From: Tubulanus polymorphus
Lineage: Eukaryota > Nemertea > Palaeonemertea > Tubulaniformes > Tubulanidae
Direction: 5' to 3'
NCBI RefSeq assembly: GCF_964204645.1
Contig: NC_134033.1
Span: forward strand, 4,215,631 to 4,279,630
Length of the DNA stretch: 64,000 nt
The position numbers and the translations under genes are program-made. A model generated the notes under the pieces. That model was given only the letters and a program-made list of their open reading frames with translations, did not search any database and was not told the origin of the DNA. Shown one piece after another: positions 1 through 64,000 of the stretch. Within the stretch, counting starts at the first letter, position 1, and each line of letters begins with the position of its first letter.

Positions 1-790
1 AAATAAGGCATTGTTCACATTGCTACAGAACGACGTCGATACGTGACGGCTCTTTTTTTCAAAATCAAAAATGAAACTTACGCAGCTGATGCTTATAGTT
101 TACTGTTTCGGTTTAGATTTACTTCTCTTGTTTGTTTGTGTTTTGTGGTCACCCGTCAACCAGTCAACCCACGATCCTTGTACATACATTGGCGACAACA
201 TTGCGACGTGTCGTCCGTCGACCGTCAACCAGCGGGTGAGATATGCACTCTGTCATCTCTCCATTGGGCCACCCAACAAACAACTAACAGTAGTCAACTG
301 TCACTAGTCGTCGGTCAACCTGTACATGAACTGTTCCTTTGCCGCGCATTAACACCCAATTATCAATGTATTCATGCGCCAATGTATTAATGCGCTGATA
401 CATTAACCGCACAACTTATAAACTCTACGCCAAGGCACTATACTATGCTATATCCGACCTGGGCCCGTTATCCTTTATGTATAGAAGTCAAACGTAGAAT
501 GATTATTTTTGGATAAAGACAGTATCGGGAAAGGAAACTAAACTAAACTCAATCCTTTACAAAATATCTTATAATCTGTATCTAAACGATATATAAGAGC
601 CCTTGGTTATTAGAATGAATCCTTTGATGATTGCAGTTTATCTCATATTTGGACACAACAATTTATGGCGAACAGTAGGACCTTCTCAAGGCGAATAAAA
701 CAGATTCTTTGTGACGTACATCTTCAAAATACCGTTTCCACAATAGATGCTAGCCCGACATACATTAATTATAGACAATATAAAATGATA
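1..790. other. Non-coding flank, no gene recognised
   Basis: I see no convincing gene here. The open frames at 43-390 and 71-307 run through a low-complexity stretch with repeated GTCAACC-like words (about 155-320). They have no splice context or recognisable domain. The end of the stretch may include the 5' part of the LINE fragment that follows. Confidence 0.5.
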
Positions 791-1275
791 TTTAATTAGA
801 AAGATATATTTGTGAACTTGATGAAGATTTAGTGATAAGTTTATTCGAATTTAGAATTGGGTCTTATCTCTTGCCTGTATATAAATTATCAAATCTTCCG
901 TTGGATAGAAATGATAGATTATGTTCGGCTTGTAATGTTTTAGGTGATGAATTGCATTTTATTTTTAACTGCAACCTACTGAAGTTTTGAAATCCGTGAA
1001 AATATTTTGAATCTGAACTCTTTTGGCAATCTTCATATTCTAAAAAATCCTACAATCCACCTTGCAAAATTCATTAATAAAGGCTTAGATGTATATACAT
1101 CCCTCCAATAATTAGTATGTTGTAAATCGTGTATGTATATATATATTGTTAATTACTTTGTTATATTTTATGTTAATTGTAAATACTGTATACTTTGTAT
1201 AAGTCTCCCTCCATGTACCAAAGAAATGGTTGGAGTGTAAATAAAATCCTAATCCTAAATCCTAATCCTAATCCT
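790..1275 (+). mobile_element. 5'-truncated non-LTR retrotransposon (LINE) 3' end
   Basis: Around 830-980 the plus strand reads as the C-terminal tail typical of CR1/L2/Jockey-like reverse-transcriptase proteins. It has a FRIGSYLLPVY-like stretch, then a Cys-x-x-Cys followed by GDELHFIFNC. Downstream is an AT-rich 3' untranslated region that ends in a short tandem tail of AATCCT units (about 1243-1275). That is the usual 3' terminus of such elements. The 5' boundary is uncertain. A related element lies in opposite orientation at 19796-20346. Confidence 0.65.
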
Positions 1276-1279
1276 TACC

Positions 1280-2771
1280 GAGCTGCGAATTTATTTTTCA
1301 CAAGTGACCCGCTCATGCGCAGTAATAAACACCAAGACTATTTAATGATCCCAAACTTGATCGTCAGTAGAAAACGGCAGCGTTTTTAAAAAGAAGATTA
1401 TTTAAAAATTGTAGTCATTCGAAACGTCGTGTTCTTATATTCTACATTGTATCAATGAATACATTTTCGATTTTAGAATTCTTTTAATTTGTAAATAGTG
1501 GGTTTTTATCTTATCATCTGTTCACAACGTTTGAGTGTGGTTATCGTAATATTCTAGTTATTATATCTATAGATAGTCCAGAGCGTAAGGATCACAAGGC
1601 TCAATAGTTAGGTAAGGGTTAGAGTGGGCTTAAGTTAAGGGTTAATGTTTTAAAGGGTGAAATAATAGGTACAAATGTAATAAATGTAAATATAGTTAAA
1701 AGTTGCTAAGCCGGCGCTCGAGCTTGTGTGTTAGAATCCCATTTTGAAATGTCAACTTCGAATTTTCTAAGAGAACTAAACATACTGAAATACTGATAAA
1801 GATAATTATCTAAGAACTATTTTATTATGTTAATGTGATGATATCTTAACTGCTGGGAAAAGTGAACTATCTGCAATGAACTACTTTCCAGTTGCAGCCG
1901 CCATTTTGTTTGGATACTTTTACCCTGTATTGTTGGGTCATTTTCTTCTCTTTTTTAAAATCCATTTGCGATGCGTGTTTTATCGTGTTTTATTGTTCCA
2001 TTTAAGGAATTTGACCGTTTCAACAACATTTAAACCGTACGAATCTCTAGTTTTCCAGTGATGCAAAACTCGAATCTCAAATTTGCAACAATTCGACATG
2101 AAAGCGATATAAAAATCGGTGGTCAGTTTTATACGCGCGCATTAAAAACCAGGGTGCTCAACTTTGAATTACGTTATTTTCAGAAATCATTTTCAAAAAA
2201 TTTCATTTCAGGAACTGTGCGCATAAACGCCCCATTTCAAATGAGAATGACACCCATATAATGGAATATACGCATAGGAAAAAGAGCTCCGAAACTAAGA
2301 ATGACAAGAGATGAGCATGAGAGATGTTTTTTGCATCACTGAAAACTAGAGATTCATACGGTTTAAATGTTGTTAAAACTGTCAAATTCCACCAATGGAC
2401 CTAAGAAACGTGATACAGGACAAAAGTACCCTAACAAAATTGCGGCTATAGTTATTTTAAGTTATTGGAACCTTGTTATAACGAGTTTGGATATTAAGAT
2501 TTATCAGTCATTACGAACCGAGAATTTCATCCCAAATCGCATGATTCAAATGATTTTAAACTGGATAAGCCGGGTGGCGATGGTCTGCAATCTCGGGGTA
2601 CGTGTCAAAAAAGCCTCGTTTGGTAGGCGCTGTCTTTACTGTGGTTCATCGTAATATTTCTAAATATCGTATTATGTGTAATGTCTGATCGTGATTTTTG
2701 TAAAGTGAAGCGGTTATCACTAAAACTGCGCTGTAGAGGAAATAAGTTATGATATTTCATCAATACTATCA
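1280..2771. repeat. Receptor-array spacer block, type 1
   Basis: This spacer downstream of copy A matches the spacer downstream of copy E (about 57110-58841) in several collinear patches. They share the GAGCTGCGAATT region with CATGCGCAGT, the ATAGTCCAGAGCGTAAGG block, and the final segment before the stop codon. Small indels separate the two. No protein gene is supported. The short open frames at 1876-2654 are not conserved in frame between the two spacer copies. Confidence 0.6.
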
Positions 2772-5700
2772 TCATTTTATTGGTTGTCGTTTTCTGCGTT
2801 TATTTCGAGCTCGTATGGATTTCATATCGATAGTTAGTATGGTATAAAGAAGCGGATTCAGAGACGAGTTGATCGGTAAAAATAGAACGGCTAGCCAAGC
2901 GGCCACCTGGTTCGGTATCTCGACCGAAAATACGGCGCAAAACTGAACGATTATTATCGGTAACCAGCAAAATAAATTACACAAATTGATGACTAAACTG
3001 CGTCGAGCTAGAACGAGTTCTATAGGATCGGCTCTACCCGAACCGGACCTGCTTCCGGATACATACTTGTACATCTGCGCGTACGACATCATTATCAGAG
3101 TGAGAATGATCGCGTTTAATACAGCGAATATAGCGAACGAATATTGCCAACCATTGACATCTATAGATATTAGATTCATAGGTAAACAGATACCCGTACT
3201 ACCGTAAAAATTATCACCGAAATAAGACGACCGAGACAGCGGCAGAAAGGTGATTAAACTCAGAAATACCCAGCAAAAACAAGACAGAATCATAATAATA
3301 TTTGAGGATAAAACCGGGTTACCTGAAAATGGGTCGATGATATTCGAATATCTGAAACGCGTGAGGAGCAGGAGAAATGTTAAAGATCCTTCGCAAGATA
3401 TCGTCACCACAATTCCGGCAACACCGCATAATGAACTACGAGTCCAGGTTTCAGAATTCAGAAAATAAACACCTTTATAAACGTGATCAGTTGCAGCGAT
3501 CAAAAACAGATAAACAGACATCAGGAAATCACAAAGCGCGATATTAATGATGAGGATATCCGACGATTTATTTTGTGTTTCTGACGAAACTCGAATCGAC
3601 CGAAAACGCAATAAAATAACGGTAATATTGGAAACGAAAGTAAGACAAGCGATGATCCAGATAACAGCTGTGAGGACAGTGTTCTCAATGAGGTCTGAAC
3701 ACGATGAGAATTGATCAGGATCCGGGAGACATCGGTCAATATTCGGCGCCATACAACAGAATTTATACGCGTCCGAAGCGAGAAAATATAAAGACGTCAG
3801 ATTATCAAAGATATTATTTTCCGTAGAAATTAACCGAGAATTGTTGGTGAAATCTAGAACTCCCAGTGAACTCAACCCAGTAAACGCGTATCTGGATATT
3901 GATTCGATTACGTTACTGCTGATATTCAAATATTTCAGCGCTGGTAAACCTTGGAATACGTTACGAGTAAGAAAAAAAATAGAGAGTTCACGGAGATCCA
4001 TAACCGGAAGTGACGTCAAACCATTGAAGCTTCCATCGTTCAAATATCTAAGCGGATTTCCAGCGAGTAAAAGTTGTTTCAAACTGTTTAAACCAGTGAA
4101 TGTATCAGCACGTAGTGATACTAGCCGATTATGCGACAGATCTAATGCATTGAGATTGCGTAGATTAGAAAACGCGTTGGAGACAATGTCAGATAAATCA
4201 TTACGGGAAATATTGAGTAAGAACAGGTACAGAAAAGTGTAAAATGTCGATTCATTGAATCTAACTCGATTATTCGATAAAATCAAAACTCGAGTCGACG
4301 CGGCAAAAATTCGGGAAATATCCGATAATATAGTATTTTCACAATCGATGAAACGACCTTGACATTTACAATAGTTAGAACACGTGACGTCGCAGTAAGC
4401 CTCGTCATCCGAGTTATGTTTACAATTAACGACGCCATCGCAAACTTCCGACTGAGGAATACATCGATGTTCGTCACCGCATTTAAACATTCCCGGACAC
4501 GAAAACGTTTCGCAATTGAATTCATCTTCTGAATCGGGACAATCTGATCGACCATCGCACACGTGTCTAATCGGTATACAGTAAGACGATGGACATTTCA
4601 CTGTACCAGCTGCACATTCAAACTCATTACAATTCAGTAAATGTTCGAGTCTTCTACAAACAGGAAAACCTGTCGACATTCTTTCTAAAATGCATCTATC
4701 TCTTCTCGCGTAACAATGAGGAGAATCGAATGAACAAATTTGTTTACCCGATTCTGCACACAGTGAAGTGAAATTGGTCGTGCAGTAGTTCTCTGTAGTG
4801 CAGTGAATTTGTGGTTTGATTGTTATATCGGTCGTTACTATTTCATCTTCTTCGAGGTCCCCGCCACAATCTACAACACCATCCCGATACAACAGAGAAC
4901 TGATACATTCGCCATTTACGCACAAAAACCCATTACATTCGTCCGAAGAGCAGCCGATCTCATCGGATTTATCTCGACAATCAACCAGTCCATCACATCG
5001 TTTATATTTACCCACACATTGTCCGTCGTTACACTTAAACTGATCAGAGGAACATGAAATATGATAGCACGAGTTCTCATCCGAGCCATCGACGCAATCT
5101 CTCATAAAGTCACAGAAACCGCTAATCGATATAACCTGTCCATCGTTACAGCGGAACTGACTGTGTAAATTGATATCCGTACAATTTAGTTCATCTTCAC
5201 CGTGTTGACAGTCTTGTCTGGTATCACATACGCGATGGTCGCTGATACATTTTTGATCGTTACATTCAAACTGCCACGATTTACAACCGCTTACAGAAGC
5301 TAACTCTTCAACAGTTACATCGTAGGAACATAGCGCGGTATGCGCTTCATCTGTGACATTATCGAAGGCAGTCACTGACCATTTCACTGTTTGAAAATAT
5401 GTTATCCAATCTCTAATTACAACTGGTTTTATTGCCACAATTCTGCCGCTTGTATGATTAGTCAGTATAGCGCCATATTGATGCTGATAGTGGAAAACAT
5501 TCATCAAATACTGTATTTCAATATTAGGTGTTATTATACCTATGTCTCCGCCGATTGTAAGACACATTTCTCTGGCTGTTTGGATTGTTAAACTTTCAGT
5601 ATGGAGCGTTTGCCAGGCTGTAAGTATCTGATAGCAATGCGCTTCTATATGAATCCATCCTCTTAGACACGTGGAGTTAAATCGTTCAATGTTTTCCCAC

Positions 5701-8700
5701 TTTATTCCAGTTGTATCGTTTTGTGAAGATGCATTAAAATCGTTTCTTTCTGATTCACAAATGAATGTCGTGTGCGTCTCCTCGATTTGACACGGGAATC
5801 GAACCCAGTTCGCCGATCCTCGTGGATTATTCACTATCATCGCCGTACACGGCATATTGACGTCATTTATCGGTTGTTTTCTTAGCGGAGATATCAATCC
5901 TCGAATAACTTCTGGTATCGTTTCATTAACAGCAGCAGGATTAAACCAGTCAGTGTAACTTAACGGTTTCCCATCAGACCACGAGTAATAACCTTTGGAC
6001 TCCTTTAATTTAAAAAAAAAACTTGTTATTACAGAAAACTATTTTTGGGTTATTTTCTGTGTTCTAGTCATTTTTGGAACAACTTCTTATCTTTAAACAT
6101 GACAAGAACATATATCATAATCATCAAAGCTCAATTAGATGATTGATATTTGATATGTATTTTACCTGCCATCTCAATCCAATCATCACGATAAGCGCCA
6201 CCTGTGAATATGCCTCATAAAGAAGTTTTGTAGCGAAAAGCTTTTTTACGGCCATCATTTCACGTTGAGAGTTGATACTGAGAAGATGTCCTCCATATTT
6301 CTGTTGACAGTAAATTTCAGCGTTCTCCCAATTCAGACGTTCATGTTTGATGTATCTAATACACGAAACACCCGAATCTAGAAAATCTGATCGGCAGCCA
6401 TTGATTCGATGTTTCAGTAAAGGCGATTGTTCTAAAGTGTATTGAATTCGAAATATTGGCATGAACTTTGACAGCTCAAAATACAAGTCATACCCGATTA
6501 GACTGTACAATACAAGTCCTGATACTGCTTTATCTTCACATATTTTTATTATATGACGGGTTTCTGTAAAAATGGAAAAAAAATTGCTTGGGTCATCAAA
6601 TATTTTGATGATTTGTCTTAGTAATATCGATCCCCTTGTGCGGGTACCAACAGATTCGGAGCATGATGTTTGTCCGATAAATTTAAACAGGAATCTGATG
6701 TAATGATTTATATTTTTGTCAGTAGGAAAAGAAAAACTGAAGAATATAGCTGAGGAGGTTGATGGTCCAGGGAAGTTCGGTGACTGCACGAGTCCACAAT
6801 CTATAGCGTTCCTTGTGTCCCCGCCAATAGACACTGGATAGGGTAGACTTTGTTTTAATTTCTGACATTTACGTCGTAATACAATCATTAGTGGTGCCCT
6901 CCAGAATTCATATTTAGTGCGCAATATTTTCACATGGTTGAATACGAGACTGGTATTAAACACGTGACTATTGAGACTTATCGCTGAACAGGGAGTCGTG
7001 GCTCCACGATAACATCTGTCAATTTGATATTCGTGTTCTGATAATACATCTATGTTTTCTATCGGTAGGCGTCGATTTCCAGGTGTAATCATGAGACAAT
7101 ATGACCTCATAGAGAACTGACGTTCTCCCTCCTGTAGAACATACCCGTCACAATCAGTAGGAACTAATCTTAGTCCACCAGTTATTAGTAGATCATGCCA
7201 GTTGTAAGCGTACGCTACTACAGTAACCGGTCCACCTGATGTAATCAGGCTGACGACAGATCGACCGTAGCGCTGACCAGGACAATACGGACCATAGGGT
7301 CTAGCTATGAAATTACCACCATCAAATATATAAAAACCAGCTCGATCACAGTTCTCTGATAAAACTGTTAATTTTAATCTAAAAGTTGATCTATCCTCAT
7401 GGATGTCGATTTTTGAGCTGAGCGCAAATCTACTGATACGATATTGTAACCTCTGTTTCGGATAACGGGGGAACAGACTCGAATGTTGCACTAAATGAGT
7501 ATTTCTAACCTACAATAGATGCAAACATAGAGTAAATCATCGGTATTCAATTATTGTTCAGCCTTATTTTCCTTTGCCAATTTAACCAAAACATATTGCG
7601 ACTCTGTCGTTAAAGGGTTAATGACTTGTGTTCGATCAGGTTTGATTTACGAAAATTTACGATTCATGTGAATTCTACACATTATTTCATCGTAAATAAA
7701 ACAAATTCAAATGAATACAATAAATTGACGGTATATATTCATGCTGTTTTAACTCACTCTTTTATCTTCCACTTTGACATCTGTTTCTTTCAATGATTCT
7801 ATTTTGTATTCGATCGATGTTGAATTCGTCAACGATTTTCCGGAAAGATTCTCTGATAACAGTAAACACAATATCACGAGAAATCCATCAGATTTTACGC
7901 CTAACGATTCCAGGTAGTTTTCGCCGAGTAAAATATCCGTTCCGACAACCGTTAAACCTTCCAGTTTATAAACACCGATGACGTCACCGGAAGTGACGAG
8001 ATCACGTGACCAGTTGAAGACGACGTACTGCAGTATTTCAGCTGTGATAGACCAGCAGTATAAGCGTTTAGACTGAGTTATTACGTGCGGCCTATCACCA
8101 GGAATGAGCACTCCGGATTTGTTTTTACAGATCGGAATCGATGGATTCGAAATATTCCAATCTGATATTCTATACAGTTTTACAAATAGATTAGTTTTGA
8201 GAGATACTTGGAACTGTTTCATTGAAAAAGTGGTGACAGCTCTGTTAGTTTTACTGTAAATAGAGATGGGTGGATGTCCGGTTTGTTCCCGTATATTCAT
8301 TATAGGTTCACTTGTGTTCCATCCGTCATAAATATGAACGGTCAGATTTAAACCTGGTTGTTTTATTCTGAAATCAACTTTCTCAAAAGTCAAATTCATA
8401 CCGAAACCCTCTGGTAACCCGGACCACTCGAGCTGCAGGAAATTACATAATATTCCATACATGTCGATTGCAAATTTATAACCAGTTTTTAAAGTTTGTA
8501 ATTGTTTTAGTTTGTTTGACGAACAGTGGTGAACAGTTTTTAGATGATTTTCCTCCAAACGATAAAATACATAAACTCGACTTCCTTTCACAACATCATT
8601 TACATCACTCTTAAACATCAACGTTAATGAATTACTGCGGTAAATATCTAATTGTTTTCCATCACCGCACAGTAAGTTATCAGAATCGCTGATGCGAAGA

Positions 8701-8987
8701 TAGTTATCTCTACAGAATATAGACGGCTCGATGTCGTAGTAAACTTGGACGCGAAAGGTTCCCGGTAAAGAGCTGTTGACGAACCAACGACATTCAACAC
8801 CGCGCGTAAACGACGGATAGTTCGGTGAAACGATGTAACCGGACGTAGAATCGAGTGAAAACCACGTATTGTTACAATGTGAACTGACAGTTACAGACGG
8901 TTGATAGGTAGAGATCCGATCAGTCGTCTGAACCGACGACAGTTTCATTAGTAGAATGAGTAATAACGTTAAGAGACTGCGCATCAT
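2772..8987 (-). CDS. CUB/C-type lectin/LDLa/LRR 7TM receptor, copy A (GRL101-like), complete
   Basis: This is a predicted cell-surface receptor of the GRL101/relaxin-receptor-like LGR group; the ligand is unknown. Exons are 8987-7758, 7509-6166 and 6002-2772. All junctions are phase 0 with GT-AG borders, giving about 1934 residues. The start is the ATG at 8987, ahead of a hydrophobic signal peptide (residues 1 to about 22). Exon 1 holds one clear CUB domain (SGYIVSPNYPS) and two CUB-like segments. Exon 2 holds further CUB-like sequence (CGLVQSPNFPG) and the first half of a C-type lectin domain. Exon 3 completes that domain (YYSWSDGKPLSYTDW). It continues with a weaker lectin-like module, five canonical and one degenerate LDLa repeats (about 1098-1395), LRRs (about 1400-1600), a cysteine-rich hinge and seven membrane segments (about 1633-1914) ending in NPLLY. 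The DRY site reads TRF. The tail is short and basic. Family membership is secure; function is inferred. Confidence 0.9.
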
Positions 8988-9560
8988 GTTGACATTCTCC
9001 TCGATCAGTTTAAGTCTAACCACAGCGAATTGATTTTAATCCAATTAATGTTGGGCGTTTCCGAGTGAGTGAGAGAGAGCGGTAGGGAGGATGAGTCAGA
9101 CTACACGGCGCTCATTAAAAATTAAATTCGATAATCTACGAAACCGAATTAATGAGTAACGAGATTCAAATGAAATGTAAAAATGTTATTCGATATTTTG
9201 TGCCGAGTCAGTTTTATATACGTACATACAATTTCAAAACTCTAAATTCAAAACGTCCTTTTTCGAATACTACCTCTAGCTCGCTGTAAGGTGCTGCTCT
9301 CCTCATCGTTAGCGGATTTTCTAGATACTAACTTGAGTCGACTGGCCATCAATTTGTTGATTGCCAGACTCGATTCATATCTTTTTATCTTAAAATAGGG
9401 ATTGATTCTGCTATTCGTTTGATTTTTATGATTTGGTGTCCCTTATAAACACACCACACCTGCCGGTAGCGAAACAGGGGTTTTGATTTTGAAATCGGAA
9501 ATCGAAGTATAGATAAAGTCGTGTGATCGGCGGTCAAAATTACAGAATTTTTTGTTTAAA
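8988..9560 (-). promoter_or_regulatory. Conserved 5' flank of receptor copies
   Basis: This block upstream of copy A is nearly identical to 49151-49727 upstream of copy C, and its first ~200 bases also match the flank of copy D (56773-57000). Shared words include CCAATTAATGTTGGGCG, a stretch around TCGATAATCTACGAAACCGA and the TATA candidate. The conservation stops at about 9560, where the paralogous spacer jumps to different sequence. It probably contains the 5' UTR and the promoter. Confidence 0.55.
9211..9220 (-). promoter_or_regulatory. Candidate TATA box of copy A
   Basis: On the minus strand this reads TATATAAAAC, about 225 bases upstream of the copy A start codon. The same sequence is kept upstream of copy C at 49367-49376. 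Upstream of copy D the matching place is TATA-rich but rearranged (about 56985-57003). Conservation across paralogues and the consensus match support a core promoter. The transcription start is not observed. Confidence 0.45.
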
Positions 9561-9600
9561 TCGATGTAATTAATTTTTAGAATGAAAATCCCGCTTAAAA

Positions 9601-10126
9601 GAGCATAGTGGCAGCAACTTGCGATACAGCTAGCGGTAGTATTTCGCCGTATCCAGAAATTCCACTGTATCCACAGTGGCTCGGTGGATCAAGCTGTTTC
9701 ATTCAGGACATAATGCTTTTCTGTCAGGACATAATCAGCGTCCGATTACTCACAGATCTAACAAATCCTTTTGTCATAGAATACTCGCGGATGCCGGAGT
9801 ATCTGTACGGATGGATGAGCTGGACATTCAAAAAGGAACCACAAAAAAAGCTCATTGGAACAAAGCCTGATGCTATCAGCGCTGTGCGACAATTATACCT
9901 GTTCAAGAGTTTGAGTCCTGCTGAATGCAGTTCGGGCAACACTTTAGAGGCTGTTATCCAGTTATGAGGTTTGCTCGATCCAGTAGTAGGGTTGCAAAAT
10001 ATTTCCGACGTATCTTTGTTTTCGACCAATGCTGATGCCGATAAAATCCATATGGAACTCGTCGAAGAAGGTAAACTACCCAATGCTGTACTTAGAAGGA
10101 TATTTCAAAACATGGATGATATATAG
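9601..10126 (+). pseudogene. Degenerate coding remnant of unknown family
   Basis: The plus strand has a protein-like reading frame at 9608-9967. It continues past a TGA as a further ~50 codons ending in RRIFQNMDDI and a TAG near 10126. A second overlapping frame (9676-9870) is also open, so the true frame is uncertain. No intron borders, start or family motif are evident. It lies only in the A-B spacer and is absent from the equivalent B/C-D spacer. It may be a fragment of a transposon protein or of a retrocopy. Confidence 0.3.
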
Positions 10127-10269
10127 ATAAGACTCGCCATAGAATCATCGCACAACACAATATATTATGAGTTTATGTCGTGCTCCTGTCTTATGTCTGT
10201 AATCAACTTTTTTCCCCTTCTCATCCTGCCTCACCCGATGGGAATACTGTACATTACGAAGTTAGGAAG

Positions 10270-11190
10270 CAGGGGCGGATCCAGGGGCATATTTTAATTG
10301 CCTTCTAAAAGAAATGAGGGCACCCAAAGGGGGAGCGCGGGGTAACCCCCAGGGGCGGATCCAGGGGGATGGGTAGACAGTATTGGAAGGAAATTTAAGG
10401 GCTCCTTTCTGATCTTAGTGCACACCCAGTATCCAGGTCAATGCGAGCGCCGAAGGCGCGAAGTCCTTAGAGGGGGGTTTGGGGCCTTCACCCAGAAAAT
10501 TTTGAAGGCTTTTAGAGGGCTTCTAGAGGCTAGCAGAGCAATCCAGAATAAACGAATTCGAGACAAGATTTCAACAGATGCGGATAAAAAATGAAGCTGG
10601 CGAACCCATGAAAGAATGGTTGTCGCCAACTTCGCCTAGTGCCCCTATAATCTTTAAAAGTGCCCCTTAACAATTATACAGAATATGTCTAAGTGCCCCT
10701 TCATTGTTAACAATCGGCAAAAATTGCCTCGTCTTCACATTTATCCTTATGTCGTGTGCCATCTTCCAAACCAAAAGTGCCCCTAAAATTTTAAAAATTA
10801 GGCAAAAAAGTGCCCTTTTCTTCAACATTTTTCCGCGTATAGTGCCCTCTTCTAAAGTACGAGTGCCCCTTTAGCCCTCCCTGAAAAGGCAAGGACAAGG
10901 TGCCCTCATCTAAAGTATGAGTGCCCCTTGCAAAAGGAAAGTGCCCTTTTTAATTTATCATGATTAAAGGCTTTACAAATATGATTATCTCTCCTCACTT
11001 TTTCGGCAGCGGTATATACCGATTAATTTTATAATTATGCCCGGATTCCGGACACGGAATTAGCGGTTGCTGAAATAATGCCGTCAAAAATATTGCCGGT
11101 GAAATTTCGAAGGGCACTTAAAAATTCGAGACCTCGGGATTTTTTGACTGCCTTCCGGAAGGCATGGAAGGCACCCTGGATCCGCCCCTG
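10270..11190. mobile_element. MITE with CAGGGGCGGATCCAGG termini
   Basis: The left end CAGGGGCGGATCCAGG (10270) and the right end CCTGGATCCGCCCCTG (to 11190) are inverted repeats. A second copy of the left end lies at 10350, so one terminus is duplicated or nested. GGAAG directly precedes the left end and directly follows the right end, consistent with a 5-bp target-site duplication. The interior is rich in GTGCCC words and has no transposase. Related elements are at 28504-28970 and 29630-30039. Confidence 0.7.
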
Positions 11191-12110
11191 GGAAGGTAAT
11201 TTCTATTCACTCGATTTCTTATTAAAACCATCGGAACAGTGGAAATCGGATATGTCGTAGTAGATGTGACGATAATTATGTTTATAACTAGTCGACATGA
11301 CGTTGTTTGATTTTCATTTCATTTATTGTTCATGAAGCTAATTTTGACCGTTATAAAGCGACCAGTTAATGCGCGCAGTCGAATTGTTTCATCTCACTGG
11401 ATTCCATTGGTTAACTTTGAAAGGCACAGATTGAGGACGGGTCAATTTGTACCAAATTACCCGTAACGTTCTTAGCGTTCAAAAACGACGATCGTAAAGT
11501 TTCTGAGTCTTTGAGCTGTGAACAAAAAATCAGAAAAACTCGAGTTCAATTACGTCACGTACGTGAATAATTCATTGAGAGTCCACGTATAAACAACCCC
11601 CCTTTTGCTATGATTTCTAAGAACTAAATCATTTATAATTTTTAACAACTCTTTCGGGCGGGCTTTCGTCGGACGAAAGCAGCCTCGGCGTGGGCTACAA
11701 TATCGGGGCGCTGGGTATTTTTGAAGTAATCCACCAGAAAAGATACGATTTCAAATGATGAGCGTAAAATTGTTAAGTTTTAGCAATCTCCAACAGTCCT
11801 GGTAAGAAGGCGAACTCGACTGGAAAGCAGGGGTCCCATGAGATTAACCCCTATAAATAGCCCTGCAAACCGACGATGATCATTGCATCGTCACGAACCG
11901 ATATGCGTGTATTTCATCGATAGAAAAACACTGAAAATGTGTTTGGTTTGAAACGATTAGATAATTTTACGGAAGAATAATTTGAACTAGAAAAATCGAG
12001 TTTTGAAAAAGATGTTTATTGATCATTTTGCGACCGTCGAATATCTTCCAGCAAAATATGAATAATGAATGTGTTGTGTTGAAAGTGATATAATATTATG
12101 CCGAACTTAC
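11191..12110. other. Spacer, no gene recognised
   Basis: No gene is recognised in this stretch between the MITE and the signal-peptide-like exon. It is AT-rich, with a short GC-rich patch near 11650-11710. It has no open frame with domain features and no clear terminal repeats. It belongs to the 2.9-kb segment missing from the B/C-D spacer. Confidence 0.4.
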
Positions 12111-12174
12111 TGATACCGCGAGCGATCACGATAACGATCGCTAATACGATGGATGAGAGCGACTTGTTCCTCAT
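12111..12174 (-). CDS. Orphan signal-peptide-like first exon
   Basis: On the minus strand an ATG at 12174 opens 21 codons: a basic N-terminus (MRNKS), then a hydrophobic core (VLAIVIVIA). It is followed at once by a consensus splice donor (GTAAGT at 12110-12105). This is the form of a first exon of a secreted or membrane protein. No downstream exon in the right phase is obvious before copy A's promoter. It may be the remnant of a lost paralogue, an alternative first exon, or chance. Confidence 0.35.
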
Positions 12175-12445
12175 TTTCCGACGTATAAACTCCACCTCAC
12201 AACTTTAACAGAACTGAATGATGATTCCCCAAAATTTCTGGCTTGTTGTAGTCGAGTATTTCACAGAACCGATAGAAGAAGAACCGATATCGCTACTGGA
12301 AACTGTTTATTATTTATACAGTATTTGGTTACACATTCTCTACCCATTTCGACGAGAGTTTAACGTTCAACGCCGAAACCATGGCTGGTTCTTCAGTATC
12401 GGAATAATAGAAAATATTTCAACGACTTGCTGGCGACATTTTGTT

Positions 12446-13339
12446 GATTTTCTATTTTCATACTTTGCAGCCCTATTCGTCTGCGCGTTTTGAGAGGCTT
12501 TAACGGTGATCGAGCATTAAATAAATTCTCTGCTCTCGCGCAGCGAAACGATCCCGAAAAGATTAGTAACGTTTTATTGTTGACGTTTCGCCTCGTATCC
12601 TAATAGACATCTCCAGGAATACTGAACGTCGGAATTAAATCATTAGCCGTGATAGTGCTCAACAATGTTGAGGTGATATGAATTATTTTGAAGCAAAATT
12701 TTTACGGAATTAATGAATCAGCAAGTAAATTAAAATTGTAATAATATTAAATGAAGGACGGCTTTGAAACGATAGTTAGAAGCTTATAAAATAAATGCAG
12801 CGATAGAAAATATGACTTTGATGAAACCAGGATTGATCATTACAGATTAGGGAAGGTTAACAGAGCAATTCTAAGTTCTAAAATAAATTCAGTATAATCT
12901 CACCAGTGTCTAATTATTGATAATTGAAAAAAGATTCAAAATGGGAAAAGAATACATTTTCTCAGAGGTAGGCGAAGTCGGGTGGACGATGGTTTACAAT
13001 CACGGGTTAGGAGATAATCAGAAGCCTCGAGAAATCTCGAGGGACCGCCACAAAATTGCGCTTAGAAACTGGAAACTTCTTTACTGGCTCCGCGGTAGGC
13101 GCAGTCTTTACTGTGGGTCGACGAAATGTATTCATATTTTCAAATATCGTTTTATGTGTAATTTCTTATCGTAACTTTCGTATTAAGTAGAGTGATTATC
13201 CTTAACGCTGCACTATACAGGAAATAAATAATTATTATTTATCATTATTGTCATCATAGTATAGAGATTATCCTAAAATGATGTAGAGATTATCCTAAAA
13301 AGGAAATACCCGGTAGTGATTATCATATCAGTATTATCA
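12446..13339. repeat. Receptor-array spacer block, type 2
   Basis: This 3' flank of copy B/C is collinear with 49727-50551, the 3' flank of copy D. The first shared words are around CCCTATTCGTCTG and TGAGAGGCTTTAA, and similarity is high up to the receptor stop codon. The block has an extra small duplication near 13255-13320 relative to the copy D flank. No gene is supported; the short open frames are not kept in both copies. Confidence 0.65.
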
Positions 13340-16300
13340 TCATTTTATTGGTTGTCGTTTTCTTCGTTTATTTCGAGCTCGTATGGATTTCATATCGATA
13401 GTTAGAATAGTGTAAAGAAGCGGGTTCAGAGTTGAGTTTATCGGCAAGAAAAGAACGGCAAGCCAAGCGGCCACCTGGTTCGGTATCTCGACCGAAAATA
13501 CGGCGCAAAACTGAACGATTATTAACGGTAACCAGCAAAATAAATTACACAGATTGATGACTAAACTGCGTCGAGCTAGAACGAGTTCTGTAGGATCAGC
13601 TCGACCCGAACCGGACCTGCTTCCGGATACATACTTGTACATCTGCGCGTACGACATCATTATCAGAGTGAGAATGATCGCGTTTAATACAGCGAATATA
13701 GCGAACGAATATTGCCAACCATTGACATCTATAGATATTAGATTCATAGGTAAACAGATACCCGTACTACCGTAAAAATTATCACCGAAATAAGACGACC
13801 GAGACAGCGGCAGAAAGGCGATTAAACTCAGAAATATCCAGCATAAACAAGACAGAATCATAATGATATTTGAGGATAAAACCGGGTTACCGGAAAATGG
13901 GTCGATGATATTCGAATATCTAAAACGCGTGAGGAGAAGGAGAAATGTTAAAGAGCCTTCGCAAGATATCGTCACCACAATTCCGGCAACACTGCATAAT
14001 GAACTACGAGCCCGAGTTTCAGTATTCAGAAAATAAACACCTTTATAAACGTGATCAGTAGCAGCGATCAGAAACAGATAAACAGACATCAGGAAATCAC
14101 AAAGCGCGATATTAATGATGAGGATATCCGACGATTTATTTTGCGTTTCTGACGAAACTCGAATCGACCTAAAACGAAATAAGATAACGGTAATATTGGA
14201 AACGAATGTAAAACAAGCGATGATCCAGATAACAGCTGTGAGGACAGTGTTCTCAATGAGATCTGAACACGATGAGAATTGATCAGGATCCGGGAGACAC
14301 CGGTCAATATTCGGCGCCATACAACAGAATTTATACGCGTCCGAAGCGAGAAAATATAAAGACGTCAGATTATCAAAGATATTATTTTCCGTAGAAATGA
14401 TCCGAGAATTGTTGGTGAAATCTAGAACTCCCAGTGAAATCAACCCCGTAAACGCGTATCTGGATATTGATTCGATTACGTTACTGCTGATATTCAAATA
14501 TTTCAGCGCTGGTAAACCTCGAAATACATTACGAGTAAGAATCGATATTGAGAGTTCACGGAGATCCATAACCGGAAGTAACGTCAAACCGTTGAAGCTT
14601 CCATCGGTCAAATATCTCAGCGGATTTCCGGCGAGTAAAAGTTGTTTCAAACTGTTTAAACCAGTGAATGTATTAGTATCTAGTGATACTAGGCGATTAT
14701 ACGACAGATCTAATGTATTTAGATTGCGTAAATTAGAAAACGCGTTGGAGACAATGTCAGATAAATCATTACGAGAAATATTGAGTAAGAAAAGGTACAG
14801 AAAAGACGAAAATGTCGATTCATTGAATCTAACTCGGTTATTCGGTAAAATCAAAACTCGAGTCGACGCCGCAAAAATTCCAGAAATATCCGATAAAAAA
14901 GTATTTTCACAAACGATGAAACGACCTTGACATTTACAATAGTTAGGACACGTGACGTCGCAGTAAGCCTCGTCATCCGAGTTATGTTTACAATTAACGA
15001 CGCCATCGCAAACTTCCGACTGAGGATTACATCGATGTTCGTCAGCGCATTTAAACATTCCCGGACACGAAAACGTTTCGCAATTGAATTCATCTTCTGA
15101 ATTAGGACAATCTGATCGACCATCGCACACGTGTCTAATCGGTATACAGTAAGACGATGGACATTTCACTGTACCAGCTGCACATTCAAACTCATTACAA
15201 TTCAGTAAATGTTCGAGTCTTCTACAAACAGGAAAACCTGTCGACATTCTTTCTAAAATACATCTATCTCTTCTCGCGTAACAATGAGGAGAATCGAATG
15301 AACATCTTTGTTTATCCGATTCGGTACAGAGTGAAGTGAAATTGGTCGTGCAGTAGTTCTCTGTAGTGCAGTGAATTTGTGGTTTAATCGTTATGTTGGT
15401 CATTACTATTTCGTCTTCTTCGAGGTCACCACCACAATCTACAACACCATCCCGATACAACAGAGAACTGATACATTCGCCATTTACGCACAAAAACCCG
15501 TTACATTCGTCCGAAGAGCAGCCGATCTCATCGGATTTATCTTGACAGTCAACCAGTCCATCGCATCGTTTATATTTATCCACACATTGTCCGTCGTTAC
15601 ACTTAAATTGATCAGAGGAACATAAAATATGATAGCACGAGTTCTCATCCGAGCCATCGACGCAATCTCTCATAAAGTCACAGAAACCGCTAATCGATAT
15701 AACCTGTCCATCGTTACAGCGGAACTGACTGTGTAAATTGATATCCGTACAATCGAGTTCATCTTCACCGTGTTGACAGTCGTTTGTGGTATCGCATACG
15801 CGATGGTCGCTGATACATCTTTGATCGTTACATTCAAACTGCCACGATTTACAACCGCTTATAGAAGCTAACTCTTCACCAGTTGCATTATAGGAACATA
15901 GCACGGAATGGGCTACATCTGTGAGATTATCGAAGGCAGTCACTGACCATTTCACTGTTTGAAAATATGTTATCCAATCTCTAATTACAACTGGTTTCAT
16001 TGCCATAATTCTTCCGCTTGTATGATTAGTCAGTATAGCGCCATATTGATGCCGATAGTGGAAAACATTTATCAAATACTGAATTTCGATTCTAGATGTC
16101 ATTACACCTATGTCTCCATCGATTGTAAGACACATTTCTCTAGCTTTGTGGATTGTTAAACTTTCAGATTGGTGCGTTTGCCAGTCTGTAAGTATCTGAT
16201 AGCAATGCGCTTCTATACGAATCCATCCTCTTAGACACGTGGAGTTAAATCGTTCAAAGTTGTTCCGCTTTATGCCAGTGGTATCGTTTTGTGAAGATGC

Positions 16301-16997
16301 ATTAAAATCGTTTCTTTCTGTTTCACAAATGAATGTCGTGTGCGTCTCCTCGATTTGACACGGGAATCGAACCCAGTTCGCCGATCCTCGTGGATTATTC
16401 AGTATCATCGCCGTACACCTCATATTGACGTCATTAATCGGTTGTTTTCTTAGCGGAGATATCAATCCTCGAATAACTTCTGGTATCGTTTCATTAACGG
16501 CAGCAGGTTCAAACCATTCTGTGTAACTGAACGGTTTCCCATCAGACCACGAGTAATGACCACTGGACTCCTTTAAAAACTAACAAACAAATATTTGTTA
16601 TACGTACAATGCAGAAAACTCTTTTTGGATTGTTTTGTGTGTTCTAATCATTAGATAACTTAATATCTTCAAACATGACAAGAACATAGATCATAATCAT
16701 CAATGCTCAATTAAATGATTAATATTCGATATTATTTTACCTGCCATCTCAATCCTTTCATCACAATAAGCGCCGCCTGTGAATATGCCTCATGAAGCAG
16801 TTTTGTAGCAAACAGCTTTTTCACGGCCATCATTTCTTGTTTAGAGTTGATACTGAGAAGATGTCCTCCATGTTTCTGTTGACAGTAAATTTCAGCGTTC
16901 TCCCAATTCAGACGTTCACGTTTGATGTATCTAATACACGAAACACCTGAATCTAGAAAATCTGATCGGCAGCCATTGATTCGGTGTTTCAGTAAAG
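13340..16997 (-). pseudogene. Receptor copy B/C, 3' part (lectin, LDLa, LRR and 7TM), split by giant element
   Basis: Exon 3 (16570-13340) is fully open and encodes 1076 residues, from the end of the C-type lectin domain to the basic tail. The LDLa repeats, LRRs, hinge and TRFRY/NPLLY 7TM features are all kept. The preceding intron has a donor after 16741 and an acceptor before 16570. Exon 2 is present only from 16997 to 16741 (lectin start CRSDFLDSGVSCIRY). It then stops at the AAAG target duplication, and the inverted repeat of the giant element begins at 16998. The missing 5' part is at 46603-49150. Adding the two exon 2 parts and counting AAAG once gives 1332 bases (444 codons), in frame with the other copies. 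Only the insertion breaks the gene. Confidence 0.9.
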
Positions 16998-17930
16998 AAG
17001 GCCTTCCCAAATAAAAAGGGAATTTCTTTTTAGTTCCCTTTTTAGTCCTAATTCCTGCAATATGAATATAAACACAGAATACACTTCTCCATAGCCCAAA
17101 ACAACTGAATCGCGTCGACTATAGAGTAAAAATGTCATTTATTAGTTCACATAAAACAGAATCTTACATACAAAATCAAGAGCTTTGAGTCCTGAGACTC
17201 AATCAATCGGGTTACATGATACCAGTTTTGTAGTTAAAACAAGAAATTGAGTCTCAGGACGCATTTTCAAAAATCAGTTTGAGGTATTATTTGTATCGGG
17301 TCTTAAAACATGCATTTTAGGAATTGCAATATTGATATGATAAGAAATTAGAACCGAGTCTTGAGACTCATTTTTGTACCTACTTTTCTAAATTGCGTCC
17401 TAGGACTCATTCATCATTAGATTCGAGTCTTGAGACTCCTTTTACTAAATTGCGTCCTAGGACTCATTCTAAAACGTTCACTGGTTTGAATCGTTAGATT
17501 CGAGTCTTGAGACTCATTTTAGTATCTGCTGTGCTAAATTGCGTCCTAGGACTCATTCATCGTTAGATGCGAGTCTTGAGACTCATTTTACTAAATTGCG
17601 TCCTAGGACTTATTCTAAAACTTTCACTGTTTTGAATCGTTAGATTCGAGTCTTGAGACTCATTTTAGTATCTGCTTTGCTAAATTGCGTCCTAGGACTC
17701 ATTCGTCGTTAGATGCGAGTCTTGAGACCCATTTTACTAAATTGCGTCCTAGGACTCATTCTAAAACTTTCACTGTTTTGAATCGTTAGATTCGAGTCTT
17801 GAGACTCATTTTAGTATCTGCTGTGCTAAATTGCGTCCTAGGACTCTAACGTTCTAAAACGATCACTTAATGAATCATTCGATTCCAGTATTGAAACTAA
17901 TTTTAGTATTTGCTTTACCAGATTTCAGGA
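16998..17930 (+). repeat. Left terminal inverted repeat of the giant element
   Basis: This matches the reverse complement of about 45805-46602. The outer ~330 bases match almost base for base, with scattered substitutions. They include AATCGCGTCGACTATAGAG and the TTGAGTCCTGAGACTCAATC region. The inner part is an array of palindromic subterminal repeats whose unit number differs between the two ends, so the two repeats differ in length. Confidence 0.88.
17356..17844. repeat. Subterminal palindrome array, left end
   Basis: Two short palindromic words alternate. GAGTCTTGAGACTC (6-bp arms around TG) starts at 17356, 17425, 17502, 17571, 17648 and 17793, with a one-base variant near 17717. GTCCTAGGAC, a perfect 10-bp palindrome, starts at 17397, 17454, 17543, 17599, 17689, 17746 and 17835. 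They are joined by ATTTTAGTATCTGCT or ATTTTACTAAATTG spacers. Such arrays resemble transposase or partition-protein binding sites; binding is inferred only. Confidence 0.85.
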
Positions 17931-19795
17931 CGCATTTTAAAACGTTCATTCAAGATTAGTAATTTTGATAGGAGGATTTGAGTCCTCAGCTCACTTGAGC
18001 CGCGGATGAAAAACCAGTTGAAAAAGCCACCATGATTTATGGAATACATGTATGATAGATAATCAGGCTTAATAGATACTTTTAAAACTGAGAATTGGAT
18101 ATCCAAAAACAGGAGATCTTCTGGTGAAAGTATTTTACAAACGTTCATACGACATTAATGCTAAACGCTAAGTCTATCATAAGCTAGGCCACAAAGGAAA
18201 CCATCATGCATCGTTATCGGAAAAAGACAATATTCACACACACACACAAAATTGCAATCTACAATCAAAAATCCATAAGTGATTAAAATTAAAGAAAAAC
18301 ATTACGGACAAGCCCATTGTAAGTAAACTACCCCAAATCCAAATATTGAAAATACGGTGTACGGATTTACTCTAGAAGTTTCAAAGAATTAAAACCGATC
18401 ACGAAATCTTAGCTCATTACAGCAGCTTTCGTTTTTCCGATACGTTTCGACGACAATTTAGTTAATTTGGCTTACTGGGACCAAATTAATCATGCAGTGA
18501 TATGTTATATAAGATACGGTCTATTCGATGATTTCGCGAAGGTTTGATAGACGGAAAATTCAGGAGTAAAAATAAAACGTTTAAATGAGCTAACACCGAC
18601 AGCTGTTGTGTGGTAGTTAGCAGTAAGAAAGCCTTCATAATATAGTTTACCGAGACATGTAATATAAGCAAAACAATACGACAATGTAAATTAATTTAGA
18701 AATCGAAAATCAAAAATCGAGTCTAGTAATAAGTGAGGGCAGCCACTATCCACGAACTATTGACTCCGTTTATTTTCTTTCCGTCAACGACACTGGCGCC
18801 GGGAACCACGAAAAGGACTTGTTTCAGTTCCTGCCGATCGTGAACGTCTAAATTTGATAACGAGTCATCATCGAGTACGATAGATCCTGATACTTTCCTG
18901 ACCGGCCTTCTACAACTAATTAATTGCTTTTTGGATACCGCGGCCACGTAAATTCCGTAATTTTTCCAATCAACGAGAACTACGTCTCCGTCGACGACCT
19001 GGATGTTCTTAGCTCCCTCGCCTGCAATATAACATACATAAACGGGTTTTAGTGTAGAACACATTCATTTATGTTTTCATTCTAGATGAGTAAAAAACCG
19101 CAGTCGAAACGCTCTGCGCACAAAACATTACGAGGTTTATCCCTAGTTTGTCAAAAGTTAGCAGTTAAAAGTGACTTCGAATCGGGATAAACCTGGATTT
19201 GTTGTTATGTGTGCGCAGGACGCTTTCGTAGAATGAGCGTATTGTATCCAATGTATTCACTCTAGTGTTAACACGATGACATACCCGGTTTGACGAGAAG
19301 ATTTTCACCAACGTCTGGGCAAACGACGTTAATATCCAAGCCAGGAACAGCTAAAACGAGCGGGAAAATAGAAACGATTTTAATATCCTTATCTTAATTC
19401 TATCGACTGATAAGTAGACATATTTTATAGCAACAACGTTACTTACTGTAGTTTGTCGATAACGTCTTATTTACGTCCTGCCCAACCTGAATTGAAGAGA
19501 CCAAGAACACATTGCCAATGATCGGTTTTCACTAACACTACAACAACACGATTGAAACCCTTTGACGACGGAAATTTCATTATTTGAAATCGCTTACCTT
19601 CTGTCTTTTCGGTCGCCTTTCATAGGTAGCGCCTGTGGTTACTGCTGGTCGCTTCTAAAAATAAATATTCATAATTAACACTGAATTGCGTGTACCGGTG
19701 TATTATTCTTCATTGGGTTCATTTGTAGCGGTTCAATAAACCACTGGAAGATATTCAGTACAGAGACTTTGATCTTAGCCAATAGGCCGAGAAGC

Positions 19796-20346
19796 GACTA
19801 CGATTACGATTACGATTACGATTACGATTTATTTACACTCCAACCATTTCCATGGTATATGAAGGAAAACTATTACACATGTATATACAAATATTTACAA
19901 AACAACACTGAAGTGATTAAAATTTAGAGAATGAAAACGTAACGAAATATATATATATATATACATCAACTATTTACAATACTATATATACTATTATATA
20001 CATCAACTATTTACAATACTATATATACTATTATATACATCAACTATTTACAATACTATATATACTATTGGAGGGATCTATATACATCTAAGCCGGTCTT
20101 AATGAATTCAGCTAAGTTGACCGTTGGGTTTTTCAGAATATCAAGGGTATTTAAGGTGTTCAAATTCAAAAAGTTTTGCGTTGTTTGTTAAGTAAGGTAC
20201 AGTCAAACAGAAAATGGGATTCGTCACCTAAAGTATTACAAGTGGGGCATATTCTATCGGCTCTGTCTGCGACTCAAACCGGTACGTAGCGCCGCCTGGA
20301 TATTCTGCGTTAAACTAAAGCGTATTCTGTTTCGCACATAAACCAT
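19796..20346 (-). mobile_element. LINE 3' fragment in an intron of the ParB-like gene
   Basis: On the minus strand the tail of a non-LTR reverse transcriptase is visible (DRICPTCNTLGDESHFLFDC). It is followed by an AT-rich 3' region and a terminal tandem tail seen on the plus strand as TACGAT units (about 19797-19828). It is related to the element at 790-1275. Near 19964-20069 a 37-bp unit (CATCAACTATTTACAATACT and following bases) is repeated three times. The fragment lies wholly within the intron between exons 20445-20392 and 19654-19598. Confidence 0.7.
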
Positions 20347-23300
20347 GCTATACCGGGTAATGTGAATATAACAAAAAGATGAATAATTTACCTGCAGCTG
20401 GGTTTCTAGTTCGTTTATTTTAGCCTCGAGGCACTCCTTTTCTTTCTGAATAAAAATGAAATGATTGTTTTTAGTTCCATGTAGTTCAAATATATCAGAT
20501 AACTAAGCCTACACATTCGGTTTAAATGCCTACCTCCAATACTGATATTGTATGGTCACTGTTCTTGAGTTTGAACAGCGTCTCTGAATTCACATCCTAC
20601 AATTGAACGACGAATGCACACATTAACAGCATAATCGTATATTCTATTTAACGGAATATCAACTCGGGATAAATGTACCTTCTGTTGTTTGAGTTTTGCC
20701 TTCAGATCACTGACCGCCGATCTTAGTTCGTTGTTTTTCTCCTGGAATATAAAGAAATGAAATCTCCTTAACTACATAATAGATATACAGGCTCTAATAG
20801 GCTGATGCTAAATTATATAATTTAGTCTAAAATTATAACATTTCCGACTCTAAAAATTCTATACCTTTATTTTGTCAAGATTTTCATTTAATACAACATT
20901 TCTTTCTGTGTTCGTGACCTATAATTAGAAATATTATCATGTTATCATAATCAACGACCTAACAGTGGGTATTAAATGGAAAAACTGTTGGAATATGCGA
21001 CAATTACCTTTTCAGTCAAAGCTCGATGATTGGATGGTGCTGTCGTTTCATCATCTTTTTGTTGGTTTTCATTGATGTTCTAGAGCAAACAAACACTAGA
21101 TTTAATTAATCGAATTTGACGCATGAAAGATATGAATAGGACGGTCACTCGGTGTTGCATGTTAAGGTAGCGTTATTTTTGTCATAATTACCTGATTTTC
21201 GTTAACACTTTCCTCCTCCGTCTCATCTACTGACATATTGTTTTTTCCCAATATTTCGTTCCTATCGATATCGGATTAAGAGAGTAGAAAAACATCAATT
21301 TTTGCACGTGCATTAAGGAAAATCATAAAATGATTTCGAGTGACAATTTTATTCACCGAATATCATTCTTTTACTTACGCGCAAATTTCCAAGGCAGTGG
21401 ATAAATCCATCGCCCCCCTTGCCATATCGACTAACACAGCCCGTAACTTGTTGCCTGATTTGACACGGAAAAATTTCCGTGCCACATGTCGAGTAAGCGG
21501 TCCTTTATTGTTTTTAACATTCGCCCAGTTCTGGTTTAGATTAGTCCAAGCGTGAAATGTTGGTTTGTCCAATTGGGCGAAAAATATCGCGATATTCATT
21601 TTGTTGTTTAGTGCTTTTCTCTGAAATAATCATCAACATTTATGTGCAGATATTTCATTTCTGAAACTGGAAGAACAACAGCAAAGAGAAAACAACTCAC
21701 ATTCAACTGATACACTGTTTCGAGCCCTTTATTCCATCGTTTAACGATTTCGGGATCGTTCGGAGTGTCACCCTCCAGGTCAGTCCTGCCAGCGTGGTGA
21801 TACAGGCATCGCCGACAGGTTAACACCTGATCCGCGAATGTAGCTGGCAGGTATTTCTCGTGCACGGCGTTGTGTTGAATAGCTAGCATCCTCGCCATGT
21901 CGTCCGGGAGGTCCGACGAATAGGTGTGTACCATCGCTGAACCATAATGATTCGGATCAGCACCTGCAAAGATTCGGATCAATTCTAATTGATCAATGCT
22001 AATGTCGGGCTTGTTTTAAAGTAAATGAATGACTTAATTTCAAATCGCGTGTAATGCAACACGAAGTTAGACAATATTGGTTCCTAGGAATGCTGCATTT
22101 GTTCTTTTAAACAAATGTAGTACAATTCTGTGACGCACCTTCAATCAAAAGCTCCTGTAGCGCGATTCTGGTGTGGTTTCCACCCAATATTTCGATAACA
22201 TTTTTTTCTAACGGAGAGATAATGGGCCCTGTAGCACGACCTACGAGGGACATAAATTTGATGCAGGGCGTGCCAGCATCTCAGATTTCAAACTGTCCAC
22301 GTGTTTCCAATCCACACATCGCACCTGGAGTGGCCACGACGGAGCTTTTAGCTTTTCGGTCGCTATTCTGTATGTACCTACGGAAAGAAAAATAGTTATC
22401 ATTTCACATGTTTTTCACTCTTTCTTTTCATTTTTTGGATGTTTAAAAACTCGATATGAAAGTTTTACAAATTTGTCAGATTGAACTGTGACCCATGGGT
22501 GATTGTAAACATTATGCACGACTGATTCTTTTGGGATGACCATAGTCTCATTTTCTTTATGGTAGCTAGCCTTATCTATTAAAGCCAGGGTGATGCATGA
22601 TGCATCGGAAATTAGACACTGATAACGAAAACGATTTGAAAATCAGCTCACCTTGTCTGAAGCGTATGACCTGTTTTTGAAGCATATCTATACAGGAAAG
22701 AAAGGGGATAAATTAAATTGATATAATTGAATAATCTGTTCGAAGCGATTATGAAATGCAAGATGTAATCTGGTCGACTTACCTGAACAAACCGATGAAG
22801 ATCTGTTTTCAGTACATGTATTTTCAATTTGTTGTACATGCATTTCTGTAAATATACCACGAATGGAAATATCTAATTATAGTTCTCTAAGTGTCACCAT
22901 AACTTAACTCATTAATGTTGAATCTAATTCGATTCTTACTTGATAATCAAATTTTTTCTTCCAATTTTGTATTACTTCAGAAATGAGGAAATTGACGTAA
23001 TATGTTTTCAGCAAATTATATGGCATGTTGTTTTTGTCTGTGAATTTCTTTATTTCCCGAAAGTAATTAAGTGAAAGTAACACATGAAGACCTACCATCA
23101 CGACATTTTAACAATTCCGATGGTTCAAGGGATTTTACTTCATCACAACCTACAAGAGATGAGATTTGTAAATTGTTAAGTCTCAATGAATTCTGATAGC
23201 AACTCGTAGTGTCCGGAGTTGTTGTAACATTGAATTAAATACGTTCCTGTTTGATTGATGGATGATTAACACTTTGTTTTAAAAAGAGGGAGATTATCGA

Positions 23301-24489
23301 TCGATATGATCTCGAAAAGTCGCTCGAAAATATAGAACAAAACAAGAATGGAATTTGATAAAAATGTAACACTTCACTCAATTCAGATATGATCAACTCG
23401 GATATCTTATCACATCTCAATTTGACTTCACTCAAGTTGGACACATGTCTACCACCACTTAAGGTCGGAAAGTATAATCAACTACTAGAGAGCATTCTAC
23501 TGTATTCTAAGTCATATAATGAACTCAAACACTCGAATCACTCTTGGAGAATAACAAACATATCACCAGGGGAGGTGTGAAAGAGACCTCACTTATTTCA
23601 CAAAGGCAAAATTGGTGTTATTTTTACACTCTAATACAGCTCGGAATAATGATATCTTAAACAATACATACCATTAGTTGAATCACCGAGGGCAGTGTTT
23701 AAGTGGAGTCCATGGAAAGGATCTTGTTCTAAATAGAAATAATACATTTCAAATTAAGAATTTATTTCAATGATTATATTAATAATGACATTTTTTATAA
23801 TTTGTATAATAATTCAAGTCGCGGCATGTAATTCCATGCGATTATTGACCTATGTAATTTCAGCATTTATTTCGACATAGAACAACCCGGGGCTGATGTT
23901 ATGGGCGGATTCATTTTAAAAAAGGGCCTTGCGAAAATTAAAGCAATAGGGTATGGGCGGCCATCCCCGCCAAACAGAAGTTTAGGTCATCACGTGAAGG
24001 ATAAACTCAAAAATTGAAGTATAATGTAGTAACGTGGGGGATAAACTCATAACGTGAAGGATCAACTCAGCTACCTTCCCTTTGAGCCAAAATGTAATGT
24101 GATGGCCGATCCAGTACGAAGTAACATTTCAAAACATCTACTGTTAACGAAAAATTCCCCGAACTCTTGAGTCGGTATTCGATAGAATTAGAACAGAGAA
24201 TAGGCGGAGTCTACTGTAGGCAATGACGTGCATTCTGAGCGTACTTTTGCAATGTAATATAGACAAATAATTCGCAATCAAAATTCATGGATCCAGCAAA
24301 CTACTTGTTATAAATGTTTATAATAAGTAGCTTGAAAAATTCCACCCCTTTCATGTTTTCATTAAATGCTTACTCGGAGAGTTCTTCTGGGTGTCAATAA
24401 TGAAACCTTACCATTGAATGTATAGATGTCGTTCGTTTCAAAAGTGTCATCAGAAGTACTTTTTTCATGGCGTATTGGACTTTTATTAC

Positions 24490-26843
24490 CTGTAAAAATT
24501 TAAAATCAATCTCATGTTGAATATACAATCGATATAAACATTATCTCACGTTAGTTATTGCCGCGTAGTTGGATTGGATTTTGTCGTTGCGGTTTATTTT
24601 TCGACCTTAGTGTATTGCATTTTCTTAAACCGAGATTAGAGTGAAAACGTGTATCTATTTACACGTCTATAATTGCGAATCGTAACTAAAACGCTGCATC
24701 TATAAAAGGCTACGCTGAGCCTGTTATCTGCTTTAGTAATGTTTGATTACTTGATAAACAGCAAGACATCATTGATTAACAAAATGATGTAATAATAGCC
24801 TTTACTTGGGAATTTGACGCCAACGTCGGATGGCAACGGCGGATCTTGGCTCTGATTCAGTGAGGAATGCCCCCCCCCCCCCAAGAATAGGGCATATCGT
24901 GATAAAAAGGGGACCCCGAAAAAAAACCAATAGACAAAAATTAACAGTTTTCTTTAGAAATACTTATGAATTTAAACTTCTTTTGGTATCAATATTTCTC
25001 GTTTACTCGTAAATTTTCAGCGCAACTTGATAATAATGTCTAGAAGGGGACCCCCGGCCTGCACTCTCTCATTGGAATCACGCCTGGAGAGAGGGTTACA
25101 GGGCGAGAGAGGTGATCAGTATATTTGAGAGTTTCTAATGAGCGTCTGTTATGATAACGGCTGAAGGTTTTAGGTCACACGTGGCCTGTGTTGACCACTA
25201 GACTGGATAAACTAAAAATAGAAAATTCGCGCTTTGGAAAAGTTCGTTAGCTTTTAATTTTAAGTCTTCTAGTTACACCCACACGATTTCCGTCGAGAGT
25301 TCGAGCACAAATATTACAATGAAGTGATTTCATCAAATACAAATTTAGTGACTCAAGGGAAGGCTCAAAACTTCTGGAATCAGTCCCACACGTGGTATCT
25401 TATTTATCTAAACGTTTTGTTTATGTTAATCATATATTTGTAGCTTTGTAAACCAGGCCATTTCACGCCTTTTTGATAATGTTAGCTATTAGTAGTTACT
25501 ATGTAGCACGTGTATCTTTGTGTGCACTAGCAAAGAACCCATCCCGGTGGAGGCCACTGGTGGCGGTATGATACTATCAGTGAGCCTAAAAATAAACGAC
25601 TGCGACTATGCCGTATAATGTTATAAGACATTGAAGCAGTGGTGATATGTTTTCCGTGTTTATCGCAGTTCCCGCATTTCTTTGGACTGACAAAATTGGC
25701 GTTGGATATATCAAACAGATAGCTATATGCAAAAAGTCGCTAAGATAAATCACGGACTCTAAAACGAATAAATACATTATCTCCACTAACATGAGGCAGA
25801 TGAAGCGGGTTCAGGTCACACGCGTATCTGCCGGCAAGCACACGATGGTTCGACCACACAACTTTTTGAAGCTCGATTTCTCAATTATTGTTGACCGGGT
25901 TGGCAAAATAAATAAAATTTGTGTCTTAATTTTTGTTCACACACACACACAACACCAGCTGAGCGTAGATGCAGCAGTGCATTGACCCATACATGGATGA
26001 ACAAGAAATCATAATCAAAAATATGATTGTCGATAAACGAAATCAGTCATCAAGTACTACGGATATCAATTTTAAAAGAGGAAATGAGTATCATTATATC
26101 AACTATGTGAGAGTCACTGAAGTTGATTCGATACGATTTTTATCAAAGGTTTAGTCTTTTTATTGTAGAAATATATTGCCTTCTCTTACCAGAAAGGAAG
26201 ACTATTAAAAATGCGCCAGATTGGCTAGATTTTTCTCTAGCCAATATAGAAGTATTTCTCTCGACTAGTCGAGACGAGAGTTGTGTCGAGGAAAATCGGG
26301 CGTAACAAAGTCGAGGAGTCGAGAGTAATCTAACCAATCAACATACAGCATAGTCGCGCGCATTTTGACACAACTTTGTTTATTTTTCTATCAGAAGTTG
26401 AGAAATCGAGAATTTGAGACAACTCAATTTCTCTTCAAAAAGTCGAGTGTGTGATGCTAGGTTTACACACACACACGTGTACATTCTAAACTGATCTACG
26501 TAATCAAATATGAAATTTTTCTGTTATTATCTAAATTGTGGATACTTTTCCAAAACTAAAAGAGATCATTTTTCGACTTTCTGGCATATTTTTCTAACCT
26601 TCCAATCATCTCAATGTAAATAAAGATAATTATTATTCTATATCAAACAAATGTTTGCCAGTATTACTGTGTCCGAATAAAGCGAGGTTCCCTTTTATAT
26701 AATGAGATCACATCGTCGAAAACTCAGGCGATTTTTAGATCTATTGAATATATTTCTAGATCTCGGTTATTGTCATTTTTCCCATTGTAGAATCTCTCAT
26801 TTCATGCTTATGTTACTAGATACAAAATCTTAAGGTAACTTAC
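24490..26843. other. Long intron of the ParB-like gene, no further gene seen
   Basis: This 2.35-kb intron has a C-homopolymer near 24866-24880, short CA-repeat tracts near 25940 and 26465, and inverted GACTAGTCGAGA-like words near 26260. I recognise no coding exon or complete mobile element. Short open frames here lack splice or domain support. Confidence 0.5.
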
Positions 26844-28088
26844 GAGAATCCTCTAATAACAATTCATTAAACGCCTTCACAAATTCTGATCTCGAGTTCA
26901 CTGTCCGCTTTAAACATTCGGGGAGGTTTTCGGTGATCAACTGGGACAGCTTGTAGCGCTTTGTGGTATTCGAAGTCGAAATCTGTGGAAAAAAGGTTGC
27001 GTTATAGAGCTCTGTTCACGTTCACTGTAAGAGAAGCGAAATTTGAACTTACATACCTTCACACATCCAATCGAGCCGGCTTGTTTTATGTCTTTTATAT
27101 GTACAGAGATATCGTTGTCATTAACCAACCATGCGTCGTTTCCGATGAAACGTAAACCCCACGGTCCTTCGACGTTTATATTGCGATCCATCGTCAGGTT
27201 CGTTTTATTTTCGGATACTGAAAAAATATAATAGTAGATATAAAAGGTTCATCCTCTGGAAATCCTATTTCAATGTCTTTGCTATCGGGAAAAACATTTG
27301 TATTTCATTTCATCGTTTTTGTTGAAGAAGAGCAGTTGTTAAAATACAATACATGGGTGTGTTTAGGAGTAGGCCTAGTGATGCTTTTAACAAGGGTTTA
27401 ACAACATAGCCAGGGGGGGGGGGGTTGTCCGTTCGAACGAACGCCCCTTTATAGAAAATGCCCTTAGTGATTTTGGTAATTTTTTTCAGCCAACTTGTTA
27501 CGAATTATTACACGCTTTATTACACTTGTTTGAGGTCAATTGATCATCGCTTTTGCGCATCAATCGAAACACTACTGCCTGAGCTATCGAATATGTAAAA
27601 GGGTTCAGAGGCACCACTTGAGATGTTCAGTGTAGGCCACATCCTACCAGCGACTCAGCAACAGATTCAAATTCACCACCTGTTGCAAAAATATACGCGG
27701 GAAAAAACCCAAGACGAATGTAGTTAGCAAACATTTTGATTTGAACTATTGAACATCCAGAGTCACTTCTATTAGCGGTGAATAAATGTCATTCTAACAT
27801 TTCAAATGGTTATACTGAAATGCATTTTTTTTTTTTATTGTTTGTGGAATAACTACAGAATTCTGTTTTTAAGCACACGATGCTCGCTTTCCTGGGATAC
27901 AAAACATGCAGAAGTGCCCTTTTTATAATTCAAACAACGCCCATTTCAAAATCCGGGCTACGGGTTTGAAGAAGGCACGATATTGATAACCCATTTACAC
28001 GGACTTGGTCATTCAAAAGTCTGTTAGACTTATATCAGTATCGATACTAAAACCCGTTAATTATAACTAAGTATAGATAAAATCTTAC

Positions 28089-28407
28089 CTTCGAATAGAA
28101 GAATAAGTAAATTCTGCTGCTCAGCTCCAAACGGATATGCTCACTCGATAAAACCTATCGTGCGAATGATTCTGATAACGCGTTGACCTACAACGACTGC
28201 ACAAACTGACAGCAGGATGCACTGTTTTCGCTCAGCATCTGCTACCATCCGCCGCAGTTCGGTAGCTTTGTATATTTTCTGTTCTTGACCTTTTCTCACA
28301 TATGCGTGTTTGGACCGCAAATCTTGGTGTTGGACATTCCAATGTAAAACGTTTCTTCGCGCATAAGCGGTAAAAGCGATAAATTGTTTCCAGATTACGC
28401 ATATCAT
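28089..28407 (-). pseudogene. Possible upstream coding exon of the ParB-like gene, interrupted by a TGA
   Basis: On the minus strand a donor after 28089 (GAAG then GTAAGA) joins in phase to the acceptor before 27217. The exon reads AYPFGAEQQNLLILLFE in frame with the conserved start region. Further upstream the same frame is open from 28407 to 28141 but is closed by TGA at 28141-28143. The gene may therefore begin further upstream than 27191 and be broken here, or 28089-28140 may be a short untranslated exon. No family is recognised. Confidence 0.35.
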
Positions 28408-28503
28408 ATAGGCCTCTGAGTTTAATCAAAAGCTTTTACACAATGTCCAGTCACGTATAGAAGAGCAAATTAAAGTACATCTCATAGTTTTAGTTCTCAA
28501 ATG

Positions 28504-28970
28504 CAGGCGCGGATCCAGACTATCGCACATGCAGCACGTGCGGTAGTTGCAGTTTTCAAATGCCCTTGAAAAATTTATGTTTCGAGGAAAAAGTTTAATA
28601 AAAGGGCACACAATTTGTGCGCCATAATAAGTAATTGCCTTTCTGTACTAGGCCTAAAGCAAAATGTGAATGAAATTGCCCAAATCAAAAAAGGCAATTT
28701 AAGGCATTTTCCTTTACTCAAAAGGGCACTATTACAAAATAGACATTATTGTTGCTCTATAAATTTAATTGAAAAAGGGTAAATTTCACCAAAAATCTAA
28801 AAAAGGCACAAGCAAATTGAATGTTAAGACAGATTTAGTGGCATGATACCAATAAATGGCACTCAAACTCAAACTCGCTCGTTGGGCTTTAATACTGGCC
28901 CTTTTCAAAGTTGGTGCCCTTTTTTCACTGTGCAGTAAGTCGTCACTGAATGCCCTTGGATCCAGGCCTG
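28504..28970. mobile_element. MITE of the CAGG-GGATCCA family, nested in the giant element
   Basis: The left end CAGGCGCGGATCCAGA and the right end GGATCCAGGCCTG are imperfect inverted repeats. AAATG flanks both sides directly, which is a 5-bp target duplication. The interior has many AAGGGCA/GTGCCC words, as in the element at 10270-11190. No coding capacity is visible. Confidence 0.65.
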
Positions 28971-29629
28971 AAATGGACAGTCACAAAGATTTAAATCATC
29001 TTTCGCTTTTGGGGCTAGATTTCTTTTAGTCACAGGAAACACAAATTATATATTGGTGGTATCTGATGGATCCTGAACGTTTCTCAAATGAACAGCGCAC
29101 GTTTTGAATTTCAGATAAACTGTTAAAACGAACTCACTTTGTCAATGCAAATATCTTTGTGGCCAAAATGAAACTCACTGACGTGTATTTTCAATATTGT
29201 TTGTCCACCCCCCGTCCTTCACGTCATGTTCGTTAAGGCCGAGCGAGCTTCGCCCTTCGTCAGTTTAACATTAACATTTTTATGAACCCCCTCCAGGAAA
29301 AACCATGGCTCCGCGCCTGTGTCTGTCTGTATAAACGCGGTCAGAGTATGCTTACGCCATTTGAATCCATGCATACAATGAGAAATATGAATATAACAAT
29401 TTTAATAAAAGCTGCATGATATTTATATACTTAGGTGAACTCCACAATTTTTAGATATCCGAAACATTGCCCCCCAGTTCCAATCCTCACTGCCCAAGTC
29501 TATTGCCTAACCAATGTGACGATATTATCAGCAGGCCTAGGGTTGGCTGGATTTGAAAGAGCCCCCCCCCCCACTCTCGTCAGCAAAAGTTCCACTCTGG
29601 ACTCAATCGAAAATAAAACATGTCGGGAT

Positions 29630-30039
29630 CAGGGGTGGATCTAGGACTTTTGTAGGGGTGGAGTCCGGGAAAGTAAAAAGGAACCATATTAAATGTTACT
29701 GTAATGACGATGCAACACGCACAACGACATTACATAGACATCCGACCGTTAGGGGCTACTCGACTATAGAAACGTTTTGAAAATTTGTGAAGAATGTGGT
29801 AAGATTTCCACGAAGTTGAACAATGAAATCCATGATAATAATCGTAACATACACAACACCACGACCACAATCACAATACCATCGTATATTCATCATTTTG
29901 CACTTCTGTTTGTGTTCTAATTCACCTTAATTTAAAAATGGTCACTTAGGATTTCTTGGAGTAGACGTTTGTAGGGACCTTCCAATTTATGGAGGGGGGA
30001 TACGGACCCCCTCGGACCTCTCTCAATCCGCCCGGCCTG
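29630..30039. mobile_element. Third CAGG-ended MITE, nested in the giant element
   Basis: It starts CAGGGGTGGATCTAGG and ends AATCCGCCCGGCCTG. It is flanked by GGGAT on the left and AGGAT on the right, a 5-bp duplication with one mismatch. It contains the first copy of a 175-bp sequence that recurs just outside it. Confidence 0.5.
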
Positions 30040-30335
30040 AGGATCACCGCCATAAATCTTTATCATCGACAAGGCTGATTTTATTTCTTTAATCTTTAGT
30101 ATCGTGCATCTCTCTGGTTATATTACGGTTGTTTTTTGTGCGCAACTATATTCATAACTCTGAAAATTTGAGAAGAATGTGGTAAGATTTCCACGAAGTT
30201 GAACAATGAAATCCATGATAATAATCGTAACATACACAACACCACGACCACAATCACAATACCATCGTATATTCATCATTTTGCACTTCTGTTTGTGTTC
30301 TAATTCACCTTAATTTAAAAATGGTCACTTAGGAT
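29778..30335. repeat. 175-bp direct repeat pair
   Basis: Positions 29778-29952 and 30161-30335 are nearly identical; I see a T/A difference near the start. The pair is spaced 383 bases apart. The first copy is inside the MITE at 29630-30039 and the second is outside. A local duplication or a nested related element could explain this. Confidence 0.75.
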
Positions 30336-30556
30336 GGGGAATCACAAAACCTATCTTCAGAGCATGGACATTCAAACATTCTCTGGAGTAGTCAAAACTG
30401 TTTCAAAAGTTTAGGACAAAATTAATTCATTCAGATTTCATTTCATTCCGTCACTTATGCAACACTCCAACTTGATATAATCGAAAATATGAAATGAAGG
30501 AGACATGCGCCGTAGCCGTTGTTATGTAACTTTAATCAATATTTTGGTCAGATTAA

Positions 30557-31993
30557 AGGGTAACTGACACTTTTTAAAAGATTTTCTACTTTTTACACTA
30601 AACGATATATTATAGTATACAATAAGGCTAGGTGATTTCATAATTGGACAAATCTTTTCAATCTAGTCAGAATTGATGATTTTGATGTTCGCGCACCTGT
30701 TCAGTGTATACATTGCTTCTGCTGAACGCGTGGTACTGTGTCTATTAATAGAACTACGTCACTAAAGTAACGGCTCGGAAATGATGTCTATAGAAATGAA
30801 TAGGAAATAAGCTACAAGAGCAATTCAACTTAATTTTATACCTATTTGGCATTCGAATTGAGACAAAATGCCTCTTGATTTTGAAAGTCTACATATTAAT
30901 GATTATACTTAACTGTTGAATGGACCATATCCGTTCCAACTAAGCGCAAAAATAGGATTTGAATAGCAATCCATGGCATTTTCTAGTAGACAGCAGGGAA
31001 CACGGATGTTTATATCATCGTTTTGTAATATCATTTAGTGATAGTAAGTAAGATCATGGTTAGATCTAAGAATATTTTGACTAATGAACTGATGATGAAA
31101 CTTAGACAGAATTAGCCGCAAGAATAATTTCAATTCTTTTCTTGAAATATACCTCGTATTGGTAGCGGCTTTGGTCACAAAATAAGAATATTTCCTCATC
31201 CATCCTATTTTAAAACTTAGAAATAACATTTGTGAAAGATTTGTGATGTAATCTATCAAAACTCTTCTGCAGCGTGAAACTTTAATCGAAAAACATTATT
31301 CCTTTGAATATTTGTTGTAAAGCTGTAGAAATTTATGAAAGTTTTTGTAGAGTTTTGAAGTGTTAGTTTTAAAACTAGGCCTACTTAGTCTTAAATGACT
31401 TTGAAAAATAGTAAACGAATATGAATCTATTTATTCTTTAGCGAGATCGAAATCTGTGATTACATAAGACACTGTAGTATGCTTGTGGTGCTGAACTATA
31501 GGTGAACTATGGAGCAGCAGTAACAGTGCTGAGAGCTTAGCATAGTGTACTTTAAAATAGCTTCATAGCAGCGGATTGAAATCTGCATCTTCAATTTGAT
31601 CGATTTAGCCTATTCAAATTACTCATTGATTCTTTGAAATAGGTTTATGCAATAGACAATAGATCCTTTTAACTCCCTGGCCAGTTTCAAAGCTGTAAAA
31701 CAATCTGGCATTGAGATATAACAGAAAATACACGCAGTTTCCTCAAAATTCAACACATTTCTATAGACGCTATTTCTCAGCTCTGCCTGTAATGACGTTG
31801 CAGCGCGCACCTGCTGATTTAGCCGACGCTGAACAGTAAGCGATGTAAACAACGAAATGAGGTCAAAAATCTTGTTACAAAATCACAAATTGCGCGTTAA
31901 CTAAACATTTTGGAACAGAACGGTTGAAGATGTGTGTGTAGATCAATAGAATACATCATATTTTGAAATAAAAAAAAAAGTGTCAGTTACCCT
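30557..31993. mobile_element. TTAA-flanked DNA transposon, non-autonomous
   Basis: The ends AGGGTAACTGACACTTTTT (30557) and AAAAAGTGTCAGTTACCCT (to 31993) are inverted repeats. TTAA lies on both sides (30553-30556 and 31994-31997). The 1437-bp interior shows no transposase. A TTAA target and an AGGG terminus fit Kolobok or piggyBac derivatives; the exact family is not determined. Confidence 0.75.
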
Positions 31994-32278
31994 TTAAACA
32001 CGTGGAAATAGAATCTAATACTGCCTTCGGGTCACTTGCACAACACTTGCTCCAAAAACATAGCCATGCGCTCTCCTTATGTGCTTACTTCATCGGCCTT
32101 CAAGGTTTTGAGTTCTTTTCCATTGAATAAATTAGCTTGAACTTCAACTAGTCGAGTTCAAAGACAGTCTTTTTTTAAAAAAAAGATGCACGCTATAAAC
32201 CTATGGCGTGTGGTCTATAGAAAAGTCGTTATCTTCAGAAGGCGGACTCGACAAACGTAACCGGGTGTTTGGATTTCT

Positions 32279-34041
32279 CCGAATCACCAAATCGCCGAAT
32301 TCAGTTGAAATTCAGTAGGATACATTGATTAATGCAATTTATTAACATTTTTACCGCTATAGTGAAACAAACCTGTTACTAAATGCGTTTAAAAAGCACG
32401 TTGGGGAATTCATCGTTCACGGTTTAGAAATGTTATTCGTGTTACCTGTTAGGAATAATATTTCATACCCAATGTATAAATATAAGTGTGGCCATGCGAC
32501 GGTCAATGATGGCACAAAACTGTATCAAATATAAAGTCCAACGGGGCCTGGCGCAGATCTAGTTTTAGAATACGAATCATCCTTCTATCTAAATAGCAAA
32601 TTTATATTTTGTATTTATTTATTTTAACCGGCTTCAAAACTAACATAAGCATTACTGTGTTATCTAACGAACCGTACATTTGACTAAATATATATGAATG
32701 ATTTAAAGATAGATACTGATTTTTCCCGTATCGACATTTTGAATAGACGCAAACATTTGAACATACATGTAAGCTGTTCAAAACTGCATAACCGCAAATT
32801 TGGCTTTTTGCCTCATAATCAACTGTTTTATCTAGATCTATTTGGACCTTGAATTATATCCGTTTATGTTTATCTCATTTATCGTTAACATAAAAGGATG
32901 GTTTCTTATTATCTGGTGTTAAGTATAAACAAGGACTTCAAACTAGTTTTTCAAATGATATCTAAAGTCTATCATTTTCGGAGTGATGATTGGTCCTCAT
33001 TTTTTAGAATAGCGTTCTCTGTCCGAGGCCAATCTCATTTATAAACTACAGTTAATGGCGGATTTGAAAAATGTTACTTGATTTTCAATCCGCTCAAAGG
33101 TGACTAGATCAATCGCATGCATCGTAGATATATGCTAATGTCATACACCGATAAACCGATGATCGAATGAATAATGAATAATAGTCAGAGTGTATTCATG
33201 TCAATCTTACAACTCTTCTTCAATTAATTGTGTGGCAGATATTACATCAATTTGTGCGTGCAGGATCTGGTTCCTTCAGGAACTTTCAATTTATTGAATC
33301 AAATTCTCAAAAGTAATATATAATCTCGAACTGGATGGAACTGGTGTCACGGTGTATCTTCAGCAGCTCTGAATTTCAATTTGAAAAAATTTAAGATTCT
33401 TTTATAACAATCCCGATCAGAAAATGATTCTAAATCCCGGCAAGAAAAAAGGGCAGCATTCAATTATGAAATGCGAGTTCGACAGTTTATTGATTCGTTG
33501 ATGAAAACTTTTTAGTGGAGTTCTAGTTATGCCTTTTTTGTTTTTGAATGTCATTTGGTTTCTTTCTCAGTAATAATCAACATTGTTCGCGTAGGTTTGA
33601 GATGGCTGAGACCTGTCAAATGAAGCAACACGTGTGTATGTGTACTTTAGTCTCGCCTGTAGTTTTCACAGGGATTAGTCAGACCATATGACCCGTTACT
33701 ACGTTGTATAGCTGACCTGATAACTAAATCTGTTTTCGTAAAAGTTCCCTGGGTTGCTGGGATGATGGGAATAGTTCGTATGCGTGCACAGGTTTCCGAG
33801 GCTCGTACAGGCAGGGTTGTTTAGTTTGAACTTCGCCGAATTACCAGATCGTCGAATCACCGATTTCATTTGAAATTCAATTAAATACACTGATTAATTA
33901 AATTCATTGACGGGACATTTTTACCGGTAAAATGAAGTTATTTCTCAGTGCGTTTTAAAGCACTTGGTGAATTCATCGTTCGCGGCATAAAATTTTAATA
34001 TTTTATATCCATATGTATAAATATTAGTGTGCCCATGCGAG
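32279..34041. repeat. Diverged dispersed repeat pair
   Basis: About 220 bases at 32279-32500 are clearly related to 33836-34041. They share the CGAATCACC and CATTGATTAAT regions, ATTTTTACCG, GAATTCATCGTTC, and an ending near GTGTGGCCATGCGA. Divergence and indels are substantial. It is probably an old non-autonomous element present twice; the ends are not defined. Confidence 0.5.
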
Positions 34042-36500
34042 GGGATACAACAATGTAGCAAGTCCAGCCGGGAGAATCTTCCTTAGGATAATTTAGTCTT
34101 TTAGATCAAGAAATTCCTTAGTTTGGGCTAAACTACCACTATTGCAGCAATACAACAAATCTATCATTATGCCGTTTTATCTAGTTTTGATAGTATGCCG
34201 TATCTAGTTTTGATAGTCGGATCGTCCTTATCTCAATAGAAAACTTCATTTTGCATTTATTTGTCTACTAATTGATTGAATAATTAAAATGCCTTGATCG
34301 AATTTGGTGAGTCAGAAAAGCGATCAGGAAGCGTCTACCACAGTTTCGGCAGAAAAAAAAACAGTTTTCGTATTCCTTTGATAACATTTTGAACATTAAC
34401 ACTGTACTCGTAATTACAATTTACTGATACTCTATGTATATTTTGGTGGAAATTGTTCGAACGGATTTTAACTTAAAATGCGTATTACTTAATTGCTTTG
34501 TTCTTTTGATGAAATATTTATGATAGGGCCGAGCTTAAATGACACAGAAATTTCCTGTTTGTAGCAATTGCATTAATCACTTGAATATCTTGTCTGACGC
34601 ACAGCCGTATTAGAAATAGATCAAAAACAAAATACGTTAATCATCGAGTCCCGTATTTGCTAATTTGGAATATGTATCAGCTATAACGTTTCAGCTGCAC
34701 CGCTCACCGCTTAAAATGGCCTGCTATCGCCCATGAATTGACGACGGGCTTTTGAATCAGATCATGGACATTAACTAATTTATACGTCTACGATCAGATT
34801 GACCTCGTACAGTCAAAGATATTTCATCATTCTTCTAACTACACCATATGAAAGTCTGGGGGATGTTTGCAGTTTGGATAAAATAAGATGTTTGATTCCT
34901 TATCAAAAAGTTCTTGAAAACAGATTCAGAGCGCGTACGAAATGTGTCAAACTTAAGTGGATAAACCGTAAACGATGTACAAATAATTATATGTATCGTT
35001 AACATCATCGAGGAAAGGAATTGTTCCATCTTAGATTAATCGGACTGAATCAGTCTGATTACTCCGAGGTTCCATCAATTTGAATTCACTGGTGAATACT
35101 ATAGAGTGACTGACGTATTTAGTATAACAAACCTATTCCAATTTGGATAGGGCTCACATCCACAGGAACCCGCGAGTAAGATTTTTATGGTTGTATAACT
35201 TGCCCCTTCTAAGTATCTGAGAAGTTACACTTGCTAGAAAAGGTCTTGCCAACCTCCAAAAAGTAGTCACATGGAAGGTCTCGACTACAGATATGGCCGC
35301 GGGACTAAGGGTCGGATTCTGCTCGCGGGGGTCTATGGTCCAATTTTAAGCATTGCATATTTAGATTAGACCCCCCTCTATCTGTCTGTGAGGTTTCAGG
35401 GCCCTGTCCGTAATATATGATCGCTTTTAGTACAGTTTTATCGCATACAATTTTTTGGATCGTTATATTAAGTCCACAATGAAACGTTTTGCCTCCATCA
35501 CTAGAATTCACGGAGCGCTAATTATAAAGATAATATCTAATAGCGAAAGTAAGCAGTTTTTTTTGCTTTTGAGTACATATCGTCAAATTTAAAATGTGTG
35601 TATGATTTAGTAATTTGTTACATATTATTACTTTCATGAATATAGATTGAATATGAACGATATAACAGTAACAGTAATTATTCCTTTATGCCTCAGTGAT
35701 CATATGTAAACGGAAGAATTGTCTTATAGAGTTGATTGAGAGAGATGTGATAATGTCCATTATGTGTGCATTTTAGACAAAAAGTACAATATCCAGTTCG
35801 CGTTTTTCCACAGCTAGAATTCATTTTCCTAAGACTTGTCTAAACCATATAGTTAAATCGAATCCCATCTCGTCTAAACTTATTCATCACTAACAAAGGC
35901 TCTCCACAACTACAACATTGGTTTGATAAACTCAGCGAAATATAAACTGAAGCATTATAAGGAGTCCACATACTTCGGTATCAAAATGTGTTTTTGATCA
36001 AGGTTAAATAAAGTGTGGTCGTATTCTTTATTTCTCAGATCGGAACAGGCCCGACAAAAACTAATTCTAAAACAGTAGTATTCACTATTTGAAAAAAATG
36101 TCTCAGTGTTTTGATCTAAATATGATTTGCTGTAGTAACGCACGTTCAGAAAATCTCAACACCGTCAATGCAGTAATTCTAAGCACTTTGAATTCTTGTG
36201 TCGGTATTTTCTTACACAGTTGCTTGCGTATCAAATTGTATCTCAGTCCATGTTTCGATATTATAGAAACCTCATAGGCCTAAGAAAAAAGGAATTCTTT
36301 ATTTCTTGACACTTTGATAGGTAATGGAATGTCAGTGGCAAAATCTGGACTTCGAATGGGCTTAATTCCTATATCCAGAGATTCCAAGTTCCACCTGTTT
36401 TACATAAAATGTATGAGCATGGATGTATAATCCAGGTCAGTGATACGATACGCCTACGGGTGGTGATGAGTTATATCGGTACATATACTTAGTGTAAATG
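34042..36500. other. AT-rich interior of giant element, no gene seen
   Basis: No exon chain, domain or terminal repeat is recognisable on either strand. Short open frames here lack protein character and splice support. Confidence 0.5.
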
Positions 36501-36519
36501 CGCGGGCTGTTTTGAATTC

Positions 36520-36632
36520 GCAGTGAGTTGTATGGAGATCGTGAACGAAGGGAGATTGGATTCGAGCGGCCGTATCATTTAGTTTCTCCAGATCGGGATT
36601 AAGGATCGATACGAATTTAATACTTATAGTTT
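36520..36632 (+). other. Possible untranslated first exon of the transposase gene
   Basis: A donor-like TTTGAG followed by GTGAGTAAC ends a GC-richer stretch on the plus strand, about 2.5 kb before the first coding exon, whose acceptor is at 39164. The placement is plausible for a 5' UTR exon. There is no transcript evidence. Confidence 0.2.
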
Positions 36633-36649
36633 GAGGTGAGTAACTTTTT

Positions 36650-39160
36650 CACTTATTACGTGTATGTTTTAAGCAAGAATATTTCCTCTATCGAAGAGAG
36701 GCGACAAATGAGTAGCTACACACATAGGCAAAGGGCAAGTGGGATTTCTGTTTTAATAGGAACGTAAGCATACCCGACCGTTCAACATACGACACTTTTT
36801 GATGACCTAATGCATAAACTTGCATTTTTAAGGCAAAACACGGAAATTAAACTGATATTTCAAAAATATTTAAATTTCAAAACTACTTTACGCTTTTACG
36901 CTTTTAAGACTTTAAAAGACTTTACCGCTTTCCAACAATTAAATGCTAGATACTTATAGACAAAAGGGTATCTAATTTTGTGTCAGTTTGGGGTTGGTAT
37001 TACAAATCAGGCGCAGTGGAACATTCATTATGATTAGCGGAAGGTTTTGAGATAAGCAGTGGGTACTATAGGTTTTATTTGACCCGATTATTACTATGTT
37101 GCGTGTACTTCTCTCCTGGGTTTCTACGAGATGTTAAATTTTGCGCCCGGGATAGGATGTTTACACATTTCAGTAATACATTTGAATAAATAAAAATATC
37201 CAGACTGACATAAATCATTGATATACGATTGATCAACATTTGTATGAGTCAGCCGTAAAAAGGAACAAATGCTCAGCAAAGACGGCACCAGTGATATTAG
37301 TATATGCGTTATAAAAATAATCTTTATTTCACGAATCATTTAAATCATTTTACGTGAAAAAATTGTTTGTCGAAAGATAAAAGGCAGCAGTGGAAGAGCC
37401 ATAGCCGTCCGCAGGCAGTATTGAATAGGGTCTAGAAACATTTAAACCACCACTATAAGTGTTGCTTAGCTTCCTTGATGATTTCACAGATCTGGGAAAA
37501 TCAAAATAGGAAAATCAATCCCATTAGTTAGCTGTTCCTAGATTTGAATGACATGTATTAGGTTTTTAATCTCTCGATGAAAATACATGTGTAATTGGAA
37601 AGATATTTCGTGAACTTCCAGATTAAAATCATACAGGTTAATTCGTGTACTGAAATCCTTATATATAGCGTTTTAAAAATTGTTTTGACTGTTCTTGAAA
37701 GTTGATGAGAAAACACAAAAATACGACTTGGGGAACTAGCTGTGTCTAAATGGATACAAGATATCAAAATGTTTTAGTAATTTAATTGAATAGCTCAATG
37801 TGAATCCTAGCTTTTGTAACTTTTTGAGCCAACAGTTATCAAATAAGGGTTTTTAGTTTAGATTCAGATTGAATGAATAATATTAGATGATACGCTAGGA
37901 CATTAGACTAGGGGAACTAGGATTATAAAGCAAATAAGAATTAGAAAATGTGTAGTTGGGATATCTAGGGACGGCAGTGTATATAGTATAGTGAATGGAT
38001 TATCATTATTAGACAACTCTTGAATATATGGCCTCAAGCCCGGGGAGAGTGCTCGTCAGTGTGAACATCTAAGACTGTTTGGATAACTATTCAGTTTACA
38101 ATTTGTACATTAGCAAAACAATTGCTCTGACTTTGGGTCTGACACATTGACAATAAATCCTCTCAACCTCTTGACACTAAGAAGTTTGGATACAAATTTG
38201 AGAATGTTCACTCGGGGAGCACATCGAACCCTCCAATCGTAGACATTTTTAGGAACTAATTCAACGAATAGTTGCATAATTTGGAATAATGAATTTGATA
38301 AAATGCAATATTGAACGGAGATCAGGGTCACAGCTACTACGGGTCAGTCACTGGAAGATTGAGCAAGAGTAAATAAAAGAACATATAACAGAACGCGAAC
38401 TTAAGCTTGGATTTATTTTTGTAGAGCGGGAATTGAACTATGTAAGTCATTGTTTACATGTGCTAGAATTGTTCTGCTCTATACACAGTTCAATTCTTTC
38501 AAAGGTTGTGTCATAGATGAAAAGTGGCTTTAAGTGTGTAGAGATCATTTATTTTGAGAAGTTTAAGCTGTTTGAAGCGTGGTTCAGAGTGGGCAGTGAA
38601 GTTAGGCTTGGTAATAATTCGGTTAGTTGTTTTAAGTGTAATATATTTTTTGTGTTTATGGTGAGTGACCCCATGATAATAAACCATAGTTTATATGAGG
38701 AAGGACAAGTGCATCGATCGAGGATGAGTTGATTTTGGTTTAGAATTTGACTGCATTTATAGATGATACCCAGGCCTTGTGAAATTATTTTGTGATCTTT
38801 TCGGTCATATCCACCGATACGCGCGCACCAAAGTCAGTTGCTAAAAGTTTGATATACGCTAGATTTAAGGGATGATATAGTAACGGACTGCGAGAGGGGT
38901 CAACGAGCCTGCAACCTTCTCTACAAATAATTCATTTCACACGTTTTTCCATCATTTCCTTTCTTTAAAAAGCAGAAATATGACGGTGGAAATATGAAGC
39001 TCCAATACACGAAAATGCAAGAATATGCGATTTTTGTTCGTCGGCATCAAATACTTTAGGGCCTATGTATGAGAATTCACTAAACAGGATGAAAATATAT
39101 TTAATTCAGTTTTTGAAGTATATTAGCATTTTGTCGTTCATTTGTCTTAATTTCTATTTT
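36650..39160. other. Region before transposase gene, no gene seen
   Basis: This is AT-rich DNA with no exon I can support on either strand. The minus-strand frame at 38110-38331 lacks splice borders and a recognisable family. The region may be the long first intron of the transposase gene. Confidence 0.45.
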
Positions 39161-39358
39161 ACAGCTGACACAAACATGTTTTCTGCTAGTACTCCTAAGA
39201 AATCCAGACTGAGTGTATCAGACCATACTCCAGGTACCTATCATGACCTACTTTTTACTATTTCTATGCATCTACAAATTGTCGTTTTATGAGTAATATC
39301 CGCTGTATTGATTGATATATCGATAGCTACTTTAAACGCATGTTATCAATCTCCTCAG

Positions 39359-40404
39359 GTTTAACCGCCATTCCGAGTAATGAAACAAACAGCGCCGTTG
39401 AAGATAGTGTTTTTGAGGAAAGCGTCTTCAGTTCAGGTAGATTTTCTAAGGAATTTTCCATAAATGATGTATATTAACATAACTGTGATGCACTCGTACC
39501 ATAAAATGATTTGTTTTTCATGATTCTACTTGTAGCTTTACCCGGCAATCCGTGTGAATCGAAAGATATCCTAAATGAAAGTGTTTTTGAGGAAAGTGTC
39601 ATTAGTGCAGGTAGATATTCTGATATTCCTAATAGGATAATTCACACTTATTCTATATCAAGATACCTGTAAATGACTTTAGCGAAAATGTACTTGTAGT
39701 TCTACCTGGCAACCTGAGTGAGGGAAAAATGTCCTAGATGAAAGTGTTTTTGAAGAAAGCATAATCAGTACAGGTAGATATTCTGATATTCCCAGAAATT
39801 TCTGTTGCATCAAGATCCTGCACGTGCTGTATGTAAACGACCTTTCCTGAAATATACTTTTAGTTTTACCCAGCAATCTGAGTGGAGGGAACGAAGATAA
39901 TAGTGTTTTTGAGGAAAGCGTCCTCAGTTTGGGTAATTATATTGAAGAATTTTTCCAAATAATGTTATTATGATTATGAACCCATGATGTAAAACAACTC
40001 TTTTCATGGATCTACTTGTAGTTTTACCCTCTCATCCGATTGAGGCGAACGATATCCTAGATGAAAGTGTTTTTGAGAAAGGCGCCGGAGCAGGTAGATA
40101 TTGTGATATTCCCAAAATGATAATTTCTGTTACATCTAGATCGAACTATGTGAAATGAAATTTCCTAAAATATACTTGTAGTTTTATCCCATGGTCAAAG
40201 TATTTTTGGAGAATGTGTCATCAGTTCAGGTATACATGTATTATGATTTTCCCTCCCCAGACAATAATCTAAATATTAATTACAGCAACTTATTCATAGA
40301 AAAGAACACTTCCACCAATTAACTTTTAGAGTCACCAAGCAATGCGAGTTGTGAAATGGACAGCAGTGAAGATATAGAATTTGAAGAACATGCGACCAGT
40401 TCAG
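39359..40404 (+). repeat. Tandem exon array encoding acidic repeats
   Basis: Seven consecutive short exons (48-78 bases, all phase 1) and their introns are copies of one unit. The exons recur as DESVFEESV-like coding, and the introns recur as GTAGATATTCTGATATTCCC at the start and TACTTGTAG at the end. Exons start at 39359, 39536, 39700, 39864, 40022, 40182 and 40330. One copy (39700-39773) has lost a base. Confidence 0.75.
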
Positions 40405-40867
40405 GTAAAATATATTTTTTTTCAAGGGTTTTTCTGGTTTTCCAACCAACGGCAAAGTGAGAAAATCAATATGGTATTAAACAGAATATTAAAAATTTTA
40501 TCTAATAAGGATGAAATATGAAAGCAAAAGAGTGCAATTATCAATTTTGTTTCATTTGTATTTACCGAATATTGATATCACATTACATGCAGTTGTCTTA
40601 TGCAATTTAGTATGTCGAATTTATTTTCACTTTTAACAGATAGTCAACAACAACCCCTGGAGAGCTCGCTTATCCTTCCTCATTCAAAGTCACGTATAGC
40701 CGAATCTAGCAGTAAGTATAATAGGGGAGAAAATAAGCAATTTCAATTTAGGAATTTATGCAGTTTACATAGTTTGGTTTCAATCGTTTTAAAATATTTT
40801 CCATTAACCCGATGAAGCATATCTCTTTATTATTGCAACGAATTTTCTGATGAAGCCCATAGAAATA

Positions 40868-40961
40868 TAACAGAACCAAACGGGTAGTCTAATATTTCAC
40901 CGTCGCCAATGGGGGCGCCACTGCCATAAACGTCGAGAAATTTACACTCGAGGTTCTGTTA
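40868..40961. repeat. Small inverted-repeat element
   Basis: TAACAGAACC at 40868 is matched by GGTTCTGTTA ending at 40961, bounding 94 bases in a transposase-gene intron. This may be a very short MITE. No clear target duplication is visible. Confidence 0.3.
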
Positions 40962-43900
40962 AAAGGGACAGTGTGCATGTATTAAACTTTCAAATAACCC
41001 ATTCCTTCTGTTGATGTTACAGCAGTAGCCTACATGACAATCCCCAATATTTACTGATAGCCTTTACAGTGTATAAGTATGCCATTTGAGAAACGATCAA
41101 TAATTATAAGAGATAATACAGTCAATAAAAGGCGATAAGCTACGCTTTTATATTGTCAACGCGGAGTCCAGTAAATCCGTTGACGGCAGAGATTGCGGCT
41201 ATTGACGGTCAGATATCAAACGGAACTAGAAGCATATCCAATTCCTTTATGTATTTCTATTCGTAAGAAGAATGTTCTCACGAATTTCATTTTCTCTAAT
41301 ATTGAAATGGAAGTTGAAAATCAAAAACAGAGAAATCACAATGATTTTGGAAATATCCATTGGAAACGCATGGTAAAATGCAATTCCATAATCTCTATTC
41401 ATGCATCAATCTCTTTTCAGGATATCCCAAAGAAAGTCTTTTTAACAAAAAAACATCATCGACAACGCTATTGAAATCTCTTCATGTGATCTGTAAAAAA
41501 CATCGTACCGATTTTCTGCACATGGCTGATATAAAGAACCAGTCCTGCGGGAATCCTATTGGTGTCGCAATATTTCGGATCGTCATCAGTTTATCGTGAA
41601 CACTCTGCAAACATGTACGCAGAATACATCGCGCATTAACCTTACTGTCATGGGAAGATCTGTTTGCCAAGGCTGCTGGTTAAATGTCTATGGCATCAGT
41701 AAATCGACGCTTTACAAAATCAAGTTTAAACAGGATAAGTCAGAATGCCCGGAGAATATATCCATCAGAAAATCTAGCCCTGAATTCGTTGAAGCAACTT
41801 CTTGGCTCTCAAAGTATTTGGAAAATACAGCACAATCTTCTCCCGATAAGACTGAAAAATGGCTTCCGCAGATATTCCGAAAAATTGACCTCTACCGGGA
41901 GTACAAAACAGAAAAAAGCGACAACAATGATAGATATGTCAGTCAGTCTACATTTTATCGGATCTGGTCAGAGTTGTTCTCATTTGTCAAAATCAAGAAG
42001 GTAACTTATTACTTCACTTTGCCTACATATTTCAAAAATATATTGACATTTTCTAATATGAATGATGCTTGAATGTTTACAGGGTAGTACATTCTCGAAA
42101 TGTGACGATTGTGTGAGAATCCAACAATTACTTCAATCAACGCAGAACCCGATATCCCGCAAGGAAATAATGGCAGAAAAACAACGCCACATTTCTACAG
42201 TAATGTAAGTACATGTAAATGCTATCTTCATCGTATCTAATAAGGAGGCTGTTTGAATTTCCATACCGCACTTGGAATGTTGTTCCAATCTCAGTGTTTG
42301 ATAATTTCAATGTTCTTACGTAAAAAACCATCATGTATTTCTCTGCTTCAGGACTGAGAGACTCGCCTATTATGCACGCGTTCGTAGAGCGCAGACGAAT
42401 CCGAACCGTTACGTTAGTTTAATAGTCGATGGTATGGACCAAACGAAGTCATTTCTTCCACATTTTGCCGGAGAAAAAGGAAAGGTGAGCAACTCGTCTA
42501 GCCATCTTATTGTCATTTAACTTACGATTTATCGCAAATTTCCCATAAATCTAATCCAGTTGTATTACCCGGTACACAAACCATTCTATAGAACTGCCCA
42601 GTAATTAACCTCCAATGGCGTACAATGATAATGAACTGTTTGATAATAAACAAAACCCACTGTAAAACATATTTAATCTGCATTATTTATCATAGCCTTT
42701 TTGCACTATATTTTCTAATTACCGGTATTTCTCTTTTCAGTTCATGACAGCTACTAATTTACTAAAAACACACATAACTGGTGTGATAAGTCATGGTCAT
42801 AAACTATCTCAGTCGTATGTCGATTATCATCTTTATCCACACGACAGCAACATGACGATGAATGTTATTCTCAAGACATTATGGCGTATATCTAAGGTAA
42901 GACGAATATAAACAATTTAATACCGGTACACATTTCTATGTCAGCAAATGTGAAAAGAAATGTTAAATTCATTTATTTAATGTTAAATTCATTTATTTAC
43001 TTTTTTAGAATGGTCATCTGCCACCGCATTTGTATTTGCAAGCCGACAACTGTGGCCGCGAAAATAAGAACAAATACGTTTTAGCCCTCTTGCAAATTCT
43101 AGTATAGAAGAAAATATTTAACGAGGTGAGGAATCTGCTAGTTGCAGGCTACTAATAAATGGAGGCTTTCAATTAAGAAGCAACGCAAATACTCACCTAT
43201 GTGTACCTCGGTTCGGTAGAGATTACATATATCGACAAACTTGTAACTAACTACATGTATTGGCAAGTTATGCAGTTTCTACTGCAATAGATATCATTTC
43301 TCATATATATTTCCACGTGGTATATCTTTTGAACTTATAACTTGAATTCAGAACCATACATCGCACCCGTATTATTGTGTGGGTTATGAGATCGAAAATT
43401 CTAAAGACGAACTTTTTCAATCATTTCAGATTCAGTTGAGTTTTCTCTTCGTTGGTCATACGCACGAAGACATCAACCAGCTGTTTAGCGTCTATGCCGA
43501 TAGGTTGAGAAGAGAAGATGCATTCGATATGGCCGGCCTGCTCAAACTGTGCGATGGTATCGAGTTTTGTTGGATATTCGATCTTGGCTTGCTCCACATA
43601 TCGTCAACATGAAGAACCATTCGAAACCAAGGATATTTCTATTTCGAAGGGACAGCCAAGATCAATCCCAAATAAACATGTACTATAGGAGTTCATCAAC
43701 TCAGGAATGGCACTGCATGGAAGGCGGAGTATTGACAAGTATACCAACTGGTACTCCTTCAGTGCTCGATTTAAATTATTCAAACATCGAAATCAAGGAT
43801 ATGAAAAAGAATATGGAGAAATGGAAAAGCTTTTTGCCACAGGAGAAACAAGGCTGGTGGAATGATTTCCTCGATACCATTGAAACTAAGACAGTCAAGC

Positions 43901-44125
43901 TAGCAGATTCTGCTGCATGGTACCTTCCATATTTGAAGGCACGGGAAGGCATTGAACAGGATATCAATGAAAGACACGTTGAGATACCGAATCCTTCAGT
44001 AAGTACATGTATATTGCGGTGATTCAAACTGATAGATATCTATCTATTTGGAAGTCAGCTTTTACGCTAGATCGATCTATTCATTCATACATGCACACAT
44101 TCTCTTTCAGATCGTCGTTTCGTGA

Positions 44126-45800
44126 TTTTGAACCTGAATTCGGGACATTTGATTAGTATGCAGCAAAATATATATCTGACAGGTTAGTATTGATGGACCA
44201 CTTTTAATTCAATAATTCACCAGTTTTAGTTCACTTCACTTAGCTCTAGTTTGGTGATGCCCTAATTTGAAAAAAATGACATTTCTACCGAACTATTCAA
44301 TTGCAGAATCAATGTAAAATGCGTGGCGCTTGTATGCCCATTCATTTGTTGTAATAATCTGTCCATAGCCTTCTTCAATACATCTCGTTTTCATAACGTC
44401 ATTCAAAAAGAAATGTACGGAATAAGGCTTATTAAATATTAAAATAAACACTTCCTTAGATAAATTAGCACATCTGCACATACTGCACTTTTTCTGCATT
44501 CTGCTTCCTAGTGGTTTTTTAACTCGGTAGACTGAGTGATATACAATAGTACTGAATTCCAGTTGACTATGAAAAAACTGTGATATACTGCGTGGGTATA
44601 GTGTAGACTGAGCGTTATGTGTAGACTCGACATCGGCCCAAATATGCATATTTCAAGTCTCGCATTTCAAAATCACTCTATCGTCAAAGTATGAATATTT
44701 CTTGTATTTGTAAAGTAGTCTATAAACTGCATTTTATCTTAAGGCCGAATCTAATGTTTCCTTAATCGATAGTTTGAAAGTACGTCTTTAATGCATTTGA
44801 ATTTTCAATAGCATTATTAAAATTTGTTACTTAGGATTATAGGTAATTGTTAGGATCATTCATTATAATATCTGAATCGTTTGAACTTCTATGCGAATTC
44901 AGTTAGCTTATTATCTTTTTTTTTTTACTTTCAGGGACACTATCGAGTGCGCTGGAGAAGATTAATTACTAGTGAAATGCCGATCCCCTAGCTTAAGGGC
45001 TAGAACAGTCGCCTATCAACTTATTTCACGCTGTCCCCTCTCTGGGCCAACTGCACCGCTGATTGCCAGGGAATGAGATGTCCCAGTGACCACGTTTGGT
45101 TCCGCGATGGAACCATGTTAAACAAAGTGTAAATTAGGAGTGTCCTGTTCTACAGCAATTGCTGACCGAAAATACAATGATTGTCACTGGAGACTGCACT
45201 CCAACACAGTTAAAGTGTGAGTTTTACCCTATCGAGAGATAAGCATAATGGAGGGCAGAATAATGCCCCGGAATGACATAAAGGCAGCGCCTGTTGTAAT
45301 GATTTCAATGTATTTATTAATTTTTGCATTTTTAAATAGGTTCTAAAAGTTTTGTTTTTACGTAGCTTAACGGAATAGCATTATGTTTACATAGTCAATG
45401 ATATCCAGGATCAGCCTAATCATTCTGTGTATAAGTCCAATCTGTCCGTGATATTATTTTTTGATGTTCATCCTTATGGATTTTGAATTATAGATTGCAT
45501 AATTATTCGTGATTACAGCATCGTGAATGTACGAGTATAGTAATGTCGTGTAGAATGTTTAAACACTACTTCAGCGGGAATATCTGCTGTTTTTAGAGTA
45601 AATCAAAAACCCTCCAAATGAGTAAATTTTGGTATCATCGAATATTCAATTATAAGTTTTAGTATCATTTAGGCTTTATCATATATTGTACATATAATGT
45701 AATTGGAAACACTATGGTGGCTTTGTCAACTGATTTTGATCCGCATTTAGATTAAGCAAAACACTCAAAACTAACGATTCCTTAAATGGAGGTTTCTTAG
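44126..45800. other. Spacer between transposase gene and right terminal repeat
   Basis: No further exon is supported. A T-rich acceptor-like tract ending TTTCAG lies near 44935, and AATAAA occurs near 44446, so 3' UTR sequence of the transposase gene could lie here. The minus-strand frame at 44293-44649 lacks a family or splice signals. Confidence 0.4.
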
Positions 45801-45804
45801 TACG

Positions 45805-46602
45805 AAATTATGTGAAGCAAACACTAAAATGAGACTCAAGACTCGAATCTAACGACGAATGAGTCCTAGGACGCAATTTAGCAAAGCAGATACTAAAATT
45901 AGTCTTAAGACTCGAATCTAACGATTCAAACCAGTGAAAGTTTTAGAATGAGTCCTAGGACGCAATTTAGTAAAATGAGTCTCAAGACTCGCATCTAACG
46001 ATGAATGAGTCCTAGGACGCAATTTAGTAAAATGAGTCTCAAGACTCGCATCTAACGATGAATGAGTCCTAGGACGCAATTTAGAAAATCAGATACTAAA
46101 ATGAGTCTCAAGACTCGAATCAAACTATGAATGAGTCTTAGGATGCAATTTAAGAAAAGTAGTTACTAATATGAGTCTTAAGACTCGAATCTAACGATTC
46201 CGCGGGTGGGCCCTTTGTAATGAGTCCTAGGACGCAATTTTGAAAACCTGATGCTAAAATGAGTCATTATTGCAGTTCTTAAAATGCATGTTTTAAGACC
46301 CGGTACAAATAATACCTCAAACTAATTTTTGAAAATGCGTCCTGAGACTCAATTTCTTGTATTAACTACAAATACTTGAATCATGTAACCCGATTGATTG
46401 AGTCTCAGGACTCAAAGCTCTTGATTTTGTATGTAAGATTCTGTTTTATGTGAACTAATAAATGTCATTTCTACTCTATAGTCGACGCGATTCATTTGTT
46501 TTTGGGTATGGAGAAGTGTATTCTGTGTTTATATTCATATTGCAGGAATTAGGACTAAAAAGGGAACTAATAAGAAATTCCCTTTTTATTTGGGAAGGCC
46601 TT
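45805..46602 (-). repeat. Right terminal inverted repeat of the giant element
   Basis: This is the inverse of the left repeat, ending GGGAAGGCCTT at 46602 before the AAAG duplication. It has its own palindrome array: GTCCTAGGAC starts at 45863, 45952, 46009, 46066 and 46224, alternating with GAGTCTCAAGACTC and diverged variants. It has fewer perfect units than the left end and a non-repeat insertion GCGGGTGGGCCC near 46202. Confidence 0.88.
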
Positions 46603-49150
46603 AAAGGCGATTGTTCTAAAGTGTATTGAATTCGAAATATTGGCATGTACATTGATAACTCAAAATACAAGTCATACTCGAGTAGACTGTACAATACAAG
46701 TCCTGCTACTGCGTTATTTTCACATATTGTTGTTATATGACGGGTTTCTGTAAACGTGGAAAATAAATTGTTCGGTTCATCAAATAACTTGATAATTTGT
46801 GTTAGTAAGATCGATCCCCTTGTGCGGATACCAATAGATTCGGAACATGATGTTTGTCCGATAAATTTAAACAGGAATCGGAAGTAATGATTTATATTTT
46901 TGTTAGAAGGAAAAGAGAAAATAAAGAATATAGTTGAGGAGGTTGATAATCCAGGGAAGTTTGGTGACTGCACGAGTCCACAATCTACAGCGTTCCTTGA
47001 AATTCCACCCATAAACCCTGGAAGCACTTGAATTATCTTTAATTTCTGACATTTACGTCGTAATACAATCATTAGTGGTGAACTCCAGAATTCATATTTA
47101 GTGCGTAATAATTTCAAATGGTTTAATACGAGACTGGTGTTTAACACTTGACTATTGAGACTTATCGCTGAACAGGGATTCATAGCTGTACGATGACATC
47201 TGTCAATTTGATATTCGTGTTCTGATAATACATCTATGTTTTCTATCGGTAGGCGTCGATTTTCAGGTGTTATCACGAGACAGTATGACGTCATCTTGAT
47301 CTGACGTTCTCCTTCCTGTAGAACATAACCGTCACAATCAGTAGGAGCAAACTTGAGGAAACCAGTTACTAGTATATCATCCATGTTGTAAGCGTATGCT
47401 ACTACAGTAACCGGTCCACCTGATGTAATCAGGCTGACGACAGATCGACCGTAGAATGAACCAGGACAATACGGACCATAGCGTCTAGCTGTAAAATTTC
47501 CACCATCAAATATATAAAAACCAGCTCTCTCACAGTTCTCTGATAACACTGTTAGTTTTAAGTCTTTCTCATAGATGTCGATTTTCGAGCTGAATGCAAA
47601 TCTACTGATACGATATTGTAACTTCCGTTTCGGATAACGGGGGAACAGACTGTAATGTTGCACTAAATGATTATTTCCAACCTACAATAGATGCAAACAT
47701 AGAGTAAATCATCGGTATTCAATTAATGTTCATTCCTTATTTTCGTTTGCCATTTAACCGAAAAATATTGCGACTCTGTCGTTAAAGGGTCAATGACTTA
47801 CATTCGATCAGGTTTGATTTCAAAAAATTAGGATTCATGTGAATTTTACACATTCATCGTTGTTAAAGACTGTTAAATCAATACAATAAATATAAAATAT
47901 ATTTTCATGCTGTTTTAACTCACTTTTTTATCTTCCACTTTGACGTCTGTTTCCTTCAATGATTCTATTTTGTATTCGATCGATGTTGAATTCCTCAACG
48001 ATTTTCCGAAAAGATTCTCTGATAACAGTAAACACAATATCACGAGAAATCCGTCAGATTGTACGCCTAACGATTCCAGGAAGTTTTCGCGGAGTAAAAT
48101 ATCAGTTCCGACGACCGTTAAACCTTCCAGTTTATAAACACCGATGACGTCACCGGAAGTGACGAGATCACGTGACCAGTTGAAGACGACGTACTGCAGT
48201 ATTTCAGCTGTGATAGACCAGCAGTATAAGCGTTTAGACTGAGTTATTACGTGCGGCATATCACCAGGAATGAGCACTCCGGATTTATTTTTCCAGATCG
48301 GAATCGATGGATTCGAAATATTCCAATCTGATATCCTATACAATTTTACAAATAGATTAGTTTTGAGAGATAATCCGGCTTGTTTCATTGAAAAAGTGAC
48401 GATAGCTCTGTTAGTTTTCGTGTAAATAGAGATGGGCGGATGTCCGGTTTGTTCCCGTATATTCATTATAGGTTCACTTGTGTTCCATCCGTCATAAATT
48501 TGAACGGTCAAATATAAACCTTGTTTTTCTAATCTTAAGTCTATTTTCTCAAAAGTCAAATTCATTCCGAAACCCTCTGGTAACCCGGACCACTCCAACT
48601 GGAAAAGGTGACAAAATACATTCATGAAAATGGCATATTTGTAACCATTTTCAAAAGTTTGTAATTGTTTTATCCTATTTGAGTAACAATCGTGAACAGT
48701 TTTCAGATGTTTTTCCTCCAAACGATAAAATACATAAACTCGACTTCCTTTCACAACGTCATTTACATCACTCTTAAACATCAACGATAATGAATTACTG
48801 CGGTAAATATCTAATTGTTTTCCAGCACCACACAGTAAGTTATCAGAATCGCTGATGTGAAGATAGTTATCTCTACAGAATATAGACGGCTCGATGTCGT
48901 AGTAAAGTTGGACGCGAAAGGTGCCCGGTAAAGAGCTGTTGAAGAACCAACGACATTCAAAATCGCGCGTAAACGACGGATAATTCGGTGAAACGATGTA
49001 ACCGGACGTAGAATCGAGTGAAAACCACGTATTGTTACACCGTGAACTGACAGTTACAGACGGTTGATCGGTAGAGATCCGATCAGTCGTCTGAACCGAC
49101 GACAGTTTCGTTAGTAGAATGAGTAATAACGTTAAGAGACTGCGCGTCAT
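46603..49150 (-). pseudogene. Receptor copy B/C, 5' part (signal peptide and CUB domains), split by giant element
   Basis: Exon 1 is 49150-47924 (409 codons): signal peptide from the ATG at 49150, one clear CUB and two CUB-like domains. Exon 2 runs from 47681 to the element junction at 46603 and holds the following CUB-like sequence up to FRIQYTLEQSPL. The frame then enters the element and ends at TAG 46476-46478, so any transcript would encode about 810 residues with no lectin, LDLa, LRR or membrane part. Splice borders match copy A. No other stop or frameshift is present. The rest of the gene is at 13340-16997. Confidence 0.9.
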
Positions 49151-49366
49151 GTTGACATTCTCCTCGATCAGTTCAACTCTAAACACGTCGAGTAGATTTT
49201 AATCCAATTAATGTTGGGCGTTTTTCAGTGGACCGAGATAGAGCTGGATGAGTCAGACTACACGGCGCTCACTAAAAATTAAATTCGATAATCTACGAAA
49301 CCGAGTAATGATTAACGAGATTAAAATGAAATGTAAAAATGTTATTCGATATTTTGTGCCGAGTCA

Positions 49367-49376
49367 GTTTTATATA
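49367..49376 (-). promoter_or_regulatory. Candidate TATA box of copy B/C
   Basis: Minus-strand TATATAAAAC lies about 217 bases before the ATG at 49150, in the same place as in copy A. The split gene therefore keeps its likely core promoter. Confidence 0.45.
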
Positions 49377-49726
49377 CGTACATACAATTTCAAAACTCTA
49401 AATTCAAAACGTCCTATTTCGAATACTACCTTTAGCTCGCTGTAAGGTGCTGCTCTCCTCATCGTTAGCGGATTTTCTAGATACTAACTTGAGTCGACTG
49501 GCCATCGATTTGTTGAGGAGGCCGTGTTGATTGCCAGACTCGATTCATATCTTTTTATCTTAAAATAGGGATTGATTCTGCTATTCGTTTGATTTTCATG
49601 ATTTGGGGTCCCTTATAAACACACCACACCTGCCGGTAGCGAAACAGGGGTTTTGATTTTGAAATCGGAATTCGAAGTATAGATAAAGTCGTGTGATCGG
49701 CGGTCAAAATTACAGAATTTTTTATT

Positions 49727-50551
49727 TTCATGTTTCCAGCCCTATTCGTCTGCCCGTTTTGAGAGGCTTTAATGGTGATCGAGCATTAAATAAATTATCT
49801 TCTCTCGCGCAGCAAAACGATCCCGAAAAGGTTAGTAATGTTTTATTGTTGACGTTTCGCCTCGTATCGTAATAGACATCTTCAGGAATATTGAACGTCG
49901 GAATTAAATCATTAGCCGTGATAGTGCTCAACAATGTTGAGGTGATATGAATAATTATTTTGAAGGAAAAATTTTTACAGAATTAATGAATCAGCAAGTA
50001 AATTAAAATTGTAATAATATTAAATGAAGGACGGCTTTGAAACGATAGTTAGAAGCTTATAAAAGAAAGCAGCGATAGAAAAGATGACTTTGATGAAACC
50101 AGGATTGATCATTACAGATAAGGGAAGATTAACAGAGCAATTCTAAGTTCTAAAATAAATTCAGTATAATCTCACCAGTGTCTAATTATTGATAATTGAA
50201 AAAAAATTCAAAATGGGAAAAGAATAAATTTTCTCAGAGGTAGGCGAAGTCGGGTGGACGATGGTTTACAATCACGGGTTAGGAGATATTCAGAAGCCTC
50301 GAGAAATCTGGAGGGACCGCCACAAAATGGCGCTTAGAAACTGGAAACTTCTTTATTGGCTCCGCGGTCGGCGCAGTCTTTAATGTGGGTCGATGAAATG
50401 TATTCATATTTTCAAATATCGTTTATGTGTAATATCTTATCTTAATGTTCGTAAAGTGTTGTGATTATCCTTAACGCTGTGCTATAGAGGAAATAAATGA
50501 TAATTATTGATCATTATTATCTTCACAGTATAGAGATTATCAGTATTATCA
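49727..50551. repeat. Spacer block type 2 downstream of copy D
   Basis: This is homologous to 12446-13339. It joins directly to the promoter block of copy B/C at about 49727, where the A-B spacer has 2.9 kb more. The junction has short AT-rich identity (ATTTT). No gene is supported. Confidence 0.65.
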
Positions 50552-53500
50552 TCATTTGATTGGTTGTCGTTTTCTGCGTTTATTTCGAGCTCGTATTGAT
50601 TTCATATCGATAGTTAGAATAGTGTAAAGAAGCGGGTTCAGAGTTGAGTTTATCGGCAAGAAAAGAACGGCCAGCCAAGCGGCAACCTGGTTCGGTATCT
50701 CGACCGAAAATACGGCGCAAAACTGGACGATTATTAACGGTAACCAGCAAAATAAATTACACAAATTGATGACTAAACTGCGTCGAGCTAGAACGAGTTC
50801 TGTAGGATCAGCTCTACCCGAACCGGACCTGCTTCCGGATACATACTTGTACATCTGCGCGTACGACATCATTATCAGAGTGAGAATGATCGCGTTTAAT
50901 ACAGCGAATATAGCGAACGAATATTGCCAACCATTGACATCTATAGATATTAAATTCATAGGTAAACAGATACCCGTACTACCGTAAAAATTATCACCGA
51001 AATAAGACGACCGAGACAGCGGCAGAAAGGCGATTAAACTCAGAAATATCCAGCATAAACAAGACAGAATCGAAATAATATTTGAGGATAAAACCGGGTT
51101 ACCGGAAAATGGGTCGATGATATTCGAACATCTGAAACGCGTGAGGAGAAGGAGAAATGTTAAAGAGCCTTCACATGATATCGTCACCACAATTCCGGCA
51201 ACACTGCATAATGAACTACGAGTCCAAGTTTCAGTATTCAGGAAATAAACACCCTTATAAACGTGATCAGTTGCAGCGATCAGAAACAGATAAACAGACA
51301 TCAGCAAATCACAAAGCGCGATATTGATGATGAGGATATCCGACGATTTATTTTGCGTTTCTGACGAAACTCGAATCGACCTAAAACGAAATAAGATAAC
51401 GGTAATATTGGAAAGGAATGTAAAACAAGCGATGATCCAGATAACAGCTGTGAGGACAGTGTTCTCAATGAGGTCTGAACACGATGAGAATTGATCAGGA
51501 TCCGGGAGACACCGGTCAATATTCGGCACCATACAACAGAATTTATACGCGTCCGAAGCGAGAAAATATAAAGACGTCAGATTATCGAAGATATTATTTT
51601 CCGTAGAAATTACCGGAGAATTGTTGGTGAAATCTAGAACTCCCAGTGAACTCAACCCAGTAAACGCGTATCTGGATATTGATTCGATTACGTTACTGCT
51701 GATGTTCAAATATTTCAGCGCTGGTAAACCTCGGAATACGTTACGAGTAAGAATCGATATAGAGAGACCTTGGAGATCCATAACCGGAAGAGACGTCAAA
51801 CCATTGAAGCTTCCATCGTTCAAATATCTCAGCGGATTTCCGGCGAGTAAAAGTTGTTTCAAACTGTTTAAACCAGTGAATGTATTAGCATCTAGTGATA
51901 CTAGGCGATTACACGACAAATCTAATGTATTTAGATTGCGTAGATTAGAAAACGCGTTGGAGACAATGTCAGATAAATCATTACGGGAAATATTGAGTAA
52001 GAAAAGGTACAGAAAAGAGGAAAATGTCGATTCATTGAATCTAACTCGGTTATTCGGTAAAATCAAAACTCGAGTCGACGCCGCAAAAATTCGAGAAATA
52101 TCCGATAAAAAAGTATTTTCACAATCGATGAAACGACCTTGACATTTACAATAGTTAGGGCACGTGACGTCGCAGTAAGCCTCGTCATCCGAGTTATGTT
52201 TACAATTAACGACGCCATCGCAAACTTCCGACTGAGGAATACATCGATGTTCGTCAGCGCATTTAAACATTCCCGGACACGAAAACGTTTCGCAATTGAA
52301 TTCATCTTCTGAATTGGGACAATCTGATCGACCATCGCACACGTGTCTAATCGGTATACAGTAAGACGATGGACATTTCACTGTACCAGCTGCACATTCA
52401 AACTCATTACAATTCAGTAAATGTTCGAGTCTTCTACAAACAGGAAAACCTGTCGACATTCTTTCTAAAATACATCTATCTCTTCTCGCGTAACAATGAG
52501 GAGAATCGAATGAACATCTTTGTTTATCCGATTCGGTACAGAGTGAAGTGAAATTGGTCGTGCAGTAGTTCTCTGTAGTGCAGTGAATTCGTGGTTTGAT
52601 TGTTATATTGGTCGTTACTATTTCATCTTCTTCGAGGTCCCCGCCACAATCTACAACACCATCCCGATACAACAGAGAACTGATACATTCGCCATTTACG
52701 CACAAAAACCCGTTACATTCGTCCGAAGAGCAGCCGATCTCATCGGATTTATCTCGACAATCGACCAGTCCATCACATCGTTTATATTTACCCACACATT
52801 GTCCGTCGTTACACTTAAATTGATCAGAGGAACATGAAATATGATAGCACGAGTTCTCATCCGAGCCATCGACGCAATCTCTCATAAAGTCACAGAAACC
52901 GCTAATCGATATAACCTGTCCATCGTTACAGCGGAACTGACTGTGTAAATTGATATCCGTACAATTGAGTTCATCTTCACCGTGTTGACAGTCGTGTCTG
53001 GTATCGCATACGCGATGGTCGCTGATACATCTTTGATCGTTACATTCAAACTGCCACGATTTACAACCGCTTATAGAAGCTAACTCTTCACCAGTTACAT
53101 CATAGGAACATAGCACGGAATGCGCTTCATCTGTGACATTATCGAAGGCAGTCACTGACCATTTCACTGTTTGAAAATACGTTATCCAATCTCTAATTAC
53201 AACTGGTTTTATTGCCACAATTCTTCCGCTTGTATGATTAGTCAGTATAGCGCCATATTGATGCTGATAGTGGAAAACATTTATCAAATGCTGAATTTCA
53301 ATACTAGATGTTATTATACCTATGTCTCCACCGATTGTAAGACACATTTCTCTAGCTGTTTGGATTGTTAAACGTTCAGTGTGGAGCGTTTGCCAGGCTG
53401 TAAGTATTTGATAGCAATGCGCTTCTATACGAATCCACCCTCTTAGACACGTGGAGTTAAATCGTTCAAAGTTGTTTCGAGTTATTTCAGTTTTATCGTT

Positions 53501-56500
53501 TTGTGAAGAAGTATTTAAATCGTTTCTTTCTGTTTCACAAATGAATGTCGTGTGCGTCTCCTCGATTTGACACGGAAATCGAACCCAGTTCACCGATCCT
53601 CGTGGATTATTCAGTATCATCGCCGTACACGGCATATTGACGTCATTTATCGGTTGTTTTCTTAGTGGAGATATCAATCCTCGAATAACTTCTGGTATCG
53701 TTTCATTAACAGCAGCAGGTTTAAACCATTCTGTGTAACTGAACGGTTTCCCATCAGACCACGAATAATAACCACTGGACTCCTTTTAAAACAAACAAAC
53801 AAACAAATATTTGTTATACAATATTGCAGAAAACTCTTTTTGGATTATTTTCTCTGTGTTCTAATCATTTTTGGAATAACTTCATATCTTGACACATGAC
53901 AAGAATATAGATCATAATCATCAAAGCTCAATTAGATGATTGATATTTGATATGTATTTTACCTGCCATTTCAGTCCAATCATCACAATAAGCGCCGCCT
54001 GTGAATATGCCTCATGAAGCAGTTTTGTAGCGAACAGCTTTTTCACGGCCATCATTTCATGTTGAGAGTTGATACTGAGAAGATGTCCACCATATTTCTG
54101 TTGACAGTAAATTTCAGCGTTCTCCCAATTCAGACGTTCGTGTTTAATGTATCTAATACACGAAACGCCTGAATCTATAAAATCTGATCGGCAGCCATTG
54201 ATTCGATGTTTCAGTAAAGGCGATTGTTCTAAAGTGTATTGAATTCGAAATATTGGCATGTACATTGATAACTCAAAATACAAGTCATACCCGAGTAGAC
54301 TGTACAATACAAGTCCTGCTAATGCGTTATTTTCACATATTTTTGTTATATGACGGGTTTCAGTAAAGGAAAATGAATTATTTGGATCATCAAATATTTT
54401 AATAATTTGTCTTAGTAATATTGCCTCCCTTGTGCGGGTACCAACAGATTCGGAGCATGATGTTTGTCCGATAAATTTAAACAGGAATCTGATGTAATGA
54501 TTTATTTTTTTGTCAGTAGGAAAAGAGAAAATAAAGAATATTGTTGAGGAGGTTGATAATCCAGGGAAGTTCGGTGACTGCACGAGTCCACAATCTACAG
54601 CGTCCCAAGAAATTCCACCAAATGTTCCTGGAATATGTAGACTTTGTTTTAATTTCTGACATTTACGTCGTAATACAATCATTAGTGGTGAACTCCAGAA
54701 TTTATATTTAGTGAGTAATAATTTCACATGGTTAAATACGAGACTGGTATTTAACAATTGACTATTGAGACTTATCGCTGAACAGGGATTCATAGCTCCA
54801 CGATAACAACTGTCAATTTGATATTCGTGTTCTGATAATACATCAATATTTTCAATCGGTAGGCGTCGATTTTCAGGTGTAATCATGAGACAGTATGACG
54901 TCATAGTGATTTGTCGTTCTCCTTCCTGTAGAACATACCCGTCACAATCAGTTGGAACTAATTTTAGTGTACCAGTTACTAGTATATCATACCAGTTGTA
55001 AGCGTACGCTACTACAGTAACCGGTCCACCTGATGTAATCAGGCTGACGACAGATCGACCGTAGTATGAACCAGGACAATACGGACCATAGCGTCTAGCT
55101 GTGAAATTACTACCATCAAATATATAAAAACCAGCTCGATCACAATTCTCTGATAAAACTGTTAGTTTTAATCCGCGTGATAAATACTCATAGATGTCGA
55201 TTTTCGAGCTGAGTGCAAATCTACTGATACGATATTGTAACTTCTGTTTCGAATAACGGGGGAACAGACTGTAATGTTGCACTAAACGATTATTTCCAAC
55301 CTACAATAAATACAAACATGGAGTAAATCATCGGTTTTCAATTAATATTCATGCCTTTTATTTTCCTTTTCCATTTAACCGAAAAATATTGCGACTCTGC
55401 CGTTAAAGGGTCACTGACTTATGTTAGATCAGGTTTGATTTCAAAAAATTACAATTTTTGTGAATTTTACACATTATTTCATCGTGAATAAAACAATTTG
55501 AAAGAGGTGAATTGACCATATCATTTCCATGCCGTTTTAACTCACTTTTTTATCTTCCACTTTGACGTCTGTTTCCTTCAATGATTCTATTTTGTAATCG
55601 ATCGACGTTGAATTCCTCAACGATTTTCCGGAAAGATTCTCTGATAACAGTAAACACAATATCACGAGAAATCCGTCAGATTTTACACCTAACGATTCCA
55701 GGTAGATTTCGCCGAGTAAAATATCAGTTCCGACAACCGTTAAACCTTCCAGTTTATAAACTCCGATGACGTCACCGGAAGTGACGAGATCACGTGACCA
55801 GTTGAAGACGACGTACTGCAGTATTTCAGCTGTGATAGACCAGCAGTATAAGCGTTTAGACTGAGTTATTACGTGCGGCCTATCACCAGGAATGAGCACT
55901 CCGGATTTGTTTTTACAGATCGGAATCGATGGATTCGAAATATTCCAATCTGATATTCTATACAGTTTTACAAATAGATTAGTTTCAAAATGTAATCCGG
56001 CCTGTTTCATTGAAAAAGTGACGATAGCTCTGTTAGTTTTAGTGTAAATAGAGATGGGCGGATGTCCCGTTTGTTCCTGTATATTCGTTATAGGTTCACT
56101 TGTGTTCCATCCGTCATAAATTTGAACGGTCAAATCTAAACCCGCCTGTTCTAATCTTAAGTTTATTACCTCAAAAGTCAGATTCATGCCGAAACCCTCT
56201 GGTAACCCGGACCACTCGAGCTGCAGGAAATGACATATTCTATTCATGCCGATAGCAAATTTGTAACCAGTTTTAAGAGTTTGCAATTGTTTCAGTCGGT
56301 AGAACAAACAGTGGTGAACAGTTTTCAGATGTTTTTCCTCCAAACGATAAAATACATAAACTCGACTTCCTTTCACAACATCATTTACATCACTCTTAAA
56401 CATCAACGATAATGAATTACTGCGGTAAATATCTAATTGTTTTCCATCACCGCACAGTAAGTTATCAGAATCGATGATGTGAAGATAGTTATCTCTACAG

Positions 56501-56772
56501 AATATAGACGGCTCGATGTCGTAGTAAACTTGGACGCGAAAGGTACCCGGTAAAGAGCTGTTGACGAACCAACGACATTCAACACCGCGCGTAAACGACG
56601 GATAGTTCGGTGAAACGATGTAACCGGACGTAGAATCGAGTGAAAACCACGTATTGTTACACCGTGAACTGACAGTTACAGACGGTTGGTCGGTAGAGAT
56701 CCGATCAGTCGTCTGAACCGACGACAGTTTCATTAGTAGAATGAGTAATAACGTTAAGAGACTGCGCGTCAT
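50552..56772 (-). CDS. CUB/C-type lectin/LDLa/LRR 7TM receptor, copy D, complete
   Basis: Exons are 56772-55546, 55300-53963 and 53782-50552, phase 0 throughout, about 1931 residues. Domain order is as in copy A. Specific differences include CLFYRLKQLQ at the second CUB-like segment, LSCNRL in one LRR and TRFRC instead of TRFRY after TM3. ATC replaces ATA in the penultimate sense codon, which removes the AATAAA overlapping the stop codon in the other copies. Most of exon 2 is almost identical to that of copy E, beyond the general similarity of the family. It lies about 1.4 kb from copy B/C and 2.1 kb from copy E, all on the same strand. A sensory or humoral recognition role is plausible but not shown. 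Confidence 0.9.
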
Positions 56773-57109
56773 GTTGACATTCTCCTCTATTAGTTTAACT
56801 CTAACTACAGCGAGAAGATTTTAATCCAATTAATGTTGGGCGTTTCCGAGTTAGAGAGAGCGGTTGAGAGGATGAGTCAGACTACACCGCGCTCACTAAA
56901 AATTAAATTCGATAATCTACGAAACCGAGTAATGATTAACGAGATTTAAAAAATATAATTCGATATTCAGTGCATAGGCAGTTCTATATTTATATATTTA
57001 TACATACAATTTTAAAACGTCCTCCGTCCAGTGGTAAACCGACAACGCTACTGCGGCAAGCGAGGATTCGGTGATAATCCGCTTGGCGTCGCTAGTGGTC
57101 TCTGATTTA

Positions 57110-58841
57110 CCGCGCTGCGAATTCATTCTTCACAAGAGACCGCGCATGCGCAGTTGTGAAACACCTCACGACTATTAGAAGATCCCAATCTTGATCGTCA
57201 GTAGAATATGGTGGCTTTGTTTAACAAGAGGACTTCAAAGTCTTGAGGTTCGAAGAAGCTAAGTCTGATGTATAAATCATAAATTACATAAAAGAAAGGC
57301 AAATTATGAAAAAGAAATTAACATTCCATTAGAGAAGATTGCTTGAAAAAATTAATTTGTTTGCCGCTTGCATTGCGCATGGGTAATGTTATTGTTTACA
57401 TCTGACGTCATCGATAGAATGAGGCAGGCGGCTAAGCCTGAATGTCAATCAACATAATTGGTTCACACTAAATAAAAATTGCTTACTTGAAAAACTATGT
57501 TGTGTATCAATCTGGAATTTACGGCACAATATCCGATGCTAGATACCTCGCTTTAAAGATTTATTTGGTGTAAATCGGATCAAAAATGTTTCAAATATTT
57601 TGTTCATATCTTTTGAAGTGGAGGCCGGTGTCGGTGTCGTGTGTAAGTCTGTACGTACGGGTACTGGCGCTTACAACAGGCGCAGCATTGATGGTGTATT
57701 TATGCGCCAGTAGATGAAATGATTTGTTTAACCGCTAAATCGGCGTTCATTACGCATGCTTTCAAAAATGATATTATTTAATATTCATTTAGATATCTTT
57801 ATCATGATGATTATGATATTCTTAAGACAAGCGAATTTTGTCTGTGGACCTATTTCATTGAGGCGTATCAGGCAATCTGGAAAAGAATCTTCCAATTCTG
57901 TCACGTGACTTCATGACTGCAACTTGACGATAGCTTAGGTTCTCATTCTTCGAACCAAAAGGTAGAATTTTTTTTTAAATTGTAGTTTTTCTATCCGTAG
58001 ATAGTCCAGAGCGTAAGGGTCCAAACGGTCAGAGTTAGGTTGGGTTTAGGGTTTTATAGGGAAAAATTATAGGTACAAATGTTATAAATGTAAATGTAGT
58101 TAAAAGTTGCATAGCCGGCAGTCGAGCTTATGTGTTCAAGTCCCATTTTGAAATGTCAAAACTGATAAAGATAATTATCTAAGAACTACTTTAGTATATT
58201 TAAGTGATGATATCTTAACTGCTGAAAAGTGAACTATCTGCAATAAACCGTTAAGCGGTTTCTAACCGCCATTTTGTTAGGGTACTTTTGTCCTGTATTT
58301 TTGGTCATTTTTTTCTCTTTTTTAGGATCCATTTGTAATGCGATTTTTTTGTAACCGATTTTTATATCCCTTTCATGTCGCATTGTTGCAGAAATGACTT
58401 TTGCATAACTGAAAACTATAGATTCATACGGTTTAAATGTTGTTTAAACTGACAATTTCCATCAATGGGCCAAAGAAACGTGATAAAACATGCATCACAA
58501 TACAGGACAAAAGTGCCCTAACAAAATGGCGGCTATAGTAACTGTAAGTTATAGGAACCTTGTTATAACGAGTTCGGATATAAAGATTTATCAGTCATTA
58601 CTAACCGAGAATTTCATCCCAAATCGAATAATTTCAATATATTCACACCGGATATGCCGTTTGACGATGGTCGGCAACTTCGGGGTACGCGATAAAAGAA
58701 GCCCCGTTTGGTAGGCGCAGTCTTTACTGTGGTTCATCGTAATATTTTCAAATATCGTATTATGTGTAAAGTTTAGCTAGCGGTTATCACTAAAGCTGCA
58801 TTGTAGAGGAAATAAGTTATAATCATTCATCAATATTACCA
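57110..58841. repeat. Spacer block type 1 downstream of copy E
   Basis: This is homologous in patches to 1280-2771. Shared words include GCTGCGAATT, CATGCGCAGT, ATAGTCCAGAGCGTAAGG and the final ~400 bases before the receptor stop. Unique stretches (for example 57230-57960) show no gene. Confidence 0.6.
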
Positions 58842-61800
58842 TCATTTTATTGGTTGTCGTTTTCTGCGTTTATTTCGAGCTCGTATGGATTTCATATCGA
58901 TAGTTAGAATAGTGTAAAGAAGCGGGTTCAGAGTTGAGTTTATCGGCAAGAAAAGAACGGCCAGCCAAGCGGCAACCTGGTTCGGTATCTCGACCGAAAA
59001 TACGGCGCAAAACTGAACGATTATCAACGGTAACCAGCAAAATAAATTACAAAGATTGATGACTAAACTGCGTCGAGCTAGAACGAGTTCTGTAGGATCA
59101 GCTCTACCCGAACCGGACCTGCTTCCCGATACATACTTGTACATCTGCGCGTACGACATCATTATCAGAGTGAGAATGATCGCGTTTAATACAGCGAATA
59201 TAGCGAACGAATATTGCCAACCGTTGACATCTATAGATATTAAATTCATAGGTAAACAGATACCCGTACTACCGTAAAAATTATCACCGAAATAAGACGA
59301 CCGAGACAGCGGTAGAAAGGCGATTAAACTCAGAAATATCCAGCATAAACAAGACAGAATCATAATTATATTTGAGGATAAAACCGGGTTACCGGAAAAT
59401 GGATCGATTATATTCGAATATCTGAAACGCGTGAGGAGAAGGAGAAATGTTAAAGATCCTTCGCAAGATATCGTCACCACAATTCCGGCAACACCGCATA
59501 ATGAACTACGAGTCCAGGTTTCAGAATTCAGAAAATAAACACCTTTATAAACGTGATCAGTTGCAGCGATCAGAAACAGATAAACAGACATCAGGAAATC
59601 ACAAAGCGCGATATTAATGATGAGGATATCCGACGATTTATTTTGCGTTTCTGACGAAACTCGAACCGACCTTAAACGAAATAAGATAACGGTTATATTG
59701 GAAACGAACGTAAAACAAGCGATGATCCAGATAACAGCTGTGAGGACAGTGTTCTCAATGAGGTCTGAACACGATGAGAATTGATCAGGATCCGGGAGAC
59801 ACCGGTCAATATTCGGCGCCATACAACAGAATTTATACGCGTCCGAAGCGAGAAAATATAAAGACGTCAGATTATCGAAGATATTATTTTCCGTAGAAAT
59901 TTTCCGAGAATTGTTGGTGAAATCTAGAACTCCCAGTGAACTCAATCCAGTAAACGCGTATCTGGATATTGATTCGATTACGTTACTGCTGATATTCAAA
60001 TACTTCAGCGCTGGTAAACCTCGGAATACGTTACGAGTAAGAATCGATATAGAGAGTTCACGGAGATCCATAACCGGAAGTGACGTCAAACCGTCGAAGC
60101 TTCCATCGTTCAAATATCTCAGCGGATTTCCAGAGAGTAAAAGTTGTTTCAAACTGTTTAAACCAGTGAATGTATCAGCGTGTAGTGATACTAGGCGATT
60201 AAACGACAGATCTAATGTATTTAGATTGCGTAGATTAGAAAACGCGTTGGAGACAATATCAGATAAATCATTACGGGAAATATTGAGTAAGAAAAGGTAC
60301 AGAAAAGAGGAAAATGTCGATTCATTGAATCTAACTCGATTATTCGATAAAATCAAAACTCGAGTCGACGCGGAAAAAATTCGAGAAATATTCGATAATA
60401 AAGTATTTTCACAATCGATGAAACGACCTTGACATTTACAATAGTTAGGACACGTGACGTCGCAGTAAGCCTCGTCATCCGAGTTATGTTTACAATTAAC
60501 GACGCCATCGCAAACTTCCGACTGAGGAATACATCGATGTTCGTCAGCGCATTTAAACATTCCCGGACACGAAAACGTTTCGCAATTGAATTCATCTTCT
60601 GAATTGGGACAATCTGATCGACCATCGCACACGTGTCTAATCGGTATACAGAAAGACGATGGACATTTCACTGTACCAGCTGGACATTCAAACTCATTAC
60701 AATTCAGTAAATGTTCGAGTCTTCTACAAACAGGAAAACCTGTCGGCATTCTTTCTAAAATACATCTATCTCTTCTCGCGTAACAATGAGGAGAATCGAA
60801 TGAACATCTTTGTTTATCCGATTCTGTACAGAGTGAAGTGAAATTGGTCGTGCAGTAGTTCTCTGTAGTGCAGTGAATTTGTGGTTTGATTGTTATATTG
60901 GTCTTTACTATTTCATCTTCTTCGAGGTCACCGCCACAATCTACAACACCATCCCGATATAACAGAGAACTGATACATTCGCCATTTACGCACAAAAACC
61001 CGTTACATTCGTCCGAAGAGCAGCCGATCTCATCGGATGTATCTTGGCAATCAACCAATCCATCACATCGTTTATATTTACCCACACATTGTCCGTCGTT
61101 ACACTTAAATTGATCAGACGAACATAAAATATGATAGCACGAGTTCTCATCCGAGCCATCGACGCAATCTCTCATAAAGTCACAGAAACCGCTAATCGAT
61201 ATAACCTGTCCATCGTTACAGCGGAACTGACTGTGTAAATTTATACCCGCACAATTGAGTTCATCTTCACCGTGTTGACAGTCGTGTCTGGTATCACATA
61301 CGCGATGGTCGCTGATACATCTTTGATCGTTACATTTAAACTGCCACGATTTACAACCGCTTACAGAAGCTAACTCTTCATCAGTTACATCATAGGAACA
61401 TAGCACGGAATGCGCTTCATCTGTGACATTATCGAAGGCAGTCACTGACCATTTCACTGTTTGAAAATATGTTATCCAATCTCTAATTACAACTGGTTTT
61501 ATTGCCATAATTCTTCCGCTGGTATGATTTGTCAGTATAGCGCCATATTGATGCAGATAGTGGAAAACATTTATCAAGTACTGGATTTCAATATTAGATG
61601 TTATTATACCTATGTCTCCGCCGATTGTAAGACACATTTCTCTGGCGGTTTGGATTGTTAAACTTTCAGTATGGAGCGTTTGCCAGTCTGTAAGTATCTG
61701 ATAGCAATGCGCTTCTATATGAATCCATCCTCTTAGACACGTGGAGTTAAATCGTTCGAAGTTGTTCCGTGCTATTTCAGTTGTATCGTTTTGTGAAGAT

Positions 61801-64000
61801 GCATTAAAATCGTTTATTTCTGTTTCACAAATGAATGTCGTGTGCTTCTCCTCGATTTGACACGGGAATCGAACCCAGTTCGCCGATCCTCGTGGATTAT
61901 TAAGTATCATCGCCGTACACGGCATATTGACGTCATTTATCGGTTGTTTTCTTAGCGGAGATATCAATCCTCGAATAACTTCTGGTATCGTTTCATTAAC
62001 AGCAGCAGGTTCGAACCATTCTGTGTAACTGAACGGTTTCCCATCAGACCACGAGTAATAACCACTGGACTCCTTTAATTAAAAAAAAAAAAACAAAAAA
62101 AAAACAAACACTTGTTATACGTACATTGCAGAAAACTTTTTGGATTATTTTCTCTGTGTTCTAATCATTTTTGGAATAACTTCATATCTTGACACATGAC
62201 AAGAATATAGATCATAATCATCAAAGCTCAATTAGATGATTGATATTTGATATGTATTTTACCTGCCATTTCAGTCCAATCATCACAATAAGCGCCGCCT
62301 GTGAATATGCCTCATGAAGCAGTTTTGTAGCGAACAGCTTTTTCACGGCCATCATTTCATGTTGAGAGTTGATACTGAGAAGATGTCCACCATATTTCTG
62401 TTGACAGTAAATTTCAGCGTTCTCCCAATTCAGACGTTCGTGTTTAATGTATCTAATACACGAAACGCCTGAATCTAGAAAATCTGATCGGCAGCCATTG
62501 ATTCGATGTTTCAGTAAAGGCGATTGTTCTAAAGTGTATTGAATTCGAAATATTGGCATGTACATTGATAACTCAAAATACAAGTCATACCCGAGTAGAC
62601 TGTACAATACAAGTCCTGCTAATGCGTTATTTTCACATATTTTTGTTATATGACGGGTTTCAGTAAAGGAAAATGAATTATTTGGATCATCAAATATTTT
62701 AATAATTTGTCTTAGTAATATTGATCCCCTTGTGCGGGTACCAACAAATTCGGAGCATGATGTTTGTCCGATAAATTTAAACAGGAATCTGATGTAATGA
62801 TTTATATTTTTGTCAGTAGGAAAAGAGAAAATAAAGAATATAGTTGAGGAGGTTGATAATCCAGGGAAGTTTGGTGACTGCACGAGTCCACAATCTACAG
62901 CGTCCCAAGAAATTCCACCAAATGTTCCTGGAATATGTAGACTTTGTTTTAATTTCTGACATTTACGTCGTAATACAATCATTAGTGGTGAACTCCAGAA
63001 TTTATATTTAGTGAGTAATAATTTCACATGGTTAAATACGAGACTGGTATTTAACAATTGACTATTGAGACTTATCGCTGAACAGGGATTCATAGCTCCA
63101 CGATAACAACTGTCAATTTGATATTCGTGTTCTGATAATACATCAATATTTTCAATCGGTAGGCGTCGATTTTCAGGTGTAATCATGAGACAGTATGACG
63201 TCATAGTGATTTGTCGTTCTCCTTCCTGTAGAACATACCCGTCACAATCAGTTGGAACTAATTTTAGTGTACCAGTTACTAGTAGATCTTGCCAGTTGTA
63301 AGCGAATGCTACTACAGTAACCGGTCCACCTGATGTAATCAGGCTGACGACAGATCGACCGTAGTTTGAACCAGGACAATACGGACCATAGTGTCTAGCT
63401 GTGAAATTACCACCATCAAATATATGAAAACCAGCTCTCTCACAATTCTCTGATGAAACTGTTAGTTTTAATCTGCGTGATAAATACTCATAGATGTCGA
63501 TTTTCGAGCTGAATGCAAATCTACTGATACGATATTGTAACTTCCGTTTCGAATAACGGGGGAACAGACTGTAATATGGCACTAAATGATTATTTCCTAC
63601 CTACAATAGATGCAAGCATAAGTAAATCATCGGTATTCAATTATTGTTCAATATGCCGCATTTTCCTTTGCCATTTAGCCGAAAATATTGCGACTCTGTC
63701 GTTAAAGGGTCAATGACTTATGTTCGATCAGGTTTGATTTAAAAGATTACGATTCATTTGAATTTTACACATTATTTCATCGTTATTAAATAATTTAAAT
63801 TCAATACAAGAAATTAAAGATATATTTTCATGCTGTTTTAACTCACTTTTTTATCTTCCACTTTGACGTCTGTTTCCTTCAATGATTCTATTTTGTATTC
63901 GATCGATGTTGAATTCCTCAACGATTTTCCGAAAAGATTCTCTAATGACAATAAACACAATATCACGAGAAATCCGTCAGATTTTACGCCTAACGATTCC
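58842..64000 (-). CDS. CUB/C-type lectin/LDLa/LRR 7TM receptor, copy E, 5' end outside the window
   Basis: Exon 3 is 62072-58842, exon 2 is 63600-62263, and the last ~154 bases of exon 1 are 64000-63847. All reading is open and in phase. The domains match copy A: lectin start CRSDFLDSGVSC, LDLa repeats, LRRs, hinge FCCMAPNIDRC and a 7TM with TRFRY and NPLLY. Exon 2 shares a long near-identical tract with copy D (about 62270-63260 against 53970-54980). The N-terminal CUB region and start lie beyond position 64000. Confidence 0.9.

Follow-up and report, generated by a model that had tools for sequence, protein, structure and literature searches.

The question raised by this locus of Tubulanus polymorphus is whether a long block of DNA lying inside an exon moved there as one unit and, if so, what kind of mobile element it represents. 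The window, that is, the whole 64-kb stretch of DNA analyzed, corresponds to C9:4215631-4279630 and is free of N; the genome searched comprises 267.8 Mb in 77 contigs, of which C9 is the one that holds the window. The element occupies positions 16998..46602 of the window (29,605 bp). The flank on its left ends in ...CAGTAAAG at the junction, and the flank on its right begins with AAAGGCGATT. The insertion site is defined by the following features.

16994..16997, no strand: left target-site duplication, AAAG (flank comparison)
46603..46606, no strand: right target-site duplication, AAAG (flank comparison)
6415..6428, plus strand: empty-site paralogue 1, CAGTAAAGGCGATT
54212..54225, plus strand: empty-site paralogue 2, CAGTAAAGGCGATT
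62512..62525, plus strand: empty-site paralogue 3, CAGTAAAGGCGATT
46607..47681, minus strand: 5' portion of the host exon that the insertion interrupts (open reading frames and Pfam domains)

The three empty-site paralogues are 90-95% identical to the flanks of the element, and the flank alignments end at 16997 and 46602. The sequence-only reading had claimed that an AAAG duplication is proved by empty sites within the window, and the occurrence of CAGTAAAGGCGATT at 6415, 54212, and 62512 bears this out. The genes on either side form a tandem set of paralogues that encode CUB, LDL-receptor-A, leucine-rich, and 7TM domains along with a C-type lectin match below threshold, which is also present in the uninterrupted paralogue at 6127-7509, a single open stretch of 461 aa. 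This receptor-gene tandem array includes 2775-9035 of the window and its paralogues, and one of its members holds the element within an exon. The insertion disrupted that member of the array, and the remaining members are still there.

Both ends of the element consist of long terminal inverted repeats, the inner part of each being built of tandem subrepeats around a 14-bp palindrome.

16998..17924, plus strand: left terminal inverted repeat, an outer ~320 bp beginning AAGGCCTTCCC and then the subrepeat array
45795..46602, minus strand: right terminal inverted repeat, an outer ~320 bp and then the subrepeat array, as at the left
17187..17846, no strand: 14 copies of the 14-bp palindrome GMGTCYYRRGACKC, left end
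45861..46413, no strand: 11 copies of the 14-bp palindrome GMGTCYYRRGACKC, right end

Inverted repeats of ~0.8-0.9 kb had been recognized in the first reading and are confirmed at 16998..17924 and 45795..46602. The accompanying claim that the ends are exact inverses holds for the first 31 bases and fails over 0.8 kb, where 668 of 810 alignment columns are identical (82%) and 103 gaps fall mostly in the inner repeat array; identity reaches 96.6% over the outer 320 bases. All 25 copies of GMGTCYYRRGACKC in the window lie in the element ends, and none appeared in 100 shuffles, a figure that flatters the result because the pattern was drawn from the sequences in which it was counted. In the other two full copies described below, a slightly wider palindrome pattern occurs 29 and 27 times. 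The palindromes stand at most 1.1 kb from an end, with none in the element interiors or the rest of the window, and we read them as candidate protein-binding sites.

A search of the genome with a 300-base left-end probe, the check proposed with the sequence-only reading, gave at least 20 matches and revealed other loci with paired inverted ends. Left-type and right-type ends were told apart by probes from the unique DNA adjoining each end, and three copies possess both ends in inverted orientation.

C9:4232628-4262232, the window copy: 29,605 bp
C9:4988659-5017605: 28,947 bp
C6:17690597-17718215: 27,619 bp

The three are collinear with local gaps, and any two of them are 97.3-97.8% identical where aligned without gaps, which is an upper figure from a fast alignment (BLAST blocks range from ~85 to 99%). 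To compare the termini, 320 bases of each of 11 ends (six left and five right) were aligned. Identity is 97.7-99.3% among the five right ends and 96.2-97.2% between the left and right end of a single copy; right ends are thus closer to each other than to the left ends they are paired with, which fits a unit spreading as a whole. The six left ends form two groups, namely the window copy with C36 (98.4%) and the other four (97.8-99.7%), with 96.2-97.2% between the groups, and they are closer to each other than to their partners only within these groups.

Apart from these copies, the family is represented by fragments. A mid-element probe matched 11 places, five at 94% or higher, two at 87-90%, and four as short weak matches; C12 and C36 hold broken copies, and single ends occur at other places. 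The copy at C12:9111101 carries an 11-kb insertion and its left half is absent from the 34.9 kb examined, and the parts that C36 retains (left end, middle, and transposase fragments) are widely separated. Pairing of single ends yielded no second junction for either copy. The C36 flank, used as an empty-site probe, proved to be a dispersed repeat with 40 matches and hence gave no empty site.

Since 1.44 kb is private to the window copy, the shared unit amounts to ~27-28 kb. The private stretch and a repeat fragment farther to the left are the two internal features that bear on how the element reached its size.

30558..31993, no strand: private stretch of 1.44 kb (1,436 bp), missing from the three other copies that cover the region
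20032..20258, minus strand: dispersed-repeat fragment inside the element, with a second occurrence at 913-1141 of the window (72%)

The first is a later insertion, particular to the window copy among the four compared. The second, which when read in the sister copy we take to resemble the terminal part of a non-LTR retrotransposon protein, is covered by the alignment blocks of the two other full copies (in C6 only partly) and not by those of C36. A DUF7869 transposon of normal size might accordingly have been enlarged by nested insertions after landing, its length being an accident of the site, and both features as well as the few conserved reading frames between its two genes (described below) would agree with such growth. 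However, at other sites the two other both-ended copies share most of this ~27 kb in collinear order, meaning that the large unit itself moved, which largely refutes this explanation and leaves it improbable. A codon-pattern scan for additional genes from 24 to 39 kb gave nothing convincing, and Pfam matches on window exons and ORF pieces outside the two genes were all below cut-off.

The 4-bp duplication is perfect in two of the three both-ended copies, AAAG/AAAG in the window and ATCT/ATCT in C6, and the third lacks it, so that the 4-bp rule rests on two of three. Other full copies with different 4-bp flanks had been proposed as a check, and C6 is one; the copy at C9:4988659 has TTGA on its left and TAAA on its right. 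Its left flank has seven matches, among which two other places on C9 match all 400 bases (95 and 92%) and the rest are partial or weaker. Both of these paralogues run past the element boundary into a common continuation (301 bases each), which the right flank of C9:4988659 does not resemble. The left boundary of this copy is exact and its right side comes from elsewhere, most simply by a rearrangement after insertion. This rearranged flank, together with the clustering of many copies and ends on C6 and C9, could be reconciled with segmental duplication of a chromosomal region in which a transposase pseudogene merely happens to lie. It is very improbable, though, that duplication of this kind would leave similarity that ends at the inverted repeats, flanks that differ, and exact 4-bp duplications at two sites, one with three empty paralogues.

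The element carries a transposase gene, and the sequence-only reading had named a DUF7869-like transposase.

39176..44969, plus strand: transposase gene, DUF7869, many exons (tblastn of P0001, Pfam PF25273, and copy alignment)

Pfam PF25273 matches the window exons with E values of 7.7e-12 and 9.6e-7, which substantiates that claim; the exons for the catalytic part fall within approximately 42353-43999. Relative to the other copies, the window gene has frameshifts and a stop, so the window copy would need the help of another copy. A homologue (38-39% identical) has a predicted RNase H-like fold with DDE/D residues. The structure model is that of this homologue rather than of the window protein, its comparisons gave Z below 8, at which the tool warns that perhaps only a common arrangement is matched, and the structural ranking by VIA-align is a re-ranking of Foldseek's top 1000. 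A PDB sequence search with the transposase profile returned three weak rows up to E 10, NCBIfam holds no family for the transposase or the ParB-like protein described below, and none of 31 pattern matches to transposase relatives in viral contigs was confirmed. DUF7869, a domain of unknown function, is very probably a DDE/D transposase.

DUF7869 is also found elsewhere in the genome. A second repeat family is located at C8:2888406-2907359, C59:3019-24015, C4 (~5.82-5.84 Mb), and C7 (~11.66 Mb); two aligned copies span ~19-21 kb and are mostly 97-99.7% identical. Four copies share an exact right end (...TTTCGGACGAGGTT) before differing flanks, the left end varies among copies, and no inverted repeats were found, so DUF7869 alone does not imply the anatomy of the giant element. 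In addition, C10:8119898-8120467 and C36:87617-88186 each encode a complete DUF7869 domain (1-192) in one open frame of 317 aa; the two regions are 99.2% identical over ~9.9 kb, and C36 thus looks like a duplicate or alternate haplotype of C10 there. Two collected DUF7869 proteins, P0013 and P0026, carry an OTU (PF02338) or PF02902 domain in the same model, the latter a Ulp1 protease domain.

A second gene, predicted on the opposite strand, lies near the left end.

18726..22845, minus strand: ParB-like accessory gene, predicted in 15 exons, 5' end not found

In the window copy, the exons are bordered by AG acceptors and GT donors, partly by construction because they were picked by eye for these borders, and the last exon ends in a stop. 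The GGNHTR..A motif is encoded by exon 22139-22367, in which the window copy has a frameshift. The gene was compared in four copies, namely the window, C9:4988659, C6, and C36. In-frame stops are confined to exon 22139-22367, where C36 also has eight gap positions; exon 21379-21620 lacks one base in C9:4988659 and C36 relative to the window; the C6 copy is without the middle exons and C9:4988659 without one short exon. With these frameshifts, gaps, and missing exons, the gene is unbroken in none of the copies examined. Excluding exon 22139-22367, dN/dS is 0.60 (31 synonymous and 67 non-synonymous differences over all pairs), which would point to weak constraint at most.

The name of this gene comes from several profile comparisons. 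PHROGs lists a single family, 'ParB-like partition protein' (E 0.044), and hhalign against six P1-type ParBs aligned the same motif but with a probability of 0.9% (P 0.062). By tblastn, 43 phage records match, none clearly below E 1; among the 12 phage matches listed, nine are annotated as ParB-like, one as DNA methyltransferase, and two as lysin, some being duplicate records of one phage. A plasmid tblastn with the ParB-like part gave nine weak records, none annotated as ParB. A profile of five phage sequences scored 16.4 bits against 8.6 for the best of 2000 shuffles and reached 77% probability in hhalign (E 2.1e-5), a test that is partly circular because those phages were found with the query. 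When this profile was scanned over 1073 window ORFs, 120 DUF7869 proteins, and 3474 ORFs of other loci, the window motif exon ranked first at 7.9 bits, and the DUF7869 protein P0111, which has no such motif, scored 7.8 bits, placing single exons at background.

In the same scan, the predicted protein P0070 of Mytilus edulis was 11th (2.4 bits) and was picked out by eye. P0070, which had been collected only for its DUF7869 domain, carries LGGNHLRTA, and its ParB-like GGNH domain precedes the DUF7869 domain. It aligns with the nemertean ParB-like protein over 66 residues (phmmer E 0.0014 among the 120 proteins), scoring 10.0 bits against 7.3 for the best of 1000 shuffles. The two domains thus occur together in one of 120 DUF7869 proteins, in another phylum, although a wrongly merged gene model is a possible source of this union.

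Pfam gave no family up to E 10 on the 217 aa of the ParB-like part, and without a ParBc match the gene is named ParB-like only. The PDB gave no sequence match up to E 10, protein databases gave no relative of readings of 588 or 298 aa (E 0.001 and E 1), and the methyltransferase motif [SDN]PP[YFW] was absent from the six frames of three copies. Judged by these sequence comparisons, the ParB-like identity is weakly to moderately supported. The earlier claim that the element carries a ParB-like gene thus stands as a predicted gene with a ParB-like motif, whereas the gene is broken in the examined copies and Pfam finds nothing.

Overall, the inverted ends, the duplication, the transposase and ParB-like genes, and the paired copies elsewhere agree with the first description of a 29.6-kb gene-carrying DNA transposon. 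We are confident that a giant DNA transposon of the cut-and-paste type lies at this locus; it probably belongs to the Sola superfamily or stands close to it. Made by an intact copy, the DUF7869 transposase would bind sites in the inverted repeats, for which the palindrome arrays are obvious candidates, pair and cut both ends, and insert them into target DNA through joins spaced 4 bp apart; this stagger would produce the 4-bp duplication, and movement would be by cut-and-paste rather than replication. This transposase part of the mechanism is well supported by the anatomy. ParB proteins bind palindromic sites, and the ParB-like protein, where intact, would for that reason perhaps sit on the palindromes; most likely it binds element DNA as an accessory factor, hypothetically in end pairing, silencing or marking, or stability. 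A broader proposal is that a lineage of giant DUF7869 transposons exists in animals whose ParB-like protein loads at parS-like palindromes in both ends and bridges or marks them, allowing ends nearly 30 kb apart to be paired, the partnership recurring in molluscs and algae as an old eukaryotic module for large DNA. Because no examined ParB-like copy is unbroken, we regard this proposal as doubtful.

An identity as a Maverick/Polinton, or as an element of viral origin like Teratorn, which the large size, the accessory gene, and one ORF piece weakly matching a fish-herpesvirus protein family (E 0.08 and 0.048, below the family cut-off) might recall, is scarcely credible given a DUF7869 transposase, a duplication of 4 bp rather than the 6 bp of Polintons/Mavericks (PMC10045372), a longest stop-free stretch wholly within the element of 180 aa, and no match to polymerase or capsid families in the selected element pieces scanned with Pfam.

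The present analysis documents an animal element of ~27-30 kb as a whole unit at three sites and would carry over to an animal the plan described in a brown alga, a giant transposon with a ParB-like gene on the opposite strand; mussel P0070 is a possible second animal case of the pairing. Moreover, it makes testable whether ParB-like proteins and palindrome arrays aid the pairing of far-apart transposon ends. The literature searched, with Repbase outside the search, contained no paper on DUF7869 or GHTHEDID and none on transposable elements and the genome assembly of T. polymorphus.

Among known systems, cut-and-paste-type DDE/D transposons share with the nemertean element the paired terminal inverted repeats, present in three copies, and a fixed-length duplication, present in two of the three. 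Zisupton makes an 8-bp duplication. The targets AAAG and ATCT differ from the TTAA target of piggyBac. Polintons/Mavericks and Teratorn are also large animal elements with inverted repeats, and the former differ by a polymerase and a retroviral-type integrase (PMC6431247) and the latter by piggyBac and herpesvirus genes (PMC10175614), none of which appeared in the element pieces scanned. The giant KDZ and EnSpm elements of Ectocarpus, with maxima of 30.3 and 15.2 kb, are alike in size and accessory genes and belong to other transposase families (PMC12477816). PMC10741241 describes Sola elements as encoding DDD transposases, making 4-bp duplications, carrying inverted repeats of 11-1124 bp, and measuring mostly 2-9 kb with some above 15 kb; the nemertean element has the same duplication length and inverted repeats (~0.8-0.9 kb) within that range, whereas its size is nearly twice 15 kb. 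According to PMC12477816, giant elements generally have nested insertions common to copies and frequent transposase pseudogenes, and Sola1-1_Ec32 of the brown alga Ectocarpus (21.5 kb) has an opposite-strand gene for a protein with ParB-like and DNA methyltransferase domains. The suggestion that no named animal element has this combination holds among the giant animal elements in the literature searched, and the precedent is non-animal. The nemertean element differs from Sola1-1_Ec32 in its animal host, its size of 27.6-29.6 kb, and a methyltransferase motif that was not found, the algal protein having that domain (PMC12477816). The two share giant size and a transposase with an opposite-strand ParB-like gene, and it is mainly because its plan so closely follows that of Sola1-1_Ec32 that we call the nemertean element Sola-like.
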